Shown here piece by piece: positions 1 to 64,000 of a stretch of 64,000 bases of DNA. Origin of the DNA: Mesorhizobium sp. (GTDB lineage Bacteria > Pseudomonadota > Alphaproteobacteria > Rhizobiales > Rhizobiaceae); contig SAJS01000008.1 of assembly GCA_004017535.1 (NCBI GenBank), forward strand, positions 186,001 through 250,000, read 5' to 3'. Position 1 is the first letter of the stretch, and each line of letters begins with the position of its first letter. A program made the translations under genes and the position numbers. The notes under the pieces were generated by a model. The model made no database searches. It worked only from the letters and a program-made list of their open reading frames with translations, and was not told the DNA's origin.

Positions 1-1
1 C

Positions 2-1609
2 ACCGGCTTCTACCGCCGCCTTCGCGCGACCGTCACCTGGGCGGTGCGCCACCGCATCATCGTTCTGGTCATGACGCTTGTCACCTTCGCCACCAGCCTG
101 TGGGCCTTCCAGTTCATCCCGCAGAACTTCTTCCCGCAGTCGTCGCGCCCTGAAATCCTTGTCGATCTCTGGCTGCCGGAAGGCACCTCGATCAAGGAGG
201 TCGAGAACCAGGCCAAGGCGCTCGAAGCCAGGATGATGGACGATCCCGACAAGCGCTTCATCGCCACCTATATTGGCGAAGGCGCCCCGCGCTTCTTCCT
301 GCCGCTCGACCAGCAGCTCAGGAATCCCAACTTCGCCCAGCTCCTGGTGATGGCCAAGGACGAGCCGGCGCGCGAGCGGCTGATCGTCAAGATGCGTGGC
401 ATCCTCGCCAAGGACTTCCCCTCGATCCGCGGCAAGGTCGACCGCCTGTTCCTTGGACCGCCGACCGGTTGGCCGGTGCAGATGCGCGTCATGGGTCCGG
501 ACCGCAAGGAGGTGCGCCGCATCGCCGATGAGGTGAAGGCGAAGTTCCAGGCCAATCCGCTGCTCGGCGCCATCCATGACGACTGGCTGGAGCCGGTGCC
601 GGCGATGAAGTTGGTGATCGACCAGGATCGCGCTCGCGCCCTTGGCGTGACCTCGCAGCGCATCCGTCAGATGCTGCAGGCCACCATGTCCGGCGCGCCG
701 CTCGACGACTTCCGCGATGGCGAGGAGACGGTCTCGATCGTCGCCCGCGAGCCAGATGCGACCCGCCACCTGCTGTCCTCGGTCGACTCGGTCTACATCC
801 CGACAGATTTCGGCGGCTCGGTGCCGCTCTCGCAGGTGGCCAAGGTCGTGCCCGTCATGGAGCAGGGCATCGAGTGGCGTCGCGACCGCCTGCCGACGAT
901 CAGCGTGCGCGCCACGCTGCCTGACGGCGTGCAGTCGAACGACGTCGTCACCAAGATGTACAACGACATGAAGGACCTGCGCGCCGGCCTTGCGCCCGGC
1001 TACAAGATCGAGATCCAGGGCGGCGCCGAGGATTCGGCCGAGAGCCAGGCTTCGATCGCCGCCAAGGCGCCGATCATGCTCGCCATCATCGTCGTGCTGC
1101 TGATGGTCCAGCTGCAGCATTTCGGCAAGTCGATGCTGGTGCTGGCCACCGGTCCCCTGGGCATCATCGGCGCCGCGGCGGCACTTCTGATCAGCGGCGC
1201 GCCCTTCGGCTTCGTCGCCATCCTCGGCGTCATCGCGCTGCTCGGCATCATCATGCGCAACTCGATCATCCTGGTCGACCAGATCGATCAGGATATCGCG
1301 GCCGGCATGGATCGATCGGAGGCGATCGTGGGTGCTGCCGTGCGCCGCTTCCGGCCGATCATGCTGACCGCGCTCACTGCCGTGCTGGCGCTGATCCCGA
1401 TCTCACGCGCCGTCTTCTGGGGGCCGCTCGCCTACGCCATGATGGGCGGCATCCTCGTCGCCACCGTGCTCACCATCCTGGTGCTGCCGGCCGGTTACGC
1501 GCTGTTCTTCGGCCGCGCGCCGAAGAAGGCCAAGACGGACGAGCAGGCGCCCGAGCCGGAAAAGATCGAAGGCATCGAACGGCCGCAACTGGCACTGGCC
1601 GCGGAATAG
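2..1609 (+). CDS. RND efflux transporter permease, C-terminal part (5' end outside the window)
   Basis: The reading frame is open from the first bases of the window, so only about the last 535 residues of a roughly 1,000-residue inner-membrane proton-driven RND pump are present. The visible part starts before the second large periplasmic loop (NFFPQSSRPEILVDLWLPEG), which is typical of the AcrB/MexF fold. It continues through the docking region (GGAEDSAESQ) into the last block of transmembrane helices. The helix block includes GIIMRNSIILVDQI and the VRRFRPIMLTAL signature near the C-terminus. The substrate cannot be judged, and any adaptor gene would lie to the left. The ATG-like start inside the frame at 44 is not a real start. 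Confidence 0.9.
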   Translation, partial: TGFYRRLRATVTWAVRHRIIVLVMTLVTFATSLWAFQFIPQNFFPQSSRPEILVDLWLPEGTSIKEVENQAKALEARMMDDPDKRFIATYIGEGAPRFFLPLDQQLRNPNFAQLLVMAKDEPARERLIVKMRGILAKDFPSIRGKVDRLFLGPPTGWPVQMRVMGPDRKEVRRIADEVKAKFQANPLLGAIHDDWLEPVPAMKLVIDQDRARALGVTSQRIRQMLQATMSGAPLDDFRDGEETVSIVAREPDATRHLLSSVDSVYIPTDFGGSVPLSQVAKVVPVMEQGIEWRRDRLPTISVRATLPDGVQSNDVVTKMYNDMKDLRAGLAPGYKIEIQGGAEDSAESQASIAAKAPIMLAIIVVLLMVQLQHFGKSMLVLATGPLGIIGAAAALLISGAPFGFVAILGVIALLGIIMRNSIILVDQIDQDIAAGMDRSEAIVGAAVRRFRPIMLTALTAVLALIPISRAVFWGPLAYAMMGGILVATVLTILVLPAGYALFFGRAPKKAKTDEQAPEPEKIEGIERPQLALAAE

Positions 1610-1632
1610 AAAATAGACGTGGCGACCTGAGA

Positions 1633-1675
1633 GCAATTCCAGGAAAAGTGTGAGCGGTTTTCCGTCCGGAATTGC
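1633..1675. repeat. Palindromic intergenic repeat, copy 1 (GCAATTCC...GGAATTGC)
   Basis: This 43-bp element has 8-bp perfect inverted ends, GCAATTCC and GGAATTGC. The interior also carries partial dyads. Near-identical copies lie at 44479-44522 and 54620-54662, with a shortened one at 25920-25943. Such elements are widespread in Mesorhizobium and related genomes. The rest of the 1610-1863 gap shows no other clear feature. Confidence 0.85.
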
Positions 1676-1863
1676 GTAAAAACAAGGCATCATCCGCCAT
1701 CGGCGAAAGCCGGTGGCGGACGATCCGCATCAAGGGCCAGCCGGGCGAAAAATGCTCAGCGGCAAGGCTTCGGCGAAACAGAATTCCTTTTCAGCGGCGC
1801 GATGCGGGCCGATCCTGCGCTAATATCGGAGCGGCAACGCTCGTCATCGCTGGATCATTCCCC

Positions 1864-3213
1864 ATGTCAGAAAAACGGCAATTGCGGCTCGGCGCCTTCA
1901 TGCGCCCCGTCAGTCTTCACACCGGTGCCTGGCGCTATCCGGGCGCCTATCCCGACGCCAACTTCAACTTCGCGCATCTCAAGCGATTCGCGCAGACGCT
2001 CGAGGCGGCCAAGTTCGACGCCTTCTTCATGGCCGATCATCTGGCCGTGCTCAACATGCCTATCGAGGCGCTGCGGCGCAGCCACACGGTGACGTCCTTC
2101 GAGCCGTTCACGCTGCTGTCGGCGCTTGCCGCCGTCACCGATCATATCGGCCTGGTGGCCACCGCATCGACCACCTTCGACGCGCCCTATCACATCGCGC
2201 GACGCTTCGCCTCCCTCGACCATATCAGCGGCGGCCGCGCCGGCTGGAACATCGTCACCACGTCCAATCCCGACGCGGCGCTGAATTTCGGCCTCGACGA
2301 GCATGTCGAGCATGACGAGCGCTACCACCGGGCGCGCGAGTTCTACGATGTCGTCACCGGCCTATGGGACAGTTTTGCCGACGACGCCTTCATCCGTGAT
2401 GCGGAGAGCGGGCTCTACTTCGATCCATCGAAACTCCATGTGCTCGACCACAAGGGCGAGCATCTGTCGGTGCGCGGGCCGCTCAACATCGCCAGGCCGG
2501 TGCAGGGCTGGCCGGTCATCGTCCAGGCCGGCGCGTCTGACGTCGGGCGTCAACTGGCCGCCGAGACGGCGGAGGTGATCTTCGCTGCGCCGCCCGACCT
2601 GGCATCCGGCCAGCGCTTCCTTGCCGACGTGAAGGGCCGCGCGCAAAAACTTGGCCGCGCGCGCGACGACATCAAGATCTTGCCCGGCGCCTTCGTCATC
2701 GTCGGCGACAGTGTCGAGGAGGCGCGGGCCAAGCGGGCGAAGCTCGACAGCCTCGTCTATTACGAGAGCGGCATCGCCTCGCTGTCGATCGCGCTCGGCC
2801 ACGATGCGTCGGCTTTCGATCCGGATGCGGCCCTGCCGGACATCCCGGAAACCAATGCCTCGAAGAGCAGCCGCGAGCGCGTCATAGAACTGGCGCGCAA
2901 GGAAAACCTCACAGTTCGCCAGCTGGCGCAGCGGCTCGGCGGCTATTCGGGTCTCGCTTTCGTTGGTACCCCGAAAACCATCGCCGACGAGATGGAGGAA
3001 TGGCTGCTCACCGACGGTTCCGACGGCTTCAATGTCATGTTTCCTTACCTGCCCGCCGGGCTCGACGACTTCGCCGAGAAGGTGGTGCCCGAACTGCAGC
3101 GTCGCGGGATCTTCAGGCGCGAATATGAAGGATCGACGCTACGCGAGAATCTCGGCCTGAAGCGGCCGCCGAACCGGTTCTTCGAAGAAGTGGCTGCCCG
3201 CAAGGCAGGTTGA
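1864..3213 (+). CDS. NtaA/SnaA/DmoA-family FMN-dependent monooxygenase (LLM class)
   Basis: A 449-residue flavin-dependent monooxygenase of the bacterial-luciferase fold, in the subgroup that includes nitrilotriacetate, dibenzothiophene-sulfone and dimethyl-sulfide monooxygenases. Diagnostic stretches are the N-terminal GAFMRPVSLHTGAWR, the FDAFFMADHLA block, the SGGRAGWNIVTTSNPDAA motif, and VIVQAGASDVGRQLAAE near the middle. It would use FMNH2 supplied by a separate reductase, which is not visible nearby. The ATG at 1864 matches the family's N-terminus; a longer in-frame extension to 1672 runs through the palindromic repeat and was rejected. The substrate is unknown. The gene is convergent with the permease at 3284 and has no operon partner. 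Confidence 0.88.
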   Translation: MSEKRQLRLGAFMRPVSLHTGAWRYPGAYPDANFNFAHLKRFAQTLEAAKFDAFFMADHLAVLNMPIEALRRSHTVTSFEPFTLLSALAAVTDHIGLVATASTTFDAPYHIARRFASLDHISGGRAGWNIVTTSNPDAALNFGLDEHVEHDERYHRAREFYDVVTGLWDSFADDAFIRDAESGLYFDPSKLHVLDHKGEHLSVRGPLNIARPVQGWPVIVQAGASDVGRQLAAETAEVIFAAPPDLASGQRFLADVKGRAQKLGRARDDIKILPGAFVIVGDSVEEARAKRAKLDSLVYYESGIASLSIALGHDASAFDPDAALPDIPETNASKSSRERVIELARKENLTVRQLAQRLGGYSGLAFVGTPKTIADEMEEWLLTDGSDGFNVMFPYLPAGLDDFAEKVVPELQRRGIFRREYEGSTLRENLGLKRPPNRFFEEVAARKAG

Positions 3214-3239
3214 CGCCGATCGAGGCCATCGGCAAAAAC

Positions 3240-3267
3240 AAACGGGCGCGCCGGAGCGCGCCCGTTT
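3240..3267. terminator. Bidirectional intrinsic terminator
   Basis: A 12-bp perfect stem, AAACGGGCGCGC and GCGCGCCCGTTT, around a four-base loop sits between the convergent genes ending at 3213 (+) and 3284 (-). The stem ends provide short T runs on both strands, so it can end transcription from either side. Confidence 0.8.
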
Positions 3268-3283
3268 CGTTCAGATTGCCACG

Positions 3284-4993
3284 TCAGATGACGAACACCC
3301 AGTTGGCGATCAGCATCACGATCACGCCGGCGGCGAGCGTCAGATAGGGCAGCATGCCCGCTTTCTTGACCGAGAGATCGGCTCCCGCCATGCCGAGGTC
3401 GGCCATCATATGGTCGGGGAACTTGCCGCCATCCTGGACGTAATGGCGGAAGCAGAACACCGGGATGATCAAGGCAGCCGTGATCAGGCCGGCCCACAGC
3501 GCCATCGGATTCCACACCTTGGCGCCGGCGCCCATGAACACCGCGTTGACATAGGCAAAGATCGCCCCGATGCCGAGCAGCCAGGTCGGCGCCCGCCACG
3601 GCCGCGTGATGTGGCCGTTGTCGATGCGGTGGATCCAGCCGGCGTTGAGGTTGAGGAAGTTGAAGATGATGTAGCCGCAGTTCGACACGGCGAGGATGAA
3701 GAAGAAGCTCGTCGCGTCGGCCGAGGCGATTGCCAGCACGATCAGGTTGAAGCAGAGGTCGGTCCACATCGCCCTTGTTGGCGCGCCGTGCTCGTTGACA
3801 TGGCTGAGATAGCGCGGCAGCCAGCCGTCGACCGAGCCCTGGTAGAGCGTGCGCGAGGAGCCGGCCATCGCCGTCATGATGCAGAGCACCAGCGCCAGGA
3901 TCATCAGCATGACCAGCAGGCTGTGGATCAGCTTGCCGCCGCCGACCATGCCGGCCAGCGCGTCGGCGACGCCCGAGCCGTCGACGATCGGCGTCGCCAG
4001 CATGCCGTTCAGGCCCAGCACGCCCTGGAAGGTGAAGGGCACCAGGATGAAAAGCAGCATGCAGAGCAGGCCGGAATAGAAGATCGCCTTGAACGTGTCG
4101 GTGCCGGGGTTCTTGAACTCCGACGTGTAGCAGACCGCGGTCTCGAAGCCGTAGGTCGACCATGCGGCGATGAACATGCCGCCCAGCACGAGCGTCCAGC
4201 CGGCGATGTTCCAGGAGCCCGGGTCAGGCGCATAGGCGGCCGCGAGCGGCACCAGCGGCGAGAAGTTGGCGTAGTCGATCTGGCCGGTGATGATCGGCAC
4301 CACGCCGACGATCAGCATCGGGATGATGACCAGCAGGCCGATATATTTCTGCACATTGGCCGTGCCGAGGATGCCGCGATGCTGGATGGCGAAGATGATC
4401 AGCATCAGCACCGCGCCGATGAAGAAGGTGGCGTTGAGCGTGAAGGAGACCGGGCCGAGCGTATGTCCCCACAGCGTCCATGTGCGGATCGCCGGCGTCG
4501 CGGCAGCGGTGACCGCGGCGACGGCGTCGGCGGGCGCTGTCCCGGCATGCGCTGCGATATAGGCGACCACCTCCGGCGAAGCCTCGGAGAAGACCGGGAT
4601 CGGCGCCAGCGCGTTGAGGATATAGGCGGCGGCGATGGAACAGCCGAGCGACAGCACCGGCGACCATGCAAACCAGTTGCACCACACCGACAGCGGCGCG
4701 ATGAATTTCGAATAGCGCAGCCAGGCGGTAGCGCCGTAGATCGACGCGCCGCCCGACTTGTTCGGGAACAGGCCGGCAATCTCCGCATAGGTGAAAGATT
4801 GCAGGAAACCCATGATCATGGACACCGTCCAGATCAGGAAGGCCAGGGTTCCAGTCGTGCCGGCAATGCCGCCGATCGAGAACAGGACCAGCGCCGGAAC
4901 GCCGCTTGCGACCCAGAAGGCGCCACGCCAGTCGATATGCCTGAGCAGCTTGCTTTCGGCAGGCTGCTCCAGGGCCGTGCTTATCGTGCTCAT
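3284..4993 (-). CDS. APC-superfamily permease, probable methylated-amine or amino-acid uptake
   Basis: A 569-residue polytopic inner-membrane protein of the APC (amino acid-polyamine-organocation) superfamily with about 12 hydrophobic segments. Visible features are FWVASGVPALVLFSIGG in the first helix, NKSGGASIYGATAWLRY in the loop after TM2, and an unusually long Ala/Pro-rich external loop at about residues 150-200 (VVAYIAAHAGTAPADAVAAV). The start at 4993 (MSTIST...) was chosen over an upstream extension because the N-terminus then fits the family. It follows tdm on the same strand with a 240-bp gap, so it is probably part of the methylated-amine island. Whether the substrate is TMA, TMAO, DMA or something else cannot be read from sequence. 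Confidence 0.85.
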   Translation of the reverse strand: MSTISTALEQPAESKLLRHIDWRGAFWVASGVPALVLFSIGGIAGTTGTLAFLIWTVSMIMGFLQSFTYAEIAGLFPNKSGGASIYGATAWLRYSKFIAPLSVWCNWFAWSPVLSLGCSIAAAYILNALAPIPVFSEASPEVVAYIAAHAGTAPADAVAAVTAAATPAIRTWTLWGHTLGPVSFTLNATFFIGAVLMLIIFAIQHRGILGTANVQKYIGLLVIIPMLIVGVVPIITGQIDYANFSPLVPLAAAYAPDPGSWNIAGWTLVLGGMFIAAWSTYGFETAVCYTSEFKNPGTDTFKAIFYSGLLCMLLFILVPFTFQGVLGLNGMLATPIVDGSGVADALAGMVGGGKLIHSLLVMLMILALVLCIMTAMAGSSRTLYQGSVDGWLPRYLSHVNEHGAPTRAMWTDLCFNLIVLAIASADATSFFFILAVSNCGYIIFNFLNLNAGWIHRIDNGHITRPWRAPTWLLGIGAIFAYVNAVFMGAGAKVWNPMALWAGLITAALIIPVFCFRHYVQDGGKFPDHMMADLGMAGADLSVKKAGMLPYLTLAAGVIVMLIANWVFVI

Positions 4994-5113
4994 GTCTTGT
5001 GTCTTCCCCTTTTTTCTGTTCCCCGCCGGCGACGCTTCGGCTTTTGCGAAGCTTGCTCCCCGGCCACTATGGCCCGACCGTCGTGTTTCCACTCAGTCGT
5101 ATTTTTTTCTTAA

Positions 5114-5120
5114 GAGTGAA
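5114..5120. promoter_or_regulatory. GAGTGAA half-site in the permease upstream region
   Basis: GAGTGAA occurs here next to an AT-rich run (TATTTTTTTCTTAAG), upstream of the permease starting at 4993. The same heptamer occurs in front of the cluster regulator, tmm, and the small membrane-protein operon. It is a short match, so it counts only as part of that set. Confidence 0.3.
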
Positions 5121-5192
5121 GATTGATCCGACGCGCTTTCGCGTCAAGCGTTTTGTGGATGTCATGCACATCACGCTTTCGAAACATCCTTC

Positions 5193-5221
5193 TTCCCTTC
5201 TCCCATAAGGTGAGAAGGGAA
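5193..5221. repeat. Short hairpin repeat downstream of tdm
   Basis: TTCCCTTCTC and GAGAAGGGAA form a perfect 10-bp stem around a nine-base loop. It lies just after the stop of tdm (5234, minus strand), so it may serve as a transcript end. Related CTTCTCCC/GGGAGAAG hairpins occur near 7704-7738, 24838-24859 and 43782-43809. Confidence 0.7.
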
Positions 5222-5233
5222 AGATCGCCGCTA

Positions 5234-7603
5234 TCAGGATCTCGGCTTGGTCTTCTGCGGATCGTAATGGGCAAAAGCCACGACGCGCGCCGGCAGCCGT
5301 TTGGCATGGCCGTCGAGCTTGCCGATTTCAACCTCCGTGCCCATCTCGGCATGGGTGACGTCGAGCCGCGCCAGCGCGATGGTCTTGCCGAGCACCGGCG
5401 AGCGCATGCCGGAGGTGACGACGCCGATCTGGGCGCGGCCGACATGCACGCAGTCGCCATGGCCGACGGCGACGTTGGCGTCGATGTCGAGGCCGACGAG
5501 CCTGTGCTGCGGATGTTCCTTGCGCCGGATCAGCGCGTCGCGGCCGATAAAGTCGTCGGCCTTGGTCTTCAGCGGCACGGTGAAGCCGATGCCGGCCTCG
5601 AACGGATCGGTCCGGTCGGAGAATTCGTAGCCGGCGAAGATCAGCCCGGCCTCAATGCGCACCATGTCGAGCGCCTGCAGGCCCATCGGTTTCAGCCCAT
5701 GCGGCTGGCCGGCTTCCCAGACGGCGTCGAACACTTTTTCCGCGTCGCGCGGATGGCACCAGATCTCATAGCCGAGCTCGCCGGTATAGCCGGTGCGCGA
5801 GACCACCACCGGAACGCCGTTGCCGCCGCCGATGCGGGCGACCGCGAAGCGGAACCATTCGAGCTCACCGATCGAGGGCTGCACCGGCGAGGTCCAGACG
5901 ACTTCTCTCAGGATGTCACGGCTCTTCGGTCCCTGCACGGCGATGTTGTGCATCTGGTCGGTGGAAGAGCGAACCAGCACGTTGAGGCCGAGCTTCTTGG
6001 CGGTCTCGCGCAGCCATTCGCCTGAGAAATCGTCGCCGCCGACCCAGCGGAAATTGTCCTTGCCGAGTCTCAGCAGCGTGCCGTCGTCGATCATGCCGCC
6101 ATGCTCGTAGCACATCGCCGTATAGACGACCTGGCCGACGCCGAGCTTTTTGACGTCGCGGGTCAGCGTGTATTGCAGCAGCGCCTCGGCGTCCGGTCCC
6201 GTGACCTCGAACTTGCGCAGCGGCGACAGGTCCATGAGCACCGCGTCCTGCCGGCAGGCCCAGTATTCGGCGATAGGGCCTTCCTTGGCGAAGGAATTGG
6301 CCAGCCAATAGCCCCTGTATTCGACGAAGTCGCGCGTGTGCTTGGCAAAGCTCGAATGAAAGGCTGTCTCGCGGGTCATTTTCGGTTCCGAGTCGGGCTT
6401 CATGCGTCTGGCGATCGCTCGCGAGAACTTGTGCTGGCCGGAATAGGTCCGCACATGGATGTCGGTGAGGTCCCAGCCATTGGCGGGCGTGGTGTCGTCC
6501 GGGCAGGCCGAGGACACGCAGACGATGTCGGTCAGCGCGCGCAGCAAAACATAGTCGCCCGGCCGCGACCAGGGTTCGTCCGACACCATCACGCCGTGCG
6601 CGTCGATCGCCGTGTTGAAGAAGAAGTTGATGGCCATCCAGCCGGCGCGAGGCGTGACACCCTTGTCGGCAAGCGCCTTGTTGAAGTTCTCCGAGCAGTT
6701 GGTGTGGCCCGGATAGCCGATGTCGTCGTAATATTTGGCGGCGCAGGCGAGCGCGAAGGCATCGTGCCGGCCGCATGTGTCCTGCACCACCTCGACCAGC
6801 GGCTCCATGTCCTGATCGTAATATTTCGAATGCAGGCCGGGCATCGGATAGGCCGAGCCCATCAGCGTGCGCGTCGTCGTCACGTCGAGCGGCAGATCGT
6901 GCCCCTTGTCCAGCTTGCGTGCCGAAAAGCACTGGAAATCGGTGCACTGCCGCCCGTCGACGTCGATAATCTGCAAATAGTCGCCGGCCTTGACGAAATA
7001 GGATTCGGCGGTCGCCGAATGCACCCTGAGATCGAGCACCGGATCGGCGAGCGGATCGGCAAGCTGCCCTCTTGCCTTCAGCCGGATCGTGGCGCGGCGC
7101 ACCAGGACGGTCAGCGGCGTCGCTGTGTTATGCCCGTCGACCAGCATTGGCCCGCCGGGCGCCGCGATCAGCAGCGCGCCGTCGCGCTGCACGGAAAAAC
7201 TCTGCTCGGTGCCCGCCGGCGTGGCGCCGCCGAACACGCGCACGGCCTTCGGTTGGTCGAGTTCCACCCTGCGGCGCTCGAGGCTGAGGCGCAACGCAGC
7301 GAGACTGTCGTCGCCTTCGGCGAGCAGCGCCTTGATGCCGGCGGCGTTGCTGTTCGACCGTTCACCGAAAATGCCGGGATCGGTGATCCCCGTTTTATCC
7401 CAGGCCAGCAATTCGCAAGGCTGCCCGCCCTCGTCATTGGTCACACTCACGCTGTCGCCCGCCTCGACGTCGATGAGCACCGCGCCATTGCCCTGCACGG
7501 TGTAGCGCTCCAGCCCGGGGGGCAAGCGGATCTCGCCGGGCCTCAGGATCAGGCTGGGCTTGGGCGGCCCGGACAGGACGGCGGGGTAGGGCGACTGGCT
7601 CAT
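5234..7603 (-). CDS. tdm: Trimethylamine N-oxide demethylase (DUF1989-GcvT fusion)
   Basis: A 789-residue two-part protein. The N-terminal half, from about residue 190 to 400, is a DUF1989 domain with IDVDGRQCTDFQCFSA, PMPGLHSKYYDQDMEPL and GYPGHTNCSENFNKAL. The C-terminal half, about 410-789, is a GcvT/aminomethyltransferase-like tetrahydrofolate-binding domain (VSRTGYTGELGYEIW, PMGLQALDMVRIEAGL). This fusion is the architecture of bacterial TMAO demethylase, which converts TMAO to dimethylamine and formaldehyde, with folate nearby to take the C1 unit. Cys287, Cys303 and Cys367 are the best candidates for the zinc site of the DUF1989 half. The start at 7603 has a strong GGAGGAGGG ribosome site; the longer frame was rejected. 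A related enzyme of urea or guanidine metabolism would lack the GcvT half. The name rests on domain order plus tmm and dmm in the same cluster. Confidence 0.88.
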   Translation of the reverse strand: MSQSPYPAVLSGPPKPSLILRPGEIRLPPGLERYTVQGNGAVLIDVEAGDSVSVTNDEGGQPCELLAWDKTGITDPGIFGERSNSNAAGIKALLAEGDDSLAALRLSLERRRVELDQPKAVRVFGGATPAGTEQSFSVQRDGALLIAAPGGPMLVDGHNTATPLTVLVRRATIRLKARGQLADPLADPVLDLRVHSATAESYFVKAGDYLQIIDVDGRQCTDFQCFSARKLDKGHDLPLDVTTTRTLMGSAYPMPGLHSKYYDQDMEPLVEVVQDTCGRHDAFALACAAKYYDDIGYPGHTNCSENFNKALADKGVTPRAGWMAINFFFNTAIDAHGVMVSDEPWSRPGDYVLLRALTDIVCVSSACPDDTTPANGWDLTDIHVRTYSGQHKFSRAIARRMKPDSEPKMTRETAFHSSFAKHTRDFVEYRGYWLANSFAKEGPIAEYWACRQDAVLMDLSPLRKFEVTGPDAEALLQYTLTRDVKKLGVGQVVYTAMCYEHGGMIDDGTLLRLGKDNFRWVGGDDFSGEWLRETAKKLGLNVLVRSSTDQMHNIAVQGPKSRDILREVVWTSPVQPSIGELEWFRFAVARIGGGNGVPVVVSRTGYTGELGYEIWCHPRDAEKVFDAVWEAGQPHGLKPMGLQALDMVRIEAGLIFAGYEFSDRTDPFEAGIGFTVPLKTKADDFIGRDALIRRKEHPQHRLVGLDIDANVAVGHGDCVHVGRAQIGVVTSGMRSPVLGKTIALARLDVTHAEMGTEVEIGKLDGHAKRLPARVVAFAHYDPQKTKPRS

Positions 7604-7644
7604 CTCAAACCCTCCTCCGAGCGAGAAACAAGTTTGCCTGTGTG

Positions 7645-7658
7645 TAAAATTATTTTCG
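7645..7658. promoter_or_regulatory. AT-rich dyad upstream of tdm
   Basis: AAAATTATTTT is a perfect 11-bp palindrome in an otherwise GC-rich 147-bp gap. On the tdm strand it reads GCGAAAATAATTTTAC, which resembles the GAAA-N4-TTTY core at 20731 and 25901. It lies about 40 bp from the tdm start, suitable for a promoter or operator, but the match to the other boxes is weaker. Confidence 0.35.
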
Positions 7659-7703
7659 CTGAGAGAATAGCAGGGGGAATGTGTTTGGCAAGCACGGGCT
7701 CCA

Positions 7704-7738
7704 CCTTCTCCCACAAGGGGCCACAAGGGGAGAAGGAG
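7704..7738. repeat. CTTCTCCC...GGGGAGAAG hairpin between mgdD and tdm
   Basis: An imperfect inverted repeat with a duplicated CACAAGGGG in the loop. It follows the mgdD stop (7751, minus strand) and may separate the mgs-gmaS-mgd transcript from tdm. Confidence 0.55.
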
Positions 7739-7750
7739 AGGACGTAGCGG

Positions 7751-8374
7751 CTACGCCAGTTCGTCGGAATGGCCGATCGTCACGCCGTACTCTGCAGCCG
7801 AGTCCAGAATCGTGTGCCACAGGCTCTCGGCAAAAGTCGCAAACACCAGGAGATTGAACACTGCCTGCCCGTCACGATCCTTTCCGCGCCACAGCGTGAC
7901 ACTCGTGTGATCCATCGACGTCGCGGCCGCCGCGCCGACTGCAAACACACTAGGATGCAAGTCGATCGACGAGAGCTTGGCGAGCATCGCGCGCGCCTTG
8001 TCGCCGGAGACGCTGATCAGCGCCCGCGCATGCGATTGGTCGGAAAGCGAAGCCGAACCGGCAAAGCCGGCGGCAAGCGCCTCAATCGAATGCTTGCCAC
8101 CCTTCGACAGCACGAGGAACTGATCCGGCCCCGACCAGATCAGCGTCGCATCGGCCGCAGAGACAGCCCTCGGCGTCTCCGGCGCGGCAGCACTGAAGCG
8201 CGCCTTCGCAGCCGCGATCATCTCGCCGGCCTTGCCGCGCCGCGCCATCACCTGGGCAAGGTCGAAATTGTGGATCTCGGTCAGCGACACGCCGGCTTTG
8301 CCTTGCGCGCCATAAGGGCCGGCGACGAGCGCGCGGTCGAGCGGGCTGCGGATGTCCCAGGAAAACTCAGCCAC
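7751..8374 (-). CDS. mgdD: N-methylglutamate dehydrogenase gamma subunit (sarcosine oxidase gamma-like)
   Basis: A 207-residue protein of the SoxG family, the small gamma subunit of heterotetrameric sarcosine-oxidase-type enzymes. It begins with the usual S-P-L region (FSWDIRSPLDRALVAG) and carries a GcvT-like fold fragment with LIWSGPDQFLVLS and SDQSHARALISVSG. It is the last of the four mgd genes. The GTG at 8374 is preferred because GGAGGG lies seven bases upstream; it overlaps the mgdC stop by eight bases. An ATG at 8389 would add five residues but has no ribosome site of its own. By position after gmaS it should serve N-methylglutamate rather than sarcosine, though sequence alone cannot exclude sarcosine. 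Confidence 0.85.
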   Translation of the reverse strand: MAEFSWDIRSPLDRALVAGPYGAQGKAGVSLTEIHNFDLAQVMARRGKAGEMIAAAKARFSAAAPETPRAVSAADATLIWSGPDQFLVLSKGGKHSIEALAAGFAGSASLSDQSHARALISVSGDKARAMLAKLSSIDLHPSVFAVGAAAATSMDHTSVTLWRGKDRDGQAVFNLLVFATFAESLWHTILDSAAEYGVTIGHSDELA

Positions 8375-11348
8375 GCTGGCGCCCTCCATCCGGATCGTAG
8401 AATACGGGATTGCAGAGCTCGACATCGTAGTCCTCGCCGCGCAGCGGATCATGCGCCAGCACGATCTCGCCGATGCGCTCGCGCCCGCGCTCGACGAGGC
8501 CGAGCCCGATCCACTGGTCGAGCACCGGCGAGAAACAGACCGAGGTGACATAGCCTTGGTCGTTCTCGGGGCCGGGCGTTTCGTCCTTCGGAATGATATG
8601 CGCGCCGGAGCGCAGGCGGCGCGCCTTGTCGGTCGGCTTGATGCCGACGACAACCTGCCGGCTTGGCGCGGTGAGCGCCTCGCGGCCGGCCATGACGCGG
8701 CCGACAAAGTCCTTCTTGGTCGACATCATCTTGCCGAGACCGAGATCGCCCGCCGTGGTGGTACCGTTGAGCTCGGGCCCGGCGACATGGCCCTTTTCGA
8801 TGCGCATCACGCCGAGCGCCTCGGTGCCGTAGGGCGTCACGCCGAATGGCTTGCCTGCGATCATCAGGTTGCGCGCCATCGCTTCGCCATAGCGCGCCGG
8901 CACCGAAATCTCGAACGCCATCTCGCCGGAGAAGGAGATGCGGAACAACCTTGCCTTCAGGCCGCCACGCAGCTTGACCTCGCGCGCGCCCATGAACGGG
9001 AAGCCGTCGTTCGACAGGTCCTCGGCCGGATCGATGATCTCCTTCAAGAGGTCGCGGGTCTTCGGGCCGGCGATCGAGAACTGCGCCCACTGATCGGAGA
9101 CCGACGTGAGCTGCACGTCGAGCTCGGGGAACAGAACCTGACGGCAGAATTCGAGATGCTGCATCACCAGTCCGGCTTTGGCCGTCGTGGTGGTGAGGAA
9201 ATAGTGGTCCTCGGCCAGACGCGAGGTCGTGCCGTCGTCATAGACGATGCCGTCCTCGCGCAGCATCAGCCCGTAGCGCGCCTTGCCGACGGCAAGGCTG
9301 GAGAAGGCGTTGATGTAGACACGGTCGAGGAAGGCGCCGGCATCAGGCCCGTGCACGTCGATCTTGCCGAGTGTCGAGACATCGCAGAAGCCGACGCCGC
9401 CGCGCACCGCCTTGACCTCGCGCGTCACCGATTCCAGCCAGTCTTTCTCGCCGGGGCGCGGATACCACTGCGCGCGCTTCCACAGGCCGGTGTCGACGAA
9501 GATGGCGCCCTGTTCGGCAGCCCAGTGATGCGAGGGCGTCAGCCGCGTCGCATGGAAATTCTCGTCGCGGTGATGGCCGGCGAAGGCACCGATGGCGACG
9601 GGCACGTAAGGCGGCCGGTAGATCGTCGTGCCCGTCTCCGGGATCGACTTGCCGCTGACCGCCGCCATGATGGCGAGGCCGGCGACATTCGAGGTCTTGC
9701 CCTGGTCGGTCGCCATGCCGAGCGTGGTGTAGCGCTTCAGATGTTCGACCGATTGAAAACCCTCGCGCTGCGCCAGCTCGACATCGGAAGCCGTGACGTC
9801 ATGCTGCTGGTCGACGAAGGCCTTGCACTTGCCGGCGACATGCCAGAGCGGCGTTAGCGAGAAAGCCGCGTCGTCGGCGACTGGCATCGAGCCGATATTG
9901 CCGCTGCGTCCGGCATCACGTGCGGCGGCAGCGCCGGCTTCGAACCCTTCGCGCAGGCAGGCGCCGAGACCGAAGGCGCCGTTGGCGGCGCCCGCGGCGA
10001 CCATGCCGGGCGGCGCGCCGTCCGGCACGAAGGCGGCGATGTCGTCGCGCCATTTCGGCCGGCCGCGATGATAGGAGGTAAGGCCGACCGCCGGGTTCCA
10101 GCCGCCCGAGACGGCGAGCCCGTCGGCCTCGACCTCTGCGCGCGCGCCGCCGGTCAGCGAGACGGAAATCTTGCGCACTCCGCCCTTGCCGCCTTCGACA
10201 GCGGAGACCGATCCGTGCAGCACCGGGAAGCCGCCCTTGCTGGCAAGCGAGCGATGCGCCGGCGAAACGTCCGCCCGCGCATCGATCACGGCGGCTACTT
10301 GCAACCCGGCGGCGATTGCCGTGTCGGCCGTGCGCCAGCCATCTTCATTGTTGGTGAAGAGCGCGATGCGCCTGGCCGGCGCGGCCGCGTAGCGGTTGAT
10401 ATAGCTGCGCATGGCCGACGCCATCATCACGCCCGGCGTGTCGTTGCCGGCAAAGACGATGGGACGTTCGATCGCGCCGGCGGCAACCACGCAGCGCTTG
10501 GCCACGATCCGCCACAGCCGCTGCCGCACCTGATGCTCCGGCGGCACCGGCAGATGGTCATTGACGCGCTCGATCGCGCCATAGGTGCCGCCGTCGTAGA
10601 CGCCGAACAGGGATGTGCGCGTCATGATGCGCACATCCGGCATCGCCTCAAGTTCCGCAACCGCGCGCGCGACCCATTCAGCTGCGGGCAGCCCGTCGAT
10701 CGTGCCGCCATCGGCAAGCAGCCGCCCGCCAAGGACGAAATCCTCCTCGCACAGGATGACGCGCGCGCCGCTGCGTGCCGCGGCGAGGGCCGCGGCCAGA
10801 CCGGCCGGCCCGGAACCCGCGATCACCACGTCGCAATGTGCCCAGGCCTTGTCGTAGTGGTCGGGGTCGGAAACGCCAGAGGCGCGACCGAGGCCGGCGG
10901 CGCGGCGGATCGCCGGCTCGTAGATCGCTTCCCAGAACTTCGCCGGCCACATGAAGGTCTTGTAGTAGAAGCCGGCGACGAAGATCGGCGCGAACAGCTG
11001 GTTAACCGACATCACGTCGAAATTGAGCGACGGCCAGCGGTTCTGGCTGGCGGCTTCCAGGCCCTCATAGAGCTCGGCCGTCGTCGCCTTGGTGTTCGGC
11101 TCGCGCCTGGCGCCGCTGCGCAATTCGACCAGCGCGTTGGGCTCTTCCGAGCCGGCGGTCAGGATGCCGCGCGGGCGATGGTACTTGAACGAGCGGCCGA
11201 CGAGCCTGACGCCGTTGGCGACCAGCGCGGAAGCCAGCGTGTCGCCTTTAAAGCCCAAAAAATTCTTGCCGTCGAAACGGAAGCTGAGCGCGGTCGAGCG
11301 GTCGATGAGGCCGCCGGATGTGAGACGGTTTGCCTGATCGCCGGCCAT
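8367..11348 (-). CDS. mgdC: N-methylglutamate dehydrogenase alpha subunit (sarcosine oxidase alpha-like)
   Basis: A 993-residue SoxA-type large subunit. Domains in order are: an N-terminal ferredoxin-like region without cluster cysteines (FKGDTLASALVANGVRLVGR, residues about 25-95); an FAD/NAD-binding Rossmann domain (CDVVIAGSGPAGLAAALAAA, about 170-190); a CAAGAIERPIVFAGNDTPG block; and a C-terminal GcvT-like tetrahydrofolate-binding domain from about 600 (GFCDVSTLGKIDVHGPDAG). The heterotetramer oxidises the N-methyl group and passes it to folate as methylene-tetrahydrofolate. The ATG at 11348 overlaps the mgdB stop in a TGATG junction, which points to translational coupling; a GTG one codon earlier is less likely. 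Family members act on sarcosine or N-methylglutamate. The mgs and gmaS neighbours favour the latter. Confidence 0.9.
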   Translation of the reverse strand: MAGDQANRLTSGGLIDRSTALSFRFDGKNFLGFKGDTLASALVANGVRLVGRSFKYHRPRGILTAGSEEPNALVELRSGARREPNTKATTAELYEGLEAASQNRWPSLNFDVMSVNQLFAPIFVAGFYYKTFMWPAKFWEAIYEPAIRRAAGLGRASGVSDPDHYDKAWAHCDVVIAGSGPAGLAAALAAARSGARVILCEEDFVLGGRLLADGGTIDGLPAAEWVARAVAELEAMPDVRIMTRTSLFGVYDGGTYGAIERVNDHLPVPPEHQVRQRLWRIVAKRCVVAAGAIERPIVFAGNDTPGVMMASAMRSYINRYAAAPARRIALFTNNEDGWRTADTAIAAGLQVAAVIDARADVSPAHRSLASKGGFPVLHGSVSAVEGGKGGVRKISVSLTGGARAEVEADGLAVSGGWNPAVGLTSYHRGRPKWRDDIAAFVPDGAPPGMVAAGAANGAFGLGACLREGFEAGAAAARDAGRSGNIGSMPVADDAAFSLTPLWHVAGKCKAFVDQQHDVTASDVELAQREGFQSVEHLKRYTTLGMATDQGKTSNVAGLAIMAAVSGKSIPETGTTIYRPPYVPVAIGAFAGHHRDENFHATRLTPSHHWAAEQGAIFVDTGLWKRAQWYPRPGEKDWLESVTREVKAVRGGVGFCDVSTLGKIDVHGPDAGAFLDRVYINAFSSLAVGKARYGLMLREDGIVYDDGTTSRLAEDHYFLTTTTAKAGLVMQHLEFCRQVLFPELDVQLTSVSDQWAQFSIAGPKTRDLLKEIIDPAEDLSNDGFPFMGAREVKLRGGLKARLFRISFSGEMAFEISVPARYGEAMARNLMIAGKPFGVTPYGTEALGVMRIEKGHVAGPELNGTTTAGDLGLGKMMSTKKDFVGRVMAGREALTAPSRQVVVGIKPTDKARRLRSGAHIIPKDETPGPENDQGYVTSVCFSPVLDQWIGLGLVERGRERIGEIVLAHDPLRGEDYDVELCNPVFYDPDGGRQRG

Positions 11349-11623
11349 CACGCACCAACCTTGGCTGCGCCTGCGCCTGCAGCCGCCTCAACCGCCGAAA
11401 TCTCATGCGTCAGCGTGTTGCGCGTGACCTTCAGCCAGGCCCGGCAGCCGCCGCCGTGATACCAGTGCTCGCTCATCACGCCGGCGATGTTGTCGCGCAG
11501 ATAGACGTAGTCGTAGACTGCGTCCTCGCCGGCATCGGCCGCGGGACGTTGGGGCTTGGCGTCGCCGAGATAGGTGAACTCGCCGAGCTCGCGTTCGCCG
11601 CAGAAAGGACAGGTAATACGCAT
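11348..11623 (-). CDS. mgdB: N-methylglutamate dehydrogenase delta subunit (sarcosine oxidase delta-like)
   Basis: A 91-residue SoxD-family protein. Cys5 and Cys8 (CPFC at the N-terminus) together with the HWYHGGGC segment (His53/His56 and Cys60) match the structural zinc site of the sarcosine oxidase delta subunit. It has no catalytic role of its own and stabilises the heterotetramer. The gene lies between mgdA, with a 15-bp gap, and mgdC, with overlapping start and stop, in the usual B-D-A-G order of this enzyme family. Confidence 0.9.
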   Translation of the reverse strand: MRITCPFCGERELGEFTYLGDAKPQRPAADAGEDAVYDYVYLRDNIAGVMSEHWYHGGGCRAWLKVTRNTLTHEISAVEAAAGAGAAKVGA

Positions 11624-11638
11624 GGTCTTCTGGCGGCC

Positions 11639-12892
11639 TCAGTGCAGGTTCGGTTGGGCGCCCTGGCCCTTCTCGTCGATCATGGCGCCGCGCTGGAAGC
11701 GGTCGAGGCGGAAGCGGGCAGCCTCCTTGTGTGACTCGTCGCGCGCCAGAAGATGAGCGAAGACGAAGCCTGACCCCGGCGTTGCCTTGAAGCCGCCATA
11801 GCACCAACCGGCATTGATGTAGAGGCCGTCGACCGGGCTCTTGTCGATGATCGGCGTGCCGTCCATCGACATGTCCATGATGCCGCCCCACTGGCGTAAG
11901 AGCCGCACGCGGCCGATCATCGGGATCAGCGCCATGCCGCCTTCGCAGACATCCTCGACGACCGGCAGATTGCCGCGCTGGGCGTAGGAATTGTAGCCGT
12001 CTATGTCGCCGCCGAAGACGAGCCCGCCCTTGTCCGACTGGCTGACATAGAAATGTCCGGCGCCGAAGGTCATGACATTGGGCAAGAGCGGCTTGATCGC
12101 TTCCGACACGAAGGCCTGCAGCACATGGCTTTCGATCGGCAGGCGAAGCCCCGCCATCGCCGCGACACGTGAGGATGAGCCCGCCACCGCCATGCCGACC
12201 TTGCCGGCGCCTATCTTGCCGCACGACGTCTCGACGCCGGTCACCTTGCCGTTGGCGTCGCGCGTGAAGCCGGTGACCTCGCAATTCTGGATGATGTCGA
12301 CACCGAGCGCGCTCGCCGCATGCGCGTAGCCCCAGACCACGGCGTCGTGGCGGGCCGTGCCGCCGCGGCGCTGCAGCAGCCCGCCCTGGATTGGAAAGCG
12401 CGCATTCTCGAAATTCAGGAATGGCAGCATTTTGCGCAGCGCCGCCTGGTCGAGCAGCTCGGCATCGATGCCGTTGATGCGCATCGTGTTGCCCCGCCGG
12501 GCGAAGGCGTCGCGCTGCGCGTCGGAATGGTAGAGGTTGAGCACGCCGCGCTGGCTGACCATCGCGTTGTAGTTGAGGTCCTGCTCCATCCGCTCCCACA
12601 GCTTCATCGACAATTCGTAGAAGCCGGTATTGCCGGGCAGGCCGTAATTGGAGCGGATGATGGTGGTGTTGCGGCCGGCATTGCCGGAGCCGATCCAGCC
12701 CTTTTCGAGCACAGCGACGTTGCGGATGCCGAACTCGCTGGCGAGGAACCAGGCGGTGGCGAGCCCGTGCCCGCCGCCGCCGATGATCACCACGTCGTAG
12801 CGATCCCTTGGCGCCGCATCGCGCCACGTAGGCTTCCAGTTCTTGTGGCCGGAGAGGGCGGCGCGGGCGAGCGAGAAGATCGAATATTTCAT
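11639..12892 (-). CDS. mgdA: N-methylglutamate dehydrogenase beta subunit (sarcosine oxidase beta-like)
   Basis: A 417-residue FAD-dependent DAO-fold subunit. The N-terminal dinucleotide motif VVIIGGGGHGLATAWFL spans about residues 34-50. The motif GGTARHDAVVWGYA contains His182, which corresponds to the histidine that binds FMN covalently in sarcosine oxidase beta subunits. The C-terminal INAGWCYGGFKATPGSG loop is also characteristic. This subunit holds the amine-oxidising site of the tetramer. The start at 12892 (MKYSIFSLARAAL) fits SoxB N-termini; the longer frame reaches into gmaS and was rejected. It sits 38 bp after gmaS, which supports N-methylglutamate as substrate. Confidence 0.9.
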   Translation of the reverse strand: MKYSIFSLARAALSGHKNWKPTWRDAAPRDRYDVVIIGGGGHGLATAWFLASEFGIRNVAVLEKGWIGSGNAGRNTTIIRSNYGLPGNTGFYELSMKLWERMEQDLNYNAMVSQRGVLNLYHSDAQRDAFARRGNTMRINGIDAELLDQAALRKMLPFLNFENARFPIQGGLLQRRGGTARHDAVVWGYAHAASALGVDIIQNCEVTGFTRDANGKVTGVETSCGKIGAGKVGMAVAGSSSRVAAMAGLRLPIESHVLQAFVSEAIKPLLPNVMTFGAGHFYVSQSDKGGLVFGGDIDGYNSYAQRGNLPVVEDVCEGGMALIPMIGRVRLLRQWGGIMDMSMDGTPIIDKSPVDGLYINAGWCYGGFKATPGSGFVFAHLLARDESHKEAARFRLDRFQRGAMIDEKGQGAQPNLH

Positions 12893-12930
12893 TGCGTCAT
12901 TCCGAGGCCGCTCACCCGCAACGCTGGACT

Positions 12931-14238
12931 CTAGATATCCAGCGTGTGGTCGCGTTCCCACTGCGTGAAGTGCGAAGCATAGGAATTCCATTCCTGCTGC
13001 TTCAGCTTTAGATATGCCGACGAAAATTCCTCACCCAGCGCCGCCTTGAGCGATTTGTCGTTGTCGAATTCGCGCAGCGCGTCGAGCAGGTTGAGCGGCA
13101 GTTTCGGCGCGTCCGTGACGGTATGGCCGAACTGATACATGTCGATGTCGTAGCGCTTGCCGGGGTCGGCCTTCGAGCGGATGCCGTCGAGGCCGGCCGC
13201 GATGATCACGGCCTGCAGGAGATAGGGGTTGGCGGCGCCGTCGGGCAGGCGCAGCTCGAAGCGTCCAGGTCCCGGCACGCGCACCATATGGGTGCGGTTG
13301 TTGCCGGTCCAGGTCACCGTGTTCGGCGCCCAGGTCGCGCCCGAAATGGTGCGGGGCGCGTTGATGCGCTTGTAGGAATTGACCGTCGGATTGGTGATCG
13401 CGGCAAGCGCCGAGGCATGCTTCATGATGCCGCCGAGGAAGTTCCTGCCCTTGGCGGACAGGCCGAGCTCTTCCGAATTGTCGGCGAACACGTTGGTCTT
13501 GCCCGTCTCGTCCCACACCGAGATATGCGCGTGGCAGCCATTGCCGGTCAAGCCCTGGAAGGGCTTGGGCATGAACGTCGCGCGCAGGCCGTGCTTCTCG
13601 GCGATCGACTTGACCATGAACTTGAAGAAGGAGTGCTTGTCGGCGGTCGCCAGGGCGTGATCGAAGGTCCAGTTCATCTCGAACTGGCCGTTGGCGTCCT
13701 CATGGTCGTTCTGGTACGGGCCCCAGCCGAGCGCCAGCATGTGGTCGCAGATCTCGGCTATGACGTCGTAGCGGCGCATCACCGCCTGCTGGTCGTAGCA
13801 GGGTTTCGAGGCTGTGTCGTATTCGTCGGAGATCGCCTTGCCGTCCGGCGAGATCAGGAAGAACTCGGCCTCGACGCCGGTCTTGACATGCATGCCGTCG
13901 CGGGCGGCTTCGTCGATCACCCGCTTCAGCGTGTTGCGCGGCGCCTGGTCGACGAGCTTGTCGTCCATCACGCAGGTGGCCGCCACCCAGGCGACGTCTT
14001 TCTTCCACGGCAATTGGATGACCGAATCCGGGTCCGGCACCGCCAGCATGTCCGGATGCGCCGGCGTCAGGTCGAGCCATGTCGCGAAACCGGCAAAGCC
14101 GGCGCCGTCCTTCTGCATGTCCGTGATTGCCTGCGCCGGCACCAGCTTTGCACGCTGGCCACTGAACAGGTCGGTGTAGGAGATCATGAAATATTTGACG
14201 CCGTTCTCCTTGGCGAATGCGGCGAGATCGTTCCCCAT
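12931..14238 (-). CDS. gmaS: Gamma-glutamylmethylamide synthetase (GlnT-type glutamine synthetase)
   Basis: A 435-residue member of the glutamine synthetase superfamily, the group once called GlnT. GmaS ligates methylamine to glutamate with ATP, giving gamma-glutamylmethylamide, the first step of the N-methylglutamate route. Catalytic-domain motifs are VEAEFFLISPDG (metal ligand), NGQFEMNW, GLTGNGCHAHISVWD, and NNRTHMVRVPGPGRFELRLP for ATP and glutamate binding. It lies between mgsC and mgdA, the pathway order known from methylotrophs and marine bacteria. A plain glutamine synthetase is the alternative, but a housekeeping GlnA would not normally sit inside mgs-mgd. The methionine and codon context at 14238 is unambiguous. 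Confidence 0.9.
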   Translation of the reverse strand: MGNDLAAFAKENGVKYFMISYTDLFSGQRAKLVPAQAITDMQKDGAGFAGFATWLDLTPAHPDMLAVPDPDSVIQLPWKKDVAWVAATCVMDDKLVDQAPRNTLKRVIDEAARDGMHVKTGVEAEFFLISPDGKAISDEYDTASKPCYDQQAVMRRYDVIAEICDHMLALGWGPYQNDHEDANGQFEMNWTFDHALATADKHSFFKFMVKSIAEKHGLRATFMPKPFQGLTGNGCHAHISVWDETGKTNVFADNSEELGLSAKGRNFLGGIMKHASALAAITNPTVNSYKRINAPRTISGATWAPNTVTWTGNNRTHMVRVPGPGRFELRLPDGAANPYLLQAVIIAAGLDGIRSKADPGKRYDIDMYQFGHTVTDAPKLPLNLLDALREFDNDKSLKAALGEEFSSAYLKLKQQEWNSYASHFTQWERDHTLDI

Positions 14239-14274
14239 TATAGTTCCTCGCTTATGTGGGTCTTGGAAGTTGTC

Positions 14275-15603
14275 CTAGAAGCCGTTCTTCCCCGGTATCC
14301 AGTTGGTGCCGGCCAAAGGCACGCCGGCCATGGCGGCGGCTTCGATGGTAAGCGCAACGAGATCCTCGGGCTCGAGATTGTGCAGGCTGTTCTTGCCGCA
14401 GGCGCGAGCAATCGTCTGCGCCTCCAGCGTCATCACCTTGAGGTAATTCGCCAGGCGTCGTCCGGCCGCGATCGGATCGACCCGCTTCATCAGCTCCGGG
14501 TCCTGGGTGGTGATGCCGGCCGGGTCGCGGCCCTCGTGCCAGTCGTCATAAGCGCCGGCCGTGGTGCCCAGCGCATTGTACTCCGCCTCCCAGCGCGGAT
14601 CATTGTCGCCGAGCGCGACGAGCGCCGCCGTGCCGATCGACACCGCATCGACGCCGAGCGCCAGCGCCTTGGCGACATCGGCGCCGTTGCGGATGCCGCC
14701 GGAGATGATGAGCTGCACCTTGCGGTGCATGCCGAGGTCCTGCAGCGCCTGCACGGCCGGCCTGATGCAGGCAAGCGTCGGCTGGCCGACATTCTCGATG
14801 AACACTTCCTGAGTGGCAGCGGTGCCGCCCTGCATGCCGTCGATCACGACGACGTCGGCGCCGGCCTTCACCGCGAGCGCCGTGTCGTAATAGGGGCGGG
14901 CGCCGCCGACCTTGACGTAGATCGGCTTTTCCCAGTCGGTGATCTCGCGCAGCTCGAGGATCTTGATCTCGAGATCGTCCGGCCCGGTCCAGTCGGGATG
15001 GCGCGAGGCCGAGCGCTGGTCGATGCCCTTGGGCAGCGTGCGCATCTCGGCGACGCGGTCGGAGATCTTCTGCCCGAGCAGCATGCCGCCGCCGCCAGGC
15101 TTGGCGCCCTGGCCGACGACCACTTCGATGGCGTCGGCGCGGCGCAGGTCGCGCGGGTTCATGCCGTAGCGCGAAGGCAGGTATTGATAGACCAGCGTCT
15201 TCGAGTGGCCGCGTTCTTCCTCGGTCATGCCGCCGTCGCCTGTGGTGGTCGATGTCCCGGCGATCGTCGCGCCGCGGCCGAGGGCTTCCTTGGCGGGACC
15301 GGAAAGCGACCCGAAACTCATACCGGCGATGGTGATCGGGATCTTGAGCTCGATCGGCTTCTTGGCATGGCGCGAGCCGAGCACCACCGAGGTGTCGCAG
15401 CGTTCGCGATAGCCCTCGAGCGGATAGCGCGAGATCGAGGCGCCGAGGAACAACAGATCGTCGAAATGCGGCAGCTTGCGCTTGGCGCCGGCGCCGCGGA
15501 TGTCATAGATGCCGGTCGCGGCCGCGCGGCGGATTTCGGAAAGCGTGTAGTCGTCGAAGGTCGCGGACTTGCGCGGCGTCGTGGGAGGATTGTGATAGGC
15601 CAT
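14275..15603 (-). CDS. mgsC: N-methylglutamate synthase subunit C (glutamate synthase FMN-domain-like, GlxD)
   Basis: A 442-residue protein matching the FMN-binding central/synthase domain of glutamate synthase as a stand-alone subunit. Landmarks are PITIAGMSFGSLSGPAKEAL, GQGAKPGGGGMLLGQKIS, VVVIDGMQGGTAATQEVF, and IISGGIRNGADVAKALALG. It would use FMN to transfer the methylamino group to 2-oxoglutarate, forming N-methylglutamate from gamma-glutamylmethylamide together with MgsA and MgsB. In non-methylotrophic rhizobia the same gene has been called glxD. The start at 15603 lies eight bases after the mgsB stop. Confidence 0.9.
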   Translation of the reverse strand: MAYHNPPTTPRKSATFDDYTLSEIRRAAATGIYDIRGAGAKRKLPHFDDLLFLGASISRYPLEGYRERCDTSVVLGSRHAKKPIELKIPITIAGMSFGSLSGPAKEALGRGATIAGTSTTTGDGGMTEEERGHSKTLVYQYLPSRYGMNPRDLRRADAIEVVVGQGAKPGGGGMLLGQKISDRVAEMRTLPKGIDQRSASRHPDWTGPDDLEIKILELREITDWEKPIYVKVGGARPYYDTALAVKAGADVVVIDGMQGGTAATQEVFIENVGQPTLACIRPAVQALQDLGMHRKVQLIISGGIRNGADVAKALALGVDAVSIGTAALVALGDNDPRWEAEYNALGTTAGAYDDWHEGRDPAGITTQDPELMKRVDPIAAGRRLANYLKVMTLEAQTIARACGKNSLHNLEPEDLVALTIEAAAMAGVPLAGTNWIPGKNGF

Positions 15604-15611
15604 TTCTGTCC

Positions 15612-16343
15612 TCAATACGCGTCGGCGTTGTCGATGTTGAAATTGTAGAGTTTGCGGGCCGAGCCGTAGCGCTTGAACTCCGATGCCTTGACGCCGGTGA
15701 CGCCGGCCTTGTCGAGCAGGCCCTGCAGCAATTCGATGTGCTCGGGCCGCATCTCCTTGGCGATGCAGTCGGCGCCGAGGCTCTCCACCTTGCCGCGCAC
15801 GAAGAGCCGCGCCTCGTAGATGGAATCGCCCAGCGCGTCGCCGGCATCGCCCAGCACCACCAGGTTGCCGGACTGCGCCATGAAAGCCGACATGTGGCCG
15901 ATATTGCCATGCACGACGATGTCGATGCCCTTCATCGAGATGCCGCAACGCGACGAGGCGTTGCCCTCGATGACCAGCAGGCCGCCGCGGCCGGTGGCGC
16001 CGGCATACTGGCTGGCGTCGCCCTTGATGACGATCGAGCCCGACATCATGTTCTCGCCGACGCCCGGGCCGGCCGAGCCATGCACGGTGATCGCGGCGCC
16101 GTCATTCATGCCGGCGCAGTAATAACCGACGCTGCCGCGTACATCGATGCTGACCGGCTGGTCGACGCCGACGGCGACCGAATGGCTGCCCTTCGGGTTG
16201 AGCACTTCCCAGGCGGTCTCGTTCGAACCCGGCGTGAGCTTGTGCAGCGCCTCATTCAATTCGCGCAGCGAATGTTGCGAGAGATCGAACACCCTCGCAT
16301 GGCCCTGGTCGCGCTCGGCCTTCGACATTGGGGTTGCCGGCAT
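15612..16343 (-). CDS. mgsB: N-methylglutamate synthase subunit B (GXGXG domain protein, GlxC)
   Basis: A 243-residue protein formed almost wholly of the GXGXG right-handed beta-helix domain that ends glutamate synthase large subunits. The repeated turns are visible in GSAGPGVGENMMSGSIVIKG, ATGRGGLLVIEGNAS and MKGIDIVVHGNIGHM. It probably acts as a structural connector between the amidotransferase (MgsA) and the FMN subunit (MgsC). The ATG at 16343 lies four bases after the mgsA stop and has GGGAG upstream; a second ATG at 16328 has no ribosome site. Confidence 0.88.
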   Translation of the reverse strand: MPATPMSKAERDQGHARVFDLSQHSLRELNEALHKLTPGSNETAWEVLNPKGSHSVAVGVDQPVSIDVRGSVGYYCAGMNDGAAITVHGSAGPGVGENMMSGSIVIKGDASQYAGATGRGGLLVIEGNASSRCGISMKGIDIVVHGNIGHMSAFMAQSGNLVVLGDAGDALGDSIYEARLFVRGKVESLGADCIAKEMRPEHIELLQGLLDKAGVTGVKASEFKRYGSARKLYNFNIDNADAY

Positions 16344-16347
16344 CAGT

Positions 16348-17244
16348 TCAATGCTCCCAGAAGTAAACGGTTGCGGGCTCGGGCTCCCAGACCCGCGCAT
16401 TGTCGATGCCGGGCAGCTTGGTCAGCGCGCGATATTCCGAGCCGAAGGCGACGTACTGGTCGGTCTCGGCCATCACGGCCGGCTTGCAGGCGATCGGGTC
16501 GCGCACCACGCCGAAGCCGTTCTTGGTGCCGACGACGAAGGTGAAGAATCCGTCGAGGTCGGAGAGCGTGCCTTCCAGCGCCTCGCCCAGATTCTTGCCA
16601 TGCGCCATCCGGTTGGAAAGATAGGCAGCGGCCACTTCGGTGTCGTTCTCGGTCTCGAACTTCATGCCGTCGCGGATCAGCTCGCGGCGCACATTGTTGT
16701 GATTGGAGAGCGAGCCGTTATGCACCAGGCACTGGTCGGCGCCGGTCGAGAACGGATGCGCGCCCATCGTGGTGACCGCTGATTCCGTCGCCATACGGGT
16801 ATGGCCGATGCCATGCGTGCCGGTCATGGAGCGCACGTGGAAGCGATCGATGACGGTCTCCGGCAGGCCGACCTCCTTGTAGATTTCAACCGCCTCGCCG
16901 GCGCCCATGATGCGGATGTCGGGCCTGAGCGTCTGCAGCGCTTCACGCGCGGCATCGACCTTGTCCGGCGTGGTCCTGATGACGGCGTGCGTCGAATTCA
17001 CCGCCACGCTCACCGGCGCGCCGATCGCCTTGGCGAGTTCGGCGTCGAGGCCGCGGAAATCGCGATCTGCCTTCGGCGACTGCACGGTGATCTTGGCTTC
17101 ATTGCCCGTGGCCGCGCCATAGATGGCGATGCCGGCGCTGTCCGGGCCACGGTCGCTGAGCGACACCAGCATCTCCGACAGCATGGCGCCGAGCTTCGGC
17201 TCCAGCGCCTTGTCCTTCAAGAAAAGTCCGACGATTCCGCACAT
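16348..17244 (-). CDS. mgsA: N-methylglutamate synthase subunit A (class II glutamine amidotransferase, GlxB)
   Basis: A 298-residue Ntn-type class II amidotransferase domain like the N-terminus of glutamate synthase. The start at 17244 places Cys2 (MCGIVGLF) at the N-terminus as the nucleophile after methionine removal; the longer frame would bury it. Other family residues are in SLSDRGPDSAG, GHTRMATES and VHNGSLSNHNN. It would hydrolyse gamma-glutamylmethylamide and channel methylamine to the FMN subunit. It heads the mgsABC-gmaS-mgdABCD run, with an 86-bp leader that includes an AT-rich dyad. Confidence 0.9.
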   Translation of the reverse strand: MCGIVGLFLKDKALEPKLGAMLSEMLVSLSDRGPDSAGIAIYGAATGNEAKITVQSPKADRDFRGLDAELAKAIGAPVSVAVNSTHAVIRTTPDKVDAAREALQTLRPDIRIMGAGEAVEIYKEVGLPETVIDRFHVRSMTGTHGIGHTRMATESAVTTMGAHPFSTGADQCLVHNGSLSNHNNVRRELIRDGMKFETENDTEVAAAYLSNRMAHGKNLGEALEGTLSDLDGFFTFVVGTKNGFGVVRDPIACKPAVMAETDQYVAFGSEYRALTKLPGIDNARVWEPEPATVYFWEH

Positions 17245-17310
17245 GCCAGCCTCCGGCGTTTTTTGGCTCTCAGATGATGTACTCAATGAGCGAGCCGAAT
17301 TCAATTGGTA

Positions 17311-17324
17311 TGAAAGAAATTTTC
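17311..17324. promoter_or_regulatory. AT-rich GAAA/TTTC dyad upstream of mgsA
   Basis: TGAAAGAAATTTTC lies in the 86-bp gap between the 109-residue membrane protein and mgsA. It resembles the boxes at 20731 and 25901 (GAAA-N4-TTTY), but the left flank differs. It is offered as a weak member of the proposed regulon motif and possible internal promoter of the mgs operon. Confidence 0.3.
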
Positions 17325-17330
17325 CTGTGG

Positions 17331-17660
17331 TTACATGTTGGGCGGCGCATCGCCTGCGGCACTGTCGCCGTCCGCGCCAACCTTGTGAACCCAGATCGCA
17401 TGGCGGATACGTGCGATCTTGTAGGCGTCGAGGATCGAGAAAGCATAGATCAGGAAAGCGCCGGCATGGCGGCCGATGAAGCTGGCGTCGGCCGGCGCCA
17501 GCTTCGTCGTGATCCAGCCGAGGATCACCATAAAGAACAGGAACTGCAGGCCGCGTACCGGCACGCCGAGCATGACGTGGCCGCTTGCCGGTAAAACGAC
17601 CGCCGCGCCGAGCACGAGATAGGGATTTATCGGGGCGGGGGTGGCGGTTCCGTCGTTCAT
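17331..17660 (-). CDS. Small membrane protein of the methylamine island (109 residues, unknown function)
   Basis: I do not recognise a named family. The protein has two or three hydrophobic segments, LVLGAAVVLPASGHVMLG, LQFLFFMVILGWITTKL and AGAFLIYAFSILDAYKI. It has a charged C-terminal tail. Its start overlaps the stop of the 229-residue gene upstream (ATGA), so the two are probably translated together and may form one complex. Position between the APC permease and mgsA suggests a role in methylamine uptake or in membrane handling of the pathway. That is inference from context only. Confidence 0.75.
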   Translation of the reverse strand: MNDGTATPAPINPYLVLGAAVVLPASGHVMLGVPVRGLQFLFFMVILGWITTKLAPADASFIGRHAGAFLIYAFSILDAYKIARIRHAIWVHKVGADGDSAAGDAPPNM

Positions 17661-18346
17661 GCCGCCTGCCTTTCGCGCCGGTTGATGGCTTGGCGAAGTG
17701 TCGTGGCTGCCTCGAGCAGCCTTTCGATCAAGGCCGGATCGATCCCGGCATCGCCGAATGCGGCCTGCCGGAACACGCCATAACGTGCGCGCTCGGCCTC
17801 GGCCAGCAACCACACGATGCGCACGCCGTTCGGCGTGATCAGCAATTCCTTGGCGCGGCTTTCGGCAAAGATTCCTGTATGCGCGGCGATCAGATCCTGC
17901 GGAAAGGCGACGCCTCTGCGGTCCGTCTTGAGCACCGCGTCGGCGGGAAAGCCGAGCACCTTCGGCAGCGTGTACGGCAGATGGTCGAAATTGGAAAATG
18001 TCGTCGCCGAATTCGGCCGCATCATCATGTCGAAGACACCCGGCACGGCGACCGGATCGGTGATCGAGACGCTGAGCCAGCGGGTCGGCAGCTTTCGCGT
18101 CGCCAGCGTGTCGACGATGGTGCGCAGCTGAACGCGCTGGCCGTTCCACGTGCCGGCCCAGGTGACGACGCCGGCCGTGCCGCCGGAAATATCGGCGGCA
18201 TCCGCAACGACGCTGCGGACGCTCGCCGTGTCGGCAGCCAGAGCCGCCTTCGCCCTGTTGCGGCTGGCGCGCGCGAGCCAGGCAATATGGGCAACGACCG
18301 TCAATGCGATCGCCCCGGCAAGCAGTACTGACGTCAGTTCCGACAT
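17657..18346 (-). CDS. Membrane-anchored protein of the methylamine island (229 residues, unknown function)
   Basis: There is one N-terminal transmembrane segment, about residues 5-26 (LTSVLLAGAIALTVVAHIAW), followed by a basic stretch (RASRNRAK). By the positive-inside rule the remaining 200 residues should then be cytoplasmic. No catalytic motif was identified; segments such as WLSVSITDPVAVPGVFD and KELLITPNGVRIVWLLAEAE look like a compact alpha/beta domain. It follows the APC permease by 46 bp and overlaps the next gene by four bases. A regulatory or accessory partner of the permease is a reasonable guess but unproven. Confidence 0.75.
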   Translation of the reverse strand: MSELTSVLLAGAIALTVVAHIAWLARASRNRAKAALAADTASVRSVVADAADISGGTAGVVTWAGTWNGQRVQLRTIVDTLATRKLPTRWLSVSITDPVAVPGVFDMMMRPNSATTFSNFDHLPYTLPKVLGFPADAVLKTDRRGVAFPQDLIAAHTGIFAESRAKELLITPNGVRIVWLLAEAERARYGVFRQAAFGDAGIDPALIERLLEAATTLRQAINRRERQAA

Positions 18347-18392
18347 TTCGACACGCCACGGCCCGCCGTCGATAGGCGGGCCTTCACTCCAC

Positions 18393-19799
18393 TCAATAAC
18401 CCTGCGGCTTCGGCCACGGCATGGAGAACTGATCGCCGCGCCGCACGAACTTGTAGCGATAGAAGTGGAACCACAGCGAGATCAGGAAATAGAAGACAGT
18501 CATCGCGATCAGCTGTGAGCCGAAGCCGAGGAAGATGGCGAAGAACGTCACCATGCACAGGCAGAACAGCACGATCGCCGGCAGTGGATGGAAGGGGTGC
18601 GTGTAACCACGGCGGATCGAGCCTAGCGGCCACTTCTTGCGGAACATCATGATGTTGATGCTCATGAAGGTGTATTGCAGCACGCCCGACAGGATCGAGA
18701 AGGTGATCGCCTGGTTGAGGTCGGCGATGAAGGCGAAGGCCAGCGCGATCGGCAGCAGGAACAGGATCGAGCGGTAAGGCGTGCGGTATTTCGGATGCAC
18801 CGCCGAGAACCAGCTCGGCAGATAACGGTCGCGGCCGAGCGAGAACCAGGCGCGCGCCGCGTCGTTGATGCAGCCATTGGCCGAGGCAAGCGCCGCCAGC
18901 AGCGTCGCGATGAAGAGCAGGTTTTCCAGTAGCGGGCTGCCCGTCAGCTTGCCGGCGTCCCACAGCGGATAGTAGGTGATGCCAAGATATTCCCAGGGCA
19001 TCAGCGAGGCGCAGACATACCAAGTCATGGCGGCTGCGATCAGCAGCGTGATCATGCCGGCCATGGTGCCGTAGGGCAGGGAGCGCGCCGGCGAGCGCAC
19101 TTCCTCGGCCGCCTGGGTCGTGCCCTCGATGCCGAGATAGTACCAGATGCCGAACTGGAAGGCGGCGATGACGCCGATCCAGCCATAGGGCAGCGCATTG
19201 CCGGGCGTGACCAGCTCGTTGAGCTTCAGCACCGCGCCTTGCGTCCACGGGCTCACCGAGAAGAACAGGATGACGATCGAGACATAGGCGATGGCGGTGA
19301 TGACGAAATTGACATTGAGCGTCATCAGCACGCCGCGATAGTTGAGCCAGGCGAGCACGACGATGGTCGCGGCGATGAAGGAATTGTGCGTCAGCCCTTC
19401 GACGCCGGCCTTGGCGACGATGGTGTCGCCGAGCAGGATGGCGTCGGACACTTCGAGCATCGTGTAGGCGAAGACCAGGAACAGCGCGACGTTGAAGGCC
19501 ATCAGCGGCCCGACAATGTGCTTGGCTTGCGCGTACTGGCCGCCGGCGGCGGCCACGGTCGAGGTCACCTCCGAGTCGATCATGGCAACCGATGTGTAGA
19601 GCAGTCCGACGATCCAGCAGACGATCAGCGCGGCCAGCGCGCCGCCCTTGTCTGCCGCGAAGTTCCAGCCGGTGAACTCGCCGACCAGCACGATGCCGAC
19701 GCCGAGTGCCCAGACATGGGCGGGGCCGAGCACCCGAAGCAGCGACACCCTGTCGCCGTGGATCGTCGTCGTCAGTCCCGTTTCAACCGCAGCGGTCAT
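18393..19799 (-). CDS. APC-superfamily permease (ethanolamine/amino-acid permease-like), probable methylamine importer
   Basis: A 468-residue polytopic membrane protein with about 12 helices. Family landmarks are LGVGIVLVGEFTGWNFA in TM1, MIDSEVTSTVAAAGGQYAQA in the TM2-3 region, and GIEGTTQAAEEVRSPARSLP in the conserved cytoplasmic loop. Segments resembling the ethanolamine permease branch of APC include ANGCINDAARAWFSLGRDR. The start at 19799 (MTAAVETG) has GGGGA upstream. It is preceded by three tiny membrane-protein genes with gaps of only 11-15 bp, an arrangement that suggests small accessory subunits. Methylamine or methylammonium is the likeliest cargo given the mgs-gmaS-mgd genes downstream. 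Confidence 0.87.
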   Translation of the reverse strand: MTAAVETGLTTTIHGDRVSLLRVLGPAHVWALGVGIVLVGEFTGWNFAADKGGALAALIVCWIVGLLYTSVAMIDSEVTSTVAAAGGQYAQAKHIVGPLMAFNVALFLVFAYTMLEVSDAILLGDTIVAKAGVEGLTHNSFIAATIVVLAWLNYRGVLMTLNVNFVITAIAYVSIVILFFSVSPWTQGAVLKLNELVTPGNALPYGWIGVIAAFQFGIWYYLGIEGTTQAAEEVRSPARSLPYGTMAGMITLLIAAAMTWYVCASLMPWEYLGITYYPLWDAGKLTGSPLLENLLFIATLLAALASANGCINDAARAWFSLGRDRYLPSWFSAVHPKYRTPYRSILFLLPIALAFAFIADLNQAITFSILSGVLQYTFMSINIMMFRKKWPLGSIRRGYTHPFHPLPAIVLFCLCMVTFFAIFLGFGSQLIAMTVFYFLISLWFHFYRYKFVRRGDQFSMPWPKPQGY

Positions 19800-19812
19800 C
19801 GTCAGTCCCCAC

Positions 19813-19974
19813 TCAGATCCGGTGTTTCTCGGAAACAGCTTCGAGCTCGCCCTCACGCGAGGACGTCAGCACGGCCTCGGAATAGGTCGTGTCGACCTTG
19901 AACCAGTCGTAGAGCATCCACGCCGCAAGCGCGGCCGAGATGCCCCAGCAAACGTAAGACAGTCCCATCCACAT
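19813..19974 (-). CDS. 53-residue single-pass membrane protein (unknown function)
   Basis: A very short ORF, but well supported. It has an ATG at 19974 with GGGGAA about eight bases upstream, and fits exactly between the 125-residue gene (15-bp gap) and the APC permease (13-bp gap). One hydrophobic segment (MGLSYVCWGISAALAAWML) near the N-terminus is followed by a charged tail that ends SREGELEAVSEKHRI. It is too short for routine gene calling and is easily missed. The most natural guess is a small subunit of the adjacent permease. Confidence 0.7.
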   Translation of the reverse strand: MWMGLSYVCWGISAALAAWMLYDWFKVDTTYSEAVLTSSREGELEAVSEKHRI

Positions 19975-19989
19975 GATGTTTTCCCCGAG

Positions 19990-20367
19990 CTATTTGTCGT
20001 CGAACTTCTCGTTGATGACCTCGCGATATTCCTTGTCGGAGGCGCGAAACAGGAAGACGAAGTAGGCGATCAGCACGATCGCCATGATAATCAGCGTCGG
20101 CCAGTCGATGATGTAGTGGAAGCGGTTCTGGATGATGTCGTGCGCCGTCTCCGGCGTGTAGCCGAGCTTCTCCCAGATCGAGGCCATGGTGGCGTTCTGG
20201 CCGAGTGCGTCCCAGGTCTTGGCGTCGAGCGGGTCGATCGACTTCGCCGCTCCGGCGAGGCCGAGCTTCAGCGGCAGCCAGAGCGCCACGAAGATGGCGA
20301 CCACCACGACTGCGATGTCGAAGACCTGTCCGGCCTTGCTCTGCTCCGGCGGGTTATAGCGGGCCAT
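19990..20367 (-). CDS. 125-residue two-pass membrane protein (unknown function)
   Basis: Two hydrophobic segments, FDIAVVVVAIFVALWLPL near residues 16-33 and TLIIMAIVLIAYFVFLF near 91-107, flank a soluble stretch containing TWDALGQNATMASIWEKLGY. The C-terminus is charged (DKEYREVINEKFDDK). GGGAGA precedes the ATG at 20367. It is the second gene of the run that starts divergently from dmmD. I do not recognise the family. Confidence 0.78.
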   Translation of the reverse strand: MARYNPPEQSKAGQVFDIAVVVVAIFVALWLPLKLGLAGAAKSIDPLDAKTWDALGQNATMASIWEKLGYTPETAHDIIQNRFHYIIDWPTLIIMAIVLIAYFVFLFRASDKEYREVINEKFDDK

Positions 20368-20378
20368 GGGTTCTCCCT

Positions 20379-20666
20379 TCAGGATTGGCGGTTGCGAGCC
20401 GCGTCGGCGTTCTTGATGTCGAGGCCGTAGATGAAGTCCTTGTCTTCCTTGTAGTGGTTGAGCATTGCCAGGATGGCGGCGGTGTTGAAGATCAGTACCG
20501 CGGCAGCCGCGATCACCACCACGAGCTTGATCCCGCTGTCGGGGATGTAGGCCCAGGTCATCAGGAGGACGAAGAGGATTGTCGCCCACAGGCAAACAAT
20601 CAGGAGCACGGATCCACGCACGTCGGAGCGGTACAGCGCTTCGATGCGCTGCTGCAGGTCGGACAT
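20379..20666 (-). CDS. 95-residue two-pass membrane protein (unknown function), first gene of the operon
   Basis: Two hydrophobic segments, SVLLIVCLWATILFVLLMTW and LVVVIAAAAVLIFNTAAILA, follow a short amphipathic N-terminus (MSDLQQRIEALYRSDV). The C-terminus is polar. The start at 20666 has GGGGAA about seven bases upstream; a longer frame to 20717 was rejected. It opens the run of minus-strand genes that leads into the permease and the mgs-gmaS-mgd operon, and it faces dmmD across a 294-bp intergenic region with a candidate operator. Confidence 0.78.
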   Translation of the reverse strand: MSDLQQRIEALYRSDVRGSVLLIVCLWATILFVLLMTWAYIPDSGIKLVVVIAAAAVLIFNTAAILAMLNHYKEDKDFIYGLDIKNADAARNRQS

Positions 20667-20714
20667 CGGTTTTCCCCTTCTGGCGACGTCCGGCCCTGAA
20701 ATCGACCGGGCGTC

Positions 20715-20744
20715 CACTCTTTCAACAGAGTGAAATTTTTTTCA
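20715..20744. promoter_or_regulatory. Candidate operator between the small membrane-protein operon and dmmD
   Basis: CACTCT-TTCAAC-AGAGTG (20715-20732) is a perfect inverted repeat. It runs into TGAAATTTTTTTCA (20731-20744), which contains TGAAA-N4-TTTCA. The 17 bases from GAGTGAAATTT match the site upstream of tmm (25899-25914) with one difference. The site is about 50 bp from the minus-strand start and 215 bp from dmmD. Nothing else was recognised in the 20667-20960 gap. Confidence 0.55.
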
Positions 20745-20960
20745 TAAATACCGCTCGATTCCCGAAATTGTCAAGCCGGATTTACGCGCCACAAAGCGTT
20801 TGTCCACGAGCTAGAAATTTGCCTGACAATGAAATTATTTGCTTCAAGGGGATTGCAGGGCTTAGCCGTTTGCGGTCAATATTCGAGCAAGCTCCGCCAC
20901 CAAGCAGGAGCAGGGAACGGCAACTGCTTAAAGCGACCTAATCGCACGGAGGACGATCGG

Positions 20961-22094
20961 ATGACGGCATCCTGGAGATTCTCGACCCTGGCGGATCGCC
21001 ATCGCGCGCTCGGCTCGAAGCTCGAGGACTGGAGCGGCATGGGCACCGCCTGGACCTATGACAAGGACGCCGACGAGGAATATATCGCGATCCGCACCAA
21101 GGCCGGGCTGATGGACGTCTCCGGCCTGAAGAAGGTCCACATCACCGGGCCGCATGCCTCGCATCTGATCGACCTCGCCACGACGCGCGACGTGGAGAAG
21201 ATCTATCCCGGCAAGTCGGCCTATGCCTGCATGCTGAATGAGGCCGGCAAATTCACCGACGACTGCATCCTCTACCGCATCAGCCCGAACTCGTGGATGG
21301 TCGTGCACGGCTCCGGCACCGGCCATGAGGAGCTGCAGCGCGCTGCCATGGGCCGTGACGTCTCGCTGCGCTTCGACGACAATCTGCACGATTTGTCGCT
21401 GCAGGGGCCGACCGCCGTCGACTATCTGGCCAAGCATGTGCCCGGCATCCGCGACCTTCCCTATTTCCATCATATGCAGACGCAGCTCTTCGGCTTGCCC
21501 GTCATGATCTCGCGCACCGGCTACACCGGCGAGCGCGGCTACGAGATCTTCTGCCGCGGCCAGGATGCCGGCACGATCTGGGATCGGATTCTGGAGGAGG
21601 GCAAGAGCTCCGGCATCATCCCGTGCCGCTTCACCACGCTCGACATGCTGCGCGTCGAGAGCTACCTGCTCTTCTATCCTTACGACAATTCCCAGAAATA
21701 TCCGTTCGAGAATGAAGGCCCCGGCGACACGCTGTGGGAGCTCGGCCTGGACTTCACCGTCAGCCCCGGCAAGACCGGCTTCCGCGGCGCCGAGGAACAC
21801 TACCGGCTGAAGGGCAAGGAGCGCTTCAAGATCTATGGCGTGCTGCTCGAGGGCAAGGAGCCGGCGGACGAAGGCGCGCCGGTCTACCGCGACGGCAGAC
21901 AAGTCGGCGTGGTGACCTGCGCCATGTATTCGCCCCTGGTCGAGAAATCGATGGGCATCGCCCGCCTTGACGTCGACTGCGCGGTCAAGGACACCAAGCT
22001 CGAGATCCGCAACAGAAGCGGCTCGATCAAGGCGACGGCGCAGCCCTTGCCGTTCGACGATCCGAAGAAGACCAAGCGCACCGCCAAGGGTTAA
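20961..22094 (+). CDS. dmmD: Dimethylamine monooxygenase associated GcvT-like protein DmmD
   Basis: A 377-residue stand-alone tetrahydrofolate-binding GcvT/aminomethyltransferase-family protein. It shows MDVSGLKKVHITGPHASHLI, VMISRTGYTGERGYEIFC and SLQGPTAVDYLAKHV. It leads a four-gene run whose members match the dmmDABC set for oxidative demethylation of dimethylamine, where this subunit is thought to capture the formaldehyde as methylene-tetrahydrofolate. The start at 20961 is preceded by GGAGGA; a longer frame from 20829 has no such signal. A generic glycine-cleavage T-protein is ruled out by context. Confidence 0.85.
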   Translation: MTASWRFSTLADRHRALGSKLEDWSGMGTAWTYDKDADEEYIAIRTKAGLMDVSGLKKVHITGPHASHLIDLATTRDVEKIYPGKSAYACMLNEAGKFTDDCILYRISPNSWMVVHGSGTGHEELQRAAMGRDVSLRFDDNLHDLSLQGPTAVDYLAKHVPGIRDLPYFHHMQTQLFGLPVMISRTGYTGERGYEIFCRGQDAGTIWDRILEEGKSSGIIPCRFTTLDMLRVESYLLFYPYDNSQKYPFENEGPGDTLWELGLDFTVSPGKTGFRGAEEHYRLKGKERFKIYGVLLEGKEPADEGAPVYRDGRQVGVVTCAMYSPLVEKSMGIARLDVDCAVKDTKLEIRNRSGSIKATAQPLPFDDPKKTKRTAKG

Positions 22095-22127
22095 GGCATC
22101 ATAACGGGGAGGGGTTTCGAGGCACTA

Positions 22128-22175
22128 GAGCATGATCCCGAAAAGTGGGAACCGGTTTTCGGAAAGATCATGCTC
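22128..22175. repeat. Palindromic element GAGCATGATC...GATCATGCTC inside the dmm operon
   Basis: A 48-bp element with perfect 10-bp inverted ends and an inner GGGAACCGGTTTTC dyad lies in the 99-bp gap between dmmD and dmmA. It shares the AAAAGTG...GGTTTTC core with the GCAATTCC repeats, which suggests a common origin. In RNA it would form a hairpin in the polycistronic message. Confidence 0.75.
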
Positions 22176-22193
22176 CAACTGATCTAAGGTAGA

Positions 22194-22790
22194 ATGGCAG
22201 CCAAGACGATCATCAGCCGGCCCATTTACGGAACGCTCTCTCCGCAGCCGGGTAAGCATCATCTCTTCATCGCCGATGCCGAAGGCGCGCTGGCGATCAT
22301 CGACATGGCAGGCAAGGCTCCGCCCGGCTTTTTCGACGGCGCGGAAATCGACTTCATTCCAGGCCCGGAGGGCAAGCATATCGCGGCCCTGGAAGCATTG
22401 AAGCCGGCGCAACTCCATCTGTCGCCCTCCTTCGCCAGCCTCCTGCCGCGTCTCAAGCAGACGCTGACCAACGCGCATATGGGATTGCGGATTTATCTTG
22501 CCGGCACCGAGGGCCTGATCGGCCAGGCGATGCAGGTGGCGCTCGAAGCCGGCGTGGACCACACCTTCATGCAGACCGAGCATCGCGGCTCGTTGGCGCG
22601 GCGCATGCAATGCGTGCACTGCAAGGGCATCACCGAGAACGTCACGACGCAGCCGGCGCTCTGCTCGCATTGCGGCCTGCTGCTCCTGGTGCGCGATCAT
22701 TATTCGCGGCGCCTCGCCGCCTTCCAGGGCGTGTGCATCAACGCCGAGGATCGCTCGGAGATTCCTCCGATGGAGGAGGCCTTCCCATGA
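22194..22790 (+). CDS. dmmA: Dimethylamine monooxygenase subunit DmmA (zinc-ribbon protein)
   Basis: A 198-residue protein with no familiar enzyme fold. The middle looks like a Rossmann-type nucleotide-binding fragment (IYLAGTEGLIGQAMQVALEA). The C-terminal part carries a C4 zinc ribbon or iron site, Cys140-x2-Cys143 and Cys157-x2-Cys160 (MQCVHCKG and LCSHCG). Order and size match dmmA of the dmmDABC operon. Its start follows a palindromic element, and its stop overlaps dmmB by four bases (ATGA). The exact role of this subunit in the oxygenase is not evident from sequence. Confidence 0.82.
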   Translation: MAAKTIISRPIYGTLSPQPGKHHLFIADAEGALAIIDMAGKAPPGFFDGAEIDFIPGPEGKHIAALEALKPAQLHLSPSFASLLPRLKQTLTNAHMGLRIYLAGTEGLIGQAMQVALEAGVDHTFMQTEHRGSLARRMQCVHCKGITENVTTQPALCSHCGLLLLVRDHYSRRLAAFQGVCINAEDRSEIPPMEEAFP

Positions 22791-23752
22791 GCACCGGCAC
22801 CACCAAGCTCGATGTCGTGGTCAGTGACGTCGTTCCCGTCAACGAGCTGGTCACGCGCTTCCATTTCCGCCGTCGCGACGGCGGCCTGCTGCCGACTTTC
22901 TCCGGCGGCGCCCATGTCGTGGTCGAGATGCGCGACCGTGACCGCACCAGGCTCAACCCCTATTCGCTGATGGGCTCGCCGCTCGACACGCGCGAATACA
23001 CGATCTCGGTGCGCCGCGACGATGTCGGCCGCGGCGGCTCGCTGTTCATGCACCGGCAGGTCAAGCCCGGCCTGGAGATGGTGATCAGCTATCCGGTCAA
23101 TCTGTTCTCTCTGGATCTCAGGGCGAAGAAGCACCTGATGCTGGCTGGCGGCATCGGCATAACGCCGTTCATGGCGCAGACCTCGCAGCTGGCAGCGGCC
23201 GGCGGCAATTTCGAATTGCATTACACCTGTCGCACCGCTTCGCTCGGCACCTACGCTGATGTCTTGCAGCAGCGCTACGGCAGCCGCGTCCACCTCTATC
23301 ACGATGACCGCGAGGAGCGCATCGATCTCGACCGGCTCCTGTCCTCGCAGCCGCTCGGTACGCATCTCTATGTCTGCGGCCCGGCCGGAATGATCAACTG
23401 GGTGCGCGACCGCGCAGCTAGCCTCGGCTGGCCCTCGGAAACCGTGCATTTCGAGCATTTCGCGGCACCCCAGCCCGGCGCGCCCTTTGACGTGGCCTTG
23501 GCCCTCAGCCACAAGACAATCCGCGTCGGCGAGCAGCAGAGCCTGCTGGAAGCCATGGAAGCAGCCGGCGTCGATCCGCCTTATCTCTGCCGCGGCGGCG
23601 TCTGCGGCCAGTGCGAGACCAATGTGATCTCGTCCGACGGCAAGTTCATCCACAACGATCACTGGCTGAGCGAGGAAGACCACCGTTCCGGCTGCAAGAT
23701 CATGCCTTGCGTCTCGCGCTTCGAGGGCAAGTCGCTGGTCCTGGAAAGATAG
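22787..23752 (+). CDS. dmmB: Dimethylamine monooxygenase reductase subunit DmmB (PDR/VanB type)
   Basis: A 321-residue ferredoxin reductase of the phthalate dioxygenase reductase family. It has a flavin-binding motif NPYSLMGSP (residues 57-65), a nucleotide-binding GGIGITPF (121-128) with YVCGPAGM (195-202), and a C-terminal plant-type [2Fe-2S] domain with Cys268, Cys273, Cys276 and Cys308. It carries electrons from NAD(P)H to the oxygenase. GGAGGAGG lies ahead of the ATG at 22787, inside the end of dmmA, so the two are coupled. Confidence 0.88.
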   Translation: MSTGTTKLDVVVSDVVPVNELVTRFHFRRRDGGLLPTFSGGAHVVVEMRDRDRTRLNPYSLMGSPLDTREYTISVRRDDVGRGGSLFMHRQVKPGLEMVISYPVNLFSLDLRAKKHLMLAGGIGITPFMAQTSQLAAAGGNFELHYTCRTASLGTYADVLQQRYGSRVHLYHDDREERIDLDRLLSSQPLGTHLYVCGPAGMINWVRDRAASLGWPSETVHFEHFAAPQPGAPFDVALALSHKTIRVGEQQSLLEAMEAAGVDPPYLCRGGVCGQCETNVISSDGKFIHNDHWLSEEDHRSGCKIMPCVSRFEGKSLVLER

Positions 23753-23761
23753 GAGGGGTCA

Positions 23762-24802
23762 ATGGGCATCACCTTTCGCAAGGAAACCTTTCGCGACGAC
23801 TACACCTTCAGGAACAGCCCGGAGCACATCAGGCGCTTTCCGTTTCCGTTCAACGAAGACGCCTACATGTACGCGGTCAACATCGAGCCGCATGTCGTCG
23901 GTCCGAAGGGCAGCGTGCTCGAAAACCTGATCGACGTCGACGAGCACTATGTCGCCGAGATGCAGGATCGCGCCTTGGTCCTGGCAGAGGATCCGCTGCG
24001 CTGCCAGTCGCTGCCGCATATGACCCTTGCCGGCTGGGACCTGCTCGAGCTTCTGATGGAGCAGCAGGCGCTGGGTTATCCCGAGCATTTCACGCTGGAG
24101 CGCGATGGCGACCGCTGGCGCTGGATCAACCGGCCGCTCGGCATCGACGACACCTTTACCTTCGGCGACACCTCGACGCTGCCCTATGGGCCGATGGAAT
24201 ACATCACCCGCCAGAGCCAGGGCGATTTCTGCATCCTCGACCAGCGCGACGGCAATCTGTGGATGGATGCCGGCATGGTTACCACCCAGGCCGACTGGTC
24301 GCTCGATTTCGACATCGGCATGAACTTCTTCGAATGGCACGCGCCGGTGCCGCTGGCGCACGAGAAGGGCATCTTCACCCGCGCGCTGAAATTCCTCACC
24401 AACATCCAGCAGGGCAAGCCGGCCAGGCGCCTCAACTGGACGATGACCATCAATCCGCGCCTCGACACCAGCCCAGAGAACTATCACAAATGGGGTCCGG
24501 ACCGCGCTACGGTCACCCCCGAAAACGTCGGCGAGAAAGTGCATCTGCGCGTCGAATTGCAAAGCTTCTGGCGGCTGCCGCGCTCCAACGCCATCGTCTT
24601 CCCGATCCGCTGCTACCTGATCAAGATGGACGAGCTGGTCACCCAGCCGAAATGGGCGCGCCGCCTGCACCGCGTCATCCGCGACCTGCCGGAGGAACTC
24701 GCCACTTACAAGGGCCTGACGCGGTATCGGCCGACGCTGGTGGAGTGGCTGTCGAAGCTGGATGATGGCAGCCCGACTTCACCGGGATTTGGACCGGACT
24801 AG
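23762..24802 (+). CDS. dmmC: Dimethylamine monooxygenase haem-type subunit DmmC (DUF3445)
   Basis: A 346-residue DUF3445 protein, the family of haem-dependent oxidative N-demethylase catalytic subunits with a PAS-like fold. Characteristic segments are RFPFPFNEDAYMYAVNIEP, TQADWSLDFDIGMNFFEWH, INPRLDTSPENYHKWGPDR and LHRVIRDLPEELATYKGL. It would activate oxygen to remove one methyl group from dimethylamine, giving methylamine and formaldehyde, with electrons from DmmB. The start at 23762 has GGAGGGG immediately upstream. Letter assignments follow the gene order D-A-B-C; the haem ligand was not pinned down. Confidence 0.87.
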   Translation: MGITFRKETFRDDYTFRNSPEHIRRFPFPFNEDAYMYAVNIEPHVVGPKGSVLENLIDVDEHYVAEMQDRALVLAEDPLRCQSLPHMTLAGWDLLELLMEQQALGYPEHFTLERDGDRWRWINRPLGIDDTFTFGDTSTLPYGPMEYITRQSQGDFCILDQRDGNLWMDAGMVTTQADWSLDFDIGMNFFEWHAPVPLAHEKGIFTRALKFLTNIQQGKPARRLNWTMTINPRLDTSPENYHKWGPDRATVTPENVGEKVHLRVELQSFWRLPRSNAIVFPIRCYLIKMDELVTQPKWARRLHRVIRDLPEELATYKGLTRYRPTLVEWLSKLDDGSPTSPGFGPD

Positions 24803-24809
24803 GCGGACT

Positions 24810-24958
24810 CCCCCTCATCCGGCCGCTACGCGGCCACCTTCTCCCCGAAGGGAGAAGAGGTGGGGGCCGGCGCCGACGATCTCCTCTCCCCTCGGGGAGA
24901 GGTCGGATTGCCCCGAATTGCTCTTTGCAATTCGGCCTTGGCAATCCGGGTGAGGGGG
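24810..24958. repeat. 149-bp composite intergenic element with terminal inverted repeats
   Basis: The ends CCCCCTCATCCGG and CCGGGTGAGGGGG are inverted copies with one mismatch. Inside are at least four hairpins: GGCCGCTACGCGGCC, CTTCTCCCCGAAGGGAGAAG, CTCTCCCCTCGGGGAGAG, and GAATTGCTCTTTGCAATTC. It occupies almost the whole gap between the convergent dmmC and the regulator, so it may end both transcripts. Mosaic repeats of this kind are common in rhizobial intergenic DNA. Confidence 0.75.
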
Positions 24959-24972
24959 CTGCGGCGGTTCGA

Positions 24973-25695
24973 CTAGCCCGCGCTATTCTGCGGGTAGCAG
25001 ATGATCGACAAATACCGCATCGGCAGTTGCGTCAGCTCTTCCGGGCCGTGCGGCGCGTCGGCGTCGAAGAACAGGCTGTCGCCCGGCTTCATCGGATAGA
25101 GATTGTTGCCGTGCCGGTAAACCACCTCGCCTTCGAGCATGTAGAGGAATTCCATGCCCGCATGCTGGAAGGTCGGGAACACGTCCGAATTCTCTGTCAG
25201 CGTGATGAGATAGGGCTCGACGACGACGCCGCTGGTGTTGGCGCCGATATGTCCCAGCAGATTGTACTGGTGGCCGGCGCGCGTGCCGCGCCGCTCGACA
25301 TCGACGCCTTCGCCCGCCTTGACGAAGACGGCGCTGTGCTCTTCCTCGAAGCGGCGGAAGAAGGCGGTCACCGGAACGCCCAGCGCCCGCGACAGCGCCT
25401 GCAATGTCGTCAGCGACGGCGAGGTGATGCCGTTCTCGATCTTCGACAGCATGCCGAGCGAGATGTCGGTGGCCGCGGCAAGATCGGCGACGGTGATGCC
25501 GAGCTTCTTGCGGAAGGCCCGCACCTCATGGCCGATCGCCACTTCGAGCACCTTTTCGCGCGTGTCGCGGATGGCGTGCGGGTTCTGCGTCAGCGGCGCT
25601 CGGATCGAGCGTCCGTCGGCCGAAACGCGTTTCGGCGGCGCCTTGTCCTTGGTGACCGCAGCGGCGGGCATTGTTTTGGAAGTCTTGGTTGCCAT
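24973..25695 (-). CDS. XRE-family regulator with C-terminal cupin, probable regulator of the island
   Basis: A 240-residue regulator. A helix-turn-helix of the XRE type (VRAFRKKLGITVADLAAATD, then SLGMLSKIENGITSPSLTTL) spans about residues 55-110. A C-terminal cupin (about 165-235) has GMEFLYMLEGEVVYRHGNNL and PGDSLFFDADAPHGPEEL, suited to binding a small effector. The first 40 residues are basic and probably disordered. It sits between dmmDABC and tmm, and its own upstream region contains the GAGTGAA half-site found at other island promoters. Control of the island by a methylamine-type ligand is inferred. Confidence 0.85.
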   Translation of the reverse strand: MATKTSKTMPAAAVTKDKAPPKRVSADGRSIRAPLTQNPHAIRDTREKVLEVAIGHEVRAFRKKLGITVADLAAATDISLGMLSKIENGITSPSLTTLQALSRALGVPVTAFFRRFEEEHSAVFVKAGEGVDVERRGTRAGHQYNLLGHIGANTSGVVVEPYLITLTENSDVFPTFQHAGMEFLYMLEGEVVYRHGNNLYPMKPGDSLFFDADAPHGPEELTQLPMRYLSIICYPQNSAG

Positions 25696-25720
25696 GTCAC
25701 CCCCGAATCCGCGGATTTAT

Positions 25721-25735
25721 TTCACTCTAGGTGAA
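25721..25735. promoter_or_regulatory. TTCAC-TCTAG-GTGAA dyad ahead of the XRE-cupin gene
   Basis: TTCACTCTAGGTGAA is a 15-bp inverted repeat 26 bp upstream of the regulator start. On the regulator strand it includes AGAGTGAAAT, the same half-site as at 20727 and 25899. An autoregulatory operator is plausible. Confidence 0.5.
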
Positions 25736-25900
25736 CATATGCGGTGGCGATACAGGAGCGCAACCGCGAGGGCAAGCTAACCGATGTCGCGGCAATTCTT
25801 TATGGCGGTTTCCATTTTCCGCCGAAATCCGTTTGCCGCAAAGCCCTTGCCCCCAGATGCCAGTTGACAGCACCGAAGACCCAATTACTGTCACTGTGAG

Positions 25901-25914
25901 TGAAATTTGTTTCG
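25901..25914. promoter_or_regulatory. Candidate operator upstream of tmm
   Basis: GAGTGAAATTTGTTTCG (25898-25914) matches the site at 20728-20744 over GAGTGAAATTT-N-TTTC. It lies 70 bp from the tmm start. The AT content is far above the neighbourhood, so chance cannot be excluded from one copy, but the match across two promoters is long. Confidence 0.5.
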
Positions 25915-25919
25915 TGAGA

Positions 25920-25943
25920 GCAATTCCAACCGTCCGGAATTGC
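25920..25943. repeat. Shortened palindromic repeat in the tmm leader
   Basis: GCAATTCC-AACCGTCC-GGAATTGC is an 8-bp stem with an 8-base loop. It is a deletion form of the 43-bp repeat seen at 1633, 44479 and 54620, having lost the interior segment. It lies between the candidate operator and the ribosome site of tmm. Confidence 0.75.
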
Positions 25944-25983
25944 GTCAAGAAAAAAGTCGAAATCAAAAATGAGGAGGCCCGCA

Positions 25984-27342
25984 ATGAAATCTCGTGTCGC
26001 CGTCATCGGAGCCGGACCGTCGGGCCTGGCCCAGCTCAGGGCCTTCAAGTCGGCCGCCGACAAGGGCGCCGAAATCCCGGAAATCGTCTGTTTCGAAAAG
26101 CAGAGCGACTGGGGCGGCCTGTGGAACTACACCTGGCGCACAGGCCTCGACGAGCATGGCGACCCGGTGCATGGCTCGATGTACCGCTATCTATGGTCGA
26201 ACGGCCCGAAGGAATGCCTCGAATTCGCTGACTACACTTTCGAGGAGCATTTCGGCCGGCCGATCGCCTCCTATCCGCCGCGCGCCGTTTTGTGGGACTA
26301 CATCAAGGGCCGCGTCGAAAAATCAGGTGTGCGCAAATGGGTGCGCTTCAACACACCGGTGCGCATGGTCACCTACTCCGACGAGACGAAGAAGTTCACC
26401 GTCACCGCGCATGACCGCACCAATGATGTCACCTACTCGGAAGAGTTCGACAATGTCGTCGTCGCCTCCGGCCATTTCTCCGTGCCCAACGTGCCCTATT
26501 TCGAGGGCTTTTCCACCTTCAACGGCCGCATCCTTCACAGCCACGACTTCCGCGATGCGATGGAGTTCAAGGGCAAGGACATCCTGATCATTGGCCGTTC
26601 CTATTCGGCCGAGGACATCGGTTCGCAGTGCTACAAATACGGCGCCAAATCGATCACCACCAGCTACCGTTCCAAGCCGATGGGCTTCAAATGGCCGGAC
26701 AACTGGAAGGAAGTACCGCTGCTGCAGAAGGTTGTCGGCAAGACGGCGCATTTCAAGGACGGCACTACCAAGGATGTCGACGCCATCATCCTGTGCACCG
26801 GCTATCTGCACTCCTTCCCCTTCCTTACCGACGACCTAAAGCTGAAGACCACCAACCGCATGTGGCCGCTGGGTCTCTACGAGGGCGTCGTCTGGGAGAA
26901 GAACCCGAAGCTGTTCTACATAGGCATGCAGGACCAGTTCTACACCTTCAACATGTTCGATGCGCAGGCCTGGTACGCCCGCGACGTCATCATGGGCCGC
27001 ATCAAGCTGCCGTCGGCCGAGGCGATGGCCGAGCACAGCGCCAAGTGGCGCGCCCGCGAAGAGACGCTGGAAGACGCCGAGCAGATGATCTGGTTCCAGG
27101 GCGACTACACCAAGGAGCTGATGGACCAGACCGATTATCCGGGCTTCGACGTCGAGGCGGTCAACCACACCTTCATGGAGTGGGAGCATCACAAGATGGA
27201 AAACATCATGACCTTCCGCGACAACGCTTATCGCTCGCTGATGACCGGCACCATGGCCCCGGTCCATCATACGCCGTGGCTGCAAGCGCTGGACGATTCG
27301 ATGGAGAGCTATCTCGAGGTGAAGGGCGTGGCGGCGGAGTAG
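25984..27342 (+). CDS. tmm: Trimethylamine monooxygenase (flavin-containing monooxygenase)
   Basis: A 452-residue bacterial FMO that oxidises TMA to TMAO with NADPH and oxygen. Motifs are the FAD-binding GAGPSG (residues 9-14), the FMO signature [11 protein letters not shown] (179-189, F-x-G-x3-H-x3-F), and the NADPH-binding [10 protein letters not shown] (204-213). [18 protein letters not shown] near residue 37 and [20 protein letters not shown] resemble characterised Tmm closely. GGAGG precedes the ATG at 25984. Related FMOs act on other amines, but the tdm and dmm genes nearby make TMA the natural substrate. Confidence 0.9.
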
Positions 27343-27401
27343 AACGGCGCGCCTCCGCCCAGATCAACAAGGTGGGGTGTCTCTCGGGACGTCCCATCGA
27401 T

Positions 27402-28166
27402 CTACCAGCACACGTACCCGCCATCGACGATCAGGTCGAGGCCGGTCACGAAGCTGGACGCACGGCTGGCCAGGAATACGGTCGGCCCGACCATTTCCTC
27501 CGGCGCCGCCATGCGGCCCATCGGCGTGTCGCGCTTGAAGATCTTTATCTCCTCCGCGACCTCCGACCGCTTGTTCATCGGCGTCAGCGTGTAGCCCGGG
27601 CTGACGACATTGACGCGCAGGCCGCGATCGGCCCACTCCATGGCGAGGCTCCTCGACATGTGGATGACGGCGGCTTTTGAGGAATTGTAATGCGCCTGCG
27701 TCAGCCCCCGGTTGACGATGGTGCCCGACATCGAGGCGATGTTGATGATCGAGCCCGCGCGCCGGGGAAGCATGACGCGCGACTCGGCCTGACAGGACAG
27801 GAACACGCCCGCGACATTGACCTCGTGCACCTTGCGCCATTTTTCCAGCGGCATGGTCTCGGCGGCTTCCGATCCGGCAATGCCGGCGTTGTTAACGGCA
27901 ACCGTCAGCGCGCCGAGTTCGGCTTCAACCCAATCGATCGCCGCAGCCAGGTCGGTCTCGGACGTCACGCTCCCCGTCAGCACCAGCGCCTTGCGGCCGA
28001 GCGCCTTGATCTTGTCGGCAGTCTGCTCCAGTCCGCCGTTCGAGGCATGACCGAAGCAGGCGACATCGGCGCCTGCCTCGGCAAGCCCGATCGCGATCGC
28101 CTGACCAATGCCGCTGCCGGCGCCCGTCACCAGCGCCACGCCGCCATCCAGTTTGAAAAGATCCAT
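27402..28166 (-). CDS. SDR-family oxidoreductase
   Basis: A 254-residue classical short-chain dehydrogenase. It has the cofactor motif TGAGSGIG (residues 14-21), NNAG, and the catalytic Tyr-x3-Lys in AHYNSSKAA with a serine block (IINIASMSGT) before it. DVACFGHA after beta-2 hints at NAD preference but is not conclusive. The start at 28166 is preceded by GGGAGG. It is convergent with tmm, separated by 59 bp. Its substrate is not known; sugar alcohols or polyols are typical of such sequences. Confidence 0.85.
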   Translation of the reverse strand: MDLFKLDGGVALVTGAGSGIGQAIAIGLAEAGADVACFGHASNGGLEQTADKIKALGRKALVLTGSVTSETDLAAAIDWVEAELGALTVAVNNAGIAGSEAAETMPLEKWRKVHEVNVAGVFLSCQAESRVMLPRRAGSIINIASMSGTIVNRGLTQAHYNSSKAAVIHMSRSLAMEWADRGLRVNVVSPGYTLTPMNKRSEVAEEIKIFKRDTPMGRMAAPEEMVGPTVFLASRASSFVTGLDLIVDGGYVCW

Positions 28167-28314
28167 CGTACCCTCCCTGATTGCGGGAGGGTATGCGCTG
28201 AGTGACGCCTCGATCAAGCGGTCTGATCTGGCCGGCCGGAGGCCTCGAGGTTCAAAAATAGCCGTCCGACGCCGCAGTCGCTTCCTTGGGGATCTCCGCG
28301 CCGTCTTAACAAAA

Positions 28315-28346
28315 CGGCGCCCTCGACGTGGGAGTCGAGGGCGCCG
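28315..28346 (-). terminator. Intrinsic terminator of the RND pump/adaptor operon
   Basis: CGGCGCCCTCGAC and GTCGAGGGCGCCG form a 13-bp perfect stem with a six-base loop. On the minus strand it is followed by TTTTGTT. It lies 26 bp beyond the adaptor stop at 28372. Confidence 0.85.
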
Positions 28347-28371
28347 TCGGACCGGAAACTGATGGGGGTTA

Positions 28372-29520
28372 TCAGCTGGCCGGTTTCGGTTGCGGCAAGG
28401 GAGAAACCGGCATTCCGGGTCCGATCTTCTGCAGATTGCCCGTGATCACCTGGTCGGTCTCGGAAATGCCGGAGGTCACGGAAATCAGGTCGCCGTCGGT
28501 CGGCCCAAGCGACACCAGCTTCTGATCGACGGTGTTGCCCTTGCCGATGACATAGAGGTACTTGCCGAGTTGGCTGGAACCGAGCGCCACCTGCGGCACC
28601 ATCAGCGTGTTGGGCTGTTCCTTCACATGCAGCCGCACCCGCACATATTGCCCGGGCAGCAGCGTGAACTTGGCGTTGCCGATCATGGCGCGCGCCGTGA
28701 TCGTGCCGGTCGAGTGGTCGATCGTGTTGTCGATGAAGGTCAGCTCACCCTTCTGGCTGGGCTTGGTCTCGCCGGGCAACAGCACGTCGACGGCGATCGG
28801 GCCATTGGCCTTCGCCTGCTCGATCTGCACCAGGTCGGTCTCGCTCGGGTTGAAGGTCACATAGATCGGGTCGAGCTGCACCAGCGTGTTCAGCACCGTG
28901 CCGGCGACGCTGACCAGCGTACCGACCGAGGCCTGATTGCGGCCGATGCGGCCCGAGAAGGGCGCCTTGATCTCGGCATAGCCGAGGTTGAGCTCGGCCG
29001 TCCGCACCGCCGCCTGGTCGACGGCAAGGGCGGCCTGGGCCGTGCGCAGATTGCTGGTGCGCTGGTCGAAGCTGTCCTTGTCGAGATAGCCGGCCTTGGC
29101 GAGGTCGGTGCCGCGGCCGAGATTGGACTTTGCATATTCGAGCGTCGCGGTATCGCGCTGCACCTGCGCCTTCGCCTGGTCGAGCGCGGCCTGATAGTCC
29201 TCCGGCGCGATCCGGTAGAGCAGGTCGCCCTGCTTGACGTCGCTACCGTCGGCCGCGGTCTGCTCCTGCAGATAGCCCGGCACGCGCGCCTGCAGGGTGA
29301 CGCTGCGGATCGACTCCACCCGCGCGGCGTAGTCGAGATAGATCGGCAGCGTCTTCTTCACGACATTCACCACCGGCACCGGCATGACGAAGGCAGCCGG
29401 GGCGGGGGCTGCGCCAGCCGTGCCGCCGCCGAGATAGCCCGGATTCAGCAGGTGGACGCTTGCAACCGACACTGCGCCCACCGCGACGGCGGCGCCTAAA
29501 GCGATTTTCCATCTACGCAT
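28372..29520 (-). CDS. RND efflux periplasmic adaptor (MexA/AcrA family)
   Basis: A 382-residue membrane fusion protein with an N-terminal hydrophobic segment (IALGAAVAVGAVSVASV) that is a signal/anchor. The lipoyl/barrel region is split around an alpha-helical hairpin. Landmarks are VPGYLQEQTAADGSDVKQGD, LNLGYAEIKAPFSGRIGRNQ and LLPGQYVRVRLHV. ATG 29520 has GGAGA upstream. It lies 14 bp after the pump gene, so in this operon the adaptor comes second, the reverse of the common adaptor-then-pump order. Confidence 0.9.
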   Translation of the reverse strand: MRRWKIALGAAVAVGAVSVASVHLLNPGYLGGGTAGAAPAPAAFVMPVPVVNVVKKTLPIYLDYAARVESIRSVTLQARVPGYLQEQTAADGSDVKQGDLLYRIAPEDYQAALDQAKAQVQRDTATLEYAKSNLGRGTDLAKAGYLDKDSFDQRTSNLRTAQAALAVDQAAVRTAELNLGYAEIKAPFSGRIGRNQASVGTLVSVAGTVLNTLVQLDPIYVTFNPSETDLVQIEQAKANGPIAVDVLLPGETKPSQKGELTFIDNTIDHSTGTITARAMIGNAKFTLLPGQYVRVRLHVKEQPNTLMVPQVALGSSQLGKYLYVIGKGNTVDQKLVSLGPTDGDLISVTSGISETDQVITGNLQKIGPGMPVSPLPQPKPAS

Positions 29521-29534
29521 TTTGGTCTCCAATC

Positions 29535-32500
29535 CTATTCGGCCGCCTGGGCGAGCGGCTGAAGCGCCGGCTTGGCGGTCGGTTCAATTTCCTTTGACTC
29601 AGGGGCGCCGTGATGTCCCTCGGCTGGTTCCTTTTCGCCGCGCTCGCGCAGCTGTTCGATCACCGCGTAGAAGACGGGCACGAAGACCAGCGACAGGATG
29701 GTCGCCGCCACCATGCCGCCGAAGACGGTGGTGCCGATCGACTGCCGGCTGGCGGCGCCCGCGCCGGTCGCGAACATCAGCGGCAGCACACCGAGGATGA
29801 AGGCGAAGGCGGTCATCAGGATCGGCCGCAGCCTCAGCCGCGCAGCCTCCATCGAGGCCTCGACGATGGTGAGGCCTTCCTCGCGCCGCCGCCTTGCGAA
29901 CTCGACGATCAGGATCGCGTTCTTGGCCGCCAGGCCGATCAGCATGACGAAACCGATCTGCGAGTAGACGTCGATCTGCATGCCGCGCAGCAAAAGCACC
30001 ACGAAGGCGCCGAACAGAGCCAGCGGCACGGCGAGCAGCACCATGAAGGGCATCGCCCAGCTTTCATACTGCGCCGCCAGGATCAGGAAGACGAAGACGA
30101 TCGCCAGCCCGAACACGACCGAGGCGATCGATCCGGCCTTGAGCTCCTGGAAAGTGATGCCGGTCCATTCATAACCGAAGTCGCGCGGCAGCACGTTGGC
30201 CGCCGCCCGTTCCATGGCCGCAACCGCCTGTCCGGACGAGAAGCCGGGGGCGGCGCCGCCATTGATCAGGGCCGAGGCATTGTTGTTGTAATGCGGCACG
30301 GTCTCGGGTCCGACGATCGGCACCAGCTTGCCCAGCGTGCTCAGCGGCACCATGCCGCCAGACGCGTTGCGCACATAGAGCCTGGAGATGTCGGTGGCAT
30401 CGGCGCGCGCGTCCTTATCGGCCTGGATGGTCACCCGGAAGGTGCGGCCGAACAGGTTGAAGTCGTTGACGTAGAGCGAGCCGAGATAGATTTGCAGCGT
30501 GTTGAAGACATCCGGCAGGTTGAGGCCGAGAAGCTTCGCCTTGCTGCGGTCGAGGTCGTAGTTGAACTGCGGCGTCGAGGTCGAGAAGGACGAGAACAGC
30601 TGCTGCGGGTTGAGCTCGGGCTGCTTGCGCGCCTCCGCGATCAGTGCCTGCGTGACATCGTTCAGCGCGGCGCTGCCCCGTCCCGACAGATCCTCCACCT
30701 GGAACTCGAAGCCGCCGGTGGTGCCGAGGCCCGGGATCGACGGCGGATCGAAGGACAGCGCGAAGGCTTCCGGAATCTGCAGCAGCTTGTTGCGCACATC
30801 GGCGACAAGCTTCGAGGCGCTCTGGTCTGGTCCGCGCTCGTCCCAGGGCTTCAGGATGGCGAACTCCACCGCCGAGTTCGACTGCGCGGCGCTGGTGAGG
30901 AAGTTCAGGCCGCTGATCGAGCCGACGATGTCGACGCCGGGCGTGTTCTGCAGGATGTCGCGCGCCTTCTGCGCCACCGCGTCGGTGCGTTCGAGCGAAG
31001 CGCCGTCCGGCAGCTGGATGACGACGAAGAAATAGCCCTGGTCCTCCACGGGGAGGAAGGTCGAGGGCAGTTTCTGCCAGACGAAATAGGTGGCGACGAG
31101 GCCGGCCGCGAACAGGCCGAGCATGATCCAGCGCAGCTTGATCAGGATGCGCACGCCGTGGGCATAGGCATGGGACAGCCAGTCGAAGCCGGCGTTGAAC
31201 CAGCGGAACAGCACGAACTGCGTCTCGCCGCGATGGCGCAGGAAGGCGGCGCTTAGGGCCGGGGAGAGCGTCAGCGAGTTGAAGGCCGAGATGCCGACCG
31301 AGATCGCCACGGTGAGCGCGAACTGGTTGTAGAGCCGGCCGGAGACGCCCGGAATGAAGGCGACCGGGACGAACACCGCCATCAGCACCGCCGTGGTGGC
31401 GATGATCGGTCCCGTTACTTCGGCCATTGCCGCGCGCGTCGCGGCAAGCGGCTTGAGCCCGGCCTCCAACTGTCGTTCAACATTTTCGACGACGACGATA
31501 GCATCGTCGACGACAAGGCCGATCGCCAGCACCATGCCGAGCAGCGAGAGCATGTTGAGCGAGAAGCCCAGCATATACATGATCGCCAGCGTCGCGATCA
31601 GCGACACGGGGATGGCGATGGTCGGGATGATGGTGGTGCGCCAGCTCTGCAGGAAGATGAACACCACCGCCACGACCAGCACCAGCGCTTCGCCGAGCGT
31701 GATCAGCACGTCATGCATCGAGGCCGACACGAAGCGCGTCGTGTCGTAATGCATGGCGTAGTGGACGCCCTTCGGGAAGCGCTGCGACAGCTCCTGCATC
31801 TTGTCCTTGACCCGCTGCTGCAGGTCGAGGGCGTTGGAGCCGGGCATCTGGTAGACGGCCAAAACCACCGTCGGGTCCTTGCCAAAGAAGGCGGATGACG
31901 AATATTGCAGCGCGCCGAGCTCGATGCGGGCGACGTCGCGCAGCCGCACAAGCGAGCCGTTCTGGGAGTTGGCGCGCACGACGATGTCGCCGAATTCCTT
32001 GGGGTCGCTGAGGCGGCCGACCGCGTTGACCTGCATCTCGAAGGCGGTGCCGGCCGGCGCCGGCGACTGACCGATCTTGCCGGCCGCGACTTGCACGTTC
32101 TGCTCGGCGATGGCGTTCTGGACGTCGACGGCGGTGATGCCGAGATTGGCGAGCTTGTCTGGGTCGAGCCAGACGCGCATCGAATAGCGGCGCTCGCCGA
32201 AGATCTGCACGTCGCCCACGCCCGGCAGGCGCTTCAGCGGATCGACGACCTGCAGATAGGCGAGGTTGCTCAGCGCCACCGGATCGACCGAGCCGTCCGG
32301 CGAGGTGAGGTCGACGATCAGCACGAAATTGGGGTTCTGCTTCTTGATCGTCACGCCGCCCTGGTTGACGATGGCCGGCAGGGAGGACGCCGCCTGGCTG
32401 ACGCGATTCTGCACGTCGACGGCCGCCGTGCTCAGCGGATATCCGACATCGAAGGTGATGGTGATGGTAGACGAGCCGTCATTCGAGCTCGTCGACGACA

Positions 32501-32732
32501 TGTAGGTCATGCCTTGCACGCCGTTGATCTGCTGCTCGAGCGGCGTGGTGACCGTATCGGCCACGACCTGCGCGCTGGCGCCGGGATAATGGGCGCTGAC
32601 CACGACCTGCGGCGGTGTGATGTCGGGGAACTGCGAGACCGGCAACAGGAAATAGGCGATCGCGCCGGCGAGCACCATGATGATGGCGATCGCCGACGCA
32701 AAGATCGGGCGGTGGACGAAGAAGTTTACCAT
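29535..32732 (-). CDS. RND multidrug efflux permease (HAE1 family, AcrB/MexB-like)
   Basis: A 1,065-residue inner-membrane proton/drug antiporter. Visible family motifs are FVHRPIFASAIAIIMVLAG at the N-terminus, AQVVADTVTTPLEQQINGV, the TM4 proton-relay segment GLVVDDAIVVVENVER, and KNAILIVEFARRRREEGL in the second repeat. Its start overlaps the small 79-residue gene upstream by seven bases. With the adaptor at 28372 and an outer-membrane channel elsewhere, it would expel hydrophobic drugs, bile salts or plant compounds. The divergent TetR gene is the likely regulator. Confidence 0.93.
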   Translation of the reverse strand: MVNFFVHRPIFASAIAIIMVLAGAIAYFLLPVSQFPDITPPQVVVSAHYPGASAQVVADTVTTPLEQQINGVQGMTYMSSTSSNDGSSTITITFDVGYPLSTAAVDVQNRVSQAASSLPAIVNQGGVTIKKQNPNFVLIVDLTSPDGSVDPVALSNLAYLQVVDPLKRLPGVGDVQIFGERRYSMRVWLDPDKLANLGITAVDVQNAIAEQNVQVAAGKIGQSPAPAGTAFEMQVNAVGRLSDPKEFGDIVVRANSQNGSLVRLRDVARIELGALQYSSSAFFGKDPTVVLAVYQMPGSNALDLQQRVKDKMQELSQRFPKGVHYAMHYDTTRFVSASMHDVLITLGEALVLVVAVVFIFLQSWRTTIIPTIAIPVSLIATLAIMYMLGFSLNMLSLLGMVLAIGLVVDDAIVVVENVERQLEAGLKPLAATRAAMAEVTGPIIATTAVLMAVFVPVAFIPGVSGRLYNQFALTVAISVGISAFNSLTLSPALSAAFLRHRGETQFVLFRWFNAGFDWLSHAYAHGVRILIKLRWIMLGLFAAGLVATYFVWQKLPSTFLPVEDQGYFFVVIQLPDGASLERTDAVAQKARDILQNTPGVDIVGSISGLNFLTSAAQSNSAVEFAILKPWDERGPDQSASKLVADVRNKLLQIPEAFALSFDPPSIPGLGTTGGFEFQVEDLSGRGSAALNDVTQALIAEARKQPELNPQQLFSSFSTSTPQFNYDLDRSKAKLLGLNLPDVFNTLQIYLGSLYVNDFNLFGRTFRVTIQADKDARADATDISRLYVRNASGGMVPLSTLGKLVPIVGPETVPHYNNNASALINGGAAPGFSSGQAVAAMERAAANVLPRDFGYEWTGITFQELKAGSIASVVFGLAIVFVFLILAAQYESWAMPFMVLLAVPLALFGAFVVLLLRGMQIDVYSQIGFVMLIGLAAKNAILIVEFARRRREEGLTIVEASMEAARLRLRPILMTAFAFILGVLPLMFATGAGAASRQSIGTTVFGGMVAATILSLVFVPVFYAVIEQLRERGEKEPAEGHHGAPESKEIEPTAKPALQPLAQAAE

Positions 32733-32965
32733 GATGCGGATGCCTCGCCGAACGGCTTTGCGAAATGGCGCAGGCGCCGGGTCCGGCCGGAGCCGGAATC
32801 CTGCAGGAAGGATGGCGGGGCTTCATCGTCCGGCGCCTGTTCCGCCGCGCGCTGGCGCAGCAGCCGTTCGAAGGCCTTGGGGTCGATTCCGTCCGCCTTC
32901 ATCACCAGCCGGATCATCGGATCCCGGATGGCTTCGTCGATCGTCAGGTCTTTGCGCTTTTGCAT
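32726..32965 (-). CDS. 79-residue protein translationally coupled to the RND pump gene
   Basis: A small basic/acidic protein of unknown function, with RKDLTIDEAIRDPMIRLVMK and DGIDPKAFERLLRQRAAEQ. There is no membrane segment. The ATG at 32965 has AAGGAG eight bases upstream. Its stop overlaps the start of the RND pump, so they are co-translated. It is the first gene after the TetR-controlled promoter. Related small proteins occur in rhizobia as hypothetical proteins. A longer start at 33040 is possible but has no ribosome site. Confidence 0.75.
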   Translation of the reverse strand: MQKRKDLTIDEAIRDPMIRLVMKADGIDPKAFERLLRQRAAEQAPDDEAPPSFLQDSGSGRTRRLRHFAKPFGEASASW

Positions 32966-33117
32966 AGGAGCGGCTCCTTGCTCGATCCGCATCGATTGAT
33001 CACGGACCGCTTTTCTCTTTTTCACCGGCCGAAGCCGCATGACAGGCTGCTTTTTCGTCCTATCTCACTCTGGCAGGCTATCGGAGGGCCTTGTCGTTTG
33101 ACGGGGAGTGATATAGG

Positions 33118-33158
33118 TGTTACCAGTAAGTAACATCTAAAAGTTACAGACCGGTAAC
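33118..33158. promoter_or_regulatory. Tandem TetR-type operators, GTTAC-N6-GTAAC twice
   Basis: Two 16-bp palindromes, at 33119-33134 and 33143-33158, each read GTTAC-N6-GTAAC, with centres 24 bp apart. They lie in the 247-bp divergent region between the tetR gene (start 33213) and the RND operon (start 32965). Two full sites at this spacing fit two dimers, as seen for several multidrug-pump repressors. Confidence 0.8.
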
Positions 33159-33212
33159 ACCCTAGTCAAGAGGTGGCGACGGTTTTTTTGGAAACGACGA
33201 AAGGAGATCATC

Positions 33213-33794
33213 ATGAGTGACGGCGTCGCGGAGCGTTCCCGTCCCCGGGATCGAATCCTGGAGACGGCGCAGGACATGTTCCACAAGCACGGCATCAAGG
33301 GCGTTGGCGTCGACGCCATCACCGAGGCTGCCGGCACCAACAAGATGACGCTTTACCGCCATTTCGAGTCCAAGGACGAGCTGGTCGTGGAATGCCTGCG
33401 CGCCACGGCGGCGAAGGCTTCAAGGATCTGGGACGAGTTCGAGGCCAGGCATCCCGGCGACAAGCTCGCCCAGTTGCATGCCTGGGTCCAGAAGGCTTCG
33501 GAACTGCTCAGCGCCGACAGCCGCGGCTGCGACATGGCCAATGCGGCCGTCGAGCTCACCGAGACCGATCACCCGGCCAGGCGCGTCATCAAGGAGCTGA
33601 AGGAAGCCCAGCGCGAAAAGCTGGTTGCGCTTTGCCGCGATGCCGGCATCGGCCAGGCGGAACTGCTTGCCGACACGCTGTCGCTGCTGCTCGAAGGCGC
33701 CCGCGTCTCGATGCAGAGCGTCGGCGCCGAAGGCCCGAGCGCGCAATTCGTGCGCATGGCCGAGAGCCTGATTGCCTCGTTCCGGGCGCGCTGA
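33213..33794 (+). CDS. TetR/AcrR-family repressor of the RND pump
   Basis: A 193-residue TetR-family regulator. The N-terminal helix-turn-helix is in GVDAITEAAGTNKMTLYRHF (about residues 31-50) with ESKDELVVECL after it. The C-terminal ligand domain includes GCDMANAAVELTE. GAAAGGAG precedes the ATG. It is divergent from the RND operon and faces two GTTAC-N6-GTAAC operators, so it probably represses both itself and the pump until it binds a drug. Confidence 0.9.
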   Translation: MSDGVAERSRPRDRILETAQDMFHKHGIKGVGVDAITEAAGTNKMTLYRHFESKDELVVECLRATAAKASRIWDEFEARHPGDKLAQLHAWVQKASELLSADSRGCDMANAAVELTETDHPARRVIKELKEAQREKLVALCRDAGIGQAELLADTLSLLLEGARVSMQSVGAEGPSAQFVRMAESLIASFRAR

Positions 33795-33821
33795 GCGCGG
33801 CTTACGGAGACACTGCGGGGC

Positions 33822-33938
33822 AAAGAAAAAGCCCGCTGCCGGGAGGAGGTGGCAGCGGGCTTGATTTCGAATACGGCACGGGAGGAGGTGTACCGCACTC
33901 AGCGCCGGTGTCTGGGAGGAGGAAGACATCCGACAGGT
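33822..33938 (-). ncRNA. αr14/NfeR1-type small RNA with three anti-Shine-Dalgarno hairpin loops
   Basis: On the minus strand, three hairpins each display CCTCCTCCC in the loop (plus-strand GGGAGGAGG at 33914, 33881 and 33842). The stems are TGTCT/AGACA, then TGCGGTAC/GTGCCGTA with wobble pairs, then a 12-bp terminator stem AAGCCCGCTGCC/GGCAGCGGGCTT followed by TTTTTCTTT. A promoter with TTGCCG and TATTTA 17 bases apart lies just upstream (33942-33970). The length of about 117 nt, three repeated anti-SD motifs and terminal hairpin match the alphaproteobacterial αr14 family, which includes Sinorhizobium NfeR1. It should pair with ribosome-binding sites of many mRNAs. The exact 5' end is estimated. 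Confidence 0.85.
33830..33863. terminator. Rho-independent terminator of the sRNA, possibly shared with tetR
   Basis: A 12-bp stem with a 10-base loop. The T run is on the minus strand (TTTTTCTTTG), so it primarily ends the sRNA. It is 35 bp beyond the tetR stop and could also slow plus-strand transcription, but there is no good T run on that side. Confidence 0.8.
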
Positions 33939-33941
33939 TCA

Positions 33942-33970
33942 TAAATACGAGCTGCCCAACGATTCGGCAA
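33942..33970 (-). promoter_or_regulatory. Promoter of the αr14-type sRNA
   Basis: On the minus strand, TTGCCG (33965-33970) and TATTTA (33942-33947) are separated by exactly 17 bases. They lie immediately upstream of the predicted RNA start near 33936-33938. Confidence 0.6.
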
Positions 33971-34058
33971 TTGCGAAACGTGCATAGCTGCTGTGCAGAA
34001 TCGCGGGATCAATCGTCAGACAAATCCGAAGAAGCACCCGCCGGCACGCGTCGCCGGT

Positions 34059-35093
34059 TCACTGCACCGGCACGTTTTCCTTGAAGATCAACCGTGGCTC
34101 GATGAATTTTTTTGTCAGATAGGGCGCCGAGGAGGCGATCGAGCCGAGCAGGCGGATCACCGACTGCTCGGCGATCAGCCGCGCATTCTGGTCGATGACG
34201 ACGTCGGCGAGGTCATCGACGAGATAGCGCCGTGTCTCCTTGGTCAGGTCGTGGCAGATGAAGACCGGCTTCCTGCGCGGCTTGGCTTCCAGCAACGCCC
34301 TGGCGACGCCGGAGCGTCCAGCGCCGACGCAGTAGATGCCGAGCAGATCCGGTTCGTCGTGCAGCGCCTTGATGGTGGCGCGGTAGCTGGCGTCCGGCTC
34401 GTCGTTGATCTCGACGGCGCTGGACACGGTGAGATTGGGGAACTCCTCGCTCAGCACCGAGCGGAAGCCCATCTCGCGCTCCTCATGGCCGCGATAGGAG
34501 CGCGAGCCGACCATCATCGCCAGATGCCCGGTGCGGCCGCCGAGGAAGCGCCCCATCAGCAGCGCCGCTGTGCGGCCCGCCACGCGGTTGTCGATGCCGA
34601 CATAGGCCGAGCGGGGCGCCGCCGGCACGTCCGAGACCAGCGTGACCAGCCTGATTCCCGCCTCGACCAGCTCGCGCAGGATGTTGCGCGTGCGCGGATG
34701 GTCCACGGCAATCACCCCGACACCATTGGCCTTGAGCGACAGATTCTCCACCGCGCCCTGCAGCGCGCCCGGCGAAATGCCGGCAAGGTTGTGGATGCGG
34801 CACGACGCGACCAGCGGCAGGCGCGCCGCATAGTCCTCGATGTGGTGGGCAAGGTCGGCCATGAAGGCGTTGGAGCCGATCGGCAGGAAGAATTCGAGAT
34901 TCGCCGGCTTCGACGGCAGCACGACCTGGTCGAGTGTCGGCAGGTAGCCGAGCTGCTTGGCCGCTTCCATCACCCGCTGCCGGTTGGCGGCGCTCGCGCC
35001 CGGACGGTTGTTCAGCACCCTGTCGACGGTCGCGGTCGACAGGCCGCAGCTTCGGGCGATGTCGGCTACGGTGGCTTTCATGGGGCCAGTCAT
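34059..35093 (-). CDS. LacI-family transcriptional regulator of the sugar ABC operon
   Basis: A 344-residue LacI/GalR regulator. The N-terminal helix-turn-helix reads TVADIARSCGLSTATVDRVL with the hinge NRPGASAANRQRVMEAAKQL. The rest is a periplasmic-binding-protein-like sensor domain (VIAVDHPRTRNIL, AYVGIDNRVAGRTAALLMGR). It lies 47 bp after the ABC ATPase on the same strand and probably controls that operon in response to its sugar. A second ATG at 35081 would remove four residues; neither start has a clear ribosome site. Confidence 0.88.
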   Translation of the reverse strand: MTGPMKATVADIARSCGLSTATVDRVLNNRPGASAANRQRVMEAAKQLGYLPTLDQVVLPSKPANLEFFLPIGSNAFMADLAHHIEDYAARLPLVASCRIHNLAGISPGALQGAVENLSLKANGVGVIAVDHPRTRNILRELVEAGIRLVTLVSDVPAAPRSAYVGIDNRVAGRTAALLMGRFLGGRTGHLAMMVGSRSYRGHEEREMGFRSVLSEEFPNLTVSSAVEINDEPDASYRATIKALHDEPDLLGIYCVGAGRSGVARALLEAKPRRKPVFICHDLTKETRRYLVDDLADVVIDQNARLIAEQSVIRLLGSIASSAPYLTKKFIEPRLIFKENVPVQ

Positions 35094-35140
35094 AGGATGG
35101 GATGCGAGCCCCTGTCACGCCATGTCAAAGTCAGCCGAAA

Positions 35141-35935
35141 TCAGCCATGCGAGTCCCGGCCGTCTGAAATCGCGTCGCGGATTTCCTTGTCCGACATGCC
35201 GGTGATGACGCGCTCGACCTCGGCCACCGTCGTCTTCTTCGGATCGATGTCGTCGGCCACCACCTTGCCCCGGCGCATCACCACGATGCGGTCGACCACC
35301 TGGAAGACGTGGTGGATGTTATGCGCGATGAAGATGCAGGAATGGCCGGAATCGCGGGCGCTGCGCACGAAGCTCAGCACCCCTTGCGTCTCGGCGACGC
35401 CGAGATTGTTGGTCGGCTCGTCGAGGATGATCAGATCGCTGTCGAAATGCATGGCGCGCGCGATCGCCACCGCCTGCCGCTCGCCGCCCGACAGCGAGCC
35501 GATCGGCGTCGTCGGCGGGATGTTCTTGGTGATGCCGACTTGCCGCAGAAGGTCGCGCGCCACCGCGTTCATCGCCTCCTGGTCCATGCGGTTCAGGAAG
35601 CGCGGCGGCTTGATCGGCTCGCGCCCGAGGAACAGGTTGCGGGCGATCGACAGCTGCGTGACCAGCGCCGAGTCCTGGTAGATCGTCTCGATGCCCTCAG
35701 CGATTGCGTCGCTGGTGCTGCGGAAATTGACCTTCTTGCCGCGCACGAAGATATCGCCGCTGGTCAGCGGCACGGCGCCTGACAGCACCTTGATCAATGT
35801 CGACTTGCCGGCGCCGTTGTCGCCGAGCAGGCCGACGATCTCCTTTTCGTTGACGTGGAAATTGGCGTCCACCAGCGCCTGCACGCGCCCGTAGGACTTG
35901 CGGATGTTTGCCATGCGGATCAGAGGCTCGGCCAT
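35141..35935 (-). CDS. Sugar ABC transporter ATP-binding protein (single-cassette, FrcA type)
   Basis: A 264-residue ATPase with one cassette. It has Walker A GDNGAGKST, signature LSGGERQAVAIARAM, Walker B DLIILDEPTNNLG, and a switch His in IFIAHNIHHVF. Sugar ATPases of the RbsA/XylG type normally carry two fused cassettes; the single-cassette form is typical of rhizobial fructose-type systems. It starts four bases after the permease stop. Confidence 0.9.
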   Translation of the reverse strand: MAEPLIRMANIRKSYGRVQALVDANFHVNEKEIVGLLGDNGAGKSTLIKVLSGAVPLTSGDIFVRGKKVNFRSTSDAIAEGIETIYQDSALVTQLSIARNLFLGREPIKPPRFLNRMDQEAMNAVARDLLRQVGITKNIPPTTPIGSLSGGERQAVAIARAMHFDSDLIILDEPTNNLGVAETQGVLSFVRSARDSGHSCIFIAHNIHHVFQVVDRIVVMRRGKVVADDIDPKKTTVAEVERVITGMSDKEIRDAISDGRDSHG

Positions 35936-35939
35936 CGTC

Positions 35940-36926
35940 TTAAGTCCCTGCCTGGTGCCGGCGTTCGAGCCACGAATGCAGCGCCATCATGCCGAGGATG
36001 ATCGCGCCGATGAAGATGTTGTACGCAAGCCCCGGCACCCCGATCAGCACGATGCCGTTGCGCATGACGCGCAGGATCAGGATGCCGAGCACCGTGCCGA
36101 TGATGGTGCCGCGTCCGCCGGTCAGCGCCGTGCCGCCGATCACCACCATGGCGATGACCTCGAGCTCGTAGCCGGTGCCGCTGTTGGGATTGGCCGCTGA
36201 GGTGCGCAGCGACGAGATCACGCCGGCGAGCGAGGCCATCACCGCCGACAGGACGAACAGGCCGACCTTGACGCGGTTGACGTTGACGCCGCGGGCGCGT
36301 GCCGCATTGGGATTGCCGCCGGCGGCCTGGATCCAGTTGCCGGTCCGGCTCTGCGTCAGCACATAACCCAGCACGATCGCTGCGCCAATGAACCAGAACA
36401 GCGAGGCATAGATGCGGAACGGACCGACATAGAAGTCGCCGACCAGGATGTTCGCCAGCCAGCTGCCTTCGGCGCTCCAGGTCCGCTGCGGGAAACCGTC
36501 GGTGATGAACAATGCTGTGCCGCGAACGACCAGCAGCATGCCGAGCGTCACCAGGAAGGACGGGATCTTGAGCTGGGTGACGAACCAGCCATTCACCAGC
36601 CCGATCAGCGCGGCAACGATCAGCGCGATCAGCAGGCCCACCTCCAGCGAGGTGACGCCGCTGTTGTAGAGCGTCCACATCAAGACCGGCGAGAAGCCGA
36701 ACAGCGAGCCGACGGAAAGATCGAATTCGCCCGATGTCATCAGCAGTGTCATCGCCAGCGCGATCAGGCCGAGTTCGACGGTGAAGGCCAGGATGTTGGA
36801 GATGTTCTGCGGCGACAGGAAGTCGGGATTGATGCCCCAGAACACGGCGAGCTCGACGACGAGCAGCACCAGCGGACCGAATTCGGGCCGCGCGATCAGG
36901 CGTTGGACGAAGGAACGGTTTTCCAT
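35940..36926 (-). CDS. Sugar ABC transporter permease (RbsC/FrcC family)
   Basis: A 328-residue membrane protein with about 8-10 helices. Characteristic segments are LTSGEFDLSVGSLFGFSPV and NPNAARARGVNVNRVKVGLF. GGTALTGGRGTIIGTVLGIL is the conserved region of this permease family. It forms the channel with the ATPase at 35141 and the binding protein at 37025. Confidence 0.9.
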   Translation of the reverse strand: MENRSFVQRLIARPEFGPLVLLVVELAVFWGINPDFLSPQNISNILAFTVELGLIALAMTLLMTSGEFDLSVGSLFGFSPVLMWTLYNSGVTSLEVGLLIALIVAALIGLVNGWFVTQLKIPSFLVTLGMLLVVRGTALFITDGFPQRTWSAEGSWLANILVGDFYVGPFRIYASLFWFIGAAIVLGYVLTQSRTGNWIQAAGGNPNAARARGVNVNRVKVGLFVLSAVMASLAGVISSLRTSAANPNSGTGYELEVIAMVVIGGTALTGGRGTIIGTVLGILILRVMRNGIVLIGVPGLAYNIFIGAIILGMMALHSWLERRHQAGT

Positions 36927-36984
36927 TGAACCCGCGACGTGAGGGCCGGCCTGCCTGAAGGCGGGCGCGGCGGGACAGGAAAAG

Positions 36985-37012
36985 GCGGTCGCGGCGTTGC
37001 CGTCGCGACCGC
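36985..37012 (-). promoter_or_regulatory. Stem-loop between binding-protein and permease genes
   Basis: GCGGTCGCG and CGCGACCGC make a 9-bp perfect stem with a 10-base loop, 12 bp after the binding-protein stop. Such stem-loops often protect the upstream message and keep binding-protein levels above those of the permease. No T run follows, so it is not a strong terminator. Confidence 0.5.
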
Positions 37013-37024
37013 TCGGATCAGCGG

Positions 37025-37957
37025 TTACTTGCCGGACAGGATCTTGTCGTAGACGCCGGCGGTGTCCTTCTCATAAAGCGCGCCGGTGATGACGTTGAAG
37101 CCCGGAGGGATGCCGCTGGCGGCCATGTTGGCCAGCGACAGCGCCACATAGCTGGTCGCCTGCGGGTCCTGCCACTGCGCGGCGTTGACATAGCCGCTCA
37201 GCACTTCCTGCGTGGTGTCGAGCGAGTTGCCCCAGCCGACGACCGGGATCTCGCCCGGCTTGACGCCGACCTGGTCGAACACGCGCTTGATCGAGCCGGT
37301 GACGAGGTCGCCGAGGCCGATGATGGCCTTCACCTTGCCCTTGTGGGCGGTGAGGTAGTCGACCATGCGGTTGATCACCTCGGCCTGGTCGAGCGTGGCT
37401 TCGGTCACCTCATAGGTGATGCCGGCCGGCCCGAAGACGCTCTTGATGCCTTCCTCTTCCTGCACGCCATAGGTGGCGCCAGGGATCTCGACCGGCATCC
37501 AAACGAAGTCGCCTTTCTTCAGCAGGCCCTTGTCGACCAGGTACTGCGCCCAGTGCTTGCCGAAAGTGACGTTGTCGCCGCCGACATAGGCATTGAAGTT
37601 GGCTTTCGGATCGGGCGTGTTGAAGTTGATGATCGGGATGTTGGCGGCGCGCGCTTCCTTGGCGAGCTCGATCAGGCTGCCCGGATCGGGGCTGGTGGTG
37701 ACGATGCCGTCGGCCTTGGCCGAGATGGCGGCGCGGATCGCCTCCTGCTGCGAGGCAACGTCGCCATTATGGAACGACGTGTTGACCTTGTTGCCGGTGT
37801 CGCTTGCCCATTGCTTGGCGCCGGCAAGGAAGTAGGTCCAGACCGGATCGGCCGGGCCGCCATGCGAAATCCAATAGAACGTCTTGGCCTGCGCCATCGC
37901 CGGAATGGCGACGAGCGCGATCAAGCCAAGCAAGAGCAGTCTTAGCCGCGAAAGCAT
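37025..37957 (-). CDS. Sugar ABC transporter substrate-binding protein
   Basis: A 310-residue periplasmic binding protein of the ribose-binding (type I) fold. The signal peptide is at the N-terminus (LLLLGLIALVAIPAMAQA, cleavage after about residue 25). Landmarks are ISHGGPADPVWTYFLAGAKQ, DGIVTTSPDPGSLIELAKEA, and GLGDLVTGSIKRVFDQVG. The ATG at 37957 has GGGAGG upstream. Its sugar is not evident; the operon's FAH-family enzyme suggests a sugar or sugar acid degraded through a keto-deoxy intermediate. The 270 bp upstream to 38227 show no other feature. Confidence 0.9.
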   Translation of the reverse strand: MLSRLRLLLLGLIALVAIPAMAQAKTFYWISHGGPADPVWTYFLAGAKQWASDTGNKVNTSFHNGDVASQQEAIRAAISAKADGIVTTSPDPGSLIELAKEARAANIPIINFNTPDPKANFNAYVGGDNVTFGKHWAQYLVDKGLLKKGDFVWMPVEIPGATYGVQEEEGIKSVFGPAGITYEVTEATLDQAEVINRMVDYLTAHKGKVKAIIGLGDLVTGSIKRVFDQVGVKPGEIPVVGWGNSLDTTQEVLSGYVNAAQWQDPQATSYVALSLANMAASGIPPGFNVITGALYEKDTAGVYDKILSGK

Positions 37958-38227
37958 TCGATTTCCTCCCATGTTGAAACTCTCCCTCCACATCAAGCGC
38001 GATGCGGCCCTCGAACCGCACCTCCTGCCAGCGCCGAGCGGGACGCCCAGAGCATTCCCTTTTTCCAGCGGTGGCAAGCTCCGTCGCCAATGGATGTTGG
38101 GTCAGGCGCGCACGCCATCAGCAATCCCATCAGATTGCATCAGTTGAGGCGCTATTTTCTCGGGCAGGCGGTGCCGTTAGCGCTCGCTCTCTGCGGCGGG
38201 CTTGGACAACGTCGCCTCGGTTGGGCG

Positions 38228-39385
38228 CTAGAGAAGATTGGCCTTCGCCAGGTCGCGCATCAGATGGCTGGCGCCATAATTCCAATGCGGGCAGTCCGGC
38301 GACAGCCGTACGCGGTTGGTGAGCGCGCCGAGCTTTTCCGATGAGATAGTGACGATGTCGCCCACCTTGTGCGTAAAACCCTTGCCCTTCTCGCCGCGGT
38401 CCTTCGACGGCACGAACATCGTGCCGAGATAGAGCGCCAGCCCGTCGGGATACTGGTGATGCGGCCCCATCGCCGCCTTGACCAGTTCTTCCGGGGAGCG
38501 GCTGATTTCCGCCATCGAGCTCGCGCCCTCCAGCGAGAAGCCGTCCTCGCCCTCGACGCTGAGCCGCACCGTGGCGCGCTTGACATCGGCGATCGAGAAG
38601 GTCTCGTCGAAGAGCCGGATGAACGGTCCGAGCGAGGCGGAAGCATTGTTGTCCTTGGCCTTGCCGAGCAGCAGCGCCGAGCGCCCCTCGACATCGCGCA
38701 GGTTGACGTCGTTGCCCAGCGTTGCGCCGACGATGCGGCCCGAGCTGTCCGCGATCATGGCGATCTCCGGCTCCGGATTGTTCCAGGTGGAGACCGGATG
38801 CAGGCCGACATCGGCGCCGAAGCCGACGGAAGCCATCGGCTGGCATTTGGTGAAGATCTCGGCATCGGGCCCGATGCCCACCTCCAGATATTGAGACCAG
38901 GCGCCGCGCGAGATCAGCTTGGCCTTGATTTCCATCGCTTCCGGCGAACCGGGCTTGAGCTTCGACAAGTCATGGCCGATCAGGCTGGCGATGTCGGCGC
39001 GGATGGCGTCGGCCTTCTCCGCCGAGCCGCGCGCCTGCTCCTCGATGACGCGCTCGAGCAGGCTGACCACGAAGGTGACGCCGGAGGCTTTGACCGCCTG
39101 CAGATCGACGGGCGAAAGCAGGATGGGCTTCGCGGCGTCGCGGCTGGCCTCGAAGCTGTTTGCCGCGATGTCGGCGAGCGCGCCGATCGCCTTACCCTTG
39201 GCTGAGCGCAGGTAGTCGGCCGGATCCTTCAGTTCGCAAAGATCGCGCACCGTCGGCGCCGCGCTCGAGGTGATGTCGATCACTTCGCCATCCCGTACCG
39301 CCACCACCAGCGGATGAGAAGCGGCGCTAGTTCTGGCGCGGCCGACGAAAAGTCCTTCGGCAGGCAGGCGGGTCGGATCGGTCAT
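38228..39385 (-). CDS. Fumarylacetoacetate hydrolase (FAH) family protein
   Basis: A 385-residue FAH-fold enzyme. The metal site region is NNPEPEIAMIADSSGRIVGA followed by LGNDVNLRDVEGRSAL, and the conserved LGKAKDNNAS loop is present. FAH-family members of this length in sugar operons include dehydratases of 2-keto-3-deoxy sugar acids, which would fit a gene heading an ABC sugar operon. That assignment is inferred from position, not from a diagnostic residue. The start at 39385 (MTDPTRLP) was preferred to one ten residues upstream. Confidence 0.82.
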   Translation of the reverse strand: MTDPTRLPAEGLFVGRARTSAASHPLVVAVRDGEVIDITSSAAPTVRDLCELKDPADYLRSAKGKAIGALADIAANSFEASRDAAKPILLSPVDLQAVKASGVTFVVSLLERVIEEQARGSAEKADAIRADIASLIGHDLSKLKPGSPEAMEIKAKLISRGAWSQYLEVGIGPDAEIFTKCQPMASVGFGADVGLHPVSTWNNPEPEIAMIADSSGRIVGATLGNDVNLRDVEGRSALLLGKAKDNNASASLGPFIRLFDETFSIADVKRATVRLSVEGEDGFSLEGASSMAEISRSPEELVKAAMGPHHQYPDGLALYLGTMFVPSKDRGEKGKGFTHKVGDIVTISSEKLGALTNRVRLSPDCPHWNYGASHLMRDLAKANLL

Positions 39386-39517
39386 AGTTTCATCCTCTCG
39401 ATTGTCGCGCGGCACTTTCCCCGGATTTAGCGCAAACGTCTATCCCGTCGATGCCAGGGTTTATGGGCCATGGCTGTGCTGTCACATAGCCAGGACTTGT
39501 CTGGCCTATCGAGGCTC

Positions 39518-39533
39518 TTTCAAATTCATGAAA
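39518..39533. promoter_or_regulatory. TTTCA-N6-TGAAA operator upstream of the FAD oxidoreductase
   Basis: TTTCAAATTCATGAAA is a 16-bp site 44 bp from the oxidoreductase start. Its half-sites and spacing are identical to the site at 40900-40915 ahead of the ABC permease. A plausible -35-like TTGTCT lies about 17 bases upstream, so the site would cover the -10. Confidence 0.6.
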
Positions 39534-39576
39534 TCGCCAATAGGATTTTCACGAAGTTTCAGCACCGAGGTGATCT

Positions 39577-40860
39577 TTGCCTGCAACCTTCTCCGATCCG
39601 GTCTGGCAGAAGCCACCGATGGCGCCGGCATTCCGGTTCGGATTTTCGGCCGGCGGTGCTTTCGACGTGATCATTGTCGGCGGCGGCATCATGGGCCTGT
39701 CGACGGCGCTTCATTCGGCGCGCGCGGGCCTTTCCGTCCAGGTGCTGGACGCGGGCGCAATCGGGCAGGGCGCGTCCGGTCTCAATGGCGGCCAGGTTAT
39801 TCCCGGCCTCAAATACGACCCTGAATGGCTAATGGAGCATTTCGGCAAGGAGCGCGGCGAAGCCCTGGTCGCGTTCGCCGCCTCGACGGCCGATGCCGTG
39901 TTCGATGTGATCCGCGACGAGAAGTTGGCCGTGCCGTTCACGCGAAATGGCTGGATCCAGGCGGCGCACACCGAGACCGCCCTGAAGGCAGCGGCAAACC
40001 GCGATCGCCAATGGCGCTCACGCGGCGCCGACGTCAAGTTGCTCGATCAGGCTGGGATCGCGGCGATGACCGGCGCCAGGGGTTATCTCGGCGGCTGGTT
40101 CGACCGCCGCGCCGGCGTCATTGATCCGCTGTCCTATACGCTTGAACTCGCCCGCATCGCCTCGGCGGCCGGCGCCGCCATCGCCGAGCAACAGCGGGTG
40201 GTGAAGCTCGCCAAGGAGGCCGGCGTCTGGAGGGTCTCGACAGAGAGCGGTATCGAATTGCGAGCGAAGTCGGTGGTGCTCGCCACCAATGCCTATACGG
40301 ATGGACTATTGCCCGGGCTTGCCCAGACCATCGTGCCGCTGCATTCCTTCCAGATCGCAACCGCGCCGCTGCCGGCGGAGCTTGCCGCCAGCATCCTGCC
40401 TGGCGGGCAAGCCGTTTCCGATTCCCGTCGCATTCTCGTCTACTACCGCCGGAGTCCCGATGGTCGCATGGTGGTGGGCGGCCGCGGCCGCATGGCGCTG
40501 CCTTCGAGCCCCAGCGACTGGGCGCATCTCGAACGTGCATTGCTTCGTCTCTATCCGGCGCTTGCCGGCATCGCCATCGAGAAGCGCTGGTTCGGCCGCG
40601 TGGCGCTGACCCCGGATCACCTGCCGCATCTGCACGAACCGGAAAAGGGCCTGCTTGCCGTCGTCGGCTGCCAGGGCAGGGGAGTCGGCCTGATGAGCGC
40701 GCTCGGCAAGCGCATGGCGAACTATCTCGCCAGCGGCGATGCCAGGCAGTTGCCGTTCCCGCTGTCGCCGATCCGGCCGATCCCGTTCCACGCCTTTCGC
40801 CAGGTCGGCGTTGCTGCGGCAATCACCTGGTACCGGATGCTCGACGCTTTCGAGCGCTGA
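39577..40860 (+). CDS. FAD-dependent oxidoreductase of the DAO family (PuuB-like)
   Basis: A 427-residue FAD enzyme. The dinucleotide motif is VIIVGGGIMGLSTALHSA (about residues 31-48). GASGLNGGQVIPGLKYDPEW and VVLATNAYTDGLLPGL are typical of gamma-glutamylputrescine oxidase and related amine oxidases. It stands before a polyamine-type ABC transporter and shares an operator motif with it, so an amine taken up by that system is the likely substrate. The TTG at 39577 is supported by GAGGTG a few bases upstream; ATG 39619 is the alternative. Confidence 0.85.
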   Translation: MPATFSDPVWQKPPMAPAFRFGFSAGGAFDVIIVGGGIMGLSTALHSARAGLSVQVLDAGAIGQGASGLNGGQVIPGLKYDPEWLMEHFGKERGEALVAFAASTADAVFDVIRDEKLAVPFTRNGWIQAAHTETALKAAANRDRQWRSRGADVKLLDQAGIAAMTGARGYLGGWFDRRAGVIDPLSYTLELARIASAAGAAIAEQQRVVKLAKEAGVWRVSTESGIELRAKSVVLATNAYTDGLLPGLAQTIVPLHSFQIATAPLPAELAASILPGGQAVSDSRRILVYYRRSPDGRMVVGGRGRMALPSSPSDWAHLERALLRLYPALAGIAIEKRWFGRVALTPDHLPHLHEPEKGLLAVVGCQGRGVGLMSALGKRMANYLASGDARQLPFPLSPIRPIPFHAFRQVGVAAAITWYRMLDAFER

Positions 40861-40892
40861 GCCGAACGCGTGCAACGCACAAGCGATTCAGC

Positions 40893-40920
40893 TTGACAGT
40901 TTCATGAATATGAAAAAACA
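40893..40920 (+). promoter_or_regulatory. Promoter with embedded TTTCA-N6-TGAAA operator for the first polyamine-type ABC operon
   Basis: TTGACA (40893-40898) is followed by TTTCATGAATATGAAA (40900-40915), which fills the 17-base spacer before an AT-rich -10 region. An operator between -35 and -10 is the classic site for a repressor. The XRE-cupin encoded at 43861 is the likely binder. Confidence 0.65.
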
Positions 40921-40941
40921 TTAGGCAATTTCAGAATTCCG

Positions 40942-41856
40942 ATGGGCAGCCCCCAAATAGGCAATGAAATGTCGACCGTCGTTGCAGCACGGCCCTTGCC
41001 GGAAAACCGCATCTCGCCGGTATTCCGCTTCGCCATGCTGCTCCCGGGCGGGCTGGTCACGTTCTTCCTGATCCTCTTTGCGCTTGGCCTGTTGGTCTTC
41101 CTCGCCTTCAGGGGCAATGACGGCTCGCTGCTCGGGGTCGGCCTGACGGTCGAAAATTTCGTCACCGTCGCCACCGATCCGCTCTACTGGACGGTGACGC
41201 TGCGCTCGCTGGTGATTGCCGGCCTGGTGACGCTTGCGACCGTCGTTACCGCCTATCCGGTCGCCTATTACCTCGCCTTCCATGCCGGCCGCCGCCGCAA
41301 CCTTTTACTCTTCCTGGTCACGCTGCCTTTCTGGACCAGCTACCTCTTGCGTGTCTTCGCCTGGAAGATCGTGCTCGCCTATAACGGCGTGCTGAATTCC
41401 GCCTTCATCGAGACCGGCCTCTGGAAGGAGCCGACGCTGGCTTTCCTCAACACGCCGGCCGCGGTGGTGGTGACGCTCGCCCATGCCTATGCGCCCTTCG
41501 CCATCCTGCCGATCTATGTGGCGCTGGACACGATCCCGAAATCGCTGCTCGAAGCGGCCTCCGATCTCGGCGCGCGGCCCTTCACCAGCTTCCGTCGCAT
41601 CGTGCTGCCCAACTCCATGCCGGGTGTGCTGGCCGCGGCGCTCGTCGTCTTCGTGCCGACGGTCGGCGACTACGTCACGCCGGCCATGGTCGGCGGCCCG
41701 GCCAGCACCATGATCGGGACGCTGATCCAGTCGCAATTCGGCAAGGCTAATGACTGGCCGTTCGGCGCCGCGCTCTCGGTCTGCGTCATGCTGGTGATCC
41801 TGTGCGTGGTGCTCGTCGCGCGCGGCGCCGATCGCCGGTTCGGCAGCCGCACATGA
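40942..41856 (+). CDS. ABC transporter permease (PotB-like)
   Basis: A 304-residue inner-membrane permease of the spermidine/putrescine type with six predicted helices. Landmarks are TVVTAYPVAYYLAFHAGRRR, LPFWTSYLLRVFAWKIVLAY and the ATPase-contact loop EAASDLGARPFTSFRRIVLP. Its stop overlaps the next permease (ATGA). ATG 40942 is used; ATG 40969 is nearly as good because neither has a clear ribosome site. Confidence 0.9.
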   Translation: MGSPQIGNEMSTVVAARPLPENRISPVFRFAMLLPGGLVTFFLILFALGLLVFLAFRGNDGSLLGVGLTVENFVTVATDPLYWTVTLRSLVIAGLVTLATVVTAYPVAYYLAFHAGRRRNLLLFLVTLPFWTSYLLRVFAWKIVLAYNGVLNSAFIETGLWKEPTLAFLNTPAAVVVTLAHAYAPFAILPIYVALDTIPKSLLEAASDLGARPFTSFRRIVLPNSMPGVLAAALVVFVPTVGDYVTPAMVGGPASTMIGTLIQSQFGKANDWPFGAALSVCVMLVILCVVLVARGADRRFGSRT

Positions 41857-42671
41857 GCGCGCGGGCCGACATCAACGCAGGCGGCGGCTGGCTCGGCCTC
41901 TATGTGCTTGCCTATCTCGTCTTCCTCTATTTGCCGGTGCTGTTGATCCCGCTGTTTTCCTTCAACAACTCCATCCAGGCCGCGTTCCCGCTGCAGGGTT
42001 TCACGCTCGACTGGTACCGCACGCTCCAGGGCAATCCAGCGCTCTCCGGCGCCCTGGTCAACAGCCTGGTCATCGGCGTCGTCGCGGCCTCCGGGGCGAC
42101 GCTCTGCGGCATCACTGTCTCCTACATGGATCTCTACGGCCGCTCGCCACTTGCAGCCACGATCAGCGCCATCGCCCGGCTGCCGATCCTGATCCCCGGC
42201 GTCATCGTCGGCATTTCGCTCCTGATCCTGGTCAACCTCATCGGCCTCGGCCCGTCACGCATTTCCATCGTGCTCGGCCACATCCTCGTCGCGCTGCCGA
42301 CGACGGTGGTGGTCATGCGCAGCCGCTTCGCCGCGATTCCGAAAACCATTCGCGAGGCGGCGCTCGATCTTGGCGCTTCCGACTGGACGACATTCCGGCG
42401 TGTCATGCTGCCGCTGAGTGCGCCCGCCGTGCTGTCGGCCTTCATGCTTTCCTTCCTGATTTCCTTCGACGAGTTCATCGTCGTCTTCTTCCTCGCTGGC
42501 ACCGAGCCGACGCTGCCGCTTTACATCTGGAGCCAGCTGCGTTTCCCGCGCTCGCTGCCGACCGTGATGGCGCTGGGAACGGTGATCCTCACCGTGTCCT
42601 TCATCATCGCCGGCACCGCCGAAATCCTGCGCCATCGCGGCCTCGGCGCCGCGCGCCGCAATCCAGCCTGA
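41853..42671 (+). CDS. ABC transporter permease (PotC-like)
   Basis: A 272-residue partner permease. The contact loop reads EAALDLGASDWTTFRRVMLP, and ISFDEFIVVFFLAGTEPTLP is typical of PotC-type proteins. It overlaps the upstream permease by four bases and pairs with it to form the channel. Confidence 0.9.
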   Translation: MSARADINAGGGWLGLYVLAYLVFLYLPVLLIPLFSFNNSIQAAFPLQGFTLDWYRTLQGNPALSGALVNSLVIGVVAASGATLCGITVSYMDLYGRSPLAATISAIARLPILIPGVIVGISLLILVNLIGLGPSRISIVLGHILVALPTTVVVMRSRFAAIPKTIREAALDLGASDWTTFRRVMLPLSAPAVLSAFMLSFLISFDEFIVVFFLAGTEPTLPLYIWSQLRFPRSLPTVMALGTVILTVSFIIAGTAEILRHRGLGAARRNPA

Positions 42672-42698
42672 AGCACAACAAAGAAGAGGAGAACGAAA

Positions 42699-43769
42699 AT
42701 GACAATACACCTGAACTCGATCACCGGCCGCAAGGCCCTGGCGGGTCTCGCGGCCCTGGCCATGGCGCTGTCGTCGACAGTCGCTTTTGCCGCCGACAAG
42801 CTGCAATATTTCACCTGGTCGGGCTACGAACTGCCGGACTTCAACAAGAGCTTCCTCACCGCGCATCCGGACGGCGTCGAGGCGACGATCTTCGGCGACG
42901 ACGACGACGCCTTCACCAAGGTCAAGGCCGGCTTCCGGCCCGACATCGCGCATCCCTGCTACGACAAGGTGGCGCGCTGGAATAAGGAAGGCCTGCTGCA
43001 GCCGATCGACACCAAGCGCATCAAGAACTGGGATTCGGTCTTCCCGGTGTTCAAGAACCTGCCCGACCTGCAGGCCGGCGACGGCAAGGTGTGGATGGTG
43101 CCGTGGGACTGGGGCAACACCTCGATCCTCTACCGCACCGATCTGGTGAAGAACCCGGAGGCGAGCTGGAACCTTTTGTGGGACAAGCAATATGCCGGCC
43201 GCATGGCGACCATCGATGCCGTGCATGACACGCCGATCGTCGCGGCCCTTCTGGCCGGCGTGAACCCCTTCGACATGACGCCGGACCAGATGGATAAGGT
43301 GGCGGCAAAACTGCGCGAGCAACGGCCGCTGCTGTCGAGCTACACCACCGACATGACCTCGGTCGAGCAGGCTTTGGCCAGCGGCCAGCTGGTCGCGGCG
43401 ATGACATGGAACGCGTCCGCCACCTCGCTGAAGAAGCAGGGCGTGCCGGTCGAGTTCATGAAGCCGAAGGAAGGCATGCTGACCTGGGCCTGCGGCTTCG
43501 TCATGCTCAAGGACGCCAAGAACGTCGACCTCGCCTATGACTTCATCAACAGCCGGCTCGACGCCGACTCGGGCAAGTTCCTGATCCAGTCCTACGGCTA
43601 TGGCAGCTCGCTGAGCACTGCTTTCGCCGGCGTGTCGAAGGACGAGTTGGACAAGCTGCAGCTCCCGGCAGACCCGGACGTGATGCTGAAGAGCACGATC
43701 TTCACGGGCCCGATGAAGCAGAATGACGATATGGCCAAGATGTTCGAGAAGGTGAAGGCTGGGGGATGA
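42699..43769 (+). CDS. ABC transporter substrate-binding protein (PotD/PotF family)
   Basis: A 356-residue periplasmic binding protein. A signal peptide ends after about residue 31 (LAALAMALSSTVAFA). The mature protein begins ADKLQYFTWSGYELPDF. WMVPWDWGNTSILYRTD and MTWNASATSLKKQGVPVEF are typical of the spermidine/putrescine-binding group. AGAGGAG precedes the ATG. The exact ligand (putrescine, an opine or another cation) cannot be read off. Confidence 0.9.
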   Translation: MTIHLNSITGRKALAGLAALAMALSSTVAFAADKLQYFTWSGYELPDFNKSFLTAHPDGVEATIFGDDDDAFTKVKAGFRPDIAHPCYDKVARWNKEGLLQPIDTKRIKNWDSVFPVFKNLPDLQAGDGKVWMVPWDWGNTSILYRTDLVKNPEASWNLLWDKQYAGRMATIDAVHDTPIVAALLAGVNPFDMTPDQMDKVAAKLREQRPLLSSYTTDMTSVEQALASGQLVAAMTWNASATSLKKQGVPVEFMKPKEGMLTWACGFVMLKDAKNVDLAYDFINSRLDADSGKFLIQSYGYGSSLSTAFAGVSKDELDKLQLPADPDVMLKSTIFTGPMKQNDDMAKMFEKVKAGG

Positions 43770-43781
43770 GTGGCGCAGATT

Positions 43782-43809
43782 CCCCTTCTCCCCCTTGTGG
43801 GAGAAGGGG
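43782..43809. repeat. CCCCTTCTCCC...GGGAGAAGGGG hairpin after the binding-protein gene
   Basis: An 11-bp perfect stem with a six-base loop starts 12 bp beyond the binding-protein stop. It lies ahead of the regulator gene within the operon, so it may dampen downstream expression. It belongs to the CTTCTCCC family noted at 5193 and 7704. Confidence 0.75.
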
Positions 43810-43860
43810 GAGCCCGGCGGCGCTGCGCCGCGTCGGTGGAGAGACAACGAGGACCATTGC

Positions 43861-44469
43861 ATGGATGTTCTTGACGAAGCGGCAACAAAATCGAAGGACG
43901 ATGCCGACATCCGCGTCGGCCGGCGCGTGCGGGCATTGCGCCTCGAGCGTAACCTCTCGCTCGCCGACCTGGCCGCCAAGGCCGGCATCTCCATCGGCGC
44001 GCTCAGCCAGATCGAGCGCGGCATGTCCTCGCTGCGCGTCAAGGTGATCTGGCCGCTGGCCGCCGCCCTCGACATTGAACCGTCGGCGCTGATCGCCGAC
44101 GGCAGTGAGTCGGTCAACGACCTTTATTGCGTGCGTGCCGACAAGCGCCGGCAGATCCCGGTGAAATCCGAAGGCATCGCCAAGGCGCTGCTGTCGCCTC
44201 CCGCCGCCACGCTCACCGGCATGCTGGTCACGGTCGAGGGCGGCGGCGGCACTGCGGAAGCCTACGCCCATGCCGGCCATGAATTCGGCTTCGTCATGGC
44301 GGGCGAGGTCGAACTGGTGGTCGACGCCACCACCTATGTGCTGAAAGCCGGCGACAGCTTCGCCTTCAAGAGCACGCTGCTGCACGCCTTTCGCAACCCT
44401 GGCGCCGAGCGCTGCCAGATCCTGTGGGTCAACACGACAAAACCGTCCGAGGTGCGCGATGGCGCCTGA
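43861..44469 (+). CDS. XRE-family regulator with cupin domain (PuuR-like)
   Basis: A 202-residue regulator. The helix-turn-helix spans about residues 20-75 (RVRALRLERNLSLADLAAKA, ISIGALSQIERGMSSLRVKV). The cupin is C-terminal (HEFGFVMAGEVELVVDATTY, LKAGDSFAFKSTLLHAFRNP). It lies inside the transporter operon, and the operon shows two TTTCA-N6-TGAAA operators. ATG 43861 follows GAGGA. The upstream in-frame part encodes repeat sequence and was excluded. Confidence 0.88.
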   Translation: MDVLDEAATKSKDDADIRVGRRVRALRLERNLSLADLAAKAGISIGALSQIERGMSSLRVKVIWPLAAALDIEPSALIADGSESVNDLYCVRADKRRQIPVKSEGIAKALLSPPAATLTGMLVTVEGGGGTAEAYAHAGHEFGFVMAGEVELVVDATTYVLKAGDSFAFKSTLLHAFRNPGAERCQILWVNTTKPSEVRDGA

Positions 44470-45601
44470 TGCCCCAGAGCAATTCCAGGAAAAGTGTGAA
44501 GCGGTTTTCCGTCCGGAATTGCGAGAACCATTGGTCCGCTTGCAGAAGGTTTCGAAGGTTTTTCCGGGTGGCGTGGTCGGCCTCGATGCCGTCGATCTCG
44601 ACATTGCTCCGGGTGAGTTCCTGACCTTGCTCGGCCCTTCCGGCTGCGGCAAGACGACCAGCCTGCGCGTCATCGCCGGCTTCGAAAGCCCGACCAGCGG
44701 CAATGTCCTGCTCGAAGGCCGCGACATCACGGGCTTGAGGCCCTTCGACCGTCCGGTGAACACCGTCTTCCAGGATTACGCCCTGTTCCCGCATATGGAT
44801 GTAGCGGCCAATGTCGGATTCGGCCTGTCGCTGCGCAAAATATCCGGCGCCGAGCAGGCAAAACGCGTTGGCGACGCGCTCGACATGGTCGGTTTGGCCG
44901 ACAAGCTGCGCGCCCGCGTCTCGGAACTCTCGGGCGGCCAGCGCCAGCGCGTCGCGCTTGCTCGCGCCATCGTCTGCGAACCGCGCGTGCTTTTGCTAGA
45001 CGAGCCGCTGTCGGCGCTCGACGCGCATCTGCGCGAGCAGATGCAGGTCGAATTGAAGCGGCTGCAGTCGCGGCTCGGCACCACCTTCGTCATGGTCACC
45101 CACGACCAGACCGAGGCGCTGTCGATCTCCGACCGCATCGTCGTCATGAACAAAGGGCGCATCGAGCAGATCGCGCCGCCGGCCACGCTCTACGACCGGC
45201 CCGCGACACGCTTCGTCGCCTCCTTCATCGGCACGATGAACCTGTTGGAGTCGCGCTTCCTCGGCCGCGACGGCGAGCGCCTGCGCTTCGCCGCCGGCGA
45301 TCTGCCGCTGGAGGCTGCCTCAGACAGCGGCGAGACGCCGGCCGCGGGCGACACACGCACCATCGGCGTGCGCCCGGAAGATCTTCTGGCTGCCGGTGAA
45401 GCCGGCGAAGGCACCGCTTCGGCGCGGATCAGCGGCGTCGTTTTCCACGGCCGCACGCTGCGCCTGCATGCCGAGCTCGGGCAGGGGACTGCGATCGTCA
45501 TAGACGCGCCGCGGCGCGCCGACGGTTTTCAATTCAGTGTCGGCGACGTGGCGCATGTCAGCCTGCGGCGCGGCGCCAACTGCCCTGTGCTTTCGAACTG
45601 A
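44459..45601 (+). CDS. ABC transporter ATP-binding protein (PotA-like) with repeat-derived N-terminus
   Basis: A 380-residue ATPase with Walker A GPSGCGKTT, signature LSGGQRQRVALARAI, Walker B RVLLLDEPLSALD, and a C-terminal TOBE-like regulatory domain. The ATG at 44459 overlaps the end of the regulator gene. Residues about 8-23 are encoded by an in-frame copy of the palindromic repeat (44479-44522), after which the conserved domain starts (LVRLQKVSKVFPGG). A TTG at 44531 would exclude the repeat but has no good ribosome site. Which start is used is open. Confidence 0.9.
   Translation: MAPDAPEQFQEKCEAVFRPELREPLVRLQKVSKVFPGGVVGLDAVDLDIAPGEFLTLLGPSGCGKTTSLRVIAGFESPTSGNVLLEGRDITGLRPFDRPVNTVFQDYALFPHMDVAANVGFGLSLRKISGAEQAKRVGDALDMVGLADKLRARVSELSGGQRQRVALARAIVCEPRVLLLDEPLSALDAHLREQMQVELKRLQSRLGTTFVMVTHDQTEALSISDRIVVMNKGRIEQIAPPATLYDRPATRFVASFIGTMNLLESRFLGRDGERLRFAAGDLPLEAASDSGETPAAGDTRTIGVRPEDLLAAGEAGEGTASARISGVVFHGRTLRLHAELGQGTAIVIDAPRRADGFQFSVGDVAHVSLRRGANCPVLSN
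44479..44522. repeat. Palindromic repeat, copy 2, in frame at the ATPase N-terminus
   Basis: GCAATTCC...GGAATTGC, 44 bp, one base longer than copies 1 and 3. If the ATPase starts at 44459 the element is translated; the extra base keeps the frame open with the conserved domain. Confidence 0.85.
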
Positions 45602-45612
45602 GGGCTCAAGGC

Positions 45613-46314
45613 TCACGAGGCCTTGGCGAAGAATCCCTGATAGTCGGACTTGGCCTGCAGCAGGCGCAGGATGTTCTCGCGCGAGCCGCGCACATGCGCG
45701 CGGGCGCGCTCGCCGGCAAGAGTCACATCGCCGGCGCAGATCGCGTCGACGATGCCGGCATGCTCCTCGCGCGTGAGCTTCCATTCGTCCAGCCACAGAA
45801 GCTCGGTCCAGACATATTGCTGGCATTTGTCGAGGATGCCGCAGAGCATGCCATGGAGCATCTCGTTGCCGCCGATTTCGGCGATCACCCGGTGCAGGTC
45901 GATGCCGACCTGCAGCTCCTCGAATTTTTCCCGCGTGCTGCGATCCGGGATCGCCGCCAGCCTTTCGCATTCGGCGAGCATGCCGCGCAGTTTCGCCTTG
46001 TCGGCGGCGGTGGCGTTGGCGGCAGCTAACTCGGTCGCGCGGCCGTCGAGCAGTTCGCGGATGTCGAAGGCCTCGCGGAACATGGTCAGGTTGAATTCGG
46101 CCACGACATAGCCCTGGCGCGGCCGGCCAATCACCAGGCCGTCGCGTTCCAGCCGGTTGAAGGCCTCGCGCACCGGCGTGCGGCTGACCTTGAGGCGCTC
46201 GGCGATCTCGTTCTCCGTCACCCGGCCACCCGGCGGGATCTGGCCGGTGATGATCAACGCCTTCAGCTTCTCGAACACCGAGTCGCGCAGCGTGTTCTTT
46301 CTCTCCTTGCTCAA
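45613..46314 (-). CDS. GntR-family regulator (FCD subgroup)
   Basis: A 233-residue regulator with an N-terminal winged helix (TENEIAERLKVSRTPVREAF, RPRQGYVVAEF) and an all-helical FCD ligand domain with metal-type histidines (LHRVIAEIGGNEML, HAGIVDAICAGD). The TTG at 46314 is supported by GGAGG seven bases upstream, while the nearest ATG is out of frame. It is divergent from the ABC operon at 46544 and probably represses it through TTGTATACAA. Confidence 0.88.
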   Translation of the reverse strand: MSKERKNTLRDSVFEKLKALIITGQIPPGGRVTENEIAERLKVSRTPVREAFNRLERDGLVIGRPRQGYVVAEFNLTMFREAFDIRELLDGRATELAAANATAADKAKLRGMLAECERLAAIPDRSTREKFEELQVGIDLHRVIAEIGGNEMLHGMLCGILDKCQQYVWTELLWLDEWKLTREEHAGIVDAICAGDVTLAGERARAHVRGSRENILRLLQAKSDYQGFFAKAS

Positions 46315-46450
46315 GCATCCGCCTCCAACGGTCAGTCATGGAATCGCAGTCTAGTGCCTTTTAGCGCCTGCTTGAACAGACCCTGTCGCGGCGGCGCGGC
46401 CGCTCCGAACTGCCCCGCTTCTCCACGATCGAAAAACCCGAAGCCCCATG

Positions 46451-46493
46451 TTGACATCGGCTTCCAGAGAATTACACTCAAGATTGTATACAA
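46451..46493 (+). promoter_or_regulatory. Promoter and GntR/FCD operator of the second ABC operon
   Basis: TTGACA (46451-46456) and TACACT (46473-46478) lie 16 bases apart. The perfect palindrome TTGTATACAA (46484-46493) covers the expected start of transcription. This sequence is the typical form of an FCD-GntR operator, and the regulator gene is immediately divergent. Confidence 0.75.
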
Positions 46494-46543
46494 ATTCGCA
46501 TACCAAATCAACGATAACGGGAACACCGGTTGGAGAAGCGAAA

Positions 46544-47584
46544 ATGACGACGAGACTTTGTATTCTTGGCTTGGCCGTCGCCGGCCTGCTGGCTTCCGTC
46601 GCCGTTCCGGCGTCGGCCGCCGACACCATCACTGTCGCCTCATGGGGCGGCACCTATCAGGAAGCGCAGACCAAGGCCTTCTTCGATCCGACGGCCAAGG
46701 ATCTCGGCATCACCATCAAGCAGGACACCACCAACGGCCTCGACGACGTGCGCCTGCAGGTCACCGGCAATGCCGTCAAATGGGACATCACCGAGCTCGG
46801 CGCCGACGAATGCGCGCGGGGCTCCAAGGAAGGCCTGTTCGAGAAACTGGACTACAATGTCATCGACAAGACCGGCATCAATCCCAAGCTCGTGCATGAC
46901 GACTGGGTCGGCATCTCCTACACGTCCGTCGTGCTGATCTACCGGACCGATGTCTTCGGCGACAAAGGCCCGAAGACCTGGGCCGATTTCTGGGACGTGC
47001 AGAAATTCCCCGGACGCCGCGCGCTCTCCGGCAGCCAGGCGACGGAGACGCTGAGCGTCGCCGCGCTTGCCAAGGGCACTCCTATCGACAAGGTCTACCC
47101 GGTCGACATCGACGACGCGCTGCAATCCGTCGACAAGATCAAGGGGCATATCGATGCCTGGTGGACCTCCGGCGCGCAGGCCATGCAGCTCGTCAAGGAC
47201 GGCGAGGTCGACATGGCGAGCATCTGGAACGGCCGTGCCGGCACTTTGAAGAAGAGCGGTGCCCCGGTCAGCTTCTCCTTTGACCAGGGCGTGCTCACCG
47301 CCGACTGCATGGTCATCCCGAAGGGCTCGAAGAACAAGGATCTCGCCATGAAGGCGCTGGCCAAATTCGTCAGCCCCGACCTGCAGGCCAATCTGCCGCT
47401 CTATGTCGACAACGGCCCCGCCAACGAGAAGGCTTTCGAGACCGGCAAGATCCCGCCCGAGCGCATCAAGGACATCAATTCCGCGCCGGAGAACGTCAAG
47501 AAGCAGGTGCTGCAGGACCCTGCCTTCTGGCGTGACACGCTCGTCGAGGCGACGGAGAAATTCAACAACTTGATCCAGCAATGA
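46544..47584 (+). CDS. ABC transporter substrate-binding protein (spermidine/putrescine-type)
   Basis: A 346-residue periplasmic protein. The signal peptide is about residues 1-25 (LGLAVAGLLASVAVPASA). The mature start is DTITVASWGGTYQEAQTKAF. DITELGADECARGSKEGLFE and IWNGRAGTLKKSGAPVSFSF place it in the PotD/YdcS group. The ATG at 46544 has GGAGAAG upstream; the longer frame crosses the promoter. It heads the operon with ATPase, two permeases and three enzymes. Confidence 0.9.
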   Translation: MTTRLCILGLAVAGLLASVAVPASAADTITVASWGGTYQEAQTKAFFDPTAKDLGITIKQDTTNGLDDVRLQVTGNAVKWDITELGADECARGSKEGLFEKLDYNVIDKTGINPKLVHDDWVGISYTSVVLIYRTDVFGDKGPKTWADFWDVQKFPGRRALSGSQATETLSVAALAKGTPIDKVYPVDIDDALQSVDKIKGHIDAWWTSGAQAMQLVKDGEVDMASIWNGRAGTLKKSGAPVSFSFDQGVLTADCMVIPKGSKNKDLAMKALAKFVSPDLQANLPLYVDNGPANEKAFETGKIPPERIKDINSAPENVKKQVLQDPAFWRDTLVEATEKFNNLIQQ

Positions 47585-47662
47585 CGATCGTACTGGAGCG
47601 GCGTCCTCGCGGCGCCGCTCCGCATCGTTTCGCAAGATGATCCGGAGTTGAAGGAGATGCTC

Positions 47663-48742
47663 TTGTCTCTCGCGCAGTCGGCGCTTCCCATCGGCATCAG
47701 CGGTATCGAGAAGCGCTTCGGGGCTGTCTCCATCCTCAGTAGTCTCAGCCTCGATGTCGCGGCGGGCGAATTCCTGACGCTGCTCGGGCCGTCCGGCTCG
47801 GGAAAGACGACGCTGCTGATGATCCTGGCCGGCTTCGTGCGGGCCAATGCCGGCTCCATCAAGGTCGGCGGCGAGGAGATCATCACCATGCCACCGCACA
47901 GGCGCAACATCGGCATGGTGTTCCAGAACTATGCGCTGTTTCCGCATATGAACGTCTTCCACAACATCGCCTTTCCGCTGAAGCAGCGCCGCGTATCGGC
48001 CGCTGAAACGGCTGAACGCGTCGAGCGGGCATTGGACCTGGTGCAGCTGAAAGGCCTCGGCGAGCGCCGTGTCGACCAGCTCTCCGGCGGTCAGCGCCAG
48101 CGCGTGGCCTTGGCCCGCGCCATCGTCTTCGAGCCGCGCATCGTCCTGATGGACGAGCCGCTCTCGGCGCTCGACAAAAGCCTGCGGGAACATATGCAGA
48201 TCGAATTGCGCAACCTGCATCGCAGGCTGGGCATGACGACGGTCTACGTCACGCATGACCAGCGTGAGGCGATCACCATGTCGGATCGCATCGCCGTCAT
48301 GGATGCCGGGCGCATCGAGCAGATCGACCAGCCGGAAGTTCTCTACGCCAGGCCGCGTACGAAGTTCGTCGCCGGATTCATCGGCGAGTCCAGCTTCGTT
48401 CCCGTCGAGAGCCGCAATGGCAGTGTCTGGTACGAGGACAGGAAGTTGCGCATGAACGATGCGGCACCATCCACTGGCCGGCATCTGATGGTGGTGCGGC
48501 CGGAAAAGCTGCGCCTGATAGCCGGCGAACCCACAGGCGACGTCAACGTGCTGCCGGCGATCGTCGGCGACGTCATCTATCAGGGAGACAGCTTCGTCTG
48601 CTACGCGACCCTCAGGGACGGCCGGCAGGTGACGTTGCGCGACTATTGCCGCTCCGACGTGCTGGCCAGACTGCCGGCGCCGGGCGAGCCGGTCATGCTC
48701 GGCATCGATGCGCAGGACGTCGTGCTGGTGGCTGACCAATGA
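47663..48742 (+). CDS. ABC transporter ATP-binding protein (PotA-like)
   Basis: A 359-residue ATPase with Walker A GPSGSGKTT, signature LSGGQRQRVALARAI, Walker B RIVLMDEPLSALD, and a C-terminal TOBE domain. The start is uncertain. AAGGAG (47651-47656) is well spaced for the TTG at 47663 but touches the ATG at 47657, which would add two residues. Its stop overlaps the next permease by four bases. Confidence 0.9.
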   Translation: MSLAQSALPIGISGIEKRFGAVSILSSLSLDVAAGEFLTLLGPSGSGKTTLLMILAGFVRANAGSIKVGGEEIITMPPHRRNIGMVFQNYALFPHMNVFHNIAFPLKQRRVSAAETAERVERALDLVQLKGLGERRVDQLSGGQRQRVALARAIVFEPRIVLMDEPLSALDKSLREHMQIELRNLHRRLGMTTVYVTHDQREAITMSDRIAVMDAGRIEQIDQPEVLYARPRTKFVAGFIGESSFVPVESRNGSVWYEDRKLRMNDAAPSTGRHLMVVRPEKLRLIAGEPTGDVNVLPAIVGDVIYQGDSFVCYATLRDGRQVTLRDYCRSDVLARLPAPGEPVMLGIDAQDVVLVADQ

Positions 48743-49662
48743 GCCTCGCGTCCGCCAGTCTCGGTCATGCCTCCCGACGCGATGGGGCGATCAACGCCGA
48801 TGCCTTGCGCGCCCACGCGCGGCGCGAGGCGCGCGGACTGTTCGTGCTGCTGTCGCCTGGGCTTTTTCTGGTCTTCGCCGTCATTATCGTGCCGATCGGA
48901 TGGCTGTTCTGGCTCTCGCTATTCGACGAGACCGGTCAGCTCAGCGCCGCCAATTACGCGCGCTTCTTCGAGCAGGCGTCCTACATCAAAACCTTCGTCA
49001 CAACTTTCAAGGTGGCCTTTACCGTCACCGGCGCCTGCGTGCTGCTCGGCTACCCCTTGGCCTATATGCTGTCGCAGCTGCCGCGCCGCGCGACATCGAT
49101 CTGCCTGATCTTCGTCATCCTGCCGTTCTGGACATCGGTGCTGGTGCGCACCTATGCCTGGCTGGTCATCCTGCAGCGCAAAGGGCTGGTGAACACGTGG
49201 CTGATGGATCTCGGCGTGATCGGCCAGCCGCTGCCGCTCGCCAACAATTTCGCCGGCGTGGTCATCGGCATGACCCACATCATGCTGCCCTTCCTGGTGC
49301 TGCCGCTCTACGCCTCGATGAAGGCCATCGATGTCGACTGCCTGCGCGCCGGCATGAATCTCGGCGCGAGCCCCGCCGCCACCTTCCGGCAGATATTCTT
49401 CCCGTTGTCGCTGCCGGGCCTGGCTTCAGGGTTGGTCATCGTCTTCGTGCTTTGCCTCGGCTTCTTCGTCACGCCGGCGCTGATGGGCGGCGGCAAGGTG
49501 ATCATGTGGGCGATGCGCATGGAGCAGACCACCAGCCTCTATTCCAACTGGGGTGCAGGCGCAGCACTTGGCGTCGTGCTGCTCGCCGTCACGCTGGCGC
49601 TGCTCGGCCTCTTCCACTGGCTGCTGGGCGCCCGCGCCACCGGGGTCTGGAGCCGGCGATGA
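48739..49662 (+). CDS. ABC transporter permease (PotB-like)
   Basis: A 307-residue permease with six helices after a charged N-terminal tail. LLGYPLAYMLSQLPRRATSI, LPFWTSVLVRTYAWLVILQR and CLRAGMNLGASPAATFRQIF are family landmarks. ATGA overlaps occur at both ends of the gene, so translation is coupled from the ATPase through both permeases. Confidence 0.9.
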   Translation: MSLASASLGHASRRDGAINADALRAHARREARGLFVLLSPGLFLVFAVIIVPIGWLFWLSLFDETGQLSAANYARFFEQASYIKTFVTTFKVAFTVTGACVLLGYPLAYMLSQLPRRATSICLIFVILPFWTSVLVRTYAWLVILQRKGLVNTWLMDLGVIGQPLPLANNFAGVVIGMTHIMLPFLVLPLYASMKAIDVDCLRAGMNLGASPAATFRQIFFPLSLPGLASGLVIVFVLCLGFFVTPALMGGGKVIMWAMRMEQTTSLYSNWGAGAALGVVLLAVTLALLGLFHWLLGARATGVWSRR

Positions 49663-50459
49663 GCATGGAAAACGCCCTGCCGATCTCCCATCGGCAACGC
49701 CTCTGGCTCTACGCGCTCGGCGGCCTTGTCATGTTGTTCCTGATCGCCCCGTCGGTGATCATCGTCATCATGTCCTTCTCCGGCTCCACGCTCTTGGAGT
49801 TCCCGCCGCAGGAATGGTCGCTGCGCTGGTACGAAAGCTATTTCGGCTCGATCGAATGGCGCGACGCCACCGTCGTCTCGGTCAAGGTGGCGGTGATGAC
49901 GGCGATCGTCGCAACGTTGCTCGGCACCGCCGCCGCCTACGCCATCAACGCCCGCATCCTGCGGCTGACTGGGTTGATCAACGCGCTGCTCACCGCATCG
50001 CTGATCATCCCGGTCATCCTTATCGGCATCGGCACCTTCTTCCTCTATGCCCGCATCGGCCTCAACAACACGCTGACCGGCCTCGTCATCGCGCATACGG
50101 TGCAGGCGCTACCGTTGGTCGTGCTGACCGTGCTGTCGGGCCTGCGCTCCTACGACATGAACCAGGAGATGGTCGCGCGCAGCCTCGGCGCCGGCCGCTT
50201 CTCGGCCTTCTTCCAGGTGACGATGCCGCAAATCAAATTCTCGATCGTCTCGGGCGCGCTGTTTGCCTTCATCACCTCCTTCGACGAGGTGGTGGTGTCG
50301 CTGTTCATCTCGGGCGGCGAGACCACGACGCTGACGCGGCGTATGTTCAATGCGCTGCGCGACCAGATCGATCCGACGATCGCCGCCATTTCGACTTGCC
50401 TGATCGTGCTATCGATCGTCATGTTGTCCGCCGCCCAGCTTTTCGGCCGCGGACGTTGA
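49659..50459 (+). CDS. ABC transporter permease (PotC-like)
   Basis: A 266-residue partner permease. SFSGSTLLEFPPQEWSLRWY is the usual N-terminal loop of PotC-like proteins, followed by MVARSLGAGRFSAFFQVTMP for ATPase contact and FITSFDEVVVSLFISGGETT. It completes the second transporter. Confidence 0.9.
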   Translation: MSMENALPISHRQRLWLYALGGLVMLFLIAPSVIIVIMSFSGSTLLEFPPQEWSLRWYESYFGSIEWRDATVVSVKVAVMTAIVATLLGTAAAYAINARILRLTGLINALLTASLIIPVILIGIGTFFLYARIGLNNTLTGLVIAHTVQALPLVVLTVLSGLRSYDMNQEMVARSLGAGRFSAFFQVTMPQIKFSIVSGALFAFITSFDEVVVSLFISGGETTTLTRRMFNALRDQIDPTIAAISTCLIVLSIVMLSAAQLFGRGR

Positions 50460-50480
50460 TTCAAGGATATCTTAAACAGC

Positions 50481-52067
50481 ATGCGTGATTTCCAGTTTCC
50501 CGGCCGCTCGCCGGTTCGCGCCACCGAGGCGATGGCCGCGACCTCGCATCCGCTTTCCACCCTTGCCGCCATCGACATGCTGCGCGCCGGCGGCAACGCC
50601 ATGGATGCCGCCGTCTGCGCGGCTGCGGTCCAGGCGGTGGTGGAGCCGCAATCGACGGGCATCGGCGGCGACTGCTTTGTCCTCTATTGCCCGAAGGGGC
50701 AGGGCGAGGTGATCGCCTTCAACGGCTCTGGCCGCGCACCCGCCGCCGCGACCGTCGACTGGTACCGGGACAAGGGCTTCAGCGAACTGCCGCTGCATGG
50801 CCCGCACGCGGTCACCGTTCCAGGCGCCGTCGACGCCTGGTGCCGGCTGCTGGAAGACCACGGCCGCAGGGGCTTGGCCGATGCGCTCGCTCCCGCCATT
50901 CGTTACGCGGAAGAAGGCTATGTCGTGCACGACCGCGTCGCCTTCGACTGGCACGACCCCGAGACCGACCTGTCGGCGGATGAGATTGCGACGCGCATCT
51001 TCCTGCCCGGTGGCAAGCCCCCGAAGGCGGGGGACATCCATCGCCAGCCGGAGTTGGCGGAGACCTTGCGCATCATCGCGAAGAAGGGCCGCGCCGGTTT
51101 CTATGAAGGCGAGGTCGCGGACGATCTGGTCGGGCGCCTTCGCGCGCTTGGCGGCCAGCATACGGCGGAAGACTTCGCCGCGACCAAGGGCGATTACCGC
51201 ACCCCGGTCAGCACCTCCTATCGCGGTCACGACATCCACCAGATGCCGCCCAACAACCAGGGCCTGACCGCGCTTCTGATGCTGAACGTGCTGTCGGGCT
51301 TCGACCTCGGCAAGCTCGATCCCGAGGGTGCCGAGCGTCTGCATCTTGAGATCGAGGCGGGACGCCTGGCTTACCAGGACCGCGATGCGTTTTTCGCCGA
51401 CCAGGATCATGTCGATGTGCCGGTCCAGGCGCTGCTTTCCGGCGCCTATGCCGACAGCTTGCGCGCCGCCATCGATCCGGAGCGCGCCATGACCCATCTG
51501 CCGCGCCTCGATCTTCCGGGCAGCGACACGGTCTATATCTCTGTCGTCGACCGCGACCGCAACGCGGTGAGCTTCATCAACTCGACCTATTATTCCTTCG
51601 GCAGCGGCGTCGTCGGCCCGAAGACCGGCGTCGTGCTGCAGAATCGCGGCTCCAGCTTCCGCCTCGATCCGAAGCACCCGAATGCGATAGCCCCCGGCAA
51701 GCGGCCAATGCACACGATCATGCCAGGCATGATGACGAGGAACGGCCGCGCTATGATGCCCTTCGGCGTCATGGGCGGCGGCTACCAGCCCTTCGGCCAT
51801 GTGCATGTTGTGACCAACATGATCGACTTCGGCATGGACCCGCAGCAGGCGATCGACGTGGCCCGCGTCTTCTACAACCACGACCTCGTCGAGGCCGAGC
51901 GAAGCGTGCATCCCGATGCCGTTGAAGGTTTGCGCCGGCGTGGCCATCGTGTCGTGGAGTCCAGTCACCCGCTCGGCGGCGGACAGGCGGTGCTGATCGA
52001 CTGGGAAAAGGGCACGCTGACCGGCGCGTCCGATCCGCGCAAGGACGGCCTAGCGCTCGGATATTGA
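50481..52067 (+). CDS. ggt: Gamma-glutamyltransferase family protein
   Basis: A 528-residue Ntn-hydrolase of the GGT family. The large-subunit region shows AAIDMLRAGGNAMDAAVCAA and STGIGGDCFVLYC. The autoprocessing/nucleophile region is GSDTVYISVVDRDRNAVSF, where Thr in DTVYISV aligns with the catalytic Thr. No signal peptide is seen, so it is probably cytoplasmic, unlike the periplasmic E. coli enzyme. In this operon it could remove gamma-glutamyl groups from an imported or glutamylated amine. The true substrate is unknown. Confidence 0.87.
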   Translation: MRDFQFPGRSPVRATEAMAATSHPLSTLAAIDMLRAGGNAMDAAVCAAAVQAVVEPQSTGIGGDCFVLYCPKGQGEVIAFNGSGRAPAAATVDWYRDKGFSELPLHGPHAVTVPGAVDAWCRLLEDHGRRGLADALAPAIRYAEEGYVVHDRVAFDWHDPETDLSADEIATRIFLPGGKPPKAGDIHRQPELAETLRIIAKKGRAGFYEGEVADDLVGRLRALGGQHTAEDFAATKGDYRTPVSTSYRGHDIHQMPPNNQGLTALLMLNVLSGFDLGKLDPEGAERLHLEIEAGRLAYQDRDAFFADQDHVDVPVQALLSGAYADSLRAAIDPERAMTHLPRLDLPGSDTVYISVVDRDRNAVSFINSTYYSFGSGVVGPKTGVVLQNRGSSFRLDPKHPNAIAPGKRPMHTIMPGMMTRNGRAMMPFGVMGGGYQPFGHVHVVTNMIDFGMDPQQAIDVARVFYNHDLVEAERSVHPDAVEGLRRRGHRVVESSHPLGGGQAVLIDWEKGTLTGASDPRKDGLALGY

Positions 52068-52112
52068 GCAGCGCTGGACATCAGCCGATCGTTCGAAACA
52101 TAGTCGAGAACC

Positions 52113-53642
52113 ATGACAAACAGCGAAAACGCCACCGATCTCGCGCATCGTCTTGCCCCCGGCGCCGATGACGCGCCTGCCATCGCCGCGCCCGACCGGA
52201 CGGCCCTCTCGCATGGCGGGCTGCGCCGCCTGATCCGGGAAACGGCATCGCGGCTCAACGCGCTCGGCATCGGCCGTGGCGACCGTGTCGCCATCGTGCT
52301 GCCAAACGGCCCGGAAATGGCGACGGCCTTCATCGCCGTAGCGGTGGCCGCCTCCACCGCGCCGCTCAATCCGGCCTACCGCGCCGACGAGCTCGATTTT
52401 TATCTGAGCGACATCGGCGTCAAGGCGATCCTTGTCGGAAAGGATGAGGCAGGTCCATCAGTCGAGGTCGCCGAACGCCTCGGCATCCCGGTGCTGCGGC
52501 TGGTCGTGCCGGATGGCTCCCCGGCCGGTGTTTTCAGGATCGAGGGCGGCCCCGTCGGTTCCCCGGTCGCATCCGGCTTGGCCGAGGATAGCGACACCGC
52601 GCTCCTTCTGCACACCTCCGGCACGACGTCGCGCCCGAAACTCGTGCCGCTCAGCCATGCCAATCTCGCGGCTTCGGCTGCGCATATCGGCGCGACGCTT
52701 GGCCTGACGCCAGCGGATCGCTGCCTCAACATCATGCCGCTCTTCCATATCCACGGCCTGATCGCCGCGGTGCTTTCCTCGCTCGCCGCCGGCGGCAGCG
52801 TCTTCTGCACGCCGGGCTTCAATGCGCTGCGTTTCTTCCAGTGGCTCAGCGAAGCGAGGCCAAGCTGGTACACGGCGGTGCCGACCATGCACCAGGCGAT
52901 CCTGCTGCGCGCCGCCCGCAATCCCGAGCAGCTTGCCGAAGCGAAGCTGCGCTTCATCCGCTCTTCTTCGGCTTCGCTTCCGGCGCAAGTGATGGGCGAA
53001 CTCGAAGCGACCTTCGGCTGCCCGGTGATCGAATCCTACGGCATGACCGAGGCCGCGCATCAGATGGCGTCCAACCGCTTGCCACCCGGCCTGCGCAAGC
53101 CCGGCAGCGTCGGTGCGTCCGCCGGGCCCGAAGTCGCGGTCATGGCGCCGGACGGGCGGCTGCTCAAAGCCGGCGAGATCGGCGAGATCGTCATTCGCGG
53201 CCCGAACGTCACGGCCGGCTATGAGAAGAACCCGGACGCCAATGCCAGCGCCTTCGCCCATGGCTGGTTCCACACCGGCGACCAGGGCGTGCTCGACGAG
53301 GACAATTACCTGCGCGTCACCGGCCGGCTGAAGGAGATCATCAATCGCGGCGGCGAGAAGATCTCGCCGCTCGAGGTCGACGACGTGCTGATGGACCATC
53401 CGGCGGTGGCGCAGGTGGTCACCTTCGCCATGCCGCATGACAAGCTGGGTGAAGAGGTGGCGTCCGCTGTCGTGCTGCGCGAAGGCCAGAGCGCCAGCGA
53501 GGCCGACATCCGCGGTTTTGCCGCGACCCGCCTCGCCGACTTCAAGGTGCCGCGCAAGGTGGTGATCCTCGACGAGATTCCGAAGGGCGCCACCGGCAAG
53601 CTGCAGCGCATCGGCCTCGCGGCAAAACTCGGTCTCGGCTGA
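52113..53642 (+). CDS. Acyl-CoA synthetase, oxalate-CoA ligase-like (AMP-binding superfamily)
   Basis: A 509-residue adenylate-forming enzyme. The AMP-binding motif is LLLHTSGTTSRPKLVPLSH. MPLFHIHGLIAAVLSSLAAG, WYTAVPTMHQAILL, RFIRSSSASLPAQVMGELE, and INRGGEKISPLEVDDVLMDH closely resemble plant and yeast oxalyl-CoA synthetases (AAE3/Pcs60). It would activate a small carboxylate, possibly oxalate, to the CoA ester. It overlaps the next gene by one base (TGATG). Confidence 0.85.
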   Translation: MTNSENATDLAHRLAPGADDAPAIAAPDRTALSHGGLRRLIRETASRLNALGIGRGDRVAIVLPNGPEMATAFIAVAVAASTAPLNPAYRADELDFYLSDIGVKAILVGKDEAGPSVEVAERLGIPVLRLVVPDGSPAGVFRIEGGPVGSPVASGLAEDSDTALLLHTSGTTSRPKLVPLSHANLAASAAHIGATLGLTPADRCLNIMPLFHIHGLIAAVLSSLAAGGSVFCTPGFNALRFFQWLSEARPSWYTAVPTMHQAILLRAARNPEQLAEAKLRFIRSSSASLPAQVMGELEATFGCPVIESYGMTEAAHQMASNRLPPGLRKPGSVGASAGPEVAVMAPDGRLLKAGEIGEIVIRGPNVTAGYEKNPDANASAFAHGWFHTGDQGVLDEDNYLRVTGRLKEIINRGGEKISPLEVDDVLMDHPAVAQVVTFAMPHDKLGEEVASAVVLREGQSASEADIRGFAATRLADFKVPRKVVILDEIPKGATGKLQRIGLAAKLGLG

Positions 53643-54619
53643 TGCGCATCGCGGTCTTTGGCGCCGGCGCCATCGGCGGCTACCTTGCCGCGAAGTTCGC
53701 GATCGCCGGCTCGGCCGATCTGTCGATCGTGGCGCGCGGCGCGCATCTGGAGGCCATCAAGGCCGATGGCCTGCGCCTGGTCGAAGGCGGCAAGGAGACA
53801 GTCGCGCGGGTGAGGGCTGCCTCCCGTGCGGAAGAACTCGGCGTGCAGGACTATGTCGTGCTGGCGCTGAAGGCGCATTCGCTGGCGCCGGCGCTCGATC
53901 AGATCGCGCCGCTGCTGGGCGAGGGCACCGCCGTCGTCACCATGCAGAACGGCGTGCCCTGGTGGTATTTCCACAGGGCCGGCGGCGCGCTCGAAGGCAC
54001 GCGGCTCGACGCGGTCGATCCGGGTGGGGCGATCTGGCGGCGCATCGGACCGGAGCGCGTCATCGGATCCGTCGTCTATCCGGCCGTCGAGGTCGATGCT
54101 CCAGGCCTGATCCGCCATGTCGAGGGCACGCGCTTCTCGCTGGGCGAGCCTTCAGGCGAAAAGAGCGAGCGGGCCACCGCCTTGGCGCGCGAAATGGTCA
54201 AGGCCGGGCTGCAGGCGCCGGTGCGCGAGGACATCCGCTCGGAGATCTGGGTGAAGCTCTGGGGCAATCTCTCCTTCAACCCGATTTCGGCGCTGACCGG
54301 CAGCACGCTGGCGGCGATCGTCGCCGATGAAGGCACGCGCGCGGTCGCCCGCGCCATGATGCTGGAGGCGCAGGCGATCGGGGAGAAGCTCGGCGTGCGC
54401 TTCCTCATCCCCGTCGACCGTCGCATCAAGGGCGCAGGCGATGTCGGCGAGCACAAGACCTCGATGCTGCAGGATCTCGAGCGCGGCCGCCCGATGGAGA
54501 TCGACGCGCTGGTCACGGCGGTGCAGGAACTCGGCCGCCTGACCGGCCAGCCGACGCCGACCATCGACACCGTGCTGGCGCTGGTGCGGCGGCTGGCGAT
54601 CGAGCGCGGGTGTTATTGA
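53642..54619 (+). CDS. 2-dehydropantoate 2-reductase family protein (PanE/ApbA-like)
   Basis: A 325-residue NADPH-dependent reductase. N-terminal GAGAIGGYLAAKFA (about residues 6-19), the VTMQNGVPWWYF loop, and the helical C-terminal domain (WVKLWGNLSFNPISALTGST, DVGEHKTSMLQDLERGRP) including Lys of HKTSMLQD define the family. True ketopantoate reductase lies usually in pantothenate loci. Here the gene ends a catabolic ABC operon, so it more likely reduces another alpha-keto acid. Confidence 0.87.
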   Translation: MRIAVFGAGAIGGYLAAKFAIAGSADLSIVARGAHLEAIKADGLRLVEGGKETVARVRAASRAEELGVQDYVVLALKAHSLAPALDQIAPLLGEGTAVVTMQNGVPWWYFHRAGGALEGTRLDAVDPGGAIWRRIGPERVIGSVVYPAVEVDAPGLIRHVEGTRFSLGEPSGEKSERATALAREMVKAGLQAPVREDIRSEIWVKLWGNLSFNPISALTGSTLAAIVADEGTRAVARAMMLEAQAIGEKLGVRFLIPVDRRIKGAGDVGEHKTSMLQDLERGRPMEIDALVTAVQELGRLTGQPTPTIDTVLALVRRLAIERGCY

Positions 54620-54716
54620 AGCAATTCCAGGAAAAGTGTGAGCGGTTTTCCGTTCGGAATTGCGTAGAAAACAAGGGGATAGGGCGTTTCGCCGTTTCCG
54701 TGAAACGGTGAAACGC
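54620..54716. repeat. Palindromic repeat copy 3 followed by a second hairpin repeat
   Basis: The GCAATTCC...GGAATTGC element covers 54620-54662. A second dyad at 54684-54716 pairs GCGTTTC-G-CCGTTTC with GAAACGG-T-GAAACGC. Both are intergenic repeat types seen in Mesorhizobium. Together they may end the panE-like transcript. The rest of the gap to 54842 shows only AT-rich sequence likely to hold a promoter. Confidence 0.8.
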
Positions 54717-54842
54717 ACTAGAGGAACGCGGTCCTGAAGCTCCGTCGCTCCGATAGCTCTAACTGCCACAATGAACAAAAATAGAACAAAAAGGTTTCGC
54801 TCGAATTGACTCCGCGAGGAACTTTTTCCTATTTCGTAGGCC

Positions 54843-55160
54843 ATGCCGGAGCCCAGCAGCAGATCCCGACGCGTCGTCCAGACGCTAAGCCGTGCCCATG
54901 AAATCGGGCAGTTGATCCGCGTCCGCTGCATCAACTGCAACATCACCCATCACTACCTCCCCGGAGATCTCCTCAAGCTCATGGGGGACATTCCGTTCTG
55001 GGATGTCGAGCGGCACATGCGGTGCGAGCGTTGCAAGCGGCGGGAGTTCGATGTGGACATTCTGCTGCCCAGCGCCGTCCAAGGCGTGAAGATACGCGTG
55101 AGGCGCCTTGTGGGGGTGCGTATGGTGCGGCGGGTGATCTGGCGAGACGAAAAAGATTGA
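54843..55160 (+). CDS. Zinc-ribbon protein of unknown function (105 residues)
   Basis: A small basic protein with two Cys pairs, RCINCN and RCERCK, separated by about 28 residues, so a zinc ribbon is likely. The C-terminal third is very rich in Arg and Val (VKIRVRRLVGVRMVRRVIW), which suggests nucleic-acid contact. TTGACT 37 bp upstream could be a -35. It is convergent with the SRAP gene, 31 bp away. I do not recognise a family beyond this. Confidence 0.7.
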   Translation: MPEPSSRSRRVVQTLSRAHEIGQLIRVRCINCNITHHYLPGDLLKLMGDIPFWDVERHMRCERCKRREFDVDILLPSAVQGVKIRVRRLVGVRMVRRVIWRDEKD

Positions 55161-55191
55161 TGTATCATCTCCTCGCCGGGTCAGAGCCGGG

Positions 55192-55905
55192 TCAAAGTAA
55201 TGACATTTGGTCACCCGCCGCATTCCCGGCATTTGGGAACTTTATCTGTGTGGCCGGCTTCTCGACAATCACCAAGGCGTCGTCGGCCGCTGTCCGCTGC
55301 ATGTGCCGCGCTTCGGACCACGGGGCCGTGAGCCAGGTTTCAACTTCCTCCCGGGTGGTGAGGATCACCGGCATGGCCTTGTCGTGGATGGGCTCTATAA
55401 GGGCGTTCGGCTTGGTCGTAAGGAAGCCGTAAAGCTCAAAGTCTCCAGGCCCATCCTTGACCCTGCGGACCCCTTGCCAGCGCGTCCACATGCCAGCGAA
55501 GAAAAACAGCGGACGGTCCCCGCCTCGCGCAAACCAGTAGTTCCGCTGTATGCCTGTCTCTGGGTCCTTGTCGTTAGGCGTGGGGCTCGGCTCCGCGAAG
55601 CTTGTGACGGGCACCACACAGCGGTTCTCTACGCCAACATATTGCTGCCAATGCCCATACTGCGGATTGCGGATGTTGGTGGTGCCGTAGTCCGCCTTGC
55701 CCTTCACCCGCTCTACCGGCGTCGGCATGCCCCACAGCAACTTGACAAGCTCACGCTGGCCATCGGGGGCATTGCGGACCACTGCGCCCGGCATGTTGGG
55801 ATAGACGTCCAGGGAGGGCTCAAGGTTGCCCATGATGTCCCGCATGGCGCGGGTCCACTCGCGGATGGCGTCCTGGCTGGTGGTGATGTTGTAGAGGTTG
55901 CACAT
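55192..55905 (-). CDS. SOS-response-associated peptidase (SRAP family, YedK/HMCES-like)
   Basis: A 237-residue SRAP-domain protein. The start at 55905 gives MCNLYN, so Cys2 becomes the N-terminal residue that forms the covalent crosslink with abasic sites in single-stranded DNA. Other conserved parts are LLWGMPTPV, NIRNPQYGHWQQYVGVENRC, VPVTSFAEP, and the His/Glu region (HDKAMPVILTTREEVETWL). The longer frame would bury Cys2. It protects DNA at abasic lesions. Confidence 0.9.
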   Translation of the reverse strand: MCNLYNITTSQDAIREWTRAMRDIMGNLEPSLDVYPNMPGAVVRNAPDGQRELVKLLWGMPTPVERVKGKADYGTTNIRNPQYGHWQQYVGVENRCVVPVTSFAEPSPTPNDKDPETGIQRNYWFARGGDRPLFFFAGMWTRWQGVRRVKDGPGDFELYGFLTTKPNALIEPIHDKAMPVILTTREEVETWLTAPWSEARHMQRTAADDALVIVEKPATQIKFPNAGNAAGDQMSLL

Positions 55906-56136
55906 GCCATAGGATGCCCCAGCGATCGCCCGTAATCCAGAAACAAAAAATGGCCTACGGACCTGTACTGGTCTGTCGAACATGCCTGCATCTGGAACTC
56001 TCCAAGGCTGAATCGCTGACCTCTCATGGCGTGGCATCGCCATCCTGACACGAATTGTCACCTGCCAAGCGATGCAACGCTAGCAGGCGAACGATCGGTT
56101 CCTACTTGATGTCCGGTCCAAACCCGGGAGGAAATC

Positions 56137-56490
56137 ATGACCACTGCGGAAATTGCCAACGATTTCACCGAGCTCCTCAAGCGGGGCGACAGCCACAGCG
56201 CCGCCGCGAAATACAATGCCGACGACATCGTCAGCTACGAAGCCATGGAAGGGCCGATGGCCGTCTGCAATGGCAAGCAAGCCGTCAAGCAGAAGAGTGA
56301 ATGGTGGGAAGCCAATCACGAGGTTCACGGCGGTTCGGTCGAGGGTCCCTATGTCAATGGCGACCAGTTCGCCTTGCGCTTCAGCTTCGACGTGACGCCA
56401 AAATCGACCGGCGAACGCGTCAAGATAGATGAGGTCGGCCTCTACACGGTCAAGAACGGCAAGATCAGCGAAGAGCGGTTCTACTACTGA
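56137..56490 (+). CDS. SnoaL/NTF2-like domain protein
   Basis: A 117-residue single-domain protein with the cone-shaped NTF2-like fold pattern: helical N-terminus (TAEIANDFTELLKRGDSHSA), YNADDIVSYEAMEGPMAVCN, and the terminal strands FALRFSFDVTPK and VGLYTVKNGKISEERFYY. GGGAGGAAATC precedes the ATG. Many members are small binding proteins or isomerases; the role here is unknown. Confidence 0.85.
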   Translation: MTTAEIANDFTELLKRGDSHSAAAKYNADDIVSYEAMEGPMAVCNGKQAVKQKSEWWEANHEVHGGSVEGPYVNGDQFALRFSFDVTPKSTGERVKIDEVGLYTVKNGKISEERFYY

Positions 56491-56583
56491 GGCTTGCTGG
56501 CCTTGGGCTGCGAATGCCCTTCGCAGCATGATTTAGCAATCAGGCATAGCGGCCTCGGATCCCTAAGCCGCCATGCCCGCTTC

Positions 56584-57063
56584 TCAGATCGTCTTCACAT
56601 AGTCCGCCAGCTGGTCGGCGACCGTGCCCCAGCCGTCGAAGAACCCCATCTCCTCGTGGCTGTTGCGGGTCGCCTCGTCGCGGTGGATGGCGGTGGCGGT
56701 GTAGCGCGTGCCTTTGCCCTCCGGCGTCAGCGCGATGACCGCGGTGATGAAGGGCTCGCCGGACGGCCGGTAACCCGGCAGCAGCGCGTCGGTCCACACC
56801 AGCCGCTCTTTCGGCACGATTTCAAGATAGCAGCAATGGCGATCGCTCACCTCCTTGCCGTCAGGTGACTGCATGCGCGTTCGAAACAGGCCGCCGGGCC
56901 TGAGGTCGATTTCGCAGTCGGTGACGACCCATGGCTTCGGCGTGAACCACTGCTTGACGTGTTCAGGTGTCGTCAAGGCACGCCACAGCAACTCGCGCGG
57001 CGCGTCGAGGAAGCGCTCCAGCGTCAGGTCCAGTTTCGGGTTCGGCTTGAACGGATAGCTCAC
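56584..57063 (-). CDS. SRPBCC/AHSA1-domain protein
   Basis: A 159-residue START-like protein of the AHSA1 group ([60 protein letters not shown]). The start is GTG in GTGA, overlapping the stop of the ArsR gene by three bases. Such proteins often stand next to an ArsR regulator in rhizobia. The ligand is not known. Confidence 0.88.
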
Positions 57064-57413
57064 TTTTCACTCTCCTTGAGGCTCATCACATAGGCGTCGA
57101 ACTGGTCGAGGCGGCGCTCCCACAGCGCGCGCTGTTCGGCGAGCCAGTTTTCGGCAAGCTTCAGTGGCTCGGGCGACAGACTGTAAGTCCTGACGCGTCC
57201 GGCCTTTTGCGACTGCACCAGCCCGCAGCCTTCCAGAACCTTCAGGTGCTCGACGAAGGAGGGCAGCGCCATGCCGAAGGGCTCAGCCAATTCGCTGACC
57301 GAGGCAGGGCTTCGGTTCAGCCGCTCCACCACGCGCCGTCGTGTCGGATCGGCCAGCGCGCGGAAGATGCCGTCTATGGGCGGCGGGTTCTGGCTGGCGG
57401 TCTGCAGGGTCAA
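57060..57413 (-). CDS. ArsR-family regulator
   Basis: A 117-residue winged-helix regulator ([40 protein letters not shown]). It lacks the metal-binding Cys pair of classical ArsR proteins. The TTG at 57413 follows AGGAG by seven bases and the upstream gene's stop by one base, which favours it over the longer frame. It sits in the middle of a three-gene run with the RibD_C and AHSA1 genes and probably controls that run. Confidence 0.87.
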
Positions 57414-57414
57414 G

Positions 57415-57990
57415 TCAGATCTCCTCGCCGCGCAGCACCCGGTAGGTGAGCTCAATCGCGCCGTTGGCGAAGGAATGGGTGGCGGTCAGCCTCAGATTCG
57501 TCGCATCCTCCGTTCGGTCGAAGAATTGCGCGCCGCTGCCCAGGATGACGGGAAACATCATCAGTCGGTATTCATCGACAAGCCCGTGCCGGCGAAGCGC
57601 GTTGGCCAATGTGCGGCTACCTTCGACGAGAATGCCTCCCCGGAGACTCTGCTTAAGCCTTATGATGGCTGCTATCGGCTCGCCTTGCAGCACGGTCGTG
57701 TTGTTCCAACTCGGGTTTCTCAGGGTGGAGGAGACGACATATTTCGGCATGCTGTTCATGCGGTCGGCGAACGGGCCGTTATAGGTCGGCCAAGCGCCGG
57801 CGAAGCTCTCGTAAGTGACCCTGCCGACAAGCAGAGCTTCGTGATCGAGCACTTCCTGAAATTTGTGCTCGATCTGCTTGGTTTCGTGTCGCTTACCTAC
57901 CCAGTTGGTGTGCCGGTAACCCGGTTCGCCGCCCGGCGCCTCGCTCACACCGTCGATCGACATCAATTCGGAAACAACAAGCCTGCCCAT
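57415..57990 (-). CDS. Dihydrofolate reductase-like (RibD C-terminal domain) protein
   Basis: A 191-residue protein of the RibD_C/DHFR superfamily (LVVSELMSIDGVSEAPGGEP, LLVGRVTYESFAGAWPTYNG, ILVEGSRTLANALRRHGLVD, MMFPVILGSGAQFF). These are NADPH-dependent reductases, usually without proven substrate. It is the first gene of the trio. True folate reductase activity is not implied. Confidence 0.87.
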   Translation of the reverse strand: MGRLVVSELMSIDGVSEAPGGEPGYRHTNWVGKRHETKQIEHKFQEVLDHEALLVGRVTYESFAGAWPTYNGPFADRMNSMPKYVVSSTLRNPSWNNTTVLQGEPIAAIIRLKQSLRGGILVEGSRTLANALRRHGLVDEYRLMMFPVILGSGAQFFDRTEDATNLRLTATHSFANGAIELTYRVLRGEEI

Positions 57991-58153
57991 GATTTTCCTT
58001 TCGCGGATTGCTCGATGTCTGATGGGCGTTACTTAGGAAAAAACCTTAGTATTGGCAAGAGCCAAAATCGCAGCGGCGCAAAGCGCTGGCAAAGCTTGTA
58101 GGGCCGGCCTAGGCTTCCGCCGGATTCGAAACCCCGTCCAACAGAGGCTCGCC

Positions 58154-58507
58154 TTGACCATCACCATGTACGGCATCACCACCTGCGACACGATCAGGAA
58201 GGCGCGCGTCTGGCTGGAAAGCCATGACGTGCCCTATCGTTTCCACGACTACAGGGCAGAGGGGATCGAGACTGACAGATTGAATGGCTGGGTGGGCAAG
58301 GTCGGCTGGGAAAAGCTGCTCAACAAGGGCAGCACGACCTTTCGCGAGCTGCCGGAGAAGGACAAGGAAGGACTGGACGAGAAGAAGGCGAAGAAGCTGA
58401 TGCTGGCCAAGCCGACGATGATCAAGCGGCCGGTGCTTGAGGTGGGGGATCGGGTGTTCGTGGGGTTCAAGCCGGAAGTTTACGAGGAGGCGGTCGGCGG
58501 AAAGTAG
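58154..58507 (+). CDS. ArsC/Spx-family protein (YffB-like)
   Basis: A 117-residue thioredoxin-fold protein. The active-site region is YGITTCDTIRKARVWL with one conserved cysteine. FRELPEKDKEGLDEKKAKKL and IKRPVLEVGDRVFVGFKPE follow. The family includes glutaredoxin-dependent arsenate reductases, and YffB-like members have unproven function. The TTG at 58154 has AGAGG six bases upstream; ATG 58166 would drop four residues. Confidence 0.85.
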   Translation: MTITMYGITTCDTIRKARVWLESHDVPYRFHDYRAEGIETDRLNGWVGKVGWEKLLNKGSTTFRELPEKDKEGLDEKKAKKLMLAKPTMIKRPVLEVGDRVFVGFKPEVYEEAVGGK

Positions 58508-58547
58508 GCTCGACTACTTAGGCAGCGTTCCTTCGACGTCTCAACAA

Positions 58548-58904
58548 CTATGCTTGGGCTCCCAAATACCCCGCCAGCGCCACTGCATTGTTATGCGCCT
58601 CGTCATGCGCGCCGTAGAGCAGCGTCACCTTGCCCTCGCGCGACAGGTTCCGCAGTTGCGCCACCGCGTCGCCATTCGCGTCGAGCTCCGCCCGATACCG
58701 CTTCTGGAACTCGGCCCAGCGCTCCGGCTCATGCCCGAACCATTTGCGCAACGCATCGCTCGGCGCGATCTCCTTCAGCCAGAGCGTCAGCGCGGCTTCC
58801 TTCTTGGCGATGCCGCGCGGCCAGATGCGGTCGACCAGCACGCGCTGGCCGTCGGCTTTCGCCGGCGGCTCATAGACGCGCTTCACCGCTATGTCGAAGG
58901 CCAT
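58548..58904 (-). CDS. DUF488 family protein
   Basis: A 118-residue protein with the DUF488 pattern: VKRVYEPPAKADGQRVLVDR, then IWPRGIAKKEAALTLWLKEI, and VTLLYGAHDEAHNNAVALAG. The function of the family is not established. ATG 58904 is preferred to the GTG one codon upstream. It is 22 bp after the aminopeptidase gene on the same strand. Confidence 0.88.
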   Translation of the reverse strand: MAFDIAVKRVYEPPAKADGQRVLVDRIWPRGIAKKEAALTLWLKEIAPSDALRKWFGHEPERWAEFQKRYRAELDANGDAVAQLRNLSREGKVTLLYGAHDEAHNNAVALAGYLGAQA

Positions 58905-58926
58905 CACATCTCCGCTGGCGAGGAGG

Positions 58927-60183
58927 TTACGCCCACTCGCCCTTGCGCATCACCGGCACGCGGCCGCCGTCCTTGGCCACGCCGTCGATGTCGATCTTGT
59001 CGGAGCCGATCATCCAGTCGATGTGGATGAAACTCTTGTTGCCGCCGCGCGCGGCAATCTCGTCCTGGCTGAGCGAGGCGCCGTTGACGAAGCATTTCGA
59101 ATAGCACTGCCCGAGCGCGATATGGCAGGCGGCGTTCTCGTCGAACAGCGTGTTGAAGAACAACAGCCCGCTTTTCGAGATCGGCGAGGAATGCGGCACC
59201 AGCGCCACTTCGCCGAGACGCCGCGCGCCCTCGTCGGTGTCGAGCACCTTTTTCAGCACGTCCTCGCCCTTCGAGGCCTTGGCCTCGACAATCCGCCCGC
59301 CCTCGAAGCGCACCGAGATCTCGTCGATCAGCGTGCCCTGGTAGGAGAGCGGCTTGGTCGAGGAGACATGGCCTTCGACGCGCCTGGCATGCGGTGTGGT
59401 GAAGACCTCCTCGGTTGGGATATTGGGATTGCAGGTGACGCCGTTCTTCGCCGTCGAGGCGCCGCCCATCCATTCATGGCCCTCCGCCAGTCCGACGGTG
59501 AGATCCGTGCCCGGCCCGGTGAAATGCAGGGAATGGAAATTGTGCTCGTTCAGCCATTTCGTGCGCTCGGCCAGCGCCGCGTTATGCGCCTTCCAATTGC
59601 CGATCGGGTCCTCGACGTCGACCCGCGAGGCCGAGAAGATGGCGTCGGCGAGCTTCACCACCGCGACGTCGTCCGGCTCGCCGGGAAAAACCTGCTTTGC
59701 CCAGGCGAGATCGGGATAGGCAACGATGTTCCAGTTGATGTCGAAGCCGGTGATCTTCTCCAGCGCCGGCTGGTAGGCCATCGAGTTTGCCTTGTTGGCG
59801 CGCGCGACCTTGGCCGGGTCCTGCGAAGAAAGCAGCGACGGGTCCTCGCCGCGTACCGCGAGCCGCGCGGCATTGTTGGAGAAGGCCTTCGCCATGCCTT
59901 CATAGAGCCAGCCGGCGGCGCGGTCGAAGCCGGCGTCGGCGCCGTAGCGGAAGCGGGCCAGCGTGATCTCGTCGTCGTTGAAGATCGGTGTCACCAGCCC
60001 GGCGCCAGCCTTGTAGGCATGCTCGACGATGCGCCGCGTCAGCGGCAGCGCCGCGATCGACGAAGTCAGCACCAGATCCTGACCGGGCTGCAGCTGCAGC
60101 CCGACCTTGATGGCGACTTCGGCCAGCCTGTCGAGCTTCACCGGGTCGATGCTTGCCGAAACGCCGCGCGAATGTGTGGTCAT
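58927..60183 (-). CDS. M29-family aminopeptidase (AmpS/AmpT type)
   Basis: A 418-residue thermophilic-type metalloaminopeptidase. Landmarks are the N-terminal VGLQLQPGQDLVLTSSIAAL, VRGEDPSLLSSQDPAKVARA, TGPGTDLTVGLAEGHEWMGG with metal-ligand candidates, and VALVPHSSPISKSGLLFFNT. ALGQCYSKCFVNGASLSQDE lies near the C-terminal metal site. It should act as a dinuclear-metal exopeptidase in the cytoplasm. The ATG at 60183 fits; the longer frame overlaps the LysR gene. Confidence 0.9.
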   Translation of the reverse strand: MTTHSRGVSASIDPVKLDRLAEVAIKVGLQLQPGQDLVLTSSIAALPLTRRIVEHAYKAGAGLVTPIFNDDEITLARFRYGADAGFDRAAGWLYEGMAKAFSNNAARLAVRGEDPSLLSSQDPAKVARANKANSMAYQPALEKITGFDINWNIVAYPDLAWAKQVFPGEPDDVAVVKLADAIFSASRVDVEDPIGNWKAHNAALAERTKWLNEHNFHSLHFTGPGTDLTVGLAEGHEWMGGASTAKNGVTCNPNIPTEEVFTTPHARRVEGHVSSTKPLSYQGTLIDEISVRFEGGRIVEAKASKGEDVLKKVLDTDEGARRLGEVALVPHSSPISKSGLLFFNTLFDENAACHIALGQCYSKCFVNGASLSQDEIAARGGNKSFIHIDWMIGSDKIDIDGVAKDGGRVPVMRKGEWA

Positions 60184-60269
60184 GATCCTGCCTGCCGTTA
60201 TGTTGGGATTCTCATCCTTACATAGACCGCTGCGATTGACCTTTCCACCGCGATCGACTGGGCCTGATT

Positions 60270-61184
60270 TCAGGCGGCGCTGTCCAGCGCCCGGAATTGC
60301 GCCACCGTCGCCTCGATCTCCTCGCGGATCCAGGCCTTGAAGTCGCGCACCTTGCGGCTTTCGCTCTTGGTGGCCGAGGTCACCAGCCAGTAGCCCAGCC
60401 CGCTCTCGGCCCTGACGCCGAAGGGCGCGACCAGTCGGCCGTCGGCCAGCGCGTCGGCGGTCAGCAACTGCCAGGCAAGCATTACGCCGTGGCCGGCGAT
60501 CGCCGATTCCAGACAGAGCATCGGATCGGTGAAGCGCGCGCCCTTCTGGAAGGTCACCGGCTCGACGCCGGCCGCCTCGAACCAGCTGTCCCAGCTGAAC
60601 ATCGCCCGCTCGTCGGTGATGGCGCAGGTCTGCGCCAGATCGCCGATCGACTTCAGCCTGGCCGCGATCGAAGGCGCGCAGACCGGAAACACTTCCTGGG
60701 CAAGCAACAACTCGGCGCGGTCGCCCGGCCATTTGCCGTCGCCGAGCCGGATGGCGATATCGATGTCGGAGCGGTCGAGATCGGCGACCCTGGCCGAGGC
60801 ATCGATGCGCAAAAGCACGTTCGGATGGCGGGAAAAATGCCGTGACAGCCGGGGCAGCAGCCATTTCGAGGCGAAGGCCGGCGCCACCGAGACGACCAGC
60901 GTGCACTCATTGGCCTCATCGGCCAGCGCCACAGCTTGCGCGAGCTCGCGGAAGCCAGCGCTGAGCCGCGCCGTGAAGGCGGCGCCGAATTCGGTCGGCA
61001 CCAGCCCGCCAGGCGTGCGTTCGAACAGCGCCTGTCCCAGCTGCTTTTCCGTGCGCTTGACCTGCTGGCTGACGGCGCTGACCGAGACGTTCAGCTCTCC
61101 CGCCGCTGCTGCCAGCGATCCCAGCCGGGCGACGGTTTCCACGGCGCGCAGGCCGTTGAGATGGACACGGTTTAGGATAGCCAT
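60270..61184 (-). CDS. LysR-family regulator (GcvA-like)
   Basis: A 304-residue LysR regulator. The N-terminal HTH is LNGLRAVETVARLGSLAAAA, with SAVSQQVKRTEKQLGQALFE. The effector domain resembles GcvA (IDIAIRLGDGKWPGDRAELL, and ESAIAGHGVMLAWQLLTADA). It lies 86 bp upstream of the aminopeptidase and divergent from a small gene at 61282. Its target is unknown. Confidence 0.9.
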   Translation of the reverse strand: MAILNRVHLNGLRAVETVARLGSLAAAAGELNVSVSAVSQQVKRTEKQLGQALFERTPGGLVPTEFGAAFTARLSAGFRELAQAVALADEANECTLVVSVAPAFASKWLLPRLSRHFSRHPNVLLRIDASARVADLDRSDIDIAIRLGDGKWPGDRAELLLAQEVFPVCAPSIAARLKSIGDLAQTCAITDERAMFSWDSWFEAAGVEPVTFQKGARFTDPMLCLESAIAGHGVMLAWQLLTADALADGRLVAPFGVRAESGLGYWLVTSATKSESRKVRDFKAWIREEIEATVAQFRALDSAA

Positions 61185-61281
61185 TCAGTTTTTCTAAAGC
61201 ACCTGGGCCAAAATCTCAATTGAAACCTGTCGGGAAAGAGCAGAATTTAGGTGGGTTGACCTTGAGGCAGGAGGTTGCCCC

Positions 61282-61482
61282 ATGAAGATTTTATCTTTGC
61301 TGAAAGGGCTTTCCGGGATCGAGGCGAGGCAGCGCGACGATGGCCAGATCGCCCGCTGGATCATGGATCCACTGTCGCATCCCGTGCTCGACACCATGTC
61401 GGAGCGCGAACTCGGCGACATGCCGTTCCGGCTGACGGCTCGCCGGACGACTTATGAGACGAGGGGAGTGGTTGGCCGCTGA
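61282..61482 (+). CDS. Small protein of unknown function (66 residues)
   Basis: A short ORF with a strong GGAGG eight bases before the ATG. The sequence, including LSLLKGLSGIEARQRDDG and SHPVLDTMSERELGDMPFRL, resembles small rhizobial hypothetical proteins. It has no membrane segment. It is divergent from the LysR gene, so it could be that regulator's target. Confidence 0.6.
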   Translation: MKILSLLKGLSGIEARQRDDGQIARWIMDPLSHPVLDTMSERELGDMPFRLTARRTTYETRGVVGR

Positions 61483-61714
61483 AAGATCGAACGGAAGCGG
61501 CAAGTCAAGCGATACCGTCGCAGATCTTGTAAGCTGTTCTGCCGGTGTCGGCGCCGCCCCTCATCTGCCTGCCGCCGTCAGGGCGATGAAAGGCATCGCA
61601 AACGCTGAGAGGCGTTTCGATTGCAGAGGTGTTTAAACGGCAGGCGCCTCGTCCCCACACTGGCCCAACGCAAGCGCATTGTTTCGCGAGCGCGCATTCT
61701 TATTGTGCGCCGCA

Positions 61715-62871
61715 ATGAACGCCTTGCCATCCCCCTTGCGTCTTGCCTTTGCCGGCATGATAGCGCTTGCCGTCGCCATGGGCATCGGTCGCTTCGTCTA
61801 CACGCCGATCCTTCCCGGCATGATGGAGGCGTTGCATCTGACGCCGGCCGATGCCGGCTGGATCGCCTCCGCCAACTACCTCGGCTATCTCGTCGGCGCG
61901 ATGGCTGCCGCGGGCGGCTGGGCGCATGGCCGCGAGCCCATGCTGATGTTCGCCAGCCTCATTGCCAGCGCCTTGCTTGCCGGTCTGATGGGCCTGAACG
62001 AGACGGTGGCAGCCTTTCTCGTCATCCGTTTTCTCGCCGGCCTCGCCAGCGCTTTCGTCATGGTGTTCATGTCTTCGATCGTCTTCAGCCATCTGGCGGA
62101 AGCCGACCGCGGCGATCTGCAGGCGCTGCATTTCGGCGGCGTTGGCCTGGGCATCGCGGCGTCCTCGGCGCTGCTGGCCGTCCTGGTAACCGAGCATGCC
62201 GATTGGAGCGCGGGCTGGCTCTGGTCGGGAGGGATCTCGCTGGCCGGCCTGCTTCTGGTCGCGCTGCTTGCCGGCTCCGCCAGGCCAGCCAATGGCGTTG
62301 CCGGCCGCGAGCCGGCGCTGCCCGGAGACAGGTCCCTGACCAAAATGATCGTCGCCTACGGGTTGTTCGGCTTCGGCTATGTGGTGACCGCGACGTTTCT
62401 GATCGCCATCGTCGCCAGGGCGGCGGCGGGCGCGTGTTCGAGGCCACCGTCTGGATGGTCGCCGGCCTTGCCGGCTTTCCCTCGACCTGGTTCTGGCAGA
62501 AGCTCGCCGCCCGCATCGGGCTCTACGCCGCTTACGCAGCGACCTGCCTGATCGAGGTGGTCGGCGTCACCGCCAGCGTCGTCGTCAAGGGCGCCGCCGG
62601 ACCGCTGATCGCCGGCGTCCTGCTCGGCGGCACCTTCATTGCCATCACGGCGCTGGGCATACAGATGGGCAGACAGCTCGCGCCGCGGGCGCCGCGCCGC
62701 GTCTTCGCGGTGATGACGGCGGCCTTCGGCCTCGGCCAGATCGTCGGCCCGGTCGCCGCCGGCCTGCTCGCCCAGGCCGCGGGCAATTATACCCTTGCCT
62801 CTATCATGGCGGCGGTTACCCTGTTGCTATCCGGCGTCATCGCCTGGTCGGCCGCGCCAAAATCGCCATGA
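61715..62871 (+). pseudogene. YbfB/YjiJ-family MFS transporter, frameshifted
   Basis: The first part (from MNALPSPLRLAFAGMIALAV) runs in one frame through about seven helices to near 62425. The rest (RVFEATVWMVAGLAGFPSTW to the stop at 62871) continues in another frame. The joint length is 1,157 bases, one short of a whole number of codons. A single-base deletion in the GGC/GGG run at about 62417-62432 explains it. Repaired, it would be about 385 residues, normal for the family. It may be a true pseudogene or a sequencing error in a GC-rich run. Confidence 0.8.
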
Positions 62872-62992
62872 TTTGCGGCCTTGTTCGATGCCGGGCATCG
62901 GGCAGGGCATTTTCTTTCCCCCTAATGTGTGACCTTATGCCCGCCGAACAGCAACGCCGCTGATTTGCGGTCAGACGAGGAAACCCGCCACA

Positions 62993-64000
62993 GTGTTCGT
63001 ATCCTTCTTCCCGCAGCCGAAGCTCTTCTTCACCTCGGCCGCCCTCTGGAGCCTTGCGGCGATCCTGTTCTGGTTCTTCGGCGGTGAGCAACTGGGCGCC
63101 GTCTTCGGCCTGCCGCCGGCAGCGGCCGGCACGCCGCCCATCATCGGCATCGCGGTGCTGTGGTCGAAGCCGTTCTTGTGGTTCTACCTCTACTTCGTCG
63201 CCTGCGTGGTGATCTTCTACGCCTTCTGGAGCTGGTACGCTCCGCACCCGTGGCAGAACTGGTCGATCCTGATGACCGCCGTCATCCTGTTCTTCATCTA
63301 CTTCAACGTTCAGATCTCGGTTGCGGTCAACAATTGGTATGGCCCGTTCTTCGACTACGTCCAAGGCTTGATGTCGGGAACGACCCCCTCGACCAACATA
63401 GAATTCTACAAGGGGCTGGCCGATTTCTCCTGGCTGGCGCTGGTCGGCATGAATGTCCAGGTCGTCAATGCCTTCATCGTCAGCCACTGGATCTTCCGTT
63501 GGCGTACCGCGATGAACGATTATTTCATGGCCAATTGGGGCCGGCTGCGCCACATCGAGGGCGCCTCGCAGCGTATCCAGGAAGACACGATGCGTTTCTC
63601 GCAGATCATGGAAGATCTCGGCTCGACCTTCGTTCAGTCGATCATGACCCTGATCGCCTTTCTGCCGGTCTTGATTCAGCTACAGGCTCACATCACCGAA
63701 TTGCCGATCATCGGCGCGGTCCCCCAACCACTGGTCGTTGCCGCATTGGGCTGGTGTCTGTTCGGAACGATCTCCGTCATGGTGGCGGGTCTCAAGTTGC
63801 CGGGCCTGCAGTTCCGCAACCAGCGTGTCGAAGCAGCTTATCGCAAGGAGCTTGTCTACGGCGAAGATCATCCCGACCGGGCTCAGCCGGCGACGACGAC
63901 ACAATTGTTCAACAACGTCCGCCGCAATTATTTCAAGCTCTATTTCCACTACATCTATTTCAACGTTGTTCGTTACACCTACCTGCAGGCCGACAACATC
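62993..64000 (+). CDS. bacA: BacA/SbmA-family peptide transporter, 5' part (continues beyond the window)
   Basis: The frame is open from GTG 62993 to the right edge, 336 codons. The N-terminus (FVSFFPQPKLFFTSAALWSL) matches BacA/SbmA. Helices include FYLYFVACVVIFYAFWSWYA and QNWSILMTAVILFFIYFNVQ. FNVQISVAVNNWYGPFFDYV is a family hallmark. FRWRTAMNDYFMANWGRLRHIEGASQRIQEDTMR is present at about residues 165-200. BacA takes up proline-rich and cysteine-rich peptides and is needed by several rhizobia inside legume nodules. GAGGAA lies 10-12 bases before the GTG. Confidence 0.88.
   Translation, partial: MFVSFFPQPKLFFTSAALWSLAAILFWFFGGEQLGAVFGLPPAAAGTPPIIGIAVLWSKPFLWFYLYFVACVVIFYAFWSWYAPHPWQNWSILMTAVILFFIYFNVQISVAVNNWYGPFFDYVQGLMSGTTPSTNIEFYKGLADFSWLALVGMNVQVVNAFIVSHWIFRWRTAMNDYFMANWGRLRHIEGASQRIQEDTMRFSQIMEDLGSTFVQSIMTLIAFLPVLIQLQAHITELPIIGAVPQPLVVAALGWCLFGTISVMVAGLKLPGLQFRNQRVEAAYRKELVYGEDHPDRAQPATTTQLFNNVRRNYFKLYFHYIYFNVVRYTYLQADNI

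Follow-up and report, generated by a model that had tools for sequence, protein, structure and literature searches.

A Mesorhizobium trimethylamine-to-glutamate island with a candidate amine-uptake block and a predicted XRE-cupin switch

Introduction

The enzymes of methylated-amine use are already well known. In Ruegeria pomeroyi DSS-3, passages of PMC5520151 and PMC13390433 place tmm, tdm, dmmDABC, gmaS, mgsABC and mgdABCD in one cluster, SPO1548-1588; Aminobacter also carries the gene set (PMC8235418), and both Tmm and the N-methylglutamate pathway are known from Mesorhizobium 1M-11 (PMC4653772). For plasmid pAMI6 of P. aminophilus, the passages of PMC4543880 covered here name the methylotrophy enzymes. 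But how does methylamine enter the cell, and which factor turns the pathway on outside the Roseobacters? Both points are less clear than the enzymes. Here we describe a locus of Mesorhizobium, a bacterium of soil and root nodules, with the same clustered enzymes as the R. pomeroyi TMA cluster, in which the less ordinary and little described parts are a six-gene block and a candidate switch.

The enzymes of the island

Positions 3284-27342 of the window (the whole stretch of 64 kb that was analysed) encode tmoP, tdm, mgdBDAG, gmaS, mgsABC, dmmDABC and tmm, as judged from curated models, domains and solved relatives, gene order being part of the basis for mgd and mgs. Every named gene is an open frame at the position given in Table 1. 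The same lines of evidence bear out the original prediction that tmm, tdm, dmmDABC, gmaS, mgsABC and mgdABCD are all present; its limits, 5234..27342, do hold that set, but the island starts further left, with tmoP, and contains seven genes that had gone unlisted, namely six between dmmD and mgsA (the block) and one regulator between dmmC and tmm (xreC).

Table 1. Genes and predicted operators of the island, in order of position
Feature	Position	Strand	Basis
tmoP, TMAO permease (APC family)	3284..4993	-	NF053774 892.5 bits (cut-off 690)
predicted operator, upstream of tmoP	5093..5114	+	score 14.9; 35/36 relatives' loci with a site of at least 8 bits
tdm, TMAO demethylase (DUF1989 + GcvT domains)	5234..7603	-	NF053776 1269.8 bits (cut-off 1100)
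predicted operator, upstream of tdm	7641..7662	+	score 18.2; 39/40 relatives' loci
mgd gamma subunit (soxG-like), start uncertain	7751..8389	-	TIGR01375 89.9 bits (below cut-off 143.95); PF04268 over cut-off
mgd alpha subunit (soxA-like)	8367..11351	-	TIGR01372 1535.5 bits (cut-off 1164)
mgd delta subunit (soxD-like)	11348..11623	-	TIGR01374 116.3 bits (below cut-off 116.5); PF04267 over cut-off
mgd beta subunit (soxB-like)	11639..12892	-	TIGR01373 689.7 bits (cut-off 529.45)
gmaS, gamma-glutamylmethylamide synthetase	12931..14238	-	TIGR03105 666.9 bits; 7cql match; D178, E187, R315
mgsC, N-methylglutamate synthase FMN subunit	14275..15603	-	PF01645 (Glu_synthase) 286.8 bits
mgsB (GXGXG domain)	15612..16328	-	PF01493 48.8 bits
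mgsA (glutamine amidotransferase, GATase domain)	16348..17244	-	PF13522/PF13537
predicted operator, upstream of mgsA	17307..17328	-	score 15.2; 56/69 relatives' loci
mem1, 109-aa membrane protein of block	17331..17660	-	order conserved in relatives; no Pfam over cut-off
u229, 229-aa block protein, N-terminal hydrophobic stretch	17657..18346	-	order conserved; no Pfam at E<=5
apc2, APC-family permease, proposed amine (methylammonium) carrier	18393..19799	-	PF00324/PF13520 over cut-off
s3, 53-aa block protein	19813..19974	-	conserved in relatives; annotated CDS at same place in other replicons
s2, 125-aa, two hydrophobic segments, block marker	19990..20367	-	82/99 Mesorhizobium genomes
s1, 95-aa, two hydrophobic segments, first block gene	20379..20666	-	order conserved in relatives
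predicted operator, s1-dmmD gap	20727..20748	+	score 28.7; s1 42/42 relatives' loci
weaker predicted operator, closer to dmmD	20826..20847	+	score 10.2
dmmD (GcvT-like, THF-binding)	20961..22094	+	PF01571/PF08669
dmmA	22194..22790	+	NF041259 113.3 bits (cut-off 60); PF22290/PF22289
dmmB, reductase	22787..23752	+	PF00111, PF00175
dmmC, haem subunit	23762..24802	+	PF11927 (HODM_asu-like) 243.8 bits; 5lte match
xreC, XRE-cupin regulator, proposed cluster switch	24973..25695	-	PF01381 + PF07883; 94/99 Mesorhizobium genomes; close to mgs in other families
predicted operator, xreC-tmm gap	25897..25918	+	score 34.8; same site class as training set
tmm, trimethylamine monooxygenase	25984..27342	+	NF058570 859.1 bits (cut-off 675); 8b2d match

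Enzyme steps were assigned by homology, with the chemistry taken from the literature on these families. Tmm, which would oxidise TMA to TMAO, scores over its model cut-off, has the bacterial FMOs 8b2d/2xve as solved relatives and contains the FMO motifs GAGPSG and [11 protein letters not shown]. TmoP and Tdm both exceed the cut-offs of their equivalog models; TmoP would import TMAO, and Tdm, which has the DUF1989 + GcvT architecture and aligns with the solved TMAO demethylase 9q59 across residues 4-788, would convert it to DMA while passing a C1 unit onto tetrahydrofolate. The combination of DmmA, a reductase and a HODM-like haem subunit (DmmC, residues 2-335 of 346 matched to the solved HODM 5lte) identifies a DMA monooxygenase, DmmABC, expected to turn DMA into MMA, with DmmD probably handling formaldehyde.

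GmaS and MgsABC would then convert MMA and glutamate to N-methylglutamate. GmaS clears the TIGR03105 'type III' cut-off of 469.6 and keeps the catalytic D178, E187 and R315 together with A49, the characterised enzyme having catalytic Asp177, Glu186 and Arg312 and an Ala48 that replaces Asp50 of GS (PMC7948447). Had it been a housekeeping GS, the assignment would have fallen; instead, it is 76-82% identical to three mgs-linked copies elsewhere and 26-31% to the seven compared of the genome's nine other GS-like loci. MgsABC is recognised from GATase, GXGXG and Glu_synthase genes adjoining gmaS. For Mgd the picture is more mixed. The four sarcosine-oxidase-like subunits stand in order, with soxG well under and soxD just under the model cut-offs, and the scans brought up sarcosine-oxidase family models and no dedicated Mgd model; the worry that mgd might best match glycine-betaine/sarcosine enzymes was partly realised, though not in a way that overturns the pathway, as the beta subunit groups in a tree with mgs-linked copies, apart from the genome's own two soxB paralogues. 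MgdBDAG would return glutamate and load a further C1 unit onto tetrahydrofolate.

Taken together, models, domains and solved relatives support well the predicted route TMA->TMAO->DMA->MMA->gamma-glutamylmethylamide->N-methylglutamate->glutamate, and at the level of enzymes the island almost certainly encodes the complete trimethylamine-to-glutamate pathway of Mesorhizobium. Chance is no issue at the model scores obtained. The gene set from trimethylamine to growth nitrogen is full and largely textbook, and its enzymes are ordinary. Nor is it rare: among 99 Mesorhizobium genomes, Tdm exceeds its cut-off in 90 and Tmm in 91, and the two lie at most 30 kb apart in 81. The set had been thought surprising in a rhizobial-type genome, a view that is not supported, given its near-universal presence in the Mesorhizobium sampled and its clustered occurrence on a Rhizobium etli plasmid and in Ruegeria. 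As Tmm and Tdm are each found in about nine-tenths of these genomes, the cluster may matter for the nitrogen supply of soil and nodules. The pathway amines likely serve as a nitrogen source, and the role of the cluster is probably nitrogen supply plus energy from C1 units; growth on them as sole carbon is doubtful because of a statement in PMC4653772.

A candidate switch for the cluster

What controls the island? XreC combines HTH_3 (60.9 bits) and Cupin_2 (50.7 bits) in the XRE-cupin architecture and falls outside PuuR proper (NF007408, 50.8 bits against a cut-off of 211). Among 190 Alphaproteobacteria, xreC occurs in 27 and mgsC (at least 70% identity) in 23, with both in 18 and within 5 kb of each other in 14; the XRE-cupin regulator thus tracks the mgs genes. 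For a motif trained on the tmm promoters of relatives, the 64 kb contains six sites of at least 10 bits; these are its six top matches, and they precede six units of the cluster, compared with a mean of 0.09-0.26 matches in shuffled windows. We think it rather probable, from sequence evidence, that XreC is the cluster switch in place of TmaR. With its PuuR/PauR layout it would bind an inverted repeat of GTGAAA type that precedes tmoP, tdm, mgsA, s1, dmmD and tmm/xreC, and would repress those units as long as it senses no amine or intermediate of the pathway. In Methyloversatilis, a passage of PMC5023235 reports a co-clustered putative regulator, not necessarily a homologue of xreC, that rises on methylamine. 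No description of the operator was found in the literature passages covered on these clusters; as a site shared by the units, it offers a direct handle on the switch.

The main competing explanation, which we regard as somewhat unlikely, is that another regulator of TmaR or TmoR type, encoded elsewhere in the genome, binds the motif and that the location of xreC is incidental. In R. pomeroyi the AraC-type TmaR binds all these promoters and the GntR-type TmoR that of tmm, according to passages of PMC13390433, and the present genome holds a weak match to the R. etli TmaR-like protein (36%, locus L188). However, with that protein as query a search of the genome at E<=1e-60 gave no close TmaR-like gene, the window has no match at E<=1e-3, a match occurs in 15 of the 99 Mesorhizobium genomes against 94 with xreC, and XRE-cupin proteins of Pseudomonas act as local repressors of adjoining genes through palindromic motifs (passages of PMC7901475). 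A point against XreC comes from relatives in which an Amt-family gene occupies the place of the block. These retain xreC and have lost the strong dmmD sites: in front of the Amt gene and dmmD the motif scores less than 8 bits in 10/10 loci from 9 genomes, and in front of mgsA it does so in 8 loci, which account for 8 of the 13 misses at the mgsA operator. The switch in these loci may therefore be a different one. Outside window-type clusters a match above 3 bits is found in only 12 of 25 loci, and xreC-bearing plasmids of Aminobacter and P. aminovorans have zero matches. In other genera, too, the motif is weak.

A six-gene block exchanged with an Amt gene

The block (17331-20666) consists of an APC permease, three small membrane proteins and two unknowns. 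Five of its six genes have no Pfam or NCBIfam match over cut-off, and the predicted structure of u229 is uninformative (mean pLDDT 47). The exception is apc2, which belongs to the APC superfamily by its AA_permease models (PF00324, 108.1 bits; PF13520, 94.2 bits); its top NCBIfam match is the ethanolamine permease TIGR00908, at 167.8 bits well short of the 381.75 needed for membership. Within the passages covered, the literature on these clusters does not name the block.

Of 38 further loci, 37 have these six genes between dmmD and mgsA with their order unchanged, and so has L114; the sole miss (L249) comes from a genome without s2 (G037). In some loci the six are found elsewhere, near tmm or serine-cycle genes. 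Among the 99 Mesorhizobium genomes, 82 have s2, nine an Amt-type gene, none both and eight neither (Fisher p 1.4e-8, kinship ignored). The Amt gene fills the dmmD-mgsA gap in all nine Amt-type genomes, which are few and belong in part to one clade. Another 46 loci, many of them incomplete, were examined, and nine have it at that site, in either direction. Trees of the two flanks, built from the cluster's own genes, give four exchanges each (bootstraps 3-5). Three genomes have xreC and neither transporter.

Why would a block with an APC permease and a gene of the Amt family replace each other nearly one for one? This natural experiment names a candidate carrier. The chances are about even that the block is an amine uptake system, probably for methylammonium: s1-s2-s3-apc2-u229-mem1 would form a single small-amine importer feeding GmaS and do the job that falls, in some relatives, to the Amt-family protein encoded at that position. 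A passage of PMC5023235 reports amino-acid permeases, not necessarily homologues of apc2, that rise on methylamine elsewhere than in Methyloversatilis. An account joining the enzymes, the block as amine uptake and XreC as switch is, on balance, slightly favoured. Only tentatively do we go further and suggest an undescribed type of amine uptake (an APC permease, three tiny membrane proteins and two partners), which has traded places repeatedly with an Amt channel unrelated to it, always at one exact position, and would be the methylammonium entry gate to the gamma-glutamylmethylamide pathway and, in block-bearing genomes, stand with the enzymes under one XRE-cupin switch.

APC proteins mostly carry amino acids, a sequence comparison of apc2 with solved structures finds relatives that bear the names of amino-acid carriers or antiporters, and in window-type clusters the block directly precedes mgsA in the same direction. 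It is thus possible that the cargo of apc2 is an amino acid such as N-methylglutamate, the block retrieving or exporting that compound or gamma-glutamylmethylamide from GmaS/MgsABC rather than moving the amine. We consider this unlikely: the block is swapped at the same site with a gene of the Amt family, whose members carry ammonium-like ions, the top named model for apc2 is an ethanolamine permease, and in one relative (Pararhizobium) the block adjoins a GS-family gene without mgs. The Pararhizobium case also means that the substrate of the block may vary.

Could the whole island be nothing more than the Roseobacter-type cluster already known? The genes amount to the enzyme set of R. pomeroyi SPO1548-1588 with a TmoP added, and an XRE gene is drawn in such clusters for Rhodobacteraceae (PMC7574528). 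This is decidedly unlikely, as both the block, with its five genes lacking a model match, and the operator went without description in the passages covered.

Least probable of all is that the block and the Amt gene both handle ammonium, recapturing or releasing product nitrogen: Amt proteins do take their name from ammonium, but the pathway yields glutamate, with free ammonium only after its deamination, and an ammonium carrier of the APC family would, to our knowledge, be unusual. Still, the Figure 1 legend of PMC5520151 has 'amtB, ammonia transporter', and an ammonium transporter is among the genes that PMC7574528 gives for these clusters. The Amt protein at this site may serve ammonium instead of methylammonium.

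Comparison with known systems

R. pomeroyi has TmaR, TmoR and the ABC transporter TmoXVW, whereas the window has xreC, the APC-family TmoP, the six-gene block and no close TmaR; a TmaR adjoining mgd, as in R. pomeroyi, was not found (no match at E<=1e-3 in the window to the R. etli TmaR-like query, which is not SPO1584). Another comparable system is the MA cluster of Rhizobium etli plasmid pRetNXC12c, where tmoP, tdm, tmm, dmmDABC, gmaS, mgsABC, an XRE-cupin gene and mgd, the last extending beyond the end, lie in one 24-kb stretch. Unlike the window, it has min genes between tdm and tmm and extra folD, purU and GlxA/AraC genes (folD and purU queries gave no match in the window at E<=1e-3), and none of the block genes was found in that stretch. 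The same six block genes do occur on pAMI6, along with two xreC homologues, the block there being divergent from mgsABC-gmaS; the passages of PMC4543880 covered make no mention of it.

The candidate parts also have relatives of their own. XreC resembles the PuuR/PauR repressors of polyamine gamma-glutamylation in pairing HTH_3 with Cupin_2 and in adjoining a gamma-glutamylation pathway, but unlike for PuuR the pathway in the window is that of methylamine. The permease apc2 shares the APC family with the ethanolamine permease, from which it differs in its score below the cut-off and in the three small membrane proteins alongside. Finally, the Amt/MEP proteins of MA clusters occupy the same dmmD|mgsA site as the block, yet belong to a different Pfam family (PF00909, against PF00324/PF13520 for apc2).

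The catabolic gene set and its distribution

In this 6.86 Mb genome, the window takes up bases 186001-250000 of contig C72. Open frames and scans with curated models confirm that tdm, mgdBDAG, gmaS, mgsABC, dmmDABC and tmm are present at 5234-27342. The original prediction had listed this set correctly and had overlooked the TMAO permease gene tmoP. Cluster proteins have matches among solved structures: the TMAO demethylase, a bacterial FMO, GmaS and HODM. Ranked by Tdm, the seven closest named relatives are Mesorhizobium strains (95-97% identity). Could Mgd be a plain sarcosine oxidase? Against the sarcosine-oxidase models, alpha and beta score above the cut-off and gamma and delta below, and the assignment as mgd was made because of the position beside gmaS-mgsABC and a tree of beta subunits. 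In this tree of 17 sequences, with one distant paralogue row included and with L098 (a locus with no match covering 85%) and one further weak soxA locus left out, the window copy groups with mgs-linked copies and two soxB paralogues of the same genome fall outside; a plain sarcosine oxidase was judged less likely on these grounds. GmaS retains the residues equivalent to Asp177, Glu186 and Arg312, the reference residues of RhGmaS (PMC7948447). Its own genome has nine other GS-like loci, and the seven of them compared share 26-31% identity with it; three mgs-linked copies elsewhere share 76-82%. A candidate second NMG cluster on contig C44, where a GS gene lies 16 kb from a soxA gene, was rejected because the GS is only 31% identical and soxBDAG comes without mgs.

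Two side observations concern gene structure and surroundings. In genome G031 (L115:4657-7021), tdm is divided between its DUF1989 and GcvT domains into two open frames with a slight overlap (5-380 and 379-762 in model positions); a misassembly, a frameshift or a genuine two-gene Tdm could account for this. At 39577-45601, open frames point to a second cluster in the window, made up of an FAD oxidoreductase (DAO domain; the one member scanned), transporter-like genes and an apparent small HTH regulator.

The complete set had been presented as a surprise in a rhizobium, and this was dropped in view of the genus counts, a Rhizobium etli plasmid and published work. Among 99 Mesorhizobium genomes, Tdm scores above its cut-off in 90 and Tmm in 91; both occur in 88, on one contig in 81, and all 81 pairs lie within 30 kb (66 at 15-25 kb, 14 at <6 kb). 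The R. etli plasmid carries the set as a cluster that also includes folD and purU and is interrupted by min genes. The Ruegeria cluster SPO1548-1588 had already been published (parts of PMC13390433 and PMC5520151), and an excerpt of PMC8235418 describes the gene set in Aminobacter together with serine-cycle genes; in one strain the set is divided over chromosome and plasmid. According to sections of PMC4653772, TMA supports growth of Mesorhizobium 1M-11 as sole carbon and nitrogen source, while M. loti has gmaS yet shows no methylotrophic growth on methylated amines. A second cluster type, with the six-gene block described below beside tmm-tdm, together with ppc and glyA homologues, was seen in L050 and L056 (Mesorhizobium loti LU, strain 1M-11); 1M-11 is the one for which methylotrophic growth is reported. 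Two genomes each hold two different mgs clusters (G003: L192, L110; G011: L111, L113), one near the window type, with mgsA identities of 88 and 95%, and the other diverged (80 and 76%).

In the proposed route, the nitrogen of MMA would end up in glutamate and tetrahydrofolate would carry the C1 units away. The genes mcl, mtkA and mtkB sit together on a separate contig, C22 (the serine cycle was sought genome-wide through mtkA only), and the expected use of the cluster is for nitrogen and energy.

Features of the cluster (window positions; operators scored with the 13-site matrix)
Feature	Location	Strand	Size or score	Remark
tmoP	3284-4993			TMAO permease, NF053774
six-gene block	17331-20666, between mgsA and dmmD	minus	six genes	proposed amine uptake system
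s1	block	minus	95 aa	below every Pfam/NCBIfam cut-off
s2	block	minus	125 aa	block marker; below every Pfam/NCBIfam cut-off
s3	block	minus	53 aa	below every Pfam/NCBIfam cut-off
apc2	block	minus	468 aa	APC permease; sole block member of a known family
u229	block	minus		below every Pfam/NCBIfam cut-off
mem1	block	minus	109 aa	below every Pfam/NCBIfam cut-off
xreC	24973-25695	minus		HTH_3 and Cupin_2 domains
predicted operator	upstream of tmm/xreC		34.8 bits	same class as training set
predicted operator	upstream of s1		28.7 bits	outside training class
predicted operator	upstream of tdm		18.2 bits	outside training class
predicted operator	upstream of mgsA		15.2 bits	outside training class
predicted operator	upstream of tmoP		14.9 bits	outside training class
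predicted operator	upstream of dmmD		10.2 bits	outside training class

A six-gene block exchanged for an ammonium transporter

What is the six-gene block doing inside the cluster? Its order and direction are kept in relatives, with identity going down to between ~25% (u229) and 67% (apc2). Around Mesorhizobium clusters, dmmD, the six block genes and then mgsA follow one another in 37 of 38 further fetched loci, the single miss (L249) coming from G037, a genome without s2; in four other fetched loci (L104, L107, L111, L192) the block precedes mgsA and dmmD is not adjacent. The marker s2 was found in 4 of 190 Alphaproteobacteria, the window genome counted, with gmaS or mgs genes nearby in three of the four. 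On plasmids, the block adjoins mgsABC-gmaS in P. aminophilus and a GS-family gene in Pararhizobium, where mgs is not annotated nearby; the stretch shown of an Aminobacter plasmid contains the first four block genes. The Pararhizobium case (P. qamdonense plasmid p2, L124:18073-22991), with a GS-family protein 28% identical to GmaS, is perhaps a pathway for another amine. The predicted structure of u229 has a mean pLDDT of 47.2, and a literature search on methylamine permeases of this kind named the block nowhere.

Within the 99 Mesorhizobium genomes, s2 is present in 82. Nine have an Amt-family gene (PF00909, 185.2 bits) that shares 94-100% identity with the query at E<=1e-100; all nine belong to the 17 genomes that lack s2, and none of the 99 combines the two. 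In 9/9 the Amt gene occupies the dmmD-mgsA gap. Eight genomes have neither, five of which also miss xreC; in one genome with neither, G001, the gap is 362 bases. A further 46 loci were examined, three from plasmids and the others with a less similar Tdm, many of them ending early. Nine carry an Amt gene (39-67% identical) in the mgsA-dmmD interval, in one orientation or the other; two more have it next to mgsA on a stretch that does not reach dmmD, and in L083 and L084 it is located elsewhere. Four block/Amt changes are needed on the dmmD tree (49 tips; 3-5 in 60 bootstraps) and four on the mgsABC-gmaS tree (52 tips; 3-4 in 60 bootstraps), against 6-9 with shuffled labels, all on trees of cluster genes, where transfer of entire clusters may have raised the number. 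Most simply read, block and Amt perform the same job. Amt proteins transport ammonium as well as its methyl analogue; among named carrier models, ethanolamine permease fits apc2 best, with a score below its cut-off. On this reading, and given this best model, uptake of a small amine, methylammonium first, is the favoured function predicted for the block.

A predicted operator and its proposed regulator XreC

Aligned promoters of relatives have a motif, AGTGAAATTTnTTTCrT, common to the xreC|tmm and s1|dmmD gaps. A weight matrix built on 13 sites that lie upstream of tmm in relatives, with loci of the window genome excluded, gives six matches of at least 10 bits in the 64-kb window, all upstream of cluster genes; the seventh-ranked (7.4 bits) is likewise upstream of tdm. 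In window-type loci of relatives, where loci of one genome may overlap and so do not equal species, sites of at least 8 bits precede tmm in 12/12 (by construction), s1 in 42/42, tdm in 39/40, tmoP in 35/36, mgsA in 56/69, xreC in 12/15 and dmmD in 40/50, and none precede gmaS (0/87), mgdB (0/87), mgsC (0/86), mgdA (0/45) or the Amt gene (0/10 loci). Simple shuffles gave this matrix a mean of 0.26 matches (n=50), and one of eight own-genome stretches had one match of at least 8 bits. With an s1 + tmm matrix, dinucleotide-shuffled windows had a mean of 0.09 matches of at least 10 bits (max 2, n=100) and the eight own-genome stretches none of at least 8 bits. Across 25 loci outside window-type clusters (6 Mesorhizobium), the s1 + tmm matrix finds a match >3 bits in 12 and none in 13; most of the stronger matches are at mgsA, dmmD or tdm. 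No single-site test in other genera reached significance, and outside window-type clusters the motif is no more than suggestive.

The ten dmmD misses are the ten Amt-type loci (nine genomes), and 8 of the 13 mgsA misses are also Amt-type: the exchange swapped out the shared promoter region as well. XreC is taken as the binder of the motif because xreC is the sole regulator gene found inside the cluster, and it is rather probably the switch of the cluster. The competing account, in which another regulator binds the motif and xreC merely happens to lie there, seems doubtful; it was raised a little, and the XreC reading lowered a little, because the dmmD misses are all Amt-type. As for TmaR-type control, an AraC-type gene that adjoins mgd in R. 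etli served as query in place of SPO1584; it had no match at E<=1e-60 in the window genome (a weaker one is 36% identical) and matched in 15 of 99 genomes. L189 (G016) and L190 (G009) have a TmaR-like gene beside mgdBDAG-like genes, and the stretches fetched there showed no mgs genes; in L189, purU and folD-like genes come after these.

Of the 99 Mesorhizobium genomes, 94 have xreC, as do 27 of 190 Alphaproteobacteria. Among the same 190, an mgsC match occurs in 34, and in 23 it reaches >=70% identity. Both (mgsC at >=70%) occur in 18, within 5 kb in 14, the window, with 10.7 kb between them, not counted among these. Plasmid records number 243 for mgsC and 247 for xreC, with equal counts for the nine genera common to both listings, compared per genus and not record by record.

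Comparison with known systems

A literature search on XRE with N-methylglutamate gave one relevant match, PMC7574528, passages of which list an XRE gene, amt and glxA in Rhodobacteraceae clusters and give the XRE gene no function. In Methyloversatilis on methylamine, genes co-clustered with the N-methylglutamate pathway rise, a putative regulator included, and an amino-acid permease set elsewhere is also up (portions of PMC5023235); passages of PMC5023228 mention neither regulator nor permease. Pseudomonas XRE-cupin proteins are described, in excerpts of PMC7901475, as repressors of neighbouring genes with palindromic motifs. PuuR and PauR, which control polyamine gamma-glutamylation, have the same domain layout as XreC.
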